A stretch of DNA of 41,690 nt, from contig JAIUPL010000039.1 of assembly GCA_020160935.1 (NCBI GenBank), positions 1-41,690 of the forward strand, read 5' to 3'. The position numbers were made by a program, and so were the translations under genes. The stretch's first letter is position 1, and each line of letters starts with the position of its first letter. Shown here piece after piece: positions 1 through 41,690 of the stretch. Origin of the DNA: Bacteroidota bacterium (lineage in GTDB: Bacteria; Bacteroidota; Bacteroidia; Chitinophagales; Saprospiraceae). Under the pieces are notes generated by a model. It was not told the origin of the DNA. It did not search any database and saw only the letters and a list, made by a program, of their open reading frames with translations.

Positions 1-25
1 GGGGGGGGGGGGGGGGGGGGGGGGG
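1..25. other. Poly-G run at contig start
   Basis: Twenty-five consecutive G residues open the window with no transition into the following sequence. The run does not belong to any gene. It is most easily explained as a sequencing or assembly artefact at a contig end (poly-G is a known false call in two-colour sequencing chemistry). A real homopolymer cannot be excluded from the sequence alone. Confidence 0.7.
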
Positions 26-52
26 CAGTAGTTCTATGAGGCTTGTTCCGGT

Positions 53-961
53 TTAATGCGCCAATTTCCGCAATGCCTCCCACACATCCCCGTAATCATA
101 CGTCTCCACATTCCGCCAGAAATCCAGCGTTTCGTTGAGTTGCGACAGCGACGATACGCCGAGCAGTATGCCGCTGAAACGCGGATCAAGCACCGTGTAA
201 ATCAGCCCCAGGTGGTTCATGGTTTTTAGCGGCGGGCGTACAAAATCGGTATTCAGTTTGGGCAACATTTCCCGCAGGCGTTCGAGCAAGGCCGCTGACG
301 ACTCCGGATTTCCGCCGCGTCGCAGCAAAGTGCTGTTTTCCGGATAAAGCCCGTCGATTTTAACGCCGCCAGCATTGATACCATATGCATAAAAATGGTG
401 GCTACCCTGTTGGAAAAGCGGTTCGTAACGCGCCACGTCCGACTGTAACAGGTTGTTTTTCAATTGAATATCAAACGCGAGTCCCAGGTCGTCATTGGCC
501 CGGGCGTATAAATCGGGGTACGCAATGCCTGATAAACCAGGCGTCAGTGCGTGTTCATCTTGCGCTTTTGCAAGCGATTCCAGCGAGGCGCGTATTTCCC
601 CTATGTCAGAGCGATTGTCCCAATGTATCATCAGGCAGCCCAGGTTTTGTCCGAATATACGGCTGTACTCATCGGCCATCATCAGGATGAAAGACGGCGC
701 CAGGTTGACCTCTGGCGTGCGCATGTTGTCGAGGCTGCCGACTTTCATCGTAATGTGCAAATCGTGCAATCCATGAGCCTGTACGTATTCATGCAGTATT
801 TTTTCGGAAGCCCGAAAATCTTCGGGGTTCTTGTTGATCGGATAATTGGTGGCCGCATCGACACGTCGATGGCCTGCTTTCAACCAGCGGTCGAGCAGTT
901 GAAAAGCATCCTGGCGGGAAACGTTCCAGCCCCATTGAGCGGTACCGAGTGTGAGGTGCAT
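53..961 (-). CDS. Aldo/keto reductase family oxidoreductase
   Basis: A 302-aa NAD(P)H-dependent carbonyl reductase of the AKR (TIM-barrel) family; substrate unknown, presumably cytoplasmic. The AKR catalytic tetrad is visible: Asp35 and Tyr40 in RVDAATNYP, Lys73 in TMKVGS, His113 in LMIHWDN. The C-terminal stretch LLGVSSLSQLNETL is the usual AKR cofactor-binding region. I start at the ATG at 961. The frame stays open 17 codons further upstream, but those codons (Lys/Thr/His-rich) are translated from the neighbouring inverted repeat and are not AKR-like. The gene ends 52 bases from the contig start and is complete. Confidence 0.85.
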   Translation of the reverse strand: MHLTLGTAQWGWNVSRQDAFQLLDRWLKAGHRRVDAATNYPINKNPEDFRASEKILHEYVQAHGLHDLHITMKVGSLDNMRTPEVNLAPSFILMMADEYSRIFGQNLGCLMIHWDNRSDIGEIRASLESLAKAQDEHALTPGLSGIAYPDLYARANDDLGLAFDIQLKNNLLQSDVARYEPLFQQGSHHFYAYGINAGGVKIDGLYPENSTLLRRGGNPESSAALLERLREMLPKLNTDFVRPPLKTMNHLGLIYTVLDPRFSGILLGVSSLSQLNETLDFWRNVETYDYGDVWEALRKLAH

Positions 962-1143
962 TTTTTCGTGTTTTTGTGTTTTGGTGTTTTTGTGGGGCTT
1001 CGCTCTTGGCATTTATGGATGGTTTGGTCTTGTTCGTGTTTTTTCCATTCAAACGAGAACTTTCAAACAAACTTATACCCCTACAAGTCCCAAGAGCGAA
1101 GCCCCACAAAAACACAAAAACACTAAAACACTAAAACACCCAA
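961..1143. repeat. Word-palindrome P1 (GTGTTTTN words)
   Basis: Inverted repeat filling the gap between two minus-strand genes. The left arm (about 961-1010) is made of GTGTTTTN octamers. The right arm (about 1090-1143) is the complementary AAAACAC words, with different last bases and copy number. The inner stem 984-1009 / 1090-1115 is a perfect 26 bp; the loop is about 80 nt. Confidence 0.85.
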
Positions 1144-1145
1144 AC

Positions 1146-1862
1146 CTACTCCTTCTTCCCCTTCAGCACCCGCATCGCCTGAATATACTGTTTTGCCAGT
1201 CGGGGAATATTTACCTTGCTACCCGTGGTATCGTCCGTCCATTTCACGGGCAACTCGCACATTTTCAGGCCTTTCCATTCGGCAACGGTCAGCAGTTCGG
1301 TACTAAAAAACCAGCCGTTCGACACAGCCCCGCCGTCCATCAGGGGCTGAACCAGATCGCGGCGCAGCCATTTGAACCCGCACATGCCATCGGAAAAGCG
1401 AACGCCGAGGTACATTTTGAGCATTAAATTGAACACACGTGAAGTGATTTCGCGCTTGAGGGTTCGGCCGATTACCCGCGACCGACGGTGCAGGCGGGTG
1501 CCGTACACCAGGTCAAAACCTTCGGTAGCCAGCGCATTATACGCCTGAATAAAATGCGGCAAGTCGGTAGCCAGGTCGAGGTCCATATACCCCACCATGT
1601 CGGCATCGCTTTGTGTCCAGGAAGTTTTCAGCGCCAGACCGACGCCTTTTTCCGGCACGCGAACCAGGCGGAGTTCGGCGAGTTCGGCACAGAGTTTTTC
1701 CGCGATGGCGCGGGTATCGTCGGTACTTCCATTATCAGCAATCACAATGCGCCACTGCCCCTTTTCGGGGAAATGCTGCTGTAAAAAGGCATACAGGATG
1801 CGAACCTGTCGGTCCAGCGTTTCGGCTTCATTGAGTACGGGAATGGTAACGTCGAAAGTCAT
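1146..1862 (-). CDS. Family 2 glycosyltransferase (dolichyl-phosphate mannosyltransferase-like)
   Basis: A 238-aa GT-A fold glycosyltransferase of family 2 that would move a sugar from a nucleotide-sugar to a lipid or polysaccharide acceptor; the acceptor is unknown. Visible: the N-terminal IPVLNEAETL segment, IADNGSTDDT, the acidic metal-binding DLDLATD, and GMCGFKWLRRD near the acceptor site. It has no membrane segments, as in the short DPM1-like members. The reading frame extends four codons upstream to a TTG. I choose the ATG at 1862 because a good promoter lies at 1897-1927 and leaves a leader of about 28 nt. It lies downstream of no other gene, so it probably starts its own transcript, which may continue into the aldo/keto reductase. 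Confidence 0.85.
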   Translation of the reverse strand: MTFDVTIPVLNEAETLDRQVRILYAFLQQHFPEKGQWRIVIADNGSTDDTRAIAEKLCAELAELRLVRVPEKGVGLALKTSWTQSDADMVGYMDLDLATDLPHFIQAYNALATEGFDLVYGTRLHRRSRVIGRTLKREITSRVFNLMLKMYLGVRFSDGMCGFKWLRRDLVQPLMDGGAVSNGWFFSTELLTVAEWKGLKMCELPVKWTDDTTGSKVNIPRLAKQYIQAMRVLKGKKE

Positions 1863-1896
1863 GTGCGCGCGCAAAGTGAAATACAGTAGAGCGCGG

Positions 1897-1927
1897 CAAA
1901 AGTAAGGCGACCGGGGTCAATGACAAG
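1897..1927 (-). promoter_or_regulatory. Bacteroidota-type promoter of the glycosyltransferase
   Basis: On the minus strand, CTTG (1924-1927) and TACTTTTG (1897-1904) are separated by exactly 19 nt. This matches the Bacteroidota consensus of a TTTG-like -33 element and a TAnnTTTG -7 element. Predicted transcription start is near 1890. Confidence 0.65.
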
Positions 1928-2146
1928 GCTGATTTTATTATTTGCATGTATTTCCTTTGGTCGTAGATTTTCATTTTATCGTCTGTTTTACATTACTTTG
2001 TCCGAAATTCCCGTATTGTCGACGACGAAAGTGCAAGTGGTGTTTTCCATACCCCCACTTTTGGCCGGTCAACAGGGGAATCACAACATATACACCCTGA
2101 TTGTGCGGCCATTCCCCCACACATCATTGATACAACCCACACAGAG

Positions 2147-2815
2147 ATGAGTGATCTTTTGAAAAAATTCAAGTCGGTTTTTATTGTTGAGGATGAAAGT
2201 GGCGCATCTGCCCAACCGGCCTCACCAGCACAAAGCAATCCGGTGGCACAATCCGAGGCGCCTGTTGCCGAGACACGGAGAGAAACTGCCGGCAGCGGTT
2301 CTGTTACCGATAAATTCGTACAGATTCTTTTGGGCGCCCTGGAAAAAAACAACCAGCAGGGGTTCGATTATTTCGAATTTCGGCAGGCGCTGAAAAACCT
2401 GGAAAAAATGCCCATGGACGAAGCGACGCGTTTTCACTCCGCTTATGCCATGGCACAAACCATGAATGTAACACCTGCCAAACTGGTAGAATCCGCTCAG
2501 TTTTATCTGAATATCCTGGCAGGCGAACAGTCCAAATTCAACGAAGCACATGCCCAGCAGCGCGCCAAACTCATCGGCAATCGAGAAGAAGAGGTGCGCA
2601 ACCTGGAAGCCATGATCCAGAGCAAAACCGAACAAATCAAACAACTGACCCAGCAAATTGAGGAACACCGCCGCAACAGCGAGCAGATTCGCAATGAAAT
2701 TGGAGACAGCACCGTAAAAATTGAAAATACCAAAGCCGATTTCGAAGCCACTTTCGCGAATGTAAGCGGCCAGATTCAGGCGGATATTGCCAAGATTCAG
2801 GAACACTTGAAATAG
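2147..2815 (+). CDS. Coiled-coil protein, first gene of envelope operon
   Basis: A 222-aa soluble protein that I do not recognise by name. It has a short N-terminal segment MSDLLKKFKSVF, an Ala/Pro/Ser/Glu-rich linker (about 20-50), a compact helical domain (about 52-125, containing FDYFEFRQAL), then a long heptad-like coiled coil (about 125-222). No signal peptide or membrane helix is visible, so it is probably cytoplasmic. It is the first of four same-strand genes with membrane and envelope features (to 6037), which suggests a partner or scaffold role for the PspA-like protein two genes downstream. Its stop codon TAG is followed without a spacer base by the inverted repeat P2. A weak -7-like TTACTTTG lies at 1993-2000. 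Function not assigned. Confidence 0.8.
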   Translation: MSDLLKKFKSVFIVEDESGASAQPASPAQSNPVAQSEAPVAETRRETAGSGSVTDKFVQILLGALEKNNQQGFDYFEFRQALKNLEKMPMDEATRFHSAYAMAQTMNVTPAKLVESAQFYLNILAGEQSKFNEAHAQQRAKLIGNREEEVRNLEAMIQSKTEQIKQLTQQIEEHRRNSEQIRNEIGDSTVKIENTKADFEATFANVSGQIQADIAKIQEHLK

Positions 2816-3001
2816 GGTTGAGTAGTTGAGGGGTTGAGTAGTTGAGGGGTTGAGTAGTTGAAGGATGAGAGGTTGAGATGTTCCCACTCAAAAAGTGGAC
2901 AATACTTTCCATTTCTTACACGGCCATTCCTCAACTTCTCATCCCTCAACTACTCAACCCCTCAACAACTCAACTACTCAACCCCATCAACCTTATCAAC
3001 C
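2816..3001. repeat. Word-palindrome P2 (nnGTTGAG words)
   Basis: Starts on the base after the stop codon. The left arm 2816-2880 alternates GGGTTGAG and TAGTTGAG octamers; the right arm 2929-3001 carries the complementary CTCAACnn words in different number. The loop 2879-2926 contains a small hairpin CCACT/AGTGG (2884-2898) and is related to the loop of P4. Confidence 0.85.
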
Positions 3002-3017
3002 AACAACACACACAACA

Positions 3018-3212
3018 ATGAACGACTTGATAAAAAACCCGATCGTAGCCTTCCTCGCCGGCCTGCTGGTGTTGTGGCTTGTTTTTTACTCCCTGAAAGT
3101 GGTGATCAGCCTCTTCTGGGTGTTTGTACTGGCATTCATCATCCTGTACTTCATCAACGACCGTTTCCGCCGCGCTGTCCGGATTTTCCTCAACAGCATT
3201 TTCAGCAGATAA
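3018..3212 (+). CDS. Small two-helix membrane protein
   Basis: A 64-aa protein that is nearly all membrane. One long hydrophobic stretch (about residues 9-45) is interrupted by a Ser-Leu-Lys turn and could form one kinked or two short helices. It is followed by a basic tail (RFRRAVR, IFSR) expected to face the cytoplasm. I start at the ATG at 3018. An in-frame ATG at 2895 would add 41 residues translated from the right arm of P2, which are low-complexity Ser/Thr/Pro/Gln and surely not coding. It sits between a soluble coiled-coil gene and a membrane-anchored PspA-like gene and is probably a subunit of the same assembly. No named family recognised. Confidence 0.7.
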   Translation: MNDLIKNPIVAFLAGLLVLWLVFYSLKVVISLFWVFVLAFIILYFINDRFRRAVRIFLNSIFSR

Positions 3213-3223
3213 TCGTTGGAATG

Positions 3224-3258
3224 CCCCTCAACTACTCAACCCTCAACTACTCAACCAA
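3224..3258. repeat. Half word-element (right arm only)
   Basis: CCTCAACTACTCAAC words of the P2/P4 family in C-rich orientation only, between 3212 and 3282. No G-rich left arm is present, so this is a solo arm. Confidence 0.7.
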
Positions 3259-3281
3259 CTTCACCATCAATACATCTAGAA

Positions 3282-4313
3282 ATGTCTGAATTACAACCGA
3301 TCAAGCCCAAAAGTTTTTGGGAGCGCCCGGAAGGCGTCACTGGAGGACTGTTCATGGCTGCCATCGTGCTCGGTGGCGGGTACCTGCTGTACCAGGCCCT
3401 TCCTACCCTGATTACACTGGCGCAAAACACCTTGTACCTGGCCGGCTTGCTGGCTGCACTGGCTGCCGTAGTTTACATGGTGCTCGATCCGAAAATGCGC
3501 AACCTCATTTGGTACATGTACAAATCGGTCATGCGCTGGTTCACCGGCATGTTTGTACAAATCGATCCGATCGGTATCCTCAAAAGTTATATCGACGACC
3601 TGAAAGACAGCCTGAGTAAAATGAACGGCCAGATCAGCAACCTGAAAGGCCAGATGTACAAACTCAGCGAAATGATCAAGCAAAACCAGCGCAACATCCA
3701 GAACAACCTCAGCCTGGCTGGCAAAGCCAAAGAGACGGGCAAGGATGCGATTATGGTATTGCAGGCGCGTAAAGCGGGTCGTTTGCAGGATTCCAATGTA
3801 AAACTGGAAGACCTGTACAAGCGCATGGAAGTGCTGTACCGTGTGCTGACCAAAATGTACGAAAATTCGGAAATCATGCTCGAAGACCTCTCCGATCAGG
3901 TGGTGGTAAAAGAGCAGGAGTACAAGGCCATCAAAGCCAGCCACTCGGCGATTCGTTCGGCGCAAGCCATCCTGAGCGGCAATTCCGATAAAAAATACAT
4001 GTACGACATGGCCCTCGAAGCCATGGCCGAAGACGTAGGCCAGAAAGTGGGCGAAATGGAACGCTTTATGGATATGTCCAAAAACTTCATGGACAGCATC
4101 GACCTGCAAAACGGCGTGTTCGAAGAAGACGGCCTGGCCATGCTGGAAAAATGGGAAAAAGAAGGCGTTTCTACCCTGCTGGGTGGCGACAAAGGCAAAA
4201 TTATCGCCAAAGCCAACAACCCCAACGACGTACTCGATCTGAATGCACCCGTTCAGGCGCCTGCCAAAGCCGAGCGTGGCGGCAATCAGTATGATTCGTT
4301 TTTTGAACAATAA
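3282..4313 (+). CDS. Membrane-anchored PspA-like coiled-coil protein
   Basis: A 343-aa protein. An N-terminal region with two hydrophobic segments (about 18-38 and 46-66) is followed by a long helical domain (about 85-300) that resembles PspA/IM30-type coiled coils in composition: many Gln, Lys, Met and Glu, with runs such as SKMNGQISNLKGQMYKLSEM. It ends in a short Ala/Pro-rich tail with NQYDSFFEQ. PspA-family proteins bind and protect the inner membrane under stress; here the extra anchor would hold the coil at the membrane. The family link is by resemblance only. The ATG at 3282 is chosen because the 22 upstream in-frame codons come from repeat words (PSTTQPSTTQP). Follows the 64-aa membrane protein by 69 nt and precedes the binding-protein/OmpA fusion. 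Confidence 0.7.
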   Translation: MSELQPIKPKSFWERPEGVTGGLFMAAIVLGGGYLLYQALPTLITLAQNTLYLAGLLAALAAVVYMVLDPKMRNLIWYMYKSVMRWFTGMFVQIDPIGILKSYIDDLKDSLSKMNGQISNLKGQMYKLSEMIKQNQRNIQNNLSLAGKAKETGKDAIMVLQARKAGRLQDSNVKLEDLYKRMEVLYRVLTKMYENSEIMLEDLSDQVVVKEQEYKAIKASHSAIRSAQAILSGNSDKKYMYDMALEAMAEDVGQKVGEMERFMDMSKNFMDSIDLQNGVFEEDGLAMLEKWEKEGVSTLLGGDKGKIIAKANNPNDVLDLNAPVQAPAKAERGGNQYDSFFEQ

Positions 4314-4320
4314 ACTGGTA

Positions 4321-4442
4321 GGGTTGAGGAGAGGAGTTGAGGGTTGAGAAGTTGAGATGTGGCCATTTAAGAAATGGAAAATATTGCCCATTTTTTTAAT
4401 GACCTCATCTCAACTTCTCAACCCTCAACTACTCAACTCTCC
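4321..4442. repeat. Word-palindrome P4 (GTTGAG words)
   Basis: Begins 8 nt after a stop codon. Left arm 4321-4359, right arm about 4405-4442, same word family as P2. The loop 4360-4407 aligns to the loop of P2 best in the reverse-complement direction (37 of 48 positions by hand, no gaps). Confidence 0.85.
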
Positions 4443-4471
4443 ACAGCCTCATCAACCAATCCTCACATCAC

Positions 4472-6037
4472 ATGGCACGATTAACCTCGTTTTCAAAATT
4501 CATCATAACCCTGCTGATTGTCGGCGGGCTTTATTTCATAGGCAGTTATTTTCTGAATAAAACCAAAACCGGGCAAGACCTGAAAGGCAAAGCCGCCAAC
4601 GAACAAACAGGTGGCGGGCTCTTCGGAGGTGGCTCCAAACCCGATGAAAATACCATCGGCGTAGGTGTTGTTACCTGGGGTGGTTATGCCGGCGGACAAT
4701 ACTGGAACAAAGGTTTTGCCGCCAATGAAGAAAGCCGATTTTTTAAGGAAAACGGTTTCAAGGTAGATTTTAAAATCCTCGACGACCCTACCGCCAGCCG
4801 CAATGCCTGGAAAAATGACGAAGTAAACCTGCTGTGGGCCACCATCGATGCGCTGCCCACTGAAATGCCCGGACTGGCCGACTACGACCCGGTAGTATTG
4901 TTCCAGGCCGACTGGTCGCGGGGTGGCGACGCCATCGTGGCACGCAGGGGCATTACTTCCGTAGGCGACCTGCGCGGCAAACAAATTGCCGTAGCCGAAA
5001 TGTCACCCTCGCACTCTTTCCTGATCTGGCTGCTCAGCGCGGCCGGCATGACTACCAACGACGTAAAAGTTGTAGGCGTGCCGTCGCCGGTAGAAGCCGC
5101 AGATGCATTCAAAGCCAATAACGTGGATGCAGCTGTTGTGTGGTCGCCATTCGACGAAGAATGTGTACAAAAAGTACCCGGCGCGCGCGTACTTCAAAGC
5201 ACCCGCAACGCTTCCAACATCATTGCCGACGTGTTTATTGCCAAACGCAAATGGGTGGAAGCCAACCGCGAACGCGTTCAGCAACTCTATGAAGGCTGGA
5301 TGAAAGGCGCCGCTGAAATCAACCGCAGCAGCAGCGCCAAACAGGAAGCCGCTGCCATCCTCGCCGACGCTTTCGACGGATTCACAAAAGACGATGCCCT
5401 GAAAGCCATCGACAATGTACGCCTCTGTACCCATGGCGACAACGTCAACTTCTTCGGCCTCAACCGCAGCAACTACAAAGGGGTAACGGGAGAAGACCTG
5501 TACAGCCGTATGACGAAAGAATACCGCAATGTCGGCGTACTCAAAAGCGGCGATGTGGTGCCGCCATGGTCAAAAACGGCCTGGTTCAGCACCGTTGAGC
5601 GTTCCAGCCTGAGCGGTCCGGAAAATGCTGCGGAAGGTCAAAAATCGTTTACCAGTATTTCCGAGAGTGAAGCAAAAGGTAAAGAAGCCGTCGCCACCAA
5701 ACGTGTGAGTATTTCTTTCCGCTCCGGAGAATTTATGCTCGACGACAATGCCAAATACATCGTCGACAATGAAATGGTGCCCATCGCCAAGGCATTTGCC
5801 AACAGCCGCATCCGCGTGGAAGGCAACACCGATAATGTAGGTAATGCCGCCGCTAACGTATCGCTGTCTAAAAAACGCGCACAAGCCGTGATCGATTACC
5901 TCGTGAAAGAGTACGGCATGCCACGCAGCCGATTTGTGGCGGTCGGCAATGGCCCCGACAATCCTGTCGCCGATAACGGCAGCGAAGACGGCCGAAGAAA
6001 GAACCGGCGGACGGACTTTGAATTGGTCGAGGAGTAG
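4472..6037 (+). CDS. Anchored NMT1/TauT-like binding domain fused to OmpA domain
   Basis: A 521-aa protein with an N-terminal membrane anchor (about residues 10-30, no lipobox), a Gly-rich linker, and a periplasmic binding domain of the nitrate/taurine/NMT1-THI5 type (about 60-340: VVTWGGYAGGQYW, then GDLRGKQIAVAEMSPSH and NNVDAAVVWSPFDEE). A C-terminal OmpA peptidoglycan-binding domain (about 415-521) shows VEGNTDNVG, SKKRAQAVIDYLV and NRRTDFEL. Binding domains of this class normally feed ABC importers, yet no permease or ATPase is nearby. The architecture therefore suggests a sensor or tether that reads a small molecule in the periplasm while holding the cell wall. Last of the four-gene operon. 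Domain calls are firm; the role is inference. Confidence 0.85.
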   Translation: MARLTSFSKFIITLLIVGGLYFIGSYFLNKTKTGQDLKGKAANEQTGGGLFGGGSKPDENTIGVGVVTWGGYAGGQYWNKGFAANEESRFFKENGFKVDFKILDDPTASRNAWKNDEVNLLWATIDALPTEMPGLADYDPVVLFQADWSRGGDAIVARRGITSVGDLRGKQIAVAEMSPSHSFLIWLLSAAGMTTNDVKVVGVPSPVEAADAFKANNVDAAVVWSPFDEECVQKVPGARVLQSTRNASNIIADVFIAKRKWVEANRERVQQLYEGWMKGAAEINRSSSAKQEAAAILADAFDGFTKDDALKAIDNVRLCTHGDNVNFFGLNRSNYKGVTGEDLYSRMTKEYRNVGVLKSGDVVPPWSKTAWFSTVERSSLSGPENAAEGQKSFTSISESEAKGKEAVATKRVSISFRSGEFMLDDNAKYIVDNEMVPIAKAFANSRIRVEGNTDNVGNAAANVSLSKKRAQAVIDYLVKEYGMPRSRFVAVGNGPDNPVADNGSEDGRRKNRRTDFELVEE

Positions 6038-6040
6038 TTA

Positions 6041-6244
6041 TCGGTTATTGGTTATCAGGGGTAGTAAGGGGCAAGGGGCGAGGGGCAAAAGGCAAAGGGC
6101 AAGGGGCAAAAGGCAAAGGGCAAGAAGCAAGAGGCAAATGGTGGCAGAAATATCAAATTTGCCCTTTGCCCCTTGCCTTTTGCCCCTTGCCTTTTGCCCC
6201 TTACCCCTTGCCCCTTACCACCCCTAATAACCAATAACCAATAA
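6041..6244. repeat. Compound word-palindrome P5 (RRRGCAA heptamers inside GGTTATT words)
   Basis: Lies between convergent genes. Inner left arm 6068-6137 is ten in-register heptamers of form RRRGCAA (one reads GGGGCGA). Inner right arm 6159-6214 is eight of form TTGCYYY (one reads TTACCCC). They are enclosed by outer arms of GGTTATTG / CCAATAAC words. Loop about 21 nt. Confidence 0.9.
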
Positions 6245-6245
6245 C

Positions 6246-7598
6246 CTACTGGCATCCCATGTCGTGCTGCGATTGCGAATCATTGTTCGGAAAGCAATTG
6301 CCCGACATGGTTACCGCAGGTGTGTAGCGCTTCATATTCGGGTCGTACAGGCCATTTTCTAGAAAATCAACCAGGTCGTTGATTTCGTTTTCCGTCAGGT
6401 TCAGCGGGTGCAGCAGCGGCGTTACCTGGCTGGTCGGCACTTCCGGGTTTTCCGGCAAACCGATATTGAAGTAATTCACCACATCGCGCAGTGAGGTTTT
6501 GCTGGCGCCGTGGAAATAGAACCCTACATTTTTCAGGTTGTACAGTTGCGGCACTTTGAATTTGTGCATATCCTCATCGCGGCCGGTAAAGCCACCGCGA
6601 CCCAGGTTGCGTTTGTCGGTTGGGCCCGTACGGAACACATCATATCCGCTTTGGTACAGGTTTTTCACACCGAGGGCAAAGAAACGGTGCGGCTGACTGT
6701 TGAGGGAAGGACTGCTGTGGCAACTGGAGCAGCCTGCTTTTCCGAAAAACAGCATAGCGCCATTTTTCTGCTCATTGGTCATGGCAGCCTTGTCGCCTTT
6801 CAGCCACAACTGGAATGGCGCTTCATTGGTAAGTATCGTACGGAAATAAGCGGCGATGGCAAATGCTGCCATTTTGCGCGTATAGCGCTGGCTTTCAGGC
6901 ACTTCCGGGAATGCGGCATCGAACATGGCTGTGTAGCCCAGCGAGTCGGTAACGGCTTTGTTTACCACCTGGCGGTGTACGATAAGTGCGCGGTTGTTGT
7001 TGGCTTCCAGGCCTTGCAGGCCGTCAAAATTGATTTCCACCAGTGTATCCTGGTGCCACACCGATTCAGTGCCTTCATTGGCGCCAAAAGAACCGAAAGT
7101 ACCCGCCCAGAGGGCATTGGTCACAAATGCTGTATTGATCACCGGCAATGGACGCGCACCTTGTGCATCTACCTGATCGCCGAGATACAAGGGATTTTTG
7201 TTGCGCCCCTCACCGCTAACACCAAATCCGAGAGCACCATCGGCTACGCCCTGGAAACGGCCTGCTGTGAACCCGCGCTCGGCATTGTGGCAACTGCTGC
7301 AGGAATAGGTTTCTTTTGAAACAGGATTGTTGGGTTCGAGCCCCAGGCCCGTTTCGTGAAACAACAGGCGCCCTAAAGTTACCTTGATCGGCGTGATCGG
7401 GTTTTTCACATCCTGATTGGGGATGTTGGCATAATCGTCGCTCTGCGGCAAAATAAAGTAGGAGTACGAACCTGATGGAGAGCGGCTGTTCAGGGTTTCT
7501 TCCAGGGCCTTGTCTTCCAGGATGGAGACTTCATGCACACAGGACAAGAAGTAGCCTGCAAAAGCAAGCAAGAGCAAAAAGGTAGAAGTTTTTTTCAT
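6246..7598 (-). CDS. Di-heme cytochrome c peroxidase / MauG-family lipoprotein
   Basis: A 450-aa c-type cytochrome of the bacterial CCP/MauG family, anchored outside the inner membrane. The signal peptide MKKTSTFLLLLAFAGYFLSC ends in a lipobox Cys. Two heme-attachment motifs CSSCH are present: CSSCHNAERG in the N-terminal half and CSSCHSSPSLN in the middle. The C-terminal signature LTENEINDLVDFLENGL is typical of the family. Such enzymes reduce peroxide or do heme-based oxidations; the substrate here is unknown. I chose the ATG at 7598 over an upstream in-frame GTG (7631) because it begins the signal peptide. Transcribed divergently from the lipoprotein gene at 7972. Confidence 0.88.
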   Translation of the reverse strand: MKKTSTFLLLLAFAGYFLSCVHEVSILEDKALEETLNSRSPSGSYSYFILPQSDDYANIPNQDVKNPITPIKVTLGRLLFHETGLGLEPNNPVSKETYSCSSCHNAERGFTAGRFQGVADGALGFGVSGEGRNKNPLYLGDQVDAQGARPLPVINTAFVTNALWAGTFGSFGANEGTESVWHQDTLVEINFDGLQGLEANNNRALIVHRQVVNKAVTDSLGYTAMFDAAFPEVPESQRYTRKMAAFAIAAYFRTILTNEAPFQLWLKGDKAAMTNEQKNGAMLFFGKAGCSSCHSSPSLNSQPHRFFALGVKNLYQSGYDVFRTGPTDKRNLGRGGFTGRDEDMHKFKVPQLYNLKNVGFYFHGASKTSLRDVVNYFNIGLPENPEVPTSQVTPLLHPLNLTENEINDLVDFLENGLYDPNMKRYTPAVTMSGNCFPNNDSQSQHDMGCQ

Positions 7599-7971
7599 TG
7601 ATTCAAAAATTACGGTACGTGATGTAGACACCAGCCTGAAGGATGAAGGCTGGCGATTCCATGAAAAATTCTATCATAAGCGGGATTAGTCACTTGCTAT
7701 CCTAACAAACAACACGCCGGAATTTGAAACTGTCATGTACATTACCAATTCCGAAGCCCGTTTCCGGTTTTTTAAGCAGAATTTAAGAAGTCGGAAACGA
7801 AAGAAATTCAAACCATTAAAAACCAATGACTTACGTCACTTTCGCGAATGATTTTTTTCACCATTGTTTAAATTGTTAAGGCCTTAACACGATTTGAACA
7901 CCCATTTAACAATATTTTAAAACCGCTTCGATCAAAATGTCCGATAGATTGTATCCAAAATTTTGCAGCAT
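7599..7971. other. AT-rich divergent intergenic region
   Basis: 373 bp between divergent starts, without a word-palindrome. I see a stem CGTTTCCG (7759-7766) / CGGAAACG (7792-7799) with a 25-nt loop, and an interrupted palindrome TGAC-TTAC-GTCA (7827-7838) that could be an operator. No convincing TAnnTTTG box was found. It presumably holds both promoters. Confidence 0.4.
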
Positions 7972-8502
7972 ATGAAAGCATACTATTACTTCTCATTTCT
8001 ATTGTTAGGAATGCTTTATTCCGGTTGCATTCCCAGTACTCCCATGCGCATCGACGCTTTTCGAACGCCCGAGTTCAAACCGGACGCCACTTTCAAGGTA
8101 GTAAGCCTCAATTCCGACGACGCCGTGTTGGCTCTCATTGAAAAAGAGTTGCTCGTGGAAGGATTCAAAGTGATTGCCGACAACCAGTTGCGAACGACCA
8201 GTGCGCCGAGCGGCAACGTGACGATCACCACGCGGGATACTACCTACAACACCACGCAGTACCGCTCGACGGGTATGGAAATGTTCAAGGAAAAACCTTC
8301 CGATTATGTGATTCGATACAGTGCTGCATGGCGCATGACGGGGCGCTTTTTCGATTACTTCAATGTCTCGGTCATCAATACCGCCAGCGGCGCAGTGGAA
8401 TTTACCTACAATTTCAGGCAAGCCACCTACACCACCGTCGAGAGCCTGGATGCAGAGAGTATAGTGCGCGATTTCGTGATCAAGATGCGGCCAAGAAAGT
8501 GA
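7972..8502 (+). CDS. Hypothetical lipoprotein
   Basis: A 176-aa lipoprotein. The signal MKAYYYFSFLLLGMLYSGC ends at a lipobox Cys at residue 19. The mature part looks like alternating strands and helices (VVSLNSDDAVLALIEKELLVEGFKVI style), reminiscent of small Bacteroidota lipoproteins that oligomerise at the outer membrane, but no named domain is recognised. The start is the ATG at 7972; an in-frame TTG three codons upstream is disregarded. Its neighbour on the left is the divergent di-heme lipoprotein, and word-palindrome P6 follows its stop. Confidence 0.75.
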   Translation: MKAYYYFSFLLLGMLYSGCIPSTPMRIDAFRTPEFKPDATFKVVSLNSDDAVLALIEKELLVEGFKVIADNQLRTTSAPSGNVTITTRDTTYNTTQYRSTGMEMFKEKPSDYVIRYSAAWRMTGRFFDYFNVSVINTASGAVEFTYNFRQATYTTVESLDAESIVRDFVIKMRPRK

Positions 8503-8519
8503 GGTTTGCATTTGCAGTG

Positions 8520-8616
8520 CTACGCCTTGTGGCCTTTGTGAAACCTTGGTGGCCTTTGTGGTAAAATTTTTTAACCACTAAGTGCACCAAGGTTTCACCA
8601 AGGACACAAAGCGTAG
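8520..8616. repeat. Word-palindrome P6 (CTTTGTG / CCTTGGTG words)
   Basis: Left arm 8520-8562 (CTACGCC...TTGTGGT) and right arm 8573-8616 (AACCACT...GCGTAG) pair with interruptions around a 10-nt AT loop. It is clearly the same element type as P14 at 25.0-25.1 kb. Confidence 0.85.
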
Positions 8617-8659
8617 CGTACACCTGCTTTTTCCGTATCATTGGCATTTCAAATCAACC

Positions 8660-9736
8660 ATGCCACCGCATCCAATGGAACAGAAACGGCATTTGCGTGT
8701 CCTTTCCAAAACCTGGGAAACCGACGACACGGCTACGTTCGTGCTGGAACCGACCGACGGAAAAGCGTTCGAGTACCTGCCCGGGCAATACCTGAGCCTG
8801 ATATTTGCATCCAATGGAAAGGAAGAGCGGCGCGCTTATTCGTTCAGTTCCTGCCCGGGTGTCGATCCGCATCCTGCCATTACGGTCAAACGAGTGCCCA
8901 ACGGCGCGTTTTCCAATTACCTTTTGCAGCATGTGCAGCCCGGTGATGTGCTGGAATCAATCGAGCCGAATGGCCTGTTTCTGTTGCCGGAAAAACCGGT
9001 TCAAAACCTGTTTTTTATTGCCGCTGGCAGCGGCATCACGCCAGTGTTGAGCCAGTTGAAATCGCTGCTGCTGCAAAACAGTCCAAAAACACAGCGTATC
9101 GTCTTGTTGTATGCGAATCGGGACAGCCGAAGCACGATTTTTAAACAACAGATCGATCAATGGATGGAGCAGTTTCCCGATCGCTTCGAGTGCATATATT
9201 TTTTCAGCCGGGAAAAAAATGCCGAACATGCGCTCTACCGCCACCTGAACAACGAACTGCTGGAAGATTTGCTGCGCGACAGGTTCTTTGGGGGCCGTTT
9301 CAGTGCCGCCGACCGCCGCAACACCTGGTTTTACCTCTGCGCCCCCGTGCCCATGATGCGTATGGCGCGTATGACCTTGCGCACCCTCGATTTTCCGGAG
9401 GAACACATCCAACAGGAGACGTTTCTGCCGGAAAAACCACCCCAACCGCGCCCGAGGGATACTTCCATCCTGCACCATATTACCATTTATGGCCTGCAAG
9501 GCGCCACCGAATTCCACACCTATGAGGGTGAAACCATTCTGGATGCGGCTCTTCGGCAAGGTATCGCCCTGCCCTACACCTGCAAAAGCGGTGTGTGTTT
9601 CTCTTGCCTCGCGCGCTGTACGTCGGGGCAGGTGGAGGTAGCGTTTACAGATGCCTTGAAGCAGGAAGGGCCGGGGAGTATGGTGAATACGTGTATTGGG
9701 TATGCGGTAAGCGGGGAGGTGGGGCTGGCGTTTTAG
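8660..9736 (+). CDS. PaaE-type ferredoxin reductase (FAD, NAD(P)H, 2Fe-2S)
   Basis: A 358-aa electron-transfer flavoprotein that passes electrons from NAD(P)H through FAD to a plant-type 2Fe-2S cluster, as in the reductase of phenylacetyl-CoA epoxidase and related oxygenases. Domains in order: FAD-binding barrel with RAYSFSS, NAD(P) domain with GSGITPVLSQL, and a C-terminal ferredoxin domain with CKSGVCFSC plus a distal Cys in NTCIGY (C-x4-C-x2-C spacing). The oxygenase partner is not in this window, so the acceptor is unknown. Start: the ATG at 8660 (a second ATG at 8675 is possible). The frame runs upstream to a GTG inside palindrome P6, which should not be used. Confidence 0.85.
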   Translation: MPPHPMEQKRHLRVLSKTWETDDTATFVLEPTDGKAFEYLPGQYLSLIFASNGKEERRAYSFSSCPGVDPHPAITVKRVPNGAFSNYLLQHVQPGDVLESIEPNGLFLLPEKPVQNLFFIAAGSGITPVLSQLKSLLLQNSPKTQRIVLLYANRDSRSTIFKQQIDQWMEQFPDRFECIYFFSREKNAEHALYRHLNNELLEDLLRDRFFGGRFSAADRRNTWFYLCAPVPMMRMARMTLRTLDFPEEHIQQETFLPEKPPQPRPRDTSILHHITIYGLQGATEFHTYEGETILDAALRQGIALPYTCKSGVCFSCLARCTSGQVEVAFTDALKQEGPGSMVNTCIGYAVSGEVGLAF

Positions 9737-9759
9737 AGCGTGAGAGCGTGAGAGCGATG
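9735..9759. repeat. Half word-element (GTGAGAGC words)
   Basis: Two to three GTGAGAGC words begin at the TAG stop codon (its last bases are part of the first word). No complementary arm follows. Related to the GTGAGARR words of P23. Confidence 0.55.
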
Positions 9760-9779
9760 TCGGCTTAAAAAATTTGATT

Positions 9780-9965
9780 TTAGGGGCAATACCCATATTT
9801 TTGAGGCATTTGATAGAATATTCCACGTTTGGCTTTGGGGATCTTGCGGAGGCCTTTGATAATTTTATTCAATTTGACTCGATCGATATCGAGTTCGTCT
9901 GCTAATACGGTCAGATTCAAGGCAGGTCTTTCTGCGATAAATTGACGGAAGGTGTTTTCATCCAT
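9780..9965 (-). CDS. Small HTH DNA-binding protein
   Basis: A 61-aa protein whose centre (LTVLADELDIDRVKLNKIIKG) reads as a helix-turn-helix, followed by a basic stretch RKIPKAKRG. It is probably a DNA-binding regulator or the remnant of one. The ATG at 9965 is used; the longer frame to 10034 would run through the palindrome at 9979-10012. That palindrome sits 13 nt upstream of the start and is a natural candidate for an autoregulatory site. Located at the left edge of the AT-rich antiporter pair, so it may have arrived with it. No specific family assigned. Confidence 0.55.
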   Translation of the reverse strand: MDENTFRQFIAERPALNLTVLADELDIDRVKLNKIIKGLRKIPKAKRGIFYQMPQKYGYCP

Positions 9966-9978
9966 AGGGGAAATGTAC

Positions 9979-10012
9979 GCACCTTTGACTACAAAAATGT
10001 AGTCAAAGGTGC
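9979..10012. promoter_or_regulatory. Perfect 14-bp palindrome upstream of HTH gene
   Basis: GCACCTTTGACTAC (9979-9992), loop AAAAAT, and its exact complement (9999-10012). It is not built of repeated words, unlike the other palindromes. It lies between the divergent HTH gene and the DUF389 gene, which suits an operator or a hairpin at an island boundary. Confidence 0.6.
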
Positions 10013-10061
10013 GGCAATGAATAGTTAGCGGCAATAAAAAAAGAAAAAATAAACGAGAGGA

Positions 10062-11348
10062 ATGATAGATAAATTCAACATTTCATACGAAAAAGAGGAC
10101 TTTGATAAAGTTAGAGAAAGCATTGAAAGTGCAATTCACTTCAAAGGCACAAACTTGTGGGTCTTGATTTTTGCCATATTCATTGCCTCGCTTGGATTGA
10201 ATGTAAATTCAACGGCAGTCATCATTGGAGCAATGTTAATTTCTCCGTTAATGGGTCCAATTATGGGTATTGGTTATTCAATGGCAATAAATGACATTGA
10301 ATTGTTGAGAAAATCGTTTTTCTCATACTTGTTCGCAACAACAGTAGGACTACTAACATCTTCTTTGTATTTCTTTCTCTCGCCGCTTAATCAAGCGCAT
10401 TCGGAAATACTTGCTCGAACATCGCCAAATATCTACGACGTACTGATTGCGCTATTTGGAGGATTGGCAGGAATGATAGCGTTATCAAGTAAACTAAAAG
10501 GGAATGTAATACCCGGCGTTGCAATAGCGACAGCATTAATGCCTCCGCTTTGCACGGCTGGCTATGGGTTTTCCTCTCTAAAATTTGAATATTTTTTTGG
10601 AGCGTTCTATTTGTTCATCATCAATACTGTGTTTATTGCTCTTGCTACTCTAATTGTTGCAAGGTTTCTAAAAACACCCTACAAACACCTTCCCAAAAGA
10701 GAAGATGAAATTAAGGCACGAAACATTGTTTGGGTAGTTGTTTTAATCACTTTATTACCAAGTATCTATTTGGGGATAGATTTAATTAAAAGAAATAAAA
10801 GCGCAGAAGCAATAAATAAATTCATAGAAGTAGAAGCAAACTTTCCTAACGATTATTTGTTGAGAAAAGCAATTGACTTAAAAAACAGAAAAATCACTTT
10901 GGTCTATGGCGGTGATTTGATTAAAGAGGAACAAGTAGAAGCACTAAAAAGAAAATTACTAAATTACCAATTAAGCAATTTTGAAATTGAAATCAAACAA
11001 GGTTTTGCATCATTGAGTGAGAAAAATAATCAAGAGTCTGAAAATTTTTACACTGCCCTTACAGAAAAAGATAAAATCATTCAGATTTTACAAGGAAAAA
11101 TTGATAGCCTGAATGTAAGGAATGAATTAAGTGTGCAAGTTTTCAAAGAATTAAGAACACAGTCAAATGCCATTTCGTCTTTAAGTTTACAGCCGAGTTT
11201 GGTCATTACTGACACTTTAAGTACAAAAAAATGGGTTGCAGTTATTACGTCAAAACCACCACTCAAAAATGGAGATAAAATTAAAATTGAGGCGTGGTTG
11301 AAAGTACGGATTAATGCACCTGATATAAAAATAATTTTTGAACAATGA
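10062..11348 (+). CDS. DUF389 (TIGR00341-type) membrane protein
   Basis: A 428-aa polytopic membrane protein of the DUF389 family. The N-terminal half carries the family core, with several helices around FIASLGLNVNSTAVIIGAM, then LISPLMGPIMGIG and TALMPPLCTAGYG. After about residue 240 comes a soluble, largely helical tail (about 260-428). The family's biochemical role is not established. The gene overlaps the next one by four bases (ATGA), so the two are translationally coupled and probably act together in ion or stress physiology. Base composition is visibly richer in A and T than in flanking genes, with frequent AAA, ATT and TTA codons, pointing to acquisition from elsewhere. A GAGAGGA motif a few bases upstream is one of the few plausible ribosome-binding sites here. 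Confidence 0.85.
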   Translation: MIDKFNISYEKEDFDKVRESIESAIHFKGTNLWVLIFAIFIASLGLNVNSTAVIIGAMLISPLMGPIMGIGYSMAINDIELLRKSFFSYLFATTVGLLTSSLYFFLSPLNQAHSEILARTSPNIYDVLIALFGGLAGMIALSSKLKGNVIPGVAIATALMPPLCTAGYGFSSLKFEYFFGAFYLFIINTVFIALATLIVARFLKTPYKHLPKREDEIKARNIVWVVVLITLLPSIYLGIDLIKRNKSAEAINKFIEVEANFPNDYLLRKAIDLKNRKITLVYGGDLIKEEQVEALKRKLLNYQLSNFEIEIKQGFASLSEKNNQESENFYTALTEKDKIIQILQGKIDSLNVRNELSVQVFKELRTQSNAISSLSLQPSLVITDTLSTKKWVAVITSKPPLKNGDKIKIEAWLKVRINAPDIKIIFEQ

Positions 11349-12616
11349 TAACATTATCAATCATCGTTTTTATTTTAGGCTATTTAGCCATAGCCTTTGA
11401 GCATCCTTTGAGACTTAACAAAGCAGGGTCTGCCCTTTTTACGGGTATTTTGTGCTGGACATTATATGTCATGGGTACAACAGAAAAAGAGGCAGTTGTT
11501 GAGGAATTGTTGCACCATTTGGGAGAAATTTCCTCTATCCTGTTTTTTCTGTTAGGCGCAATGACAATTGTAGAACTGATTGACAGCCATGACGGGTTTA
11601 ATCTGATTACTGAAAAGATTAAGACGAGGAGCAAATCAAAACTCCTATGGATAATAGCAGTCATAACATTCTTCATGTCCGCACTTCTCGATAACCTCAC
11701 CACAGCCATAGTAATGACTTCATTGACTGCAAAATTACTCGATAATAAAGAAGACAGGCTTTGGTTTGTTGGCATGATAGTCATTGCTGCAAATGCAGGC
11801 GGTGCTTTTTCACCACTTGGAGATGTGACTACAACTATGCTTTGGATTGGTGGTCAGATAACAGCGCAAAATATTATCTTACAGTTGTTCTTGCCAAGTG
11901 TTATCGTGTGCCTTGTGCCACTTTTAATTGTTTCTCCGAAGTTTAGAAATCAAACATTTCAGTTCCAAAGTGAAGCAACAACGGCTACTGTTGACAGGAA
12001 AGAATCAATACTTGTTTTGACGTTGGGCGTAATTCTACTCTTATTTGTGCCAATTTTCAAAACTGTTACGCACTTGCCTCCTTTTATGGGTGTTCTGTTT
12101 TCTTTGAGCATTCTTTGGATAGTGGTTTCAATAATTCACTATAAAAAGCCACACGAAGAAACGAAACGCCTTAGCGTGACTCATGCGTTGGAGAGGATTG
12201 ATACCCCAAGCATACTATTTTTTCTTGGAATATTATTAGCCGTATCTGCGCTTCAATCATTTGGCGTTTTAAAGCACCTTGCTCAATTTCTTGATAATTC
12301 ATTGGGCAATATATACTTGATAGGTTCTGCATTAGGACTTATCTCATCTATTGTTGATAATGTGCCACTCGTAGCAGCAGCGCAAGGAATGTACGACTTG
12401 TCAACCTATCCAACTGACCATCATTTTTGGGAGTTTCTTGCCTTGACAACAGGAACAGGTGGTAGTGCTATTATCATTGGTTCGGCAGCAGGTGTGGCAG
12501 CAATGGGAATTGAAAAAATTGATTTTATGTGGTATTTGAAAAAAATCAGTTGGATAGCAGTTGCAGGTTTTATCGCAGGTATTTTGATATTCATTGGACA
12601 AGCAATTGTCTTTTAG
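11345..12616 (+). CDS. NhaD-type Na+/H+ antiporter
   Basis: A 423-aa integral membrane protein with about ten to twelve hydrophobic segments, of the ion-transporter superfamily class that includes NhaD (exchange of sodium or lithium for protons). Characteristic stretches are FFMSALLDNLTTAIVM, ANAGGAFSPLGDVTTTMLW and SIVDNVPLVAAAQGMY; the Asp-Asn pairs in them are typical of substrate binding. The ATG overlaps the stop of the DUF389 gene. It shares the AT-rich composition of its partner and unlike most neighbours is not followed by a word-palindrome. Confidence 0.85.
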   Translation: MITLSIIVFILGYLAIAFEHPLRLNKAGSALFTGILCWTLYVMGTTEKEAVVEELLHHLGEISSILFFLLGAMTIVELIDSHDGFNLITEKIKTRSKSKLLWIIAVITFFMSALLDNLTTAIVMTSLTAKLLDNKEDRLWFVGMIVIAANAGGAFSPLGDVTTTMLWIGGQITAQNIILQLFLPSVIVCLVPLLIVSPKFRNQTFQFQSEATTATVDRKESILVLTLGVILLLFVPIFKTVTHLPPFMGVLFSLSILWIVVSIIHYKKPHEETKRLSVTHALERIDTPSILFFLGILLAVSALQSFGVLKHLAQFLDNSLGNIYLIGSALGLISSIVDNVPLVAAAQGMYDLSTYPTDHHFWEFLALTTGTGGSAIIIGSAAGVAAMGIEKIDFMWYLKKISWIAVAGFIAGILIFIGQAIVF

Positions 12617-12700
12617 ACACCCCCTCAGTATGATTAATCAAAATGCAAATAAAAATGCCGCTAATCGAGTAGGGAGAGGTGAGGTTCTTAAAGGCCCTCA

Positions 12701-12708
12701 TTACTTTG
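12701..12708 (+). promoter_or_regulatory. Possible -7 element upstream of phoD
   Basis: TTACTTTG, one base off the TAnnTTTG consensus, 38 nt before the ATG at 12746. No clear -33 partner is seen. Confidence 0.3.
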
Positions 12709-12745
12709 TAGAGGATATCACCATCACGCAAAACGCACACATCTC

Positions 12746-14797
12746 ATGCCGCTCTCCCGCCGCAAATTCCTCCAGGCCTCTCTCCTGACCGGCTTTTCCT
12801 TAGCCACCAAAAAAGCCTGGGCAGACAGGCTGCCCGCACTGGCCATGGAACGCCGCGACCTCTTTCCACAAGGGGTAGCATCGGGTGATCCGACCTCTAG
12901 CAGTGTAATCTTGTGGACAAGGCGTCCACCTATGAAAGACAGCGTTGCTGAAAAGTTGGTCGTTGAAATTTCATCCACTCCTGCATTCAAAAAAGTCCTG
13001 GCAGGCGGCACGGCGCATATCAGTGCCGAGTCAGATTGGACCTGCCGTTTTTTGGCTACCGATCTCAAACCCAACCGGGAGTACTGGTATCGTTTCATTG
13101 ACGAGCATGGTTTCGCCAGTCGGATCGGCCGCACCATCACTGCACCCGGCGAAAATGCAGATGCCCCCGTGCGTTTTACGTTTGTATCCTGTCAATGTCC
13201 GAACGAAGGCGCCCTGAATGCCTACAGGAAGATGATTTTTGAAGATGAGGCCCGTCCGAAAGAGGAGCGACTGAACTTTGTGTTGCACCTGGGCGATTTT
13301 ATTTACGAAGTCACCTGGTATGCCGAAGATAATCCAAACGGAAACCGGGGCCGTCGAATCAGGGATCTGTATAAGTTTCCGCAAGGTCGGAAGGTGAGTA
13401 ATTTTTACCTGCCCGTCACCCTGGATGATTACCGTACCCTCTACCGGGCGTATCTGGAGGATCCCGATTTGCAGGATGCCCGGGCCCGTTGGCCATTCGT
13501 CTGTATTTGGGATAACCACGAATTTGCCTGGGCAGGATACCAAAGTGAGTATGTGGCCGGAGGCGGGTACAATGCGCCTGCACAGAACCAGAAGGTTTTT
13601 GCCAACCAGGCCTGGTGGGAGTTCATCCCGGCGAGGGTGCAACAACCTGGCAATCCCGCGCTCGAGCAATTCATTGCTCCGGTAGTAGTGGATACGCCCA
13701 TGGAGGAGTTTAACGAAGACGGACTTTCGGAAGAGCCCAATAACCTGCTTGCCATCAACAGCCTGAAGATACAGCGTGTACTGCGTTGGGGAAAGAATGT
13801 GGACTTACTGCTCACCGATAACTGGTCATTCCGTTCTCCCGATATGTCGACGGATGATTTTTATATTCAGGAGTATCCGATCGCCTCGGCACAGGTGCCT
13901 TTTGAAATTATGAATTATGGCCGGCATTACAATGACGGCCATCCGCCGGATACGATTCGTTTCAACGGGAAGGACATTCCGAATCCGACAAAAGATGTAC
14001 ATGCTCAAACTTACCTGGGTAAGGAGCAAAGAAACTGGCTCCTGGAACAACTCGGGGCTTCTACGGCACGCTGGAAAATATGGGGGCACGGGTTTGGCAC
14101 GATGGAAGTCCGCAGCGATTATCAAAATTTACCTGGCGAATTAGGGAGTGCGTGGCCCAAAGATGTCGGATATGCAGTGATAGACAACCGCTTCCTTCGC
14201 GATAAAGACATCATCTTTGATTTCATACGCGATCAGAAAATCACAGGGCTTTGTGTTGTCGGGGGCGACCGTCATGCTTTTCTTGCCGGTTTGGCATCCA
14301 AGGCGCTGCCGCCCAAGCAATTCGAACCACTCGGCGTGGAATTCATTGTAGGTTCCATATCGCAACAGACGCTGTTTGAAGTATTCGAAGTAACGATGAA
14401 GAAAACCCATCCGAAACGGGTGCTGCACCTGATTGATCAACCCGATGGCAAGGTGATCCCTTCCATGAACGTTTGTGCTTTACATGGCGTACTTTCCACG
14501 CTCAAGTTGAAAGAGACCGGAGATATGGAGCAAGCCCGTGCCGTGCGCAATCCGGACCTCGCGCCGCACTTGTCATTGCTCGATTATGGCGGCCACGGCT
14601 ACGCCCTTGTGACGGCCACTGCCGATCAACTTTCCACCGAATTTGTATGTATACCGCGGCCCCTTGAACGCAGTGACCGGCCGGATGGCGGCCCTTTGTC
14701 CTACCGTGTGGTGCATCGCACCCGTTTATGGAAGGCCGGAGAGGCGCCTCAACTGGAGCAGGAGGTACTGGAAGGTGATGCGCGGTATTGTATCTGA
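12746..14797 (+). CDS. phoD: PhoD-family alkaline phosphatase, Tat-exported
   Basis: A 683-aa calcium/iron-type alkaline phosphatase or phosphodiesterase of the PhoD family, exported folded by the Tat pathway: SRRKFLQASLLTGFSLA at residues 4-20 has the twin-arginine motif. After an N-terminal beta domain (about 35-135), metal-ligand motifs follow in order: FVSCQCP, HLGDFIYE, WDNHEF and GDRHAF. It would release phosphate from periplasmic phosphoesters. The protein is longer than typical PhoD (about 500-580 aa), with insertions in the catalytic domain and a C-terminal extension. The gene returns to the higher-GC codon use after the AT-rich pair. The DUF389/NhaD genes directly upstream are on the same strand but separated by 129 nt. 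Confidence 0.88.
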   Translation: MPLSRRKFLQASLLTGFSLATKKAWADRLPALAMERRDLFPQGVASGDPTSSSVILWTRRPPMKDSVAEKLVVEISSTPAFKKVLAGGTAHISAESDWTCRFLATDLKPNREYWYRFIDEHGFASRIGRTITAPGENADAPVRFTFVSCQCPNEGALNAYRKMIFEDEARPKEERLNFVLHLGDFIYEVTWYAEDNPNGNRGRRIRDLYKFPQGRKVSNFYLPVTLDDYRTLYRAYLEDPDLQDARARWPFVCIWDNHEFAWAGYQSEYVAGGGYNAPAQNQKVFANQAWWEFIPARVQQPGNPALEQFIAPVVVDTPMEEFNEDGLSEEPNNLLAINSLKIQRVLRWGKNVDLLLTDNWSFRSPDMSTDDFYIQEYPIASAQVPFEIMNYGRHYNDGHPPDTIRFNGKDIPNPTKDVHAQTYLGKEQRNWLLEQLGASTARWKIWGHGFGTMEVRSDYQNLPGELGSAWPKDVGYAVIDNRFLRDKDIIFDFIRDQKITGLCVVGGDRHAFLAGLASKALPPKQFEPLGVEFIVGSISQQTLFEVFEVTMKKTHPKRVLHLIDQPDGKVIPSMNVCALHGVLSTLKLKETGDMEQARAVRNPDLAPHLSLLDYGGHGYALVTATADQLSTEFVCIPRPLERSDRPDGGPLSYRVVHRTRLWKAGEAPQLEQEVLEGDARYCI

Positions 14798-14958
14798 ATG
14801 AATTGGCCGATAAACATTCCGAGCACACATAAAGTTTGGTCGCCAATGCTGCACAAGCCCAACATATAACCAAAGCAAGGCAGCAAACCGGCCATGCTCA
14901 CTGCGAGATACAAGTTAGAAAGTAAGAATCTGTTGAATCAATTGCAATAAAAAGTTGT

Positions 14959-14966
14959 TACATTTG
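14959..14966 (+). promoter_or_regulatory. -7 element of the toxin-antitoxin pair
   Basis: TACATTTG matches TAnnTTTG exactly and lies 25 nt before the ATG at 14991. The -33 region has only TGTTG at a slightly long distance. Confidence 0.45.
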
Positions 14967-14990
14967 GTAGTAAAAAAATCGCATGAACAT

Positions 14991-15221
14991 ATGGAAGCAC
15001 TGGAAAGACCATTATCCAACCTTCAACTCGAACTGCTCAAAACCTTTTCCCATCAGTTGAGCGATCAGGACCTTCTGCAATTAAAGGCCTTGCTATCTGC
15101 TTTTTTTGCAAAAAAATCAATTGAAATGGCTAACAAGGTATGGGATGAAGAAGGTTGGAGTCATGAGAAAGTTGACCAACTACTACATACCAAACTCAGA
15201 ACCCCTTACCAGAGCAAATAA
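14991..15221 (+). CDS. Antitoxin of PIN-type toxin-antitoxin pair
   Basis: A 76-aa helical, charged protein of the kind that precedes PIN toxins in Bacteroidota. LSDQDLLQLKALLSAFFAKKSIEMANKV forms a central helical region, and the C-terminal half (WDEEGWSHEKVDQLLHTKLRTPY) is likely the toxin-binding part. ATG at 14991; the frame opens earlier at a TTG (14955), which the promoter position argues against. It ends three bases before the toxin start, so the two are co-translated. AT-richer than the genes around it, consistent with a mobile module. Confidence 0.7.
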   Translation: MEALERPLSNLQLELLKTFSHQLSDQDLLQLKALLSAFFAKKSIEMANKVWDEEGWSHEKVDQLLHTKLRTPYQSK

Positions 15222-15224
15222 TGT

Positions 15225-15644
15225 ATGCGGGTTGTTCTGGATACCAATGTACTGTTGGTAAGCATATCTGATCGGTCGCCTTACCACTGGGTTTACCTCG
15301 GATTGCTTCAAGGGGCATATGAATTATGTGTGACAACTGATATCCTTTTAGAATATGCTGAAATAATTGAACGCCATATGGGTATAGAGGCAAGTGAAAG
15401 TGTAGAAGGCACTTTGGAAAACTTGCCTAATGTTATTTTAACCACATCATATTTTCGATTTAATTTAATCACGAAAGACAGGGACGACAATAAATTCGTC
15501 GATTGTGCTGTAGCTGCTAATGCACACTATATTGTCAGTGAGGATAAGGATTTTAGGGTATTGGAAAAAATACCTTTCCCCAAGGTCGAAGTATTGAGCC
15601 TTGTAGAATTCAAAATGAAATTATTAAAACAAGGCAGTACCTAA
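15225..15644 (+). CDS. PIN-domain toxin (putative endoribonuclease)
   Basis: A 139-aa PIN-domain protein of the 'putative toxin-antitoxin component' type, expected to cleave RNA with Mg2+ or Mn2+. The acidic residues are in place: Asp6 in VLDTNVLL, Glu in LLEYAEII, Asp in KDRDDNKFVDCA and SEDKDF. Full length for the family. The ATG at 15225 is used; an overlapping ATG at 15221 is in another frame. It ends 7 bases before the convergent gldD stop. Confidence 0.85.
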   Translation: MRVVLDTNVLLVSISDRSPYHWVYLGLLQGAYELCVTTDILLEYAEIIERHMGIEASESVEGTLENLPNVILTTSYFRFNLITKDRDDNKFVDCAVAANAHYIVSEDKDFRVLEKIPFPKVEVLSLVEFKMKLLKQGST

Positions 15645-15651
15645 CTTTGCC

Positions 15652-16245
15652 CTATTTCCACTTCAAGGTCCCCACCATCTTATCCAAATCCTGTTTCATA
15701 AATTCCACCACCGGCGCCAGCGAGTCGGGGCGTGCCTGGGTATTGAAGTACAGCGCGCCGCGAACAAAATTGCGCGTGGAATCGGACAGGAAAAACTGAT
15801 AGGTAGAAGCAGCCGCGCCTTCGACATGGAAAATGATGCCGTACACGTCGGCATCGGGGCGGGATACGGGGATTTCCTCGATGTAACTGGCCTTGATATT
15901 GTGTTTATTGGTCATCTCGTAAGCATCGGCCACGAGTTTGTCGAAGTCTTTCCGGCCGCTGATGGGGTAATAACTGCAATACAGTTTTGCATTCAGGGAG
16001 GGCACGAATAGGTTGAACCAGCAATCATTGGCCGGTTTTTCATCAAAAAACGTGGTATCGTGCTCCACACTGGCGTAGGCAGGCTGATCGAAGGTAAAAT
16101 TGCAATATCCTTCCTCGAAGGGTTTGTAGGCTTTTTCCGGGTAAATGACGCGCGGGTAAGCACGCGGCTTGGGCGCCACGACGGTTTCATCGCAGGAGGC
16201 AAAAAAGACAATCAGGGACAGGAAAAGCAGTGTGTAACGGATCAT
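15652..16245 (-). CDS. gldD: Gliding motility lipoprotein GldD
   Basis: A 197-aa lipoprotein recognised as GldD, part of the Bacteroidota gliding and type IX secretion machinery. The signal MIRYTLLFLSLIVFFASC ends in a lipobox Cys. Family-typical segments follow: PKPRAYPRVIYPEKAYK, FTFDQPAYA and the C-terminal FMKQDLDKMVGTLKW. Its presence implies a gliding and/or T9SS-bearing organism, although no other gld or por genes are in the window. The ATG at 16245 is chosen; the 34 in-frame codons upstream lack signal-peptide character. Convergent with the PIN toxin, and downstream of the endonuclease gene on the same strand. Confidence 0.85.
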   Translation of the reverse strand: MIRYTLLFLSLIVFFASCDETVVAPKPRAYPRVIYPEKAYKPFEEGYCNFTFDQPAYASVEHDTTFFDEKPANDCWFNLFVPSLNAKLYCSYYPISGRKDFDKLVADAYEMTNKHNIKASYIEEIPVSRPDADVYGIIFHVEGAAASTYQFFLSDSTRNFVRGALYFNTQARPDSLAPVVEFMKQDLDKMVGTLKWK

Positions 16246-16343
16246 GTAGCACGAAATAGTGAAGGGTCGGGCAAAGTTCGGTAAAAACGTGCGATTGACC
16301 GGGAGATTGCGTGGAAGTTTCGGCATTTGTTTTACCTGCACGC

Positions 16344-17261
16344 TCACTTCCGGTTCCAGGTTTTCAGCCGCTCCTCATACCGTTTGCGGTCGATCGGCCA
16401 GGCATCCTCGTCCAACGAGCCTTCCAGTTCTTCATCAAGCCCTTTGAGCAGGCTGGGGAAAAAATCGAGCCCTGCGCGTTTTTCCACCTGATCGATGGAG
16501 CAGGCATAATCCATCACAGGCCGTTCGCTGAGGGAATTGGGCAGCATAAAAGCGATGGCTTTCTGCTGATCAGGCGCGTACAGCACCTTGTAATAAGCCC
16601 CAGGCACGGTCACCTTGCTGAAACCGATTTGCCCGAGCTCCTTTACACTGAAAATGGGGCCGGTAACGACATACAGGTGATTGAATTTGCGGGCCCAGTC
16701 GCGCGTGAGTTCTTCCAGTTCGCGCCAGATGCCAACGTTGAAGGCGGGCACCTGCGGACTGATATTGCTCATAAAAAACGACTCGTCGATGGCGGTTTCA
16801 TTAAATGCCATATCGGCTGCGGGGCACAGGTGGCCTTTGTCGTAGCCGCTACCGGTATAATCGCGCGGTGTGGCGCTTTCGGTGCGCACTTCCGGGTCGG
16901 GGCGGAAGGTATTGGGGCGTTCGGCCCAGTTTTCATTGAGCCGGTCGCGGGTGAGTTCGTAGGCCACCCATTCAGCCTGTTCGTGGTCTTCGTTGTAAGA
17001 GAGGGTAAACCAGGTATGCCGCACCACTTCGCCGGTGGTGGAAGCGGGAAGGATGTTTTCCGGCACCTTCGAGACGCTGGCCTGTTCGGCAGGCTGTTCG
17101 GTTTTAGCCGGCATTTCGGTCGAGGTATTGGTATTCGCGGGTTCGTCCGTTTTTTTGCCTGAAAACTGATTGAAAAGCCAGAAGGCTACGCCTGCCAGGA
17201 CGGCGAAAATGCCTGTTTTAAACAAAAAACCTCCCGAATCGGAGGATGATTTTCGTGCCAT
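16344..17261 (-). CDS. DNA/RNA non-specific endonuclease (NucA/EndA family)
   Basis: A 305-aa membrane-anchored nuclease of the beta-beta-alpha-metal (NUC1/EndA) family. It has an N-terminal anchor (about 13-35), a Thr/Glu/Pro-rich linker and a catalytic domain with YDKGHLCPAADM, where the family motif DRGH appears as DKGH: the His is the general base, and an Asn in FFMSNISPQ is the metal ligand. Likely a periplasmic or surface nuclease used for nutrient DNA or defence. The Arg-to-Lys change in the motif is seen in some family members. ATG at 17261; an upstream TTG is ignored. Same strand as gldD, 98 nt before it. Confidence 0.85.
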   Translation of the reverse strand: MARKSSSDSGGFLFKTGIFAVLAGVAFWLFNQFSGKKTDEPANTNTSTEMPAKTEQPAEQASVSKVPENILPASTTGEVVRHTWFTLSYNEDHEQAEWVAYELTRDRLNENWAERPNTFRPDPEVRTESATPRDYTGSGYDKGHLCPAADMAFNETAIDESFFMSNISPQVPAFNVGIWRELEELTRDWARKFNHLYVVTGPIFSVKELGQIGFSKVTVPGAYYKVLYAPDQQKAIAFMLPNSLSERPVMDYACSIDQVEKRAGLDFFPSLLKGLDEELEGSLDEDAWPIDRKRYEERLKTWNRK

Positions 17262-17285
17262 CGTCTGAAAAACTTTTTGTTGGCA

Positions 17286-17293
17286 CAAACATA
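17286..17293 (-). promoter_or_regulatory. -7 element of the endonuclease/gldD unit
   Basis: Minus-strand TATGTTTG matches TAnnTTTG and predicts a start about 18 nt before the ATG at 17261. No clear -33 element. Confidence 0.45.
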
Positions 17294-17346
17294 AATTTTT
17301 TGTTTGGGATTTTGTTGGCTCTGTTGGTTTTTAACCACAACGGAGC

Positions 17347-17387
17347 AAAAAAAATCCCGAATCCTGGCCTCAACCAAAATTCGGGAT
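17347..17387 (-). terminator. Intrinsic terminator of the atp operon
   Basis: On the minus strand a 9-bp stem ATCCCGAAT / ATTCGGGAT (17379-17387 with 17354-17362) with a 16-nt loop is followed directly by a T run (17347-17353). It is the textbook shape, downstream of atpG and before the endonuclease promoter. Confidence 0.8.
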
Positions 17388-17396
17388 GATTCAAAT

Positions 17397-17467
17397 TTGC
17401 TTCTTGCCTCTTGTTTTTTGCCCCTTGGCTTTTAGAAATTTGACAACTTTTTGAAAGTTGTCAAATT
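17397..17467. repeat. Half heptamer element plus 14-bp hairpin after atpG
   Basis: Five C-rich heptamers of the TTGCYYY type (17397-17431, two altered) are followed by a perfect 14-bp hairpin 17437-17450 / 17454-17467 with a 3-nt loop. The hairpin overlaps the atpG stop codon. No G-rich arm of the heptamer family is present. Confidence 0.7.
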
Positions 17468-18362
17468 AACTCTCCAGTGCCGCAGCACCGCCCACGATCT
17501 CGCCGAGTTCGGTGGTGATGGCTTCCTGGCGCGCCTTGTTGTAGTTGATACGGAGCGTTTTGAGCAGTTCTTCGGCATTGTCCGTAGCCTTGTCCATAGC
17601 GGTCATACGAGCGCCGTGTTCGCCGGCCTGGGTATCGAGTACCGTTTTGTGGAACGACAACTGGAGGATACTCGGGACGAGGGTTTCCAGCAATTGTTCT
17701 TTATCCGGTTCGAAGATGTAATCTGCCTTTCTTTTGGCAGATTTGGTGTCTTTGACTTCCATTTTCGGTACCGGCAGCCATTGCTCTACCACCGGGTATT
17801 GGGTGGCGGCATTGCGGAAATGGCTGTACACGATTTCGATGGCGTCGTAGGAACCTTTGGAAAACTCATCCATCAGTCCGCGAGCCACGGCGCTTACATT
17901 GTCGTAAGACGGCTGGTCGTACAGGTGGATGAAATCCGAATTGAATTTCAGGTCGTTGAAACGACGGCGGAAGAAGTCGTAGCCTTTTTTACCGATAAAC
18001 AACACGGTGACGCCACCATTTCGGCGTTGTTCGCCGTATTTGGTGTTGATCAGCATGACTGCTTCCTTGTTGATGTTGGTATTGAACGCGCCGCACAGGC
18101 CGCGGTTGGATGTAACCACCACGATCAGCACTTTTTTTACCGGACGTTCTTTGCCAAACGAAGTATTGGCGTCGCCATCGAGGTTCGACAGGATATTGGA
18201 CAGCATGCGATTCAGTCGTTCCGCATATGGGCGCATTTGCACGATGGCGTTTTGCGCTTTGCGCAATTTCGCTGCCGACACCATTTTCATGGCTTTCGTG
18301 ATCTGCTGTGTGCCGATAACGGATTTGATGCGTTCGCGTACTTCTTTTAAGCCTCCAGCCAT
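17466..18362 (-). CDS. atpG: ATP synthase F1 gamma subunit
   Basis: A 298-aa central-stalk subunit of F-type ATP synthase. The N-terminal helix contains ERIKSVIGTQQITKAMKMVSAAKLRKAQ, the family's most conserved region. Then comes SNRGLCGAFN, and the C-terminal helix includes ATDNAEELLKTLRINYNKARQEAITTELGEIVGGAAAL. Last gene of the atpBEFHAG order on the minus strand. Ends inside a hairpin, with the operon terminator about 80 nt further. Full length. Confidence 0.97.
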   Translation of the reverse strand: MAGGLKEVRERIKSVIGTQQITKAMKMVSAAKLRKAQNAIVQMRPYAERLNRMLSNILSNLDGDANTSFGKERPVKKVLIVVVTSNRGLCGAFNTNINKEAVMLINTKYGEQRRNGGVTVLFIGKKGYDFFRRRFNDLKFNSDFIHLYDQPSYDNVSAVARGLMDEFSKGSYDAIEIVYSHFRNAATQYPVVEQWLPVPKMEVKDTKSAKRKADYIFEPDKEQLLETLVPSILQLSFHKTVLDTQAGEHGARMTAMDKATDNAEELLKTLRINYNKARQEAITTELGEIVGGAAALES

Positions 18363-18467
<105 letters not shown>

Positions 18468-20057
18468 TTAGTTTTTCTTATACGTTTCCGCCAGTTCGGC
18501 AGCCAGTTCTTTCATTTTGGAAAGGCTGGCGTCTTCGAGTTTGCCTTTGCGGAATTCTTCCAGGATAGCGGGCAGTTCCTGCTCCATTTTCATGAGGAAG
18601 ATTTCTTCAAATTCGCGCACTTTATCGAGCGGAACGTCGCGCAGCAGGTTCTGGGTGCCGAGGTAGATGATTGCTACCTGCTTTTCTACGGTAACAGGGC
18701 TATACTGCGGCTGTTTCAGAATTTCTACGTTGCGCGAGCCTTTAGCCAATACGCTTTGTGTAGCGGCATCGAGGTCGGAACCGAATTTGGCGAAGGCTTC
18801 CAGTTCGCGGAACTGCGCCTGGTCGAGTTTCAGCGTACCGGCGATTTTTTTCATCGATTTGATCTGTGCATTACCACCTACGCGGCTTACAGAGATACCA
18901 ACGTTGATTGCAGGGCGCACACCGGCGTTGAACAGGTTGGATTCGAGGAATATCTGGCCGTCGGTGATGGAGATCACGTTCGTCGGGATGTATGCAGATA
19001 CGTCACCTGCCTGCGTTTCGATGATCGGCAGGGCCGTGAGTGAACCGCCACCTTTCAGCAAGCCTGCTTTTTTGAGGCTTTCTGGCAGGTCGTTCATGTC
19101 TTTCATCACGTCGTCGTTGGCGATGACTTTTGCAGCGCGTTCGAGCAGGCGGCTGTGCAGGTAGAATACGTCGCCAGGGTATGCTTCGCGGCCTGGAGGA
19201 CGGCGCAGCAGCAGGGAGGCTTCGCGGTAAGCAACGGCCTGTTTGGACAAGTCATCGTACACGATCAGCGCCGGGCGGCCGGTGTCGCGGAAGTATTCGC
19301 CGATAGCGGCGCCGGAGAACGGAGCGTAGAATTGCAGTGGAGCCGGATCGGAAGCCGAAGAGGAAACGATCACCGTGTAAGCCATAGCGCCGTTTTCTTC
19401 CAGCGTGCGGGCTACCTGAGCCACCGTAGAGGCTTTCTGGCCGCAGGCTACGTAGATACAGAACACGGGTTCGCCGCGGTCAAAGAATTCTTTTTGGTTG
19501 ATGATTGTGTCGATCGCGATGGCGGTTTTACCCGTCTGGCGGTCGCCGATGATCAATTCGCGCTGGCCGCGGCCGATCGGAATCATAGCGTCGATGGCCT
19601 TGATACCGGTTTGCAGCGGTTCATTTACCGGCTGGCGGTAAATTACACCCGGTGCTTTGCGCTCGATCGGCATTTCGTATTTGGCGCCGGTGATCGGGCC
19701 TTTACCGTCGATGGGCTGACCCAGCGGGTTTACTACGCGGCCTACAAAACCTTCACCTACTTCGATAGAGGCGATTTTGCCGGTGCGTTTTACGACAGAG
19801 CCTTCGCGGATACCATCGGAAGAACCCATCAATACGACACCTACGTTGTCTTCTTCCAGGTTCAATACGATGGCGCGTACGCCGTTTTCAAATTCTACGA
19901 GTTCGCCCGCTTGCGCGCGGTTGAGGCCGTACACGCGAGCGATACCGTCGCCCACCTGCAGTACGGAGCCAACTTCTTCGAGATTGGTTTCTGCCCCGAA
20001 GCCCGACAATTGTTGTTTCAATATTGCGGAGATTTCTTCCGGTCTGACGTCTGCCAT
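18468..20057 (-). CDS. atpA: ATP synthase F1 alpha subunit
   Basis: A 529-aa non-catalytic nucleotide-binding subunit of F1. Visible: P-loop GDRQTGKT at residues 171-178, the family segment [15 protein letters not shown], the ATP synthase signature [25 protein letters not shown]-type region (about 290-315), and [14 protein letters not shown]. Full length with the ATG at 20057. Its two flanks carry near-identical word-palindromes P9 and P10, an unusual arrangement inside an operon. Confidence 0.98.
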
Positions 20058-20059
20058 AT

Positions 20060-20178
20060 TATCAATGATGAATGATGAATGATAAATGTTGAGTGATGAA
20101 CGATGAATGATGAATGATGAATGCCGCTTTAGATTACTCTAAATGTGTTATTCATCATTCATTATTCATCATTCATCA
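20060..20178. repeat. Word-palindrome P10 between atpH and atpA (GATGAAT words)
   Basis: Left arm about 20061-20122, right arm about 20148-20180, same heptamer as P9 with some variant copies (GATAAAT, GAGTGATGAAC). The loop TTTAGATTACTCTAAATGTG differs from P9 by a few bases in the same orientation. It reaches the atpH stop codon. Confidence 0.9.
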
Positions 20179-20739
20179 TTAAAATTCTTTGACATACAGG
20201 TTTTTAGAGAACTGTGCTCTGAGTTGATCCAGTTTGTGTGCTGCGCTGGCGTCGTACCGTTTGTTATCGAACTCCAGGATGAAGCCGCCGATCAGGTCGG
20301 GGTCTACGGAAGTCTGGATGTCGATATTTTCGTTGGTAGCGCCGCTGGCAACAATTTTTTTGCGCAGGTCTTGCAGCACAGCGTCGCTCATGGGCGTAGC
20401 CGTGGTAACCCGCACGGTGGTGATTTTATTGAGGCTTTTATATTGTTCGCCGAATTCGGCGGCAATTTCCGGCAGGTAGTTTTCGCGGTTTTTGGTAATC
20501 AGCAGTTTGAGGTAGCCCATGGTGAGGGCGTCGAACTGCGACTTGAACAGCGCGTCCATAGCAGCCGCTTTCCGGTCGTTGGTGATCACCGGATTTTTCA
20601 GCATCAGGTACAGGTCGCGGTTGCGTACGGCTTGTTGCAATACCTGGATATCGGCATTTACCTGCGCCAGTTTACCTTGCTCGACGGCCAGTTCGATCAG
20701 CGATTTGGCGTAACGGGTGGCTATACGTGTGACACTCAT
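20179..20739 (-). CDS. atpH: ATP synthase F1 delta subunit
   Basis: A 186-aa peripheral-stalk subunit (OSCP/delta). It opens with VTRIATRYAKSLIELAVEQGKL, the usual N-terminal helix bundle, and ends with the C-terminal signature DPDLIGGFILEFDNKRYDAS. Links the F1 alpha subunits to the b subunits. ATG at 20739. Flanked on both sides by inverted repeats (P10 and P11). Full length. Confidence 0.96.
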   Translation of the reverse strand: MSVTRIATRYAKSLIELAVEQGKLAQVNADIQVLQQAVRNRDLYLMLKNPVITNDRKAAAMDALFKSQFDALTMGYLKLLITKNRENYLPEIAAEFGEQYKSLNKITTVRVTTATPMSDAVLQDLRKKIVASGATNENIDIQTSVDPDLIGGFILEFDNKRYDASAAHKLDQLRAQFSKNLYVKEF

Positions 20740-20764
20740 GGTGCGTTGTTGTTGCGTTGGTGTG

Positions 20765-20895
20765 GATGAATAGGTTGATGAGGGTTGATGAGGGTTGATG
20801 AGGGTTGATATTCAGCCGCTCGGGGTAAGGGTAGAATTTTCATTCCTCGAGTGGTTGAATATCAACCCTCATCAACCCTCATCAACGCTTATCAC
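20765..20895. repeat. Word-palindrome P11 between atpF and atpH (GGTTGATGAG words)
   Basis: Left arm is about four GGGTTGATGA decamers (20765-20807). Right arm is TCATCAACCC words (20856-20895). The stem next to the loop, GGGTTGATATTCA / TGAATATCAACCC, is perfect. The loop region 20808-20862 is related to that of P16 in reverse complement. Confidence 0.9.
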
Positions 20896-20900
20896 CCCCT

Positions 20901-21413
20901 TCAATTCAGATCGATGCTTTTCGTCAAACTCTGGGCGTATGCTTCCTGTTCGGCTTTGTTGCCCAGTTCCTTGCGAAGAATTTTTTCTGCGATTTCGATC
21001 GCCAGTTGACCTGATTTGTTTTTCAGTTCGACCATGGCGGCGTTTTTGTGGTTTTCGATATCGTGCAGGGCGCTTTCCACTTTGCGTTTGTACTCGGCGT
21101 TGGCGCGTTCTTTGGCTTCAGCGATGATCTGGTCTTTGGCCTCTTTGGCTTCTTTCAGCATTTGAGCGCGCTCTTCACGGGCTTCTGCCAGCAATTGCTC
21201 GTTTTTGGCTTCCAGATGTGCCATTTCCTCGCGGGCTTTTTTGGCTTCATCGAGGGCGTCCTGAATATCCTGTTCGCGTTTTTTCAGGGCTTCGCCAATC
21301 GGTTTGAAGGCAAAGCGGCTCATGATGAACCAGAACAGCAGGAAAATGACGGTTGTCCAGAACAATAAACCCGGTTCAGGTTTGATGACGGAGAAATCTG
21401 CCAGAAACAACAT
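20901..21413 (-). CDS. atpF: ATP synthase F0 b subunit
   Basis: A 170-aa stator subunit. One N-terminal membrane helix (about 14-33, PGLLFWTTVIFLLFWFIMSRF) is followed by a long charged coiled coil with heptads (EALKKREQDIQDALDEAKKA) that reaches to F1. Full length. ATG at 21413. Sits between atpE and atpH as usual. Confidence 0.95.
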   Translation of the reverse strand: MLFLADFSVIKPEPGLLFWTTVIFLLFWFIMSRFAFKPIGEALKKREQDIQDALDEAKKAREEMAHLEAKNEQLLAEAREERAQMLKEAKEAKDQIIAEAKERANAEYKRKVESALHDIENHKNAAMVELKNKSGQLAIEIAEKILRKELGNKAEQEAYAQSLTKSIDLN

Positions 21414-21464
21414 AGAAGTGAAGAATTGTGATTTTTTATAAATGGATCGGAGTCAGTTAAGTTT

Positions 21465-21488
21465 TTGTTGGCGAGGACGCCAACAAAT
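21465..21488. repeat. 10-bp hairpin between atpE and atpF
   Basis: TTTGTTGGCG (21465-21474), loop AGGA, exact complement (21479-21488). It lacks repeated words. It could be an mRNA-processing or attenuation hairpin in the atpE-atpF spacer. Confidence 0.6.
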
Positions 21489-21572
21489 GTCAAGGTCAAA
21501 CTCCGATGAATGGTCAAAAAATCGGGGCGTTGAACAGACCAACCGTCGCTCGCAGCCCCGAAAGGGCATTTC

Positions 21573-21936
<364 letters not shown>

Positions 21937-23271
21937 TCAGTGGTGGTGTGGTTCTTCAATAGCCGTTCCGATATACGTTGCCGACAACATCGTGAAGATG
22001 AAAGCCTGCAGGAATGCTACCAGCAATTCCAGCGTCATCATGAACAGAGAAAGCGGAACGGAAGCAATAATACCGGTTATTGAACCAGTCATATTTTTTC
22101 CGGCATCGCCGAATATAAAAATCAGGCTCACGAAACTCAGGATTACGATGTGGCCGGCCGTGATGTTGGCAAAAAGACGCAACAGCAGGGTGAACGGCTT
22201 CAGGAAAAGACCCAGAATTTCGATGGGCGTGAGAATGAATATTTTCAAAACAGCAGGGACGCCGGGCATCCACAAGGTGTGTTCCCAGAAGTGTTTTTTC
22301 GCGCTGAACGTCGAGATAAAAAACGTCAGCAGGGCCAGTACGATGGTAATGGAAATGTTACCAGTTACGTTGGCGCCACCCGGGAAGAAAGGAATCTGAC
22401 CAATCAGATTGAGGCCGAGGATGAAAAAGAATGCCGACATCAGGTACGGCATGTATTTTTCGTATTTCGGACCGATGTTCGGCTTGGCTACTTCGTCGCG
22501 GATAAATGTGTAGAACGGTTCGATAAAGTTTTGCAGGCCTTTTGGCGCCTGTCCGTGGCGTTTGGTAGCGCTGTTGGCTACGGAGCGGAACAGGAAGAAA
22601 AAGACGAGCACCGTCAGCAGCATGGTAAACACGTTGCGGGTGATGGAGTAGTCGTAGAAACTGGTCACACCGCCGCCCATCAGGCCGCCGTCGAAGGTAG
22701 TTTTGGAATCCAGCAGGTTGCACTGACCGTTGATGACGGCGAAGTACATTGTTTTGGGTTTTCCGTCGATGGTCGTGTCTTTGTGCGTGTAGTCGTCCAC
22801 TTTCACTTCACCTTCAGCGTATTGCGGATTCTGGATGCGCATCACATTGCCATGAACCAGTACATAGCCGTCTTGTGCTGCTTCGCCATTGCCGTGGTGG
22901 TGTGCATGGAAAGCCGCGGTGGTGGAAAATTTCCAGCCATGGCCCGGAGCATAGAGAATAACCGGCAGGTGAATGTAGGTATTTCCAATGACATGAATGG
23001 CATTGGCATCGGCGATGTGGTGAACGGCATTGTCGCCGGCATTGAACTCGGTTTCCTCGCTCACCGAGTGGCCGCAAGGGCTGTGGGCGCCCTCGTGGTG
23101 ACCTTCTGCGGGTGCTTCAGCCGACATTTCTGCATTTTGGGAATGCGTCGGGTCGCCGTGCGTTTGCTCGGTCTGAGGCTGGTGAGAATGATCGTGGTCA
23201 TGCTGCGCAAAAGCGCAAGTTGCTAAACCACTGATAATCAATACAATCCAATATTTGCGTGCAAAGGTCAT
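21937..23271 (-). CDS. atpB: ATP synthase F0 a subunit with His-rich N-terminal extension
   Basis: A 444-aa a subunit that forms the proton half-channels. A signal-like N-terminus (about 1-22) leads to a periplasmic extension of about 180 residues, strongly His/Glu-rich (AQHDHDHSHQ, HHEGAHSPCGH, HAHHHGNGE). Five or so membrane helices follow. The essential Arg is in LLLRLFANITAGH, and the C-terminus is HHH. Bacteroidota AtpB proteins commonly have long N-termini; the His density suggests metal or proton buffering, which is inference. ATG at 23271; the 15-codon extension to a TTG is ignored. First gene of the operon. Confidence 0.95.
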   Translation of the reverse strand: MTFARKYWIVLIISGLATCAFAQHDHDHSHQPQTEQTHGDPTHSQNAEMSAEAPAEGHHEGAHSPCGHSVSEETEFNAGDNAVHHIADANAIHVIGNTYIHLPVILYAPGHGWKFSTTAAFHAHHHGNGEAAQDGYVLVHGNVMRIQNPQYAEGEVKVDDYTHKDTTIDGKPKTMYFAVINGQCNLLDSKTTFDGGLMGGGVTSFYDYSITRNVFTMLLTVLVFFFLFRSVANSATKRHGQAPKGLQNFIEPFYTFIRDEVAKPNIGPKYEKYMPYLMSAFFFILGLNLIGQIPFFPGGANVTGNISITIVLALLTFFISTFSAKKHFWEHTLWMPGVPAVLKIFILTPIEILGLFLKPFTLLLRLFANITAGHIVILSFVSLIFIFGDAGKNMTGSITGIIASVPLSLFMMTLELLVAFLQAFIFTMLSATYIGTAIEEPHHH

Positions 23272-23305
23272 AGCCACTTTGGAAATAATTTTCTCAAATC
23301 GGCTG

Positions 23306-23313
23306 CAAAGGTA
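23306..23313 (-). promoter_or_regulatory. -7 element of the atp operon promoter
   Basis: Minus-strand TACCTTTG fits TAnnTTTG exactly and predicts a short leader of about 28 nt before atpB. The upstream -33 region is T-rich (TTGG further up), without a clean TTTG. Confidence 0.55.
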
Positions 23314-23349
23314 CAATGTGATTTTCGTTTAAAAAAACCAAGAAAATTA

Positions 23350-23373
23350 TTTTCCCAAAAAAAATGGGGAAAA
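23350..23373 (-). terminator. Possible terminator after the propeller-like gene
   Basis: Stem TTTTCCC / GGGGAAAA around an A-rich loop, with T-rich sequence just downstream on the minus strand. It separates the gene ending at 23508 from the atp promoter. Confidence 0.35.
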
Positions 23374-23507
23374 GCGGTCGGGCAAAGCAGGAATCCGGAA
23401 TTTAATTTGGAGTGTGTCTATTCAGCAGGTGTTCTGGCCAGATTTCAGCGGGGGATTTACACGGGTACAACGAAGAAAATTAGGAAAATAGTTATTTCAC
23501 GCTAAAA

Positions 23508-24890
23508 TCAGGGTTTGTTGCGCTGTGTAATATCCACCTTGTATAGTTTGTGGTTGGGAATATTCACATCGTCCTGTCCTATATAATATAGGTGTCCGTC
23601 GCGTATCTTAAAATTGGCCGACAGGTAGCGCACCTCTCCAAGCGGGCAGGTGCGCACGATGTGGCCGTTGTCAGGGTCAATTTTTTCAAGCCTGTGCAAT
23701 CCGTCAGGCGCAAAATGGGCATAGAGTTCCTGCGTCACATCGTCTTTGAGCAATTCTTTTCTCCAGCCCCTGGCAGTTTGATAGGAAATCGTCGAGCGGT
23801 TTTCGGGTCTGAACAGATCATCGAATTGCAACAATTCTCCATTGATGTGATCAAAAAGCAACAGCCGATTGTTGATCTTGAACAACGGCGCATAAGCGGA
23901 ATCCTGTTCGATGGTTTTCAGGGCTCCCAGCCAGGCCACCTGATCGGCAGATTGCGCGAGGGGAATGAGTTGGGAAATTTCCAGCGGAGGGTGTTCTTCA
24001 TCGGGAAATTCATCGATGGCAAAATCCTTGTTGATCGGGTCGGATGCAGGAGTTCCTCCGGCACGCACTGCAAACGGTGCATTGTTCAGAAACTGACGGT
24101 ATGCACGAAACGCTTCTCGGGTAGCAGGCCTGTTGCGCACATTGGCAAGTGGGTGGCGGCCACCGTAGTTGTCGTAATAGGTGTAGGTAACCGTCTGGTT
24201 GAGCAATGAAGTCTCCCTGTATATGTAATACCGGTCGTTTTTCAGTACACAAGGTTCAATGAATACACGGAATTTGCGGGTGTCGTATCTGGGAAAAGTA
24301 TCCAGTTCAGTACCGTTTACAATCAACTCCTGCGAAAAATCAGGCCCGATAATATGCAATCCACCCGTACAACTCCGATGCAACTGGCGGGGAGAGCCGG
24401 CCAGTGGCAATTCTGAAATGACCTGTCCCGATTCATCGGTGAGGCGCAGCAAGTGCCTTTTTTTATCGCGCAGCAGTAGCAAGAGGTTTTTTCCTGCAAA
24501 TTCGTAGTCGTACAGATCTATGGAAAAATCTTCTTCTATCAACACCTGTACTTTGGGTGCTACCACATCCACCACCGGCAGGGAAAGGAATTGGGAGGTC
24601 ATGGTTACATCGAGCAGCCGTTTTCCGGATACAAAATCATTTTCGTCCAGCACAATGCGCCTCGAAAAATAGCCCAGACGCTGTACAATGAGTTGAACGG
24701 GGCGCTCCGGCACTGCTATGCGGTACAGGCCGTCGGCGCCGGTAATCACACCGGTGAAATCATCGATGTACACCGATGCGCCTTCCAGGGGCTCGCCTTC
24801 TTCGGTGCGAATGGCGCCATACACCTGCCAGTTCTGGGCAAAAAGCGCGGCACTCTGAAAAATGCCAAGCAAGAGTAATAAAGTGCGCAT
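23508..24890 (-). CDS. Secreted protein: carboxypeptidase-like regulatory domain plus propeller-like region
   Basis: A 460-aa exported protein. Signal peptide (about 1-18, MRTLLLLLGIFQSAALFAQ), then a carboxypeptidase-regulatory-like (TonB-receptor plug-like) beta-sandwich (about 20-100: VYGAIRTEEGEPLEGASVYIDD). The remainder (about 115-460) has repeated short beta motifs such as LLRLTDESGQVISELPL and LEKIDPDNGHIVRTCPLG, reminiscent of a six-bladed propeller. It lacks a TonB barrel. Role unknown; likely periplasmic or surface. ATG at 24890 preceded by A-rich sequence. It stands alone between the atp operon and a gap with P14. Confidence 0.7.
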   Translation of the reverse strand: MRTLLLLLGIFQSAALFAQNWQVYGAIRTEEGEPLEGASVYIDDFTGVITGADGLYRIAVPERPVQLIVQRLGYFSRRIVLDENDFVSGKRLLDVTMTSQFLSLPVVDVVAPKVQVLIEEDFSIDLYDYEFAGKNLLLLLRDKKRHLLRLTDESGQVISELPLAGSPRQLHRSCTGGLHIIGPDFSQELIVNGTELDTFPRYDTRKFRVFIEPCVLKNDRYYIYRETSLLNQTVTYTYYDNYGGRHPLANVRNRPATREAFRAYRQFLNNAPFAVRAGGTPASDPINKDFAIDEFPDEEHPPLEISQLIPLAQSADQVAWLGALKTIEQDSAYAPLFKINNRLLLFDHINGELLQFDDLFRPENRSTISYQTARGWRKELLKDDVTQELYAHFAPDGLHRLEKIDPDNGHIVRTCPLGEVRYLSANFKIRDGHLYYIGQDDVNIPNHKLYKVDITQRNKP

Positions 24891-25042
24891 GGGAAAGTCT
24901 GAAGAATTGGAAAATGAAGATCAAGGAAAACGCTGCCTCCTCTGCGCTGATAAAAGTAACCATTCAGGCTGCTGCAATGTGAAAAAAGTTGTGAACAAGC
25001 CTTTTGCGCGGCTGAAGATGGCAAATGATTGAGTGGAGCCCC

Positions 25043-25148
25043 ACTCTACGCATTGTGTTCTTTGTGAAACCTTGGTGTCCGTTGTGGTTAAATTTTTTAC
25101 CACGAAGAACACCAAGGTTTCACAAAAGACACTACGCGTAGAGTAGAC
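25043..25148. repeat. Word-palindrome P14 (CTTTGTG / CCTTGGTG words)
   Basis: Left arm 25043-25091 (ACTCTACGC...TGTGGTTAAATT), right arm 25100-25148. The outer ends ACTCTACGC and GCGTAGAGT pair, and the right end carries the core CGTAGAGTAGAC (25137-25148). Closely similar to P6. Confidence 0.85.
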
Positions 25149-25264
25149 ATCGATTTTGTTTAATTTTTTTTGTAAAAAAATAGCCATAAGATAAACAAAG
25201 CCGCTTACTACCTGTTTTCAATATCAGTTTGTAAAAGAAATGATACAAACTAACATGCGATCAT

Positions 25265-25272
25265 TACCTTTG
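25265..25272 (+). promoter_or_regulatory. -7 element upstream of the HMG-CoA-synthase-like gene
   Basis: TACCTTTG matches TAnnTTTG; it would give a long leader of about 165 nt before the ATG at 25438. No -33 element at the right spacing. Confidence 0.4.
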
Positions 25273-25437
25273 CCCCGCTAACCAGCCTTACAGCGCTGCC
25301 GCTGACACCACCATAATCTTCCATATCAGTTCCATCTCGTTTGTTCGTTTCCGAAGACCTGTCTCCTGAAACCTTAAGCGATATTTATTTGATTGTCAGC
25401 GCATTACAAAAAGCGCATTAAAACACTTTCCAGTAGT

Positions 25438-26832
25438 ATGGCAAAACGCCTCGCTCCCATCGGCATCGACGATATGGCATTTTATGTGCCCAAACTTTAT
25501 CTCGACATCCGCGCACTGGCTGAAAAACGCAACATTCCTTACGAAAAACTCTCGCATGGACTGGGCCTGCACAAAATGGCTATTTGCGACGTGCATGAAG
25601 ACGCCGCCACCATGGCCGCTGAAGCCATCGCCGAACTGATCGAACGCAACCACATCGACCCGCGCCGCATCGGCCGCATTTACCTGGGCACTGAAAGTGC
25701 GCTGGATGGCGCCAAACCCACCGGCACCTATGCCGTAGAAATGCTCGGCCAGCGCTTCGCCCAACAATATGGCCCCGACAGTTTCCGCCACTGCGATGTG
25801 GTGGATATGACATTTGCCTGTATCGGCGCTACCGATGCGCTGCATACCACACTCGACTGGGTGGCAGGCGGCGAAGAAGATCGTATCGGCATCGTGGTAG
25901 CCAGCGACGTGGCCAAATACGAACTCGGCTCCAGCGGCGAATACACCCAGGGCGCCGGCGCAGTCGCCATGCTGGTGCGCCGCAATCCGCGCTTGCTCGT
26001 GGTGCGCAACCTCTTTGGAGTGGCGATGGAAAGTGTACATGATTTTTACAAGCCCCGCCGCGAGCGTTTTACCGAAACGCCCGTGTTCGACGGACAATAT
26101 TCCAACCAGTGCTACCAAAATCGTATGACGGAGGCACTGGCCGATTTCCGCCGCCGCGCTGTTCAGGCAGGCGTATTTGGCGAAAACCAATATGCAGCGA
26201 TGTCGGACCGCTGGGCGCGTATGATTTTCCATCTGCCCTATGCTTTTCATGCCAAACGCATGTATGTAGAGCCTTTTGTAGAAGAGCGCAAAGCCGCAGG
26301 TAAATGGATGGTCGATGTGCAGCGCTACGGCTTTGCAGAACCTGGCCGCGAGCAATACGAAGACCGGAAATCTTTTGAAAAAGCCCACACTGCATTCCTT
26401 AAATCGGTGAGTGAATCACCCATTTATCGCCGTTTTGTTCGCGAAAAACTGGAAAAAGCGCAACGTGCCAGCCAGGAAACCGGCAATCTGTATACGGCTT
26501 CCATTTTCCTGGCGCTCATGAGCACCCTGGAATCCGATGTGCAGGAAAATGCAGCCCTTGCAGGCAAACGCCTTGGATTCGTAGCATATGGAAGTGGCTC
26601 CAAAGCCAAGGTATTTGAAGCCAGGGTACAACCGGGTTGGGAAGCAGTTGCCCGCCATTTTAAGGTGTTTGAAAAATTGCAACGCCGCCGTGCCATCGAC
26701 TACGACCAGTACGAAAACCTGCACACCGGCGTGCAACAGGAATCCGTGCTGACCGAGATGGGGCACTGGGGGCTGAAATCCATCGGCCAGGAAGGCGTGA
26801 CGCTGGGAGCAAGGTATTATGCGGCGTTTTGA
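25438..26832 (+). CDS. Hydroxymethylglutaryl-CoA synthase family protein
   Basis: A 464-aa thiolase-fold enzyme of the HMG-CoA synthase family, which condenses acetyl-CoA with acetoacetyl-CoA (mevalonate route). The catalytic triad is apparent: Glu in GTESALD (about 86), Cys128 in TFACIG, His265 in IFHLPYAFH. The C-terminal YGSGSKAKVFEA is the conserved late motif. Longer than typical bacterial MvaS (about 390 aa), with insertions after residue 280. A PKS-associated HMGS-like role is a less likely alternative, as no PKS genes are near. The start is the ATG at 25438; a TTG 15 codons upstream is ignored. Confidence 0.85.
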   Translation: MAKRLAPIGIDDMAFYVPKLYLDIRALAEKRNIPYEKLSHGLGLHKMAICDVHEDAATMAAEAIAELIERNHIDPRRIGRIYLGTESALDGAKPTGTYAVEMLGQRFAQQYGPDSFRHCDVVDMTFACIGATDALHTTLDWVAGGEEDRIGIVVASDVAKYELGSSGEYTQGAGAVAMLVRRNPRLLVVRNLFGVAMESVHDFYKPRRERFTETPVFDGQYSNQCYQNRMTEALADFRRRAVQAGVFGENQYAAMSDRWARMIFHLPYAFHAKRMYVEPFVEERKAAGKWMVDVQRYGFAEPGREQYEDRKSFEKAHTAFLKSVSESPIYRRFVREKLEKAQRASQETGNLYTASIFLALMSTLESDVQENAALAGKRLGFVAYGSGSKAKVFEARVQPGWEAVARHFKVFEKLQRRRAIDYDQYENLHTGVQQESVLTEMGHWGLKSIGQEGVTLGARYYAAF

Positions 26833-26978
26833 GGGTGTTTGAATAGGATTTTTGAGATTTTAAGGATTAGAAGGATTGCCGACTTCGAGTTGACAATTTT
26901 TTAAATTTTTCCAATTGTCAACTCGAAGTCGGCAATCCTTCTAATCCTTAAAATCCCAAAAATCCTGTTCAAATACTC
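26831..26978. repeat. Word-palindrome P15 (AGGATTnn words), 43-bp perfect stem
   Basis: Starts in the TGA stop. Left arm 26831-26898 and right arm 26913-26978 are complementary over about 66 bp with few mismatches. The inner 26856-26898 / 26913-26955 is a perfect 43 bp with a 14-nt AT loop. Words of the AGGATT type occupy the outer half; the inner 20 bp are unique sequence. Confidence 0.92.
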
Positions 26979-27024
26979 CTTCCTTTTTCCGTCATTTGCA
27001 GTTCTTCTTACAGTTTACACGCAC

Positions 27025-28125
27025 ATGACCCACATCCTCCAGAAATACGCCCGCTTGCTCGTTCAGTACTGTCTTCAGGTAAAAGACGGCGATAAAGTAT
27101 TCATTTCCACTACATTATTAGCCGAACCGTTGCTGCGGGAGGTGTATCGAGAAGCCTATGCTGCCGGCGCGGCGTTGGTAGAATGCGACCTGTCGTTCAG
27201 GGAACGAGAGCGCATTTTCACGCAGAACGCCAACGAACAGGCCTTCAAAACACGGCCTGTGCTCAGCAGCATCGCCATGGAAACATTTGACTGCTACCTA
27301 CACATCCGTGCGCCATTCAACCTGCGCGAATTCAGCGGGGCCACGCCCGATCAGGCCCGCTGGCGGAATGAAGCCATGGCGCCAATCAACAAAATCTACT
27401 TCGAACGCACGGCAGACAAGCGCTTGCGCCGCAACCTTTGCCAGTATCCGACGGATGCCTCGGCGCAGGAAGCAGGCATGAGCCTGAGCGAATACGAGCA
27501 ATTTGTGTACAACGCCTGCAAACTTTTTCACGACGACCCGCAGGCGGCCTGGCTCGATGTACGCGCGAGCCAGCAACGCATTGTCGATCACCTGAATGCG
27601 TGTAGCACCGTGCGCTATGTTACCAATGGCACGGACATTTCATTCAGCACAAAAGGTCGCACGTGGATGAACTCCGACGGGCAAACCAATATGCCTTCCG
27701 GCGAAGTGTACACCAGCCCTGTGGAAGACAGCGTCAACGGCACTATTCACTTTTCCCTGCCCTGCATTTATCAGGGCGCTGAAGTAGAAGGCGTTACGCT
27801 TTGGGTGCGCGATGGCTACATCGAGAAATGGGAAGCGCAACGTGGCCGCGATTTTCTGGATCAGGTTTTTGCCATGCCCGGTACGCGCCGTTTCGGTGAG
27901 GCGGCAATCGGTACCAATTACGACATCCAGCGCATGACCAAAAATATCCTGTTTGATGAAAAAATCGGCGGCACTATCCACATGGCCATCGGACAGAGTT
28001 ACCTGCAAACAGGTGGTAAAAACGAATCGCCCGTGCACTGGGATATGATCACCGATATGACACAGGGCGGTGAGATCTGGGCCGACGGGGAAAAAATTTA
28101 TCAGAACGGGAAATTTTTGATTTAG
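27025..28125 (+). CDS. M29 family aminopeptidase
   Basis: A 366-aa metal-dependent aminopeptidase of family M29 (AmpS/aminopeptidase T), which removes N-terminal residues from peptides in the cytoplasm using two metal ions. Typical segments are SDGQTNMPSGEVYTSPVEDS, EVEGVTLWVRDG, IGGTIHMAIGQSY and HWDMITDMT; the Glu, His and Asp ligands of the family are in these. Full length for the family. ATG at 27025. Between P15 and P16; its stop is 10 nt before the first P16 words. Confidence 0.88.
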   Translation: MTHILQKYARLLVQYCLQVKDGDKVFISTTLLAEPLLREVYREAYAAGAALVECDLSFRERERIFTQNANEQAFKTRPVLSSIAMETFDCYLHIRAPFNLREFSGATPDQARWRNEAMAPINKIYFERTADKRLRRNLCQYPTDASAQEAGMSLSEYEQFVYNACKLFHDDPQAAWLDVRASQQRIVDHLNACSTVRYVTNGTDISFSTKGRTWMNSDGQTNMPSGEVYTSPVEDSVNGTIHFSLPCIYQGAEVEGVTLWVRDGYIEKWEAQRGRDFLDQVFAMPGTRRFGEAAIGTNYDIQRMTKNILFDEKIGGTIHMAIGQSYLQTGGKNESPVHWDMITDMTQGGEIWADGEKIYQNGKFLI

Positions 28126-28135
28126 AGTTGTCGGT

Positions 28136-28322
28136 TTTTGGGGTTGATAAAGGTTGATGAGGGTTGATAAAGGTTGATGAGGGTTGATGAGGGTTGATAA
28201 TCAGCCACTCGATGAATGAAATATTCAACCCTTACCTCGAGCCGTCATTTATCAACCCTCATCAACCTTTATCAACCCTCATCAACCCTCATCAACCCTC
28301 ATCAACCCTCATCAACCCCCAA
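28136..28322. repeat. Word-palindrome P16 (GGTTGATGAG / GGTTGATAAA words)
   Basis: Left arm about 28136-28199 with six words alternating GGGTTGATAAA and GGTTGATGA types. Right arm about 28249-28322 with seven or more complementary words in different order. The loop region 28197-28252 aligns with the reverse complement of the P11 loop. Confidence 0.9.
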
Positions 28323-28351
28323 AAACCCATAACCCAACAATTCTCACACAC

Positions 28352-30310
28352 ATGAAACATCTCCCTACCCTTCTTCTTGCACTCGTTGCCCTCCACTGTT
28401 TGCAGGCACAAAGCGTGGTGTCGCCCAATGGAGCACTCCGCGTGCAAATTCAGACCTCACCCAACCTTACCTGGCAGGTTTTTCTGCGCGATGCAGCACT
28501 CACTCAAGCTGCCCCTTTGAGCCTGACCGTGGAAGGAATGGGCACGCTGGGCGAGCGCCCCGTGGTGCTGAAAGCCGATACCAAAAATGTGCAGCGCAAT
28601 GCCCGGGCCGATGTATGGCAAAAAAGCGCTCAGGTACCGGAAGCCTTCAATGAACTGACACTCCATTGCAAAGGCGACTGGGGCGTGGTTTTCAGGGCTT
28701 ATGATGAAGGGGTGGCATATCGTTTTTTTACCAATTTCAAGGGAAATGAGGTAGTTATTACCGCTGAAACATGTGCTTTCCGGCCTGCTAACTGCAAATC
28801 CTACCTGTTCCCGGAGGAAGAAGGATTCTATTCACACAACGAACGCATCTTCAAACCAACGGCTCCTGCGAGTCTGGATGAAAGTAAACTGGCCAGTCTG
28901 CCGTTGCTCGCCGAACTGGAAAGTGGTGTAAAAATCCTCGTTACGGAAACGGATTTGCAGGATTACCCCGGCCTCTGGATGCGCGGCGCCAAAACCAAAA
29001 ACGGCGACCTCAACGGCGTACTACCCTATTATCCGAAAACACTGGTGCGTACCACCAACCGGGATATTCAGCCTGTGGACCGCGACTACTACCTCGCCAA
29101 AACAAAAGGCACGCGCAGTTACCCCTGGCGTTTGTTTCTGGTGGCTGAAAAAGATGTGCAATTGCTCAACAACCAGATGCCCTGGCTGCTGGCTGAGCCC
29201 AGCCGTATCGCCAACACACAATGGATCAAACCCGGCAAAGTAGCCTGGGACTGGTGGAATGCCCTCAACCTCGAAGGTGTGGATTTCCAAACAGGCGTCA
29301 ATACAGAAACCTACAAATACTTTGTCGATTTCGCTGCCAAAAACGGGCTGGAATATGTCATCCTCGACGAAGGCTGGTCGGATACCGGCAACCTCCTGCT
29401 GCATGGCGGCCCTGTCGATATGGATGCGCTCGCTGCCTATGCCAAATCCAAAAAAGTGGGCCTGATTTTGTGGACTACCTGGGTAGCGATCGACCTGGGA
29501 TTTGACGACATTTTACCATATCTGAAAAAATGGGACATTAAAGGTCTGAAAATCGACTTCATGCAACGCGACGACCAACAGATGGTGCAGTTCTACTGGC
29601 GCATGGCCGAACTATGTGCCCGCCATGGCTTTCTGGTCGACTACCATGGCGCCTACAAACCATCCGGGCTACAACGTACCTGGCCCAATGTGATCAGTTT
29701 TGAAGGCGTTTTCGGCCTTGAGAACTGCAAATGGGATACCCAGAAGCGCATTGACCCGGAACACAATGTCACGCTGCCATTTACCCGCCAGGTAGCAGGC
29801 CCGATGGATTACACGCCCGGAGCCATGTTGAATTATCAGAAAGACGACTGGTGGCCTTCTTTCAACCGACCCGCATCTATGGGTACCCGCTGCCACGAAC
29901 TGGCGAAATACATTGTGTTTGAAAGCCCTCTTCAAATGCTGGCAGACAGCCCTACTAACTATGAAAAAGAACCAGAATGCCTCGCTTTTCTGTCCAAAGT
30001 GCCTTCTATTTGGGAAAAAACCGTTCCTGTGGCCGGGCAAGTGGGCGATTATGTCATCATGGCCCGACAAGCCACCAACGGACTCTGGTACCTGGGCGCC
30101 ATGGGCGACTGGACGGGCTGGAACCTAAAAATCGACACTCGTTTTTTGCCAGCCGGAGAATATGAAGTGGAAATTTTTGAAGACGGCATCAATGCCGACC
30201 GGAATGCACAAGATTATAAACGCCTGGTAAAACGCATAAAAAGCGGCGATACCATGGAACTCGGTCTGGCCCGGGGAGGCGGATATGTGGGGGTTTTCAG
30301 GAAACTGTAG
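28352..30310 (+). CDS. Glycoside hydrolase family 97, retaining type
   Basis: A 652-aa secreted alpha-glycosidase of GH97 with a signal peptide (about 1-20). It has an N-terminal beta-sandwich (about 20-270), a TIM barrel (about 280-560) and a C-terminal beta domain. Asp402 in LKIDFMQRDDQ and Glu451 in SFEGVFGLENC lie 49 residues apart, the same spacing I recall for the nucleophile and acid/base of retaining Bacteroides GH97 (D415/E464). The inverting Glu bases of SusB are not at these positions, so a retaining alpha-galactosidase- or glucosidase-like activity is the better guess. Further family motifs are LPFTRQVAGPMDYTPGAM and SMGTRCHELA. ATG at 28352 after P16; followed by P17. Confidence 0.9.
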   Translation: MKHLPTLLLALVALHCLQAQSVVSPNGALRVQIQTSPNLTWQVFLRDAALTQAAPLSLTVEGMGTLGERPVVLKADTKNVQRNARADVWQKSAQVPEAFNELTLHCKGDWGVVFRAYDEGVAYRFFTNFKGNEVVITAETCAFRPANCKSYLFPEEEGFYSHNERIFKPTAPASLDESKLASLPLLAELESGVKILVTETDLQDYPGLWMRGAKTKNGDLNGVLPYYPKTLVRTTNRDIQPVDRDYYLAKTKGTRSYPWRLFLVAEKDVQLLNNQMPWLLAEPSRIANTQWIKPGKVAWDWWNALNLEGVDFQTGVNTETYKYFVDFAAKNGLEYVILDEGWSDTGNLLLHGGPVDMDALAAYAKSKKVGLILWTTWVAIDLGFDDILPYLKKWDIKGLKIDFMQRDDQQMVQFYWRMAELCARHGFLVDYHGAYKPSGLQRTWPNVISFEGVFGLENCKWDTQKRIDPEHNVTLPFTRQVAGPMDYTPGAMLNYQKDDWWPSFNRPASMGTRCHELAKYIVFESPLQMLADSPTNYEKEPECLAFLSKVPSIWEKTVPVAGQVGDYVIMARQATNGLWYLGAMGDWTGWNLKIDTRFLPAGEYEVEIFEDGINADRNAQDYKRLVKRIKSGDTMELGLARGGGYVGVFRKL

Positions 30311-30314
30311 GTGA

Positions 30315-30459
30315 GTTATTAAGTTATTGGTTATTGAGTTATTAGGGGTGATAGGGGACCATTTGTTGATATGTCTGGCATCCATTTTTCAGCAGCCAAA
30401 CATATGTACAAATGGTCCCCTATCACCCCTAATAACTCAATAACCAATAACTTAATAAC
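30315..30459. repeat. Word-palindrome P17 with 50-bp perfect stem
   Basis: 30315-30364 and 30410-30459 are exact reverse complements over 50 bp. About 14 further base pairs follow toward the loop with three mismatches. The outer part is GTTATT-type heptamers; the inner AGGGGTGATAGGGGACC is unique. Confidence 0.95.
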
Positions 30460-30576
30460 AAAAATGAAATGGGGCCCAACCTTACCGGCTGCGCCCCATC
30501 ATTAAACTACAAACGCTTCTTGAAAATCCTGTATCAGGATTTATTATTCTTTGTCATGGTTCCAGTGAGCAGTCCT
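30460..30576. other. Gap with small hairpins
   Basis: Between P17 and the end of the GIN gene: a stem ATGGGGC / GCCCCAT (about 30475-30500) and AATCCTG-TAT-CAGGATT followed by T-rich sequence. The latter could terminate plus-strand transcription from the GH97 gene. No gene is seen. Confidence 0.35.
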
Positions 30577-30611
30577 CGCTTCTCACTTCTCACCTCTCGC
30601 TTCTCACCTCT
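30577..30611. repeat. Half word-element (CACCTCT heptamers)
   Basis: Five in-register heptamers CGCTTCT, CACTTCT, CACCTCT, CGCTTCT, CACCTCT, running into the 3' end of the GIN gene so that its TGA stop sits within a word. No complementary arm. Confidence 0.65.
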
Positions 30612-31239
30612 TTTTAGTGGTGACCTTTCCCGATCCCGACACCGACGACTGTACCGGGCCGTCAACGCCTACCAGCACATTACCGGAGCCGGAAATGGCT
30701 ACTTCGGCCGTTTTGCCTTTCAGGTCGCCGGCGTCGATGTTGGCAGAGCCGGAGATGGCAAATTCCTGTTCGGTGGCAGTGCCTGTCAGCACCATTTTAC
30801 TGCTACCGGAGATGGCTATATCGAGGTCTTTCACATCAAAAGCACCTTTGAAATTGCTCGAACCGCTGCTGGCCAGATCAAATTCACTGGTTTTGATGAC
30901 CGACAGTGCTTCGATATTGGAAGAACCGCTGGCAGCAACTTCTTTTAGATTTTTGTAGGTAATCGTCATGCGGATTTTAGAACCATTGTAGGAGCCTTTT
31001 TTCATGCCGATTTCAAGGGTCGAACCCTTTACTTCCGTAATGATTTTATCGGCATCTACACCATTCAATTCCAGTGTGATGCTTTCGCTGCTGCCTTCCT
31101 GCAGCATTACGGACTCATATCCTCCTGAAATAGCAATCTTGTCAAATGATGACAGGCTGCGGGTTACGTTGTTTTGTGCGCCGGCCATTGCGGAAAGTAC
31201 CAAGCCGCCAAAAAAGGTAAGAAAAAGACGAATTTTCAT
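30604..31239 (-). CDS. Head-GIN domain (DUF2807) protein
   Basis: A 211-aa exported beta-helical protein of the GIN/DUF2807 family. Signal peptide MKIRLFLTFFGGLVLSAMAGA (about 1-21), then repeated ladder motifs ISGGYES, ASGSSNIEAL, SSGSSNFKGAF, ISGSSKMVLTG, ISGSANIDAGDL and ISGSGNVLVGVDG, spaced by 20-25 residues. Such proteins are common in Bacteroidota and are thought to be adhesive or structural envelope proteins; role unproven. ATG at 31239; the 19 codons upstream in frame lack signal character. The stop is in a repeat word. Confidence 0.85.
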   Translation of the reverse strand: MKIRLFLTFFGGLVLSAMAGAQNNVTRSLSSFDKIAISGGYESVMLQEGSSESITLELNGVDADKIITEVKGSTLEIGMKKGSYNGSKIRMTITYKNLKEVAASGSSNIEALSVIKTSEFDLASSGSSNFKGAFDVKDLDIAISGSSKMVLTGTATEQEFAISGSANIDAGDLKGKTAEVAISGSGNVLVGVDGPVQSSVSGSGKVTTKKR

Positions 31240-31307
31240 ACAGTTAGCAAGATTTGTAGTGAATGCATGATGGGAGAGACAGTGGGGAGGAAGCAAGGTT
31301 GCTTTGG

Positions 31308-31456
31308 GAGTTATGAGTTATGAGTTATGAGTTATGAGTTATATTCACGTTGCTATTGGCTTCATTATTAGAGAGACCAATAGCAACGTGAATATAACTC
31401 ATAACTCATAACTCATAACTGTCGGACGACATAACTCATAACTCATATCTCATCCC
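31308..31456. repeat. Word-palindrome P19 (GAGTTAT heptamers) with interrupted right arm
   Basis: Five tandem GAGTTAT copies (31308-31342) precede a unique stem. 31316-31359 and 31377-31420 are exact complements over 44 bp. The right arm has four ATAACTC copies, then GTCGGACGAC (31420-31429), then more copies up to the acetoacetyl-CoA synthetase stop. Confidence 0.92.
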
Positions 31457-33441
31457 TCCCTCTTTGCCATTGCGATAAAAAAATCCATCGCTTCCGGGTT
31501 GCGCATGGAATCGCGGTTGTAAGCCTTGTCGAGCGGTTTGTGCTGGAGGATTTTTTTCACCGGCGTTTCCATCTTTTTTCCCGAAATGGTGTAGGGTATA
31601 TCGGGTATTTCAATGATAGCATCGGGCACATGGCGCGGGCTGTAGGCGGTACGCAGCGTAGTGTTGATGCGTTTTTTCAAATCGTCGTTCAGGGCAGCAT
31701 TGGGGGTGAGCGTTACAAACAGCGGCATCCAGTCGGTTCCATCGGCGTATTCCAGGTTGATGATCAGGCAGTCTTTGATTTCCGGAATGGCATCCAGGGC
31801 CCGGTAGATTTCTGCTGTGCCGATGCGAACTCCTTGCCGATTGAGCGTGGCGTCAGAACGGCCGAGGATTACCAGGCTGTCACGCTCGGTGATCTGGATC
31901 CAGTCGCCATGGCGCCATACCCCCGGGAAGGTATCGAAATAACTGTTGTGGTATTTTGAACCATCCGGGTCATTCCAGAAAAAAACGGGCATGGAAGGCA
32001 TGGGTTGCGTGACCACCATTTCGCCTACTTCGCCTACCGGTACCGGATGGCCGTTTTCGTCCCAACTTTCCATGGCACAGCCCAGGCAACGACACTGTAT
32101 TTCACCCTGGTACACTGGCAGGAGCGGATTGCCGCCCACCCAGGCCGTACACACATCCGTGCCGCCGGCCATGCTGCTCAGCCAGACATCCGATTTCACA
32201 TGTTCGTACACCCAGGCGAAGGCTTCGGGCGGCAGCGGCGAACCCGTGGAGCCAATGCTGCGCAAACGGGAAAGGTCGAATTGTCGACCGGGCTCCAGCG
32301 CTGCTTTCATGCAACTCACCAGAAACGGCGCGCTGGTACCAAAATGCTCGATGCCCGTTTTTTCGGCCAGTTCCCACAGCACATTCAGGTCAGGAAATCC
32401 AGGACTGCCATCGTACAACACAATGGTAGCGCCGGCCAGCATGGACGCCAGGGTGAAATTCCACATCATCCAGCCGGTGGTAGAAAACCAGAAAAAGCGT
32501 TCGCCGGGATGAATATCATTGTGCAAGTGCGTGTATTTCAGGTGCTCGAGCAAATTGCCGCCATGCGAATGGGTAATGGCTTTGGGTATGCCCGTGGTGC
32601 CCGAAGAATACAATACCCAAAGCGGGTGATTGAACGGAACGGGCAGAAAGGAAATCTGCGCATCTGCATGATTTTCAATCACGTCGCTCCAGGAAACTAC
32701 TGTTTTTCCATCGCATTCAAAACCTGCCGATTCGTCGAGGTAGGGGATAAAAAGCACTTGCTGCACCGTAGGCAGCAGGCTACACAATTCGTGCAGCGTC
32801 TCGCGTTTGTCAAACATTTTGCCGCCATAGGAATAACCGTCTACGGCAATCAGCACCTTCGGTTCGATTTGCACAAAACGGTCGGCCACACTGGCTGCCC
32901 CGAAATCGGGCGAACAACTCGACCAAACCGCCCCAATCGACATGGCAGCCAGCACCGCCACCATGGCATGGGGCGAATTGGGCAGGTAGGCGGCAATTCG
33001 GTCGCCGGGCTGTACACCGCTTTGCCGGAAAAATTGGGCCATTGATGCCGTTTGCCGTTCCAGTTCTGCCCAGGATATTTCCGTCAGTTGATGGCGCTCG
33101 CTTTGAAAAAGAATGGCCGGATGTGCAGCGTTTTTTTGCCGAAAAATGTGTTCGGCATAATTGAGTGTACCACCTTCAAACCATTGATAATGAGGCATTT
33201 CATCCCCTTTCAACACTTGTTGATATGGCGTGTGAAGTATTACCTGAAAATACGCCTGCTGGCTTTCCCAGAAATCGGCTATCTGCTCGGCCGACCATTT
33301 CCACAGCGCATGGTAATTTTCAAAAACAAGTTTCTTTTCACGTTCCAGCCATTGCATGTATTGCTGCAAATGGCTGCGCTGCATTCCAGCCGGCGTGGGG
33401 CGCCAGCGAATAATGGGTGTGGTGTGGGTAGGCTCGGGCAT
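31450..33441 (-). CDS. Acetoacetyl-CoA synthetase
   Basis: A 663-aa ANL-superfamily adenylate-forming ligase, acetoacetate-CoA ligase type (AacS): activates acetoacetate with ATP and CoA. The AMP-binding motif is YSSGTTGIPK, then STTGWMMWN, GGTDVCTAW, the hinge VILGRSDATLNRQGVRIGTAEIY (about 550-575) and the catalytic C-terminal Lys in SGKKMETPVKK. Length fits AacS (about 650 aa). It would let the cell use ketone bodies or PHB products, and its product is a substrate of the HMG-CoA-synthase-like enzyme at 25.4 kb, although the genes are not adjacent. ATG at 33441; the 43 upstream codons are translated P20 words. Confidence 0.9.
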   Translation of the reverse strand: MPEPTHTTPIIRWRPTPAGMQRSHLQQYMQWLEREKKLVFENYHALWKWSAEQIADFWESQQAYFQVILHTPYQQVLKGDEMPHYQWFEGGTLNYAEHIFRQKNAAHPAILFQSERHQLTEISWAELERQTASMAQFFRQSGVQPGDRIAAYLPNSPHAMVAVLAAMSIGAVWSSCSPDFGAASVADRFVQIEPKVLIAVDGYSYGGKMFDKRETLHELCSLLPTVQQVLFIPYLDESAGFECDGKTVVSWSDVIENHADAQISFLPVPFNHPLWVLYSSGTTGIPKAITHSHGGNLLEHLKYTHLHNDIHPGERFFWFSTTGWMMWNFTLASMLAGATIVLYDGSPGFPDLNVLWELAEKTGIEHFGTSAPFLVSCMKAALEPGRQFDLSRLRSIGSTGSPLPPEAFAWVYEHVKSDVWLSSMAGGTDVCTAWVGGNPLLPVYQGEIQCRCLGCAMESWDENGHPVPVGEVGEMVVTQPMPSMPVFFWNDPDGSKYHNSYFDTFPGVWRHGDWIQITERDSLVILGRSDATLNRQGVRIGTAEIYRALDAIPEIKDCLIINLEYADGTDWMPLFVTLTPNAALNDDLKKRINTTLRTAYSPRHVPDAIIEIPDIPYTISGKKMETPVKKILQHKPLDKAYNRDSMRNPEAMDFFIAMAKREG

Positions 33442-33620
33442 GAGTGGATGGAGGGTTGAGAGAGTTGAGGGGTTGAGAGGGTTGAGGGGTTGAGAGGGTT
33501 GAGGGGTTGAGGGGTTGAGGGGTTGAGAGGTTGAGCGGGTTGAGGTTCGGCCAGAGTGGTCGCCCCTCAACTACTCAACCCCTCAACTCTCTCAACCCTA
33601 TCAACCTTTATCAACCCAAG
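33442..33620. repeat. Word-palindrome P20 (GGGTTGAG words)
   Basis: Left arm about 33450-33545: about ten GGGTTGAG/AGGTTGAG words with a 9-nt variant. Right arm 33563-33620: complementary CTCAACCCn, ending in ATCAACC words of the P16 family. The short loop includes CCAGAGTGG. Confidence 0.88.
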
Positions 33621-33624
33621 CATA

Positions 33625-33632
33625 TATCTTTG
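33625..33632 (+). promoter_or_regulatory. -7 element of the 5'-nucleotidase unit
   Basis: TATCTTTG matches TAnnTTTG and lies 45 nt before the ATG at 33678, directly after the P20 right arm. Confidence 0.45.
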
Positions 33633-33677
33633 CCACGAAAGTCCAGCAATTCCGTCAACTGACAAATTTTTTCCACC

Positions 33678-35258
33678 ATGAAAGCATATAAAACCTTGTT
33701 GCCTGCGCTTTTGGCGCTTATTTTCCTCTCTTGCGATACCAGCAAAAAAACCGTTGCCACGCCCGGCAAAGACGACGGGATCATCGAAGTCACCTTCTTG
33801 CAAATGAACGATGTGTATGAAATTTCGCCGTCTTTGTCAGACAATTCCGGCGGACTGGCCCGTGTTGCCACCCTGCGCAAGGAATTGATGGCCCAAAATC
33901 CGAACACCATTACCGTACTGGCTGGCGATTTTATCAGCCCTTCCGTGATCGGCACCCTGAAATTCGAAGGCAAACGCATCCGTGGCCGCCAGATGGTGGA
34001 TGTGCTCAATACGCTGGGCCTCGACTGGGTGGTGTTTGGCAACCACGAATTCGATTACGACGACCTGGCCGACCTGCAAGCCCGGCTCGACGAATCCAAA
34101 TTTTCCTGGCTGGCCGGAAATGTGCGCCTGAAAGGCAATACCTGGACCCAGCAGTTTTTTAAAAACCGCAATGGCGGCACCGAAATCATTCCCGATAACA
34201 CTGTCATCCACCTGAAAGATGCCGATGGCACCACGCTGAACCTCGGCATGTTCGGCGTGCTGGTGGATACCGGTAAAAAGCCTTGGGCGGAATACAGCGA
34301 CTGGCAGACCTCGGCACAAAAAAGTTATGCCGAATTGCAACCCAAAACAGACGTGATCGTGGGCCTCACCCACCTGAATGTTGCCGACGACAAAAAACTG
34401 GCCGCACTGCTGCCATCTGTACCACTGATCATGGGTGGACACGACCACGACAACCAGATACACAAAATAGGAAATTCCATCGTGGCCAAAGCCGACGCCA
34501 ATGCCAAAACGGTATATGTTCACACCCTGCGTTACGATAAAAACAAGCACACGCCTACTGTAAAATCCGTGTTACGCAAAATCGATGGCAAAATCGCCGA
34601 CGAGCCTACTACTGCCGCCGCTGTTGCCCAATGGGAAAAAATCAAAAACGAATCGCTGGGTTCTGCCGGTTTTGACCCTGCCAAAACGGTTACCACACTC
34701 AAGCAATCGCTCGATTGCCGCGACGCCATTACCCGCCACATGCCAGCACCAGTAGGGGAAATTATCACAGGCGCTATGCAGTCTGTATCGAAAAACAAAC
34801 CTGAAGTGGTACTTTTAAACAGCGGCTCCATCCGTGTCGATGACGTGCTGAGCGGTACCCTCACCGAACTCGACATTGTGCGGATGCTGCCTTTCGGTGG
34901 CGCCATCGTGGAAGTGGAAATGAAAGGTTCCATGCTCCGCAAAACCTTAGACACGGGCCTGGCCAACAAAGGCGCTGGCGGCTACCTGCAAACCAGTGGC
35001 GTGCGCAAAGACGAAGCCTCCGGCAAATGGTTTGTTGGCAACAACGCCCTGGATGACAACAAGTTGTACCACGTCACCCTGCCTGAATTCCTGCTGACGG
35101 GCAATGAACTGAACATGGGTTTTCTGAAAGCAACACTGGACAACGGCAAAAGCACCAACGCAGATATGCCAGTAATTTTAAAACCTGATTCCAAAGACAA
35201 GTCGGATCTGCGGAATGACGTGCGACTGGCTCTTATTGATTACTGGAGAAAAAAATAA
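33678..35258 (+). CDS. 5'-nucleotidase / UshA-like metallophosphatase lipoprotein
   Basis: A 526-aa periplasmic lipoprotein (signal MKAYKTLLPALLALIFLSC with lipobox Cys at about 19) that hydrolyses nucleotides or nucleotide sugars. The N-terminal calcineurin-like phosphatase domain (about 35-310) has FLQMNDVYEI, AGDFISPS, GNHEFDYDD and GGHDHDN. In the first motif the usual His after NDxH is Tyr (NDVYEI), as in a subset of the family. The C-terminal 5'-nucleotidase domain (about 340-500) shows VVLLNSGSIRVDD and DIVRMLPFGGAIVEVEM. ATG at 33678. Its stop is 2 nt from the next ATG, so the pair is one transcript. Confidence 0.88.
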   Translation: MKAYKTLLPALLALIFLSCDTSKKTVATPGKDDGIIEVTFLQMNDVYEISPSLSDNSGGLARVATLRKELMAQNPNTITVLAGDFISPSVIGTLKFEGKRIRGRQMVDVLNTLGLDWVVFGNHEFDYDDLADLQARLDESKFSWLAGNVRLKGNTWTQQFFKNRNGGTEIIPDNTVIHLKDADGTTLNLGMFGVLVDTGKKPWAEYSDWQTSAQKSYAELQPKTDVIVGLTHLNVADDKKLAALLPSVPLIMGGHDHDNQIHKIGNSIVAKADANAKTVYVHTLRYDKNKHTPTVKSVLRKIDGKIADEPTTAAAVAQWEKIKNESLGSAGFDPAKTVTTLKQSLDCRDAITRHMPAPVGEIITGAMQSVSKNKPEVVLLNSGSIRVDDVLSGTLTELDIVRMLPFGGAIVEVEMKGSMLRKTLDTGLANKGAGGYLQTSGVRKDEASGKWFVGNNALDDNKLYHVTLPEFLLTGNELNMGFLKATLDNGKSTNADMPVILKPDSKDKSDLRNDVRLALIDYWRKK

Positions 35259-35260
35259 CT

Positions 35261-35692
35261 ATGAAACACTTGATCCTGCTATCCTTTTCACTCTTTTTCC
35301 TGAACCCTCTTTTTTCCATGAGCGATTCCCTCGCCATTCAGCAATTGCTGGAAAAAGAATCGGCCACCTGGCGTTCCGGCGACTTTCAGGCGCATGCCGA
35401 TTGCTGGCACATTCAACCTTACAGCCGAATCCTTGTTTCCACCACCGATGGCAAAACATACGATGTGCCGCCAGCCCTGATGAAAGACCCCAAAACGCCC
35501 ATGGGCGATGGCGGCACCTCATACAATTCCAATTATCATATGAGTATTCACGGCGACCATGCCTGGGTTAGCCACGACGAAGTGTCTATTTCCAAAGATG
35601 GACACAAAACGTACTCGCATGAAATCCGCATCCTTGAAAAAATAGAGGGTGCGTGGAAACTGGTTGCGCAGTCGATCCATCAGTATCTTTGA
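35261..35692 (+). CDS. NTF2/SnoaL-like (DUF4440-type) secreted protein
   Basis: A 143-aa protein with a signal peptide (about 1-20) and an NTF2-like cone fold. The pattern helix EKESATWRSGDFQAHADCWH, then strands with GDHAWVSHDEVSIS and the C-terminal WKLVAQSIHQYL, is characteristic of SnoaL/DUF4440 proteins. Members bind small ligands or act as enzymes or accessory proteins; activity not predictable. ATG only 2 nt after the upstream stop suggests a functional link with the 5'-nucleotidase. Its stop is 8 nt before P21. Confidence 0.8.
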   Translation: MKHLILLSFSLFFLNPLFSMSDSLAIQQLLEKESATWRSGDFQAHADCWHIQPYSRILVSTTDGKTYDVPPALMKDPKTPMGDGGTSYNSNYHMSIHGDHAWVSHDEVSISKDGHKTYSHEIRILEKIEGAWKLVAQSIHQYL

Positions 35693-35700
35693 AAAGACAA

Positions 35701-36060
35701 GAGCGAGAGGCAAGAGGCAAAGGGCAAGGAGCAAGGAGCAAGGGGCAAGAGGCAAGGAGCAAGAGGCAAAAGGCAAGGAGCAAGAGGCAAAAGGCAAGGA
35801 GCAAAAGGCAAGGAGCAAGAGGCAAAAGGCAAGGAGCAAAAGGCAAGGGGCAAGAAAGCCGTTTAACCTCCGTTTTAACTTTTGCCTCTTGCTCCTTGCC
35901 TCTTGCTCCTTGCCTTTTGCCTCTTGCTCCTTGCCCTTTGCCTCTTGCTCCTTGCCTCTTGCTCCTTGCCTTTTGCCTCTTGCTCCTTGCCCTTTGCCTC
36001 TTGCTCCTTGCCTCTTGCTCCTTGCCTCTTGCCCTTTGCCCCTTGCTCCTTGCCTCTTGT
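35701..36060. repeat. Word-palindrome P21: 46 RRRGCAA heptamers
   Basis: The largest element. The left arm 35707-35853 is 21 heptamers in perfect register, each xyzGCAA with xyz one of GAG, GGA, AAG, AGG, GGG. The right arm 35882-36056 is 25 of the complementary TTGCYYY form from the same five-triplet set. Word order and counts differ between arms. Loop about 28 nt. Confidence 0.95.
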
Positions 36061-36073
36061 AAAATTAAGCACC

Positions 36074-37642
36074 ATGCTCCACCAACTCCCTTTTTTTCTA
36101 CTGCTAATTGTCAGCATTCTGCTGCTTATCATGCTGGCCAAACGGGTCGGTATTGCCTATCCTATTGTGCTGGTGGTGGCAGGACTGCTGGTCTGTTTTA
36201 TTCCGGGTTTGCCGAAATATGAAATCAAGCCTGACCTGATTTTTGTACTATTCCTGCCACCATTGTTGTATGAAGCGGCCTGGGATACTTCCTGGAAAGA
36301 ACTCTGGCGTTTTCGGCGCATCATCAGCAGTTTTGCCTTTTTGATCGTGTTGCTAACGTCTTGTGTGGTAGCAGTGGTGGCCAACAGTTTTATTCCCGGA
36401 TTCAGCCTGGCGCTGGGATTTCTGCTGGGTGGCATCGTGTCGCCGCCGGATGCGGTGAGCGCTTCTGCCATTCTGGAAAATGTGAAAGTGAGCCGTCATT
36501 TTCGGGCCATTATTGAAGGAGAAAGCCTGCTGAACGATGCGTCCAGCCTGATTGTGTTCCGTTTTGCGCTGATTGCAGTGGGCACCGGACAGTTTGTTTT
36601 CCAGCAGGCCGCCCTGAATTTCTTTTGGGTTATCATAGCCGGTTTGCTGGTAGGCCTGGCAGTGGCATATGTGTTTTTTTGGCTGCACCGATTGTTGCCC
36701 ACCGATTCGAATATGGACATTGTGCTGACGTTGGTGGCGCCGTATGCCATGTACATTGCGGCAGAATCCATGCATGTGTCGGGGGTACTGGCGGTGGTAG
36801 CCGGCGGATTGTTTTTATCGGACAGGTCGCATATTTTCCTTAGCAACCAAAGCCGTATACAAGGTTATGGCGTATGGTCGGCACTCGGGTTTATTCTGAA
36901 CGGGCTGGTGTTTATGCTAATCGGGCTTCAGTTGCCGATTATTGTCAACAACCTGGGAGAAACGAGTATAAATCAGGCTATTGGGTATGGTGTACTCATT
37001 ACGGCTGTGTTGATTGTGGGGCGTATTTTGTCGGCATTCGGGGCGGGCATTTTTACGCAGTTTGCCCGTAGATATTTCCATTTGCAATCTCCTGCGCCGG
37101 GATGGCGCGTTTCGCTCATTTTCGGTTGGGCGGGCATGCGTGGCGTTGTGTCGCTGGCGGCGGCGTTGGCTATTCCGCCCATGCTCGACAATGGTGAGCC
37201 ATTTCCACAACGCAACCTGATCCTGTTTATCACCTTCGTTGTCATCCTGCTCACGCTGGTGATTCAGGGACTTACATTGCCCTGGTTGATCCGGAAACTG
37301 CATGTCGTCAACCCGTATATGGAGGAAGAGGAAGCAGAAAGCGAGCGCGATATCCAGCGCCGGCTGGCGCACAAAAGTCTGGAATACCTGAAATCAAAAT
37401 GTACACTCGACATGCAGGAGCATCCCTACGTAAAACAACTGGCTGCCAAATGGAAACACGCGCACCAGTTGCTCGAAGACGAAGCCATGTCGAACAATTA
37501 CAAAATGGCGTATTTCAAACTGCTCGACGAGCAACGCGGCTGGCTGCGGGAATGGAACAAGGAACTGGAACTGGATGAAGATATTATCCGCAAACATTTG
37601 ATGCGGATTGATTTGGAGGAGATGAAGATGCGGCTGTCGTAG
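36074..37642 (+). CDS. CPA1-family Na+/H+ antiporter
   Basis: A 522-aa membrane protein of the CPA1/NhaP family with about twelve membrane helices (about 5-415) and a cytosolic C-terminal domain (about 420-522). Ion-site motifs: GGIVSPPDAVSASAIL and GESLLNDASSLIVFRFA. The start is the ATG at 36074: an in-frame ATG at 35882 would add 64 residues of Leu/Ala/Ser/Cys/Pro low-complexity, read straight from the P21 right arm. Exports Na+ (or K+) for protons. With the NhaD gene at 11.3 kb, the window has two unrelated sodium exporters. Confidence 0.9.
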   Translation: MLHQLPFFLLLIVSILLLIMLAKRVGIAYPIVLVVAGLLVCFIPGLPKYEIKPDLIFVLFLPPLLYEAAWDTSWKELWRFRRIISSFAFLIVLLTSCVVAVVANSFIPGFSLALGFLLGGIVSPPDAVSASAILENVKVSRHFRAIIEGESLLNDASSLIVFRFALIAVGTGQFVFQQAALNFFWVIIAGLLVGLAVAYVFFWLHRLLPTDSNMDIVLTLVAPYAMYIAAESMHVSGVLAVVAGGLFLSDRSHIFLSNQSRIQGYGVWSALGFILNGLVFMLIGLQLPIIVNNLGETSINQAIGYGVLITAVLIVGRILSAFGAGIFTQFARRYFHLQSPAPGWRVSLIFGWAGMRGVVSLAAALAIPPMLDNGEPFPQRNLILFITFVVILLTLVIQGLTLPWLIRKLHVVNPYMEEEEAESERDIQRRLAHKSLEYLKSKCTLDMQEHPYVKQLAAKWKHAHQLLEDEAMSNNYKMAYFKLLDEQRGWLREWNKELELDEDIIRKHLMRIDLEEMKMRLS

Positions 37643-37739
37643 AGATTCCTCCCCTAAATAAGTATCCAAGAAAAACTTGTTGGTACATGTGCCAAAACAA
37701 TTTTCTTTGCCTTGCACACCTGCGCTATTGACCAACACT

Positions 37740-39956
37740 ATGAAACAATTTTTCTACACCTTTTGCTTTTTTACCCTTGCCATTCCTCTAAATGCCCAGG
37801 ACGCCGTCATCTTCCCACCCGATTCTATTAAAAGAACCATTCGTGCCACAGAAATTTTTTCCAGCCTGAATGTCGATGGATTTTTGAAAGAAACCTACTG
37901 GAACCAGGTGGCTCCGGTATCCGATTTTACAGAAATTGAACCTTTTCAGGGAGAAAAACCGCATTTCAGCACAGAAGTAAAAGTGCTGTACAACCGAAAA
38001 TACCTGTATTTCGGCATTTTTTCGCGCGACTCGCTGGGGAAAAAAGCCATCCGCGCCACCGATTTCAAACGCGATTTCAACATCCGTCAGCACGATCAGA
38101 TCAACCTCGTTTTCGACGGATTCAACGACCGGCGCAATGCCATGTCGTTCGCAGCCAATCCGTATGGTGTGCAACTGGATCAATTGGTGTTCGACGACAC
38201 TTATTATGACATCGACTGGGACGGACTTTGGCGCGTGCGCACCAGCCGCACCGACTCGGGCTGGGTGGCTGAAATAGCCATTCCCTGGCAAACGCTGCGA
38301 TACCCGAAATCGACAGACACGATACAAGAATGGGGTTTCAATGTATACCGCAACCGGCGCCTGAGCAACGAAGGCTCCGCTTTCGCTCCTTTCCCACGGG
38401 CATTTACCAGCCACCGGATGGACTACGCGGGCCTGCTCACCAACCTGCGCCCGCCGCCGCCCAAGCCCAATATCCGTATTCAACCTTTTGTACTGGGGTC
38501 ATACGACCGCTACAAAGGTTTTGGCGCCGAGGTAAAACCGGAAAGCACCAATGCCAAAATCGGGGGCGACGTTAAATGGGCCATCAGCCCGAATGCGGTG
38601 CTCGACCTGACCGCCAACACCGACTTCGCGCAGGCCGATGCCGACCGGCAGGTAAACAATGTGACCCGTTTTAGCGTGTTTTTCCCGGAAAGAAGGCAAT
38701 TTTTTCTGGAAAATGCGTCTTTGTTCGGCGTGGGTGTGGGCCAGGCCATCGACGGATCAGGTGGGACGATGCGGATTCAGCCTTTCTTTAGCCGTACGAT
38801 CGGACTGGATGCAGCGGGCAATCCTATTCCCATCGATGCCGGCGGGCGATTTGTGTACCGCTCTTCGAAACGCAATTTCGGTGCTATGGCCATTCGCCAG
38901 CGGGAACTCGATGCGAGTCCCGGAACGAACTTTTTTGTAGGACGCTTCTCCGAAAATTTCGGCGAACAAAGCCGCATCGGCGGCCTCGTGACGGTCAAAA
39001 ACCAACCCAACCATACCAACATCGTCAGCACCATCGACGGGTTTTTCCGCCTCGGCGCTTCCCACTCGCTCAATGCGCTGGTGATGCACTCCACCTCAGG
39101 CAGCGATGCTAAAGACGGTTTTGCAGGTATTGCACAATACTACTATTCGAGCAATAAAACCAAAATCTGGTGGACGGAGTCGGTGGTGACCAAAACCTTC
39201 AATCCGGAAATGGGCTTTGTCGCGCGCACCGACATCATCGGCACCACGCCGGGCGCCAACTGGTACTATAGGGGGCGTTTCCTGCCTTTCAAGAAGATCA
39301 TTCGTGCATTCGAGCCGGGCTTTCTGCCCGAATTTTACCACTCGGCTGCTACCGGGAAACTGATCGAACGCCAACTGCTGCTGTTCCCCTTGTGGATCAA
39401 TTTCCAGAACGGCGGCTGGCTGGGTTACTCCGTCAATCCTGTTTACCAAGGGCTTACAGAAGCATTCGAGCCACTGGGCGTACACATCGGCACCGGCGAT
39501 TACCGCTATTTCCGCCAACAAGTATGGTACAGCACTGATCCGTCCAAAATCATAAACATTCTGGGCCAGACGGACTGGGGTACATACTTTAATGGCCGGT
39601 TGTTCTACACCGACCTGACCTTGCAGATTGCGCCCTTGCCGCATTTTTCCATTGCCGGCAAATTCAACCGCAACCGTTTTATTGAAGTCGGCGACGCGAA
39701 AACCACCAAAAATGTGGACTTGTACAGCATTGAAGGGCGTTTTGCACTCAATCCACGGCTCCAGTTGATTGGTTTTTATCAGAAAAACACCGATAACAAT
39801 GCGGATAATTACAATATTCGCCTTGCATGGGAATACCGCCCGCTGTCGTATGTTTACCTGGTGCTCAACAAGCGCCGATTCGATGATTCGCTCACACAAC
39901 TCAGACGCGAAGAAGACCATGCGGTGCTGAAGGTGAGTTATTTGAGACAATTGTAA
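37740..39956 (+). CDS. DUF5916 protein with CBM9-like N-terminal domain
   Basis: A 738-aa exported protein. Signal peptide MKQFFYTFCFFTLAIPLNAQ (about 1-20). A carbohydrate-binding family 9-like beta-sandwich (about 40-240) has LNVDGFLKETYWNQV, YLYFGIFSRDS and AEIAIPWQTLRYP. A DUF5916 domain (about 250-738) is rich in aromatic beta strands, with VNNVTRFSVFFPERRQFFLENASLFG, the family's best motif; it probably forms an outer-membrane barrel. Function is not established. ATG at 37740; 21 in-frame codons upstream are ignored. The C-terminal strand ends in SYLRQL. Followed by P22. Confidence 0.85.
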   Translation: MKQFFYTFCFFTLAIPLNAQDAVIFPPDSIKRTIRATEIFSSLNVDGFLKETYWNQVAPVSDFTEIEPFQGEKPHFSTEVKVLYNRKYLYFGIFSRDSLGKKAIRATDFKRDFNIRQHDQINLVFDGFNDRRNAMSFAANPYGVQLDQLVFDDTYYDIDWDGLWRVRTSRTDSGWVAEIAIPWQTLRYPKSTDTIQEWGFNVYRNRRLSNEGSAFAPFPRAFTSHRMDYAGLLTNLRPPPPKPNIRIQPFVLGSYDRYKGFGAEVKPESTNAKIGGDVKWAISPNAVLDLTANTDFAQADADRQVNNVTRFSVFFPERRQFFLENASLFGVGVGQAIDGSGGTMRIQPFFSRTIGLDAAGNPIPIDAGGRFVYRSSKRNFGAMAIRQRELDASPGTNFFVGRFSENFGEQSRIGGLVTVKNQPNHTNIVSTIDGFFRLGASHSLNALVMHSTSGSDAKDGFAGIAQYYYSSNKTKIWWTESVVTKTFNPEMGFVARTDIIGTTPGANWYYRGRFLPFKKIIRAFEPGFLPEFYHSAATGKLIERQLLLFPLWINFQNGGWLGYSVNPVYQGLTEAFEPLGVHIGTGDYRYFRQQVWYSTDPSKIINILGQTDWGTYFNGRLFYTDLTLQIAPLPHFSIAGKFNRNRFIEVGDAKTTKNVDLYSIEGRFALNPRLQLIGFYQKNTDNNADNYNIRLAWEYRPLSYVYLVLNKRRFDDSLTQLRREEDHAVLKVSYLRQL

Positions 39957-39965
39957 TTTTAAAGT

Positions 39966-40103
39966 CCTGAGTCGTAAGTCATGAGTCCTGAGTCCGTAGA
40001 GTAGACCTGTTATCTTTGGTTTGAATTATCAAGTACGCATAGAGTAACTGGTCTATTCTACGGACTCAGGACTCAGGACTTACGACCCAGAACTCAGGAC
40101 TTA
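39966..40103. repeat. Word-palindrome P22 (CCTGAGT heptamers) with CGTAGAGTAGAC core
   Basis: The left arm is four in-register heptamers CCTGAGT, CGTAAGT, CATGAGT, CCTGAGT (39966-39993), then CGTAGAGTAGACC (39995-40007). The right arm has GGTCTATTCTACG (about 40050-40062), then ACTCAGG, ACTCAGG, ACTTACG, ACCCAGA, ACTCAGG (40064-40098). The loop also holds CGCATAGAGTAAC. Confidence 0.92.
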
Positions 40104-40110
40104 GTTTATT

Positions 40111-41466
40111 ATGAAACACCTCCTCTTCTCCCTGCTCCTCCTTTTCTCCTGCACCCGCCGCCATCAGGTTGTGAAGGAAACCATACACAGTTCCTACGAC
40201 TCCCAACTGGAATACAAGCCTTACACGCCCAAGCCGGGTGACCGGACGATCTCGCGGAAAAAATACCAGGAGCAACTGTACGGATTCTGGCTGGGGCAGT
40301 GCATTGCCAACTGGACCGGCCTCGTAACCGAAATGGATAAAATCGGTAATATCGGCGAGATAAAAACGGGCAAATTCTATACCCGCGCCGACTGGGGGCA
40401 ACCCGATCAGCCCAGTATCTGGGGGCAAGGAAAACCCAGCGACCTCTCTCCGGTGATCGATTTTGTTTTCAGAGGCCCCGATGAAATCTGGGGATCTGAC
40501 GACGATACGGACATCGAATACATCTACCAGGATTTGTTATTCACCAATAAAACCTGTGTACTGACCGGCGAACAAATCCGGGATGGTTGGCTGAAACACA
40601 TCAAAGCCGAGGAAGAAAACTACTTGTGGGTATCCAATCAAAAAGCATTCGATTTGATGAAAGCAGGCATGGTGCCGCCTGCCACCGGCGACCCAGCCAA
40701 CAATCCGGAATACGACATGATCGATGCGCAACTGACGACGGAAATTTTCGGGCTCTTTGCTCCTGGTCGGCCGGATATTGCCTTGAAAATGGCCAAATTG
40801 CCGATTCAGACCACAGCCCGCAAGGAATCGGAATGGATTTCCGGTTTTTACGTCAGCATGTATTCCCTCGCGTCGGCATCCGACGAGTCTAAACCGATGA
40901 AAACCAGGATTTTGTGGATGGCTGATGAGGCGCGCAAAACCCTTCCGGAGGGTTCCTATCCTGCAAAAATGTACGATTTTGTAAAAAGCAGGTACTTGGC
41001 CAAAGTGCCCTGGGAGCAAACCCGTGATGAAGTGTATCAACGTTATCAGGTAGATCAGTCCGACGGATACAATATGACCTCCCGCAACAGGTATTGCAAT
41101 GGCTGTTTTGCCGCAGGTATCAATTTCGCATCCAGCATGATTAGCCTGCTGTACGGCGAAGGCGACATCCAGGAAACCATTAAAATCGGCGCGCTAGCCG
41201 GCTGGGATTCCGACAACCCTACCGCCACCTGGGGCGGCTTGTTGGGCTTTATGCTTGGAAAAAAAGGCGTGGAAAAGGCGTTCGGCCGCACTTTTTCAGA
41301 GCGCTACAACATTCACCGCACCCGCATCGGCTTCCCCAACAATGGCATCGATTTTTTCCAGAATATGGCGCTCACCGGCGTCTATATCGTCGATCGGGTG
41401 GTGCAGGAGCAAATGGGCGGCGGCGTGGATTTGTGGAGAGACGAGTGGCTGGTGCCTAGAGAGTGA
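40111..41466 (+). CDS. ADP-ribosylglycohydrolase-family lipoprotein
   Basis: A 451-aa protein of the ADP-ribosylglycohydrolase fold, carrying a lipoprotein signal (MKHLLFSLLLLFSC, Cys14). The metal-site acidic residues are in DDDTDIEY, the C-terminal motif AGWDSDNPTATWGGLLGF is the family's Asp-rich second site, and YGFWLGQCIANWTGL is the N-terminal Gly-rich helix. Typical members remove ADP-ribose from proteins or nucleosides in the cytoplasm; here export to the envelope is unusual and suggests an extracellular or periplasmic substrate. ATG at 40111, 8 nt after the P22 right arm. The TGA stop lies in the first GTGAGARR word of P23. Confidence 0.85.
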   Translation: MKHLLFSLLLLFSCTRRHQVVKETIHSSYDSQLEYKPYTPKPGDRTISRKKYQEQLYGFWLGQCIANWTGLVTEMDKIGNIGEIKTGKFYTRADWGQPDQPSIWGQGKPSDLSPVIDFVFRGPDEIWGSDDDTDIEYIYQDLLFTNKTCVLTGEQIRDGWLKHIKAEEENYLWVSNQKAFDLMKAGMVPPATGDPANNPEYDMIDAQLTTEIFGLFAPGRPDIALKMAKLPIQTTARKESEWISGFYVSMYSLASASDESKPMKTRILWMADEARKTLPEGSYPAKMYDFVKSRYLAKVPWEQTRDEVYQRYQVDQSDGYNMTSRNRYCNGCFAAGINFASSMISLLYGEGDIQETIKIGALAGWDSDNPTATWGGLLGFMLGKKGVEKAFGRTFSERYNIHRTRIGFPNNGIDFFQNMALTGVYIVDRVVQEQMGGGVDLWRDEWLVPRE

Positions 41467-41655
41467 GAGGGTGAGAGAGTGAGAGGGTGAGAGAAGTGAG
41501 AGAGTGAGAGGGTGAGAGGGTGAGAAAGTGAGAGGGTGAGAGTTCGTAGAGTAGACCGCTCTAACCTAAAAAACTTCGAGTAGAGTGGTCTACTCTACGA
41601 ACTCTCACTTTCTCACCCTCTCACTTCTCTCACCCTCTCACCCTCTCACTTCTCT
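41463..41655. repeat. Word-palindrome P23 (GTGAGARR octamers) with CGTAGAGTAGACC core
   Basis: The left arm is GTGAGAGG/GTGAGAGA/GTGAGAAA octamers with one 9-nt slip (41463-41542). The core CGTAGAGTAGACC (41545-41557) pairs exactly with GGTCTACTCTACG (41587-41599). The right arm is CTCTCACY words to about 41655. The stop codon of the upstream gene is inside the first word. Confidence 0.93.
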
Positions 41656-41690
41656 TCCCATATCTGCGCTAGATGCACCATTGTCTCCGC
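41646..41690 (-). CDS. Possible C-terminus of a minus-strand gene
   Basis: Reading the minus strand from the window edge gives AETMVHLAQIWEEK and a TGA at 41646-41648, again inside the repeat word GAAGTGAGAG. The stretch is protein-like, but 14 codons are too few to identify a family, and another frame is also open. Confidence 0.3.
   Translation of the reverse strand, partial: AETMVHLAQIWEEK

Follow-up and report, generated by a model that had tools for sequence, protein, structure and literature searches.

Palindromes of tandem short words in the gene gaps of a Saprospiraceae genome and their possible upkeep at the DNA level

The gene gaps of the Saprospiraceae genome studied here (Bacteroidota, GenBank assembly GCA_020160935.1) hold many inverted repeats whose arms consist of tandem short words. 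This observation was originally made in a window of 41,690 nucleotides (the whole stretch of DNA analysed, contig JAIUPL010000039.1) and is confirmed genome-wide. We consider it somewhat probable that the elements belong to families of non-autonomous palindromic repeats situated between genes, with palindromes kept up at the DNA level and with selection confining them to the gaps at the 3' side of genes.

Word palindromes in the window and in the genome

The scan for inverted repeats gave 17 merged elements in the window, in agreement with the predicted inverted repeats of tandem words, and of the about six solo or mixed arms that had been claimed, five were read. The elements are listed below; no strand is assigned to any of them, and the basis is given in brackets.

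963..1139, word palindrome, GTGTTTTN words, core GGCTTCGCTCTTGGCATT (inverted repeat score 38; sequence)
2815..2991, word palindrome, GTTGAG words (inverted-repeat scan and reading)
3225..3256, solo C-rich arm, CTCAACTA words (reading)
4331..4441, word palindrome, GTTGAG words, loop by eye similar to the 2.88-kb loop when reverse-complemented (scan and reading)
6037..6246, word palindrome, GGTTATT outer and GGCAAGG inner words (scan and reading)
8519..8617, word palindrome, CTTTGTG words (scan)
9735..9756, solo arm, GTGAGAGC words (reading)
17399..17464, solo TTGCC arm (17399-17433), then a short TTTGACAACTT palindrome (reading)
18368..18465, word palindrome, AATGATG words, in the gap separating the alpha and gamma genes of ATP synthase (scan and reading)
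20064..20180, word palindrome, AATGATG words, loop resembling the 18.4-kb loop (scan and reading)
20774..20898, word palindrome, GTTGATGAGG words (scan and reading)
21822..21934, mixed, mutually non-complementary arms, GTGTTTTG array then CTCTCACT array (reading)
25043..25144, word palindrome, CTTTGTG words, outer ACTCTACG (scan and reading)
26838..26973, word palindrome, AGGATT words (scan)
28135..28324, word palindrome, GTTGATGAGG/GTTGATAAAG words (scan and reading)
30315..30459, word palindrome, GGTTATT words, core AGGGGTGATAGGGGACCAT (scan and reading)
30575..30611, solo arm, CTCACTT words (reading)
31306..31460, word palindrome, GAGTTAT words (scan and reading)
33452..33617, word palindrome, GGGTTGAG words (scan and reading)
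35699..36059, word palindrome, GGCAAGA words, the longest of the window (scan and reading)
39963..40094, word palindrome, AGTC+3 words flanking a GTAGAGT core (scan and reading)
41458..41655, word palindrome, GTGAGAG words flanking a GTAGAGT core (scan and reading)

As read in the window, the words were 7-10 nt long and followed the predicted grammar, i.e. a constant and a variable part, uneven outer copy numbers and a precise inner stem. The described reuse of words at distant loci was found for GTTGAG (2.8, 3.2, 4.3 and 33.5 kb), GCAA words (6.1, 17.4 and 35.7 kb) and GTGAGAG words (9.7, 21.9 and 41.5 kb). The 5' arm had been described as G-rich, and it contained more G than C in all 17 window elements and in 120 of 151 elements from 842 kb, the remaining 5' arms of the larger sample having more C (21) or equal numbers (10).

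These 151 inverted-repeat elements were obtained from 841,689 bp sampled of the 5.84-Mb genome; for the 80 elements listed, the best arms were 18-149 nt long. On one contig (C43, 400 kb) 166 inverted repeats scored at least 18, and one run of a Markov-3 simulation gave none. The 20-mer GGGTTGATAAAGGTTGATGA of the GTTGAT family had 402 matches genome-wide with at most 3 mismatches, the GAGTCYGTAGAGTNNACC motif had 132, and the reversed controls of both had 0; GTTGATGAGGGTTGAT was present in 369 exact copies. Elements of the same kind were seen in separate assemblies of other species, and an assembly artefact is therefore unlikely. Carriage by phages was not indicated, as 16 viral contigs had each one single-sided 18-mer match and the GTTGATGAGG pattern had 0 matches.

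At least ten word families coexist in the genome, and no 7-mer was common to all of them. ACTCTAC was found in 5 bins (33 elements) and CACTCTA in 7 bins (14 elements), and therefore a TAGAGT core recurs in several families. The GTAGAGT 7-mer was central in 33 of the 151 elements. Elements of the AGTC family resemble a discrete unit, in which the GTAGAGT core lies between arms of five words each (exactly five in 45/77 arms). Word counts were equal in both arms of 21/38 AGTC elements, an agreement better than in 5000 permutations, to which a few of these 38 contribute by being GTGAGAG elements in which AGTC occurs once. The ends of the unit are not always sharp, since the flanks past the last word were mirrored more than expected by chance (0.427 compared to 0.298, the highest of 200 permutations being 0.365). 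Mirroring of at least 0.7 occurred in 8/38 flanks, and about 4 of the 7 viewed contained further words.

Position, arm complementarity and related genomes

Intergenic location was borne out, only 5/151 elements of the 842-kb sample lying mostly inside called genes. That the elements occupy most gene gaps applied to the window but not to the larger sample, in which 136/412 gaps of at least 80 nt held an element (solo arms are not counted by this criterion). Occupancy in this sample was 43/64 for convergent, 74/232 for tandem and 19/116 for divergent gaps. Genes were called with our own hexamer caller, and start positions are thus approximate. The expected contact with stop codons was clear: stop-side edges were at a median distance of 2 nt from the stop codon, 67 of 169 overlapping the gene end and 60 lying within 10 nt of it, and 15 of 106 start-side edges overlapped the gene or were within 10 nt. 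Accumulation from the stop codon onward would result from purifying selection, which probably clears elements from genes and promoters.

The two arms of an element resemble each other more than they resemble arms of other elements. In 50 elements chosen by the core alone, 28-nt word arms were 0.871 identical within and 0.553 between elements, and the inner 12 nt 0.802 and 0.516 (reached in 0/1000 permutations), a contrast which is raised by the mixture of word families. The 33 AGTC elements among them gave 0.924 within compared to 0.847 between elements for the word arms, and 0.854 compared to 0.622 for the inner 12 nt (0/5000 permutations). In these 33 elements a change in one arm also recurred in the other: there were 166 two-sided changed cells compared to 62.7 after shuffling (0/500), although the arm-identity and covariation shuffles keep relatedness, and whole inheritance from diverged palindromic sources would pass them too. 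By our own count the Watson-Crick two-sided changes were 80 of transition type and 81 of transversion type, and half of them, being transversion-type, cannot pass via G.U. The mismatched cells remaining in the alignment were 41 G.U, 60 A.C and 85 others.

Changes in arm length were seen between two genomes of about 96 % identity (G007 and G009), which carried the same words, with 4 compared to 16 words in one arm, and 257 compared to 33 bp unaligned. The length change that could be followed best affected one arm only, and arm coordination is thus not immediate. No clear event of arm-to-arm copying was seen in this one close genome pair.

Gaps were lined up between the genome and two congeners (G016 and G006), leaving out gaps over 700 nt, matches below 45 % identity and gene pairs non-adjacent in either genome. 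Lined-up gaps in the congeners were often occupied too, by a lenient definition (an inverted repeat of at least 14 or a 6-mer at least 4 times). The occupancy association had Fisher p values of 0.020 (own-G016), 0.653 (own-G006) and 0.117 (G016-G006); when both gaps were at least 60 nt no association remained in any of the three pairs (0.179, 1.0 and 0.371, respectively), and positional conservation was rejected. Shared occupancy may reflect saturation. Word-bearing gap pairs of the three genomes shared a word in 5/17, 4/11 and 3/11 cases, compared to 12-20 % of unrelated gaps. As the palindromes in the congeners' lined-up gaps often consist of different words, the elements are regarded as fast-evolving gene-free repeats rather than conserved control signals.

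The GAGTTAT palindrome pattern occurred in at least 118 stretches of GTDB contigs, with about seven phyla among the 80 matches listed. In a sample of 148 Bacteroidota genomes, direct arrays of GAGTTATx3 were found in 3/147 other genomes and those of the reversed word in 5/148. As the reversed word was as frequent, common descent across phyla was dropped; this control concerns direct arrays, not the palindrome.

Explanations for the elements

In the explanation which we favour, each family would consist of tandem word arms around a family core. No empty and filled pair of an own-genome family was seen, and we therefore infer the copying of units from gap to gap from words and cores shared at tens to hundreds of places. 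Arm length would change through word slippage, and the arms would be kept complementary at the DNA level, most likely by hairpin template switching (quasipalindrome correction) or by birth as complete palindromes. Births and losses would be fast enough that congeners mostly hold other words in the same gap. For some gaps, the alpha-gamma gap of the ATP synthase genes among them, a hairpin may have its use, but no conserved signal was detected in the words themselves. If this explanation is true, fast palindromic repeats can rewrite much of the 3' intergenic DNA of a bacterium over the range of a single genus, and hundreds of replicates form a natural system for measuring the homogenisation of palindrome arms. 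It would also be a warning that conserved hairpins after genes need not be conserved sequence signals.

A more specific version seems possible but doubtful, namely a self-templating intergenic repeat. Words made by slippage would be transferred to the other arm through template switching on the hairpin, and complete palindromes would be seeded into other gaps with no transposase involved; the set of words would thereby change in the manner of a lexicon, with the architecture retained. Loss of SbcCD, a nuclease acting on palindromes, would be a permissive condition. The genome (97.9 % complete) gave no SbcD match and two SbcC matches of about 26 bits; the SbcC profile is insensitive, since the cut-off was passed in 0/30 genomes and 1/14 controls. 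Some SbcD match was obtained in 18/18 other genomes of the genus searched; it exceeded the cut-off in G004, G008 and G012, and in G014 after adjacent pieces had been joined. As a driver, SbcCD loss was rejected: G016 and G006 are equally dense in elements with weak SbcD matches, and G018 (SbcD 22 bits) had 0 elements in 20 kb. For the build-up of elements it is at most permissive.

The original prediction also considered mRNA 3'-end stabilisation or processing; in this explanation the hairpins would be kept by selection on mRNA structure. The position downstream of genes, touching stop codons, agrees with such a role, and so does folding of the alpha-gamma gap, which in 15/16 genomes of the genus (own included; G011 was the exception and G012 has a trivial 24-nt gap of -2.5 kcal/mol) was better than in all 60 mononucleotide shuffles although the gap sequences of the genomes are unrelated. 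However, folding was as good in only 7/14 measurable genomes for the gap that borders the alpha gene on its opposite side and in 4/16 for a third gap. The wobble test gave no support, as G.U and A.C were equal (66 each) on the transcribed strand of 76 tandem-gap elements; convergent gaps had 42:52 and divergent gaps 12:14. Tails of intrinsic terminators, counted just outside the arm and without T-runs inside it, were lacking (TTTTT within 12 nt in 0/76, at least 6 T in 9 nt in 2/76), and the window had no Rfam match. RNA-level upkeep of the palindromes was thus not seen, and we regard this explanation as unlikely.

Mobilisation as REP elements by a Y1 (RAYT) transposase had likewise been proposed; it would be single-stranded and without target duplication, and is in our estimate improbable. 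Target duplications are absent, hairpins and Y1 genes are present, the AGTC core contains the REP-like GTAG, and the full Y1 gene of the genome adjoins a palindrome that is bordered by tandem words on the outside. The motif beside this gene is nevertheless rare (GGGCGTTGCCC, 4 times in 842 kb), and two PF01797 (Y1) matches face at least ten word families. Inspection covered 16 of 53 Y1 loci of the genus. At 13 of the 16 an inverted repeat was present no more than 700 nt away, in most cases a GC-rich hairpin; no main word family was recognised at these 16. Other tandem repeats occurred beside hairpins at L001, L266, L268, L355 and L359. Y1 counts (own 2, G016 2, G006 3, G005 6, G012 6) do not follow element density, which was determined in small samples.

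That the elements are MITEs which depend on DDE transposases and show target duplications as well as terminal inverted repeats is very unlikely. Flanking direct repeats of at least 6 nt accompanied 8/151 elements (5.3 % compared to 4.8 % permuted), and those of at least 7 nt 1/151 (1.0 % permuted). In G009, two adjacent word-like palindrome units absent from G007 lie, by eye, between 8-bp and 9-bp direct repeats, and a transposase route is therefore possible for some units; in 400 kb of each of these two genomes, a TA-flanked MITE end motif occurred 19 times (G009) and 0 times (G007). A conserved signal placed in gaps, such as DNA-uptake words or nucleoid-protein sites, would agree with the high copy number, the siting in gaps and the inverted pairs, which resemble neisserial uptake words at terminators, but it is highly improbable with many words at once, words mostly differing at the congeners' lined-up gaps, and GTTGATGAGGGTTGAT present in only 6/198 other genomes of the taxonomic family.

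Comparison with known repeat systems

Mostly non-subscription literature gave no description of multi-word palindromes by topic and no match to the exact words. REP/RAYT systems also have extragenic high-copy palindromes, mostly downstream of genes, but, in the available parts of the papers, REPs are palindromes of 20-40 bp with unpaired GTAG or CGTC (PMC3733652; PMC6006769), whereas the present units are longer, have word arms and pair GTAG within the AGTC core. A RAYT gene is flanked by its repeat, and no such link was found here at the 16 of 53 Y1 matches inspected. Quasipalindrome correction by template switching similarly makes the arms of inverted repeats alike; the accessible text of the reports concerns reporters or single sites and yeast genes (PMC7202029; PMC8604942), while in the present genome its substrate would be many dispersed families.

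The TAACTGA repeats of Beggiatoaceae, Cyanobacteria and Bacteroidetes are alike in being intergenic heptamer arrays, patchy across phyla, with indels mostly in steps of 7 nt. They are, however, direct (one indirect in the main genome) and mostly just upstream of start codons, and palindromes with cores are not described for them in the available part of that paper, which also mentions a range of repeating heptamers in Microcystis (PMC4679880).

The original prediction had noted a likeness to tandem heptamer repeats of the cyanobacterial STRR type, and it is closer than claimed. The closest published kind, judged from the accessible part of the source, are the GGGAATC heptamers of Xanthomonas, which are often inverted; each genome has 70-75 inverted pairs, located close to stop codons or over them (PMC4692102). 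Together with GGGGA(C/T)T of Nostoc they share with the present elements tandem intergenic words of about 7 nt, the G-rich sense, stop proximity and inverted pairs. In the same part of that paper one word was studied per genome, with few inverted pairs in Nostoc. The genome analysed here differs in its ten or more word families, their family cores, the coordination of arms seen in the tests, and the different words in lined-up gaps. The presence of more than one word in a genome has precedent, as three heptamers are mentioned there for Calothrix (PMC4692102). In our judgement the word palindromes with cores may be grouped with the Xanthomonas-type heptamer repeats.

Position and families of the word palindromes

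The own genome (G000) comprises 5.84 Mb in 51 contigs, and the window corresponds to C15:1-41690. When translated, 18 of the 20 window frames tested matched a Pfam family at E ≤ 0.001, the genes including ATP synthase subunits, a peptidase and sugar enzymes; one of the two frames without a family (3291-4391, minus strand) lies on the strand opposite to the gene picked by the gene caller. The window gene gaps hold 17 inverted-repeat elements and 5 solo or mixed arms. A 25-G run at the contig start (window 1-25) is probably a sequencing or assembly artefact.

Seven stretches of the own genome, 841,689 bp in total and including some shorter ones picked because of known matches, contained 151 elements. 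Of the 151, 146 were mostly outside called genes. The two long contig stretches held 63 elements in 400 kb and 42 in 300 kb, which extrapolates to approximately 800-900 elements per genome, or to approximately 1,050 when all seven stretches are used. At equal score, 166 inverted repeats were found in the real 400 kb and none in one Markov-3 simulation.

Eleven bins, one of which (GCGCC) is defined by its core without tandem words and ten by their words, took in 121 of the 151 elements and left 30 over. The bins are regular expressions composed after inspection of the elements, with the first match winning, so that a few elements are misplaced.

Word bins (examples)
AGTC + 3 nt (includes one misplaced GTGAGAG element)
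GTGAGAG + 1-2 nt
GTTGAT + 4 nt
GAGTTAT
GGTTATT
GCAA + 3 nt
CGGATT/AGGATT
CTTTGTG and GTGTTTT words, pooled in one bin

Cores are mostly specific to one family; GTAGAGT is found as a core with both AGTC words and GTGAGAG words, and also turns up in several further bins. AGTC elements resemble a discrete unit, in that exactly five words are present in 45 of 77 arms and both arms are equal in word count in 21 of 38 elements. Past the last word most AGTC flanks are not mirrored, with mirroring of ≥0.7 in 8 of the 38 elements, although the mean is above chance (0.427 compared to 0.298 when permuted). AGTC/GTAGAGTACACC elements are also present in two Saprospiraceae records (L134 and L152).

Of the gaps of ≥80 nt, elements occupied 43 of the 64 between convergent genes, 74 of the 232 between tandem genes and 19 of the 116 between divergent genes. 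The median distance from the stop-side edge of an element to the stop codon is 2 nt (169 edges), and that from the start-side edge to the start is 52 nt (106 edges); the gene calls are from our own caller, with starts less certain than stops. Read inwards, 92 of 254 arms (127 elements, arms ≥30 nt) have stops in all three frames within 36 nt, compared to 30 of 254 with the polarity reversed and 11 % after shuffling. Thus the G-rich 5' arm mostly supplies stop codons, and selection may in this way explain the polarity of the arms. The GGTTATT, GGCAA, GCGCC and TTTGTG bins are exceptions to this pattern.

Word turnover and matching of the arms

Around the ATP synthase alpha gene, the congeners G016 and G006 are approximately 85 % identical to the own genome, other long matches having 66 to 86 % identity. 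In congeners whose contigs reach them, the gaps on either side of this gene differ in content. Some hold words, and others plain short hairpins or nothing.

Words in the alpha-gene gaps of congeners
AATGATG, GGTTATT, GTGAGTA, GAGTTAT, TGATGAG, AATGTGG, GTTGAT or GAGTGAATG

Both lined-up gaps were occupied in 17 of 28 cases for own-G016, 12 of 25 for own-G006 and 11 of 19 for G016-G006, a level that could be saturation. A word was common to both wordy gaps in 5 of 17, 4 of 11 and 3 of 11 cases, respectively, compared to 12, 20 and 16 % at non-orthologous gaps. Words at lined-up gaps mostly differ, and sharing is in mild excess. Between the genomes G007 and G009 (approximately 96 % identity, 150 kb), lined-up elements retain word and loop, and array length varies. 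The sequence GTTGATGAGGGTTGAT has 369 exact copies in the own genome and was found in 6 of 198 other sampled family genomes, four of these with 3 to 30 copies; its reversed control occurred in 1 of 199 genomes.

Elements were selected by core only, and the comparison of arms is therefore not circular. Arm match was higher within than between elements, and in 33 aligned elements two-sided changes (166 compared to 62.7 in shuffles) and the covariation score (0.239 compared to 0.100) were both raised. By our own count, 81 two-sided Watson-Crick changes were of transversion type, which have no route through G.U, and 80 of transition type; the mismatched cells left were 41 G.U, 60 A.C and 85 other. 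Selected RNA pairing is expected to leave more G.U than A.C on the transcribed strand, and no such excess was seen in 76 tandem-gap elements (66 of each). We read these results as maintenance of the arms at the DNA level. Template switching between arms could provide this upkeep; it makes arms homogeneous in yeast (PMC8604942) and has been assayed in E. coli (PMC7202029). No such event was caught among the elements compared here. Alternatively, matched arms could arise from repeated birth as complete palindromes.

Gap folding and the copying route

A canonical terminator tail was not found at the elements, and no Rfam family matched within the window. The gap between the alpha and gamma genes folds better than all 60 mononucleotide shuffles in 15 of 16 genus genomes, with unrelated sequences; G011 fails, and the G012 gap, of 24 nt, is trivial. 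The gap flanking the alpha gene on its opposite side, with probably the delta subunit gene next, folds better than all shuffles in 7 of 14 measurable genomes, and a third gap does so in 4 of 16 (60 mononucleotide shuffles). On the basis of one gap, some gaps may thus want a hairpin, any palindrome sufficing. At window 21414-21572, the matching gap of nine congeners examined has a near-identical GCGAAGCGGTTGGCGACGC hairpin, unlike word gaps; the own genome and G016 carry a different, GC-rich hairpin.

A link to Y1 (RAYT-type, PF01797) transposases is possible though unlikely. Inverted repeats lie near 13 of 16 inspected Y1 loci, and at least five have other tandem repeats beside a hairpin; however, Y1 genes are few and do not follow element density in the genomes sampled, and none of the adjoining repeats, in the portion inspected, is a main word family. 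In the own genome, G016 and G006, the Y1 genes adjoin hairpins whose cores are similar (AGGGCG..CCCT together with CCCTTTCAGGGC or CCCCTTCAGGGC). This core may be the actual REP belonging to these Y1 genes as a group.

Y1-adjoining hairpin core
Record L001, about 1276-1370
Records L356, L358 and L359

Element flanks in the own genome are without target duplication, and viral contigs gave no palindromic copy for the two patterns scanned. For the palindrome nuclease SbcCD, the own genome, alone among 19 genus genomes searched, had no SbcD match, the other 18 each having some, and only two SbcC matches (approximately 26 bits). The SbcD matches of G016 and G006 are weak, yet these genomes are as element-dense as the own one (19.4, 23.5 and 18.1 elements per 100 kb, respectively).

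For a TA-flanked MITE, 19 copies of the end motif were counted in 400 kb of contig C3 of G009 (L093-L112) and none in 400 kb of G007 C3 (L073-L092), about 96 % identical, which marks a recent burst. Two neighbouring units containing word-like palindromes lie in G009 C3 at the position corresponding to A 129007; by eye, they are flanked by 8-bp and 9-bp direct repeats and are absent from G007.

Relation to known repeats

The literature searched yielded no word palindromes with family cores, no coordinated arms tested against the RNA signature and no report of differing words in lined-up gaps. Several heptamers within one genome are on record for Calothrix (PMC4692102) and Microcystis (PMC4679880). 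The nearest known repeats are the Xanthomonas heptamers of sequence GGGAATC, many of which form inverted pairs near stop codons (PMC4692102), and the TAACTGA arrays (PMC4679880). They have position, word form and patchiness in common with the word palindromes.
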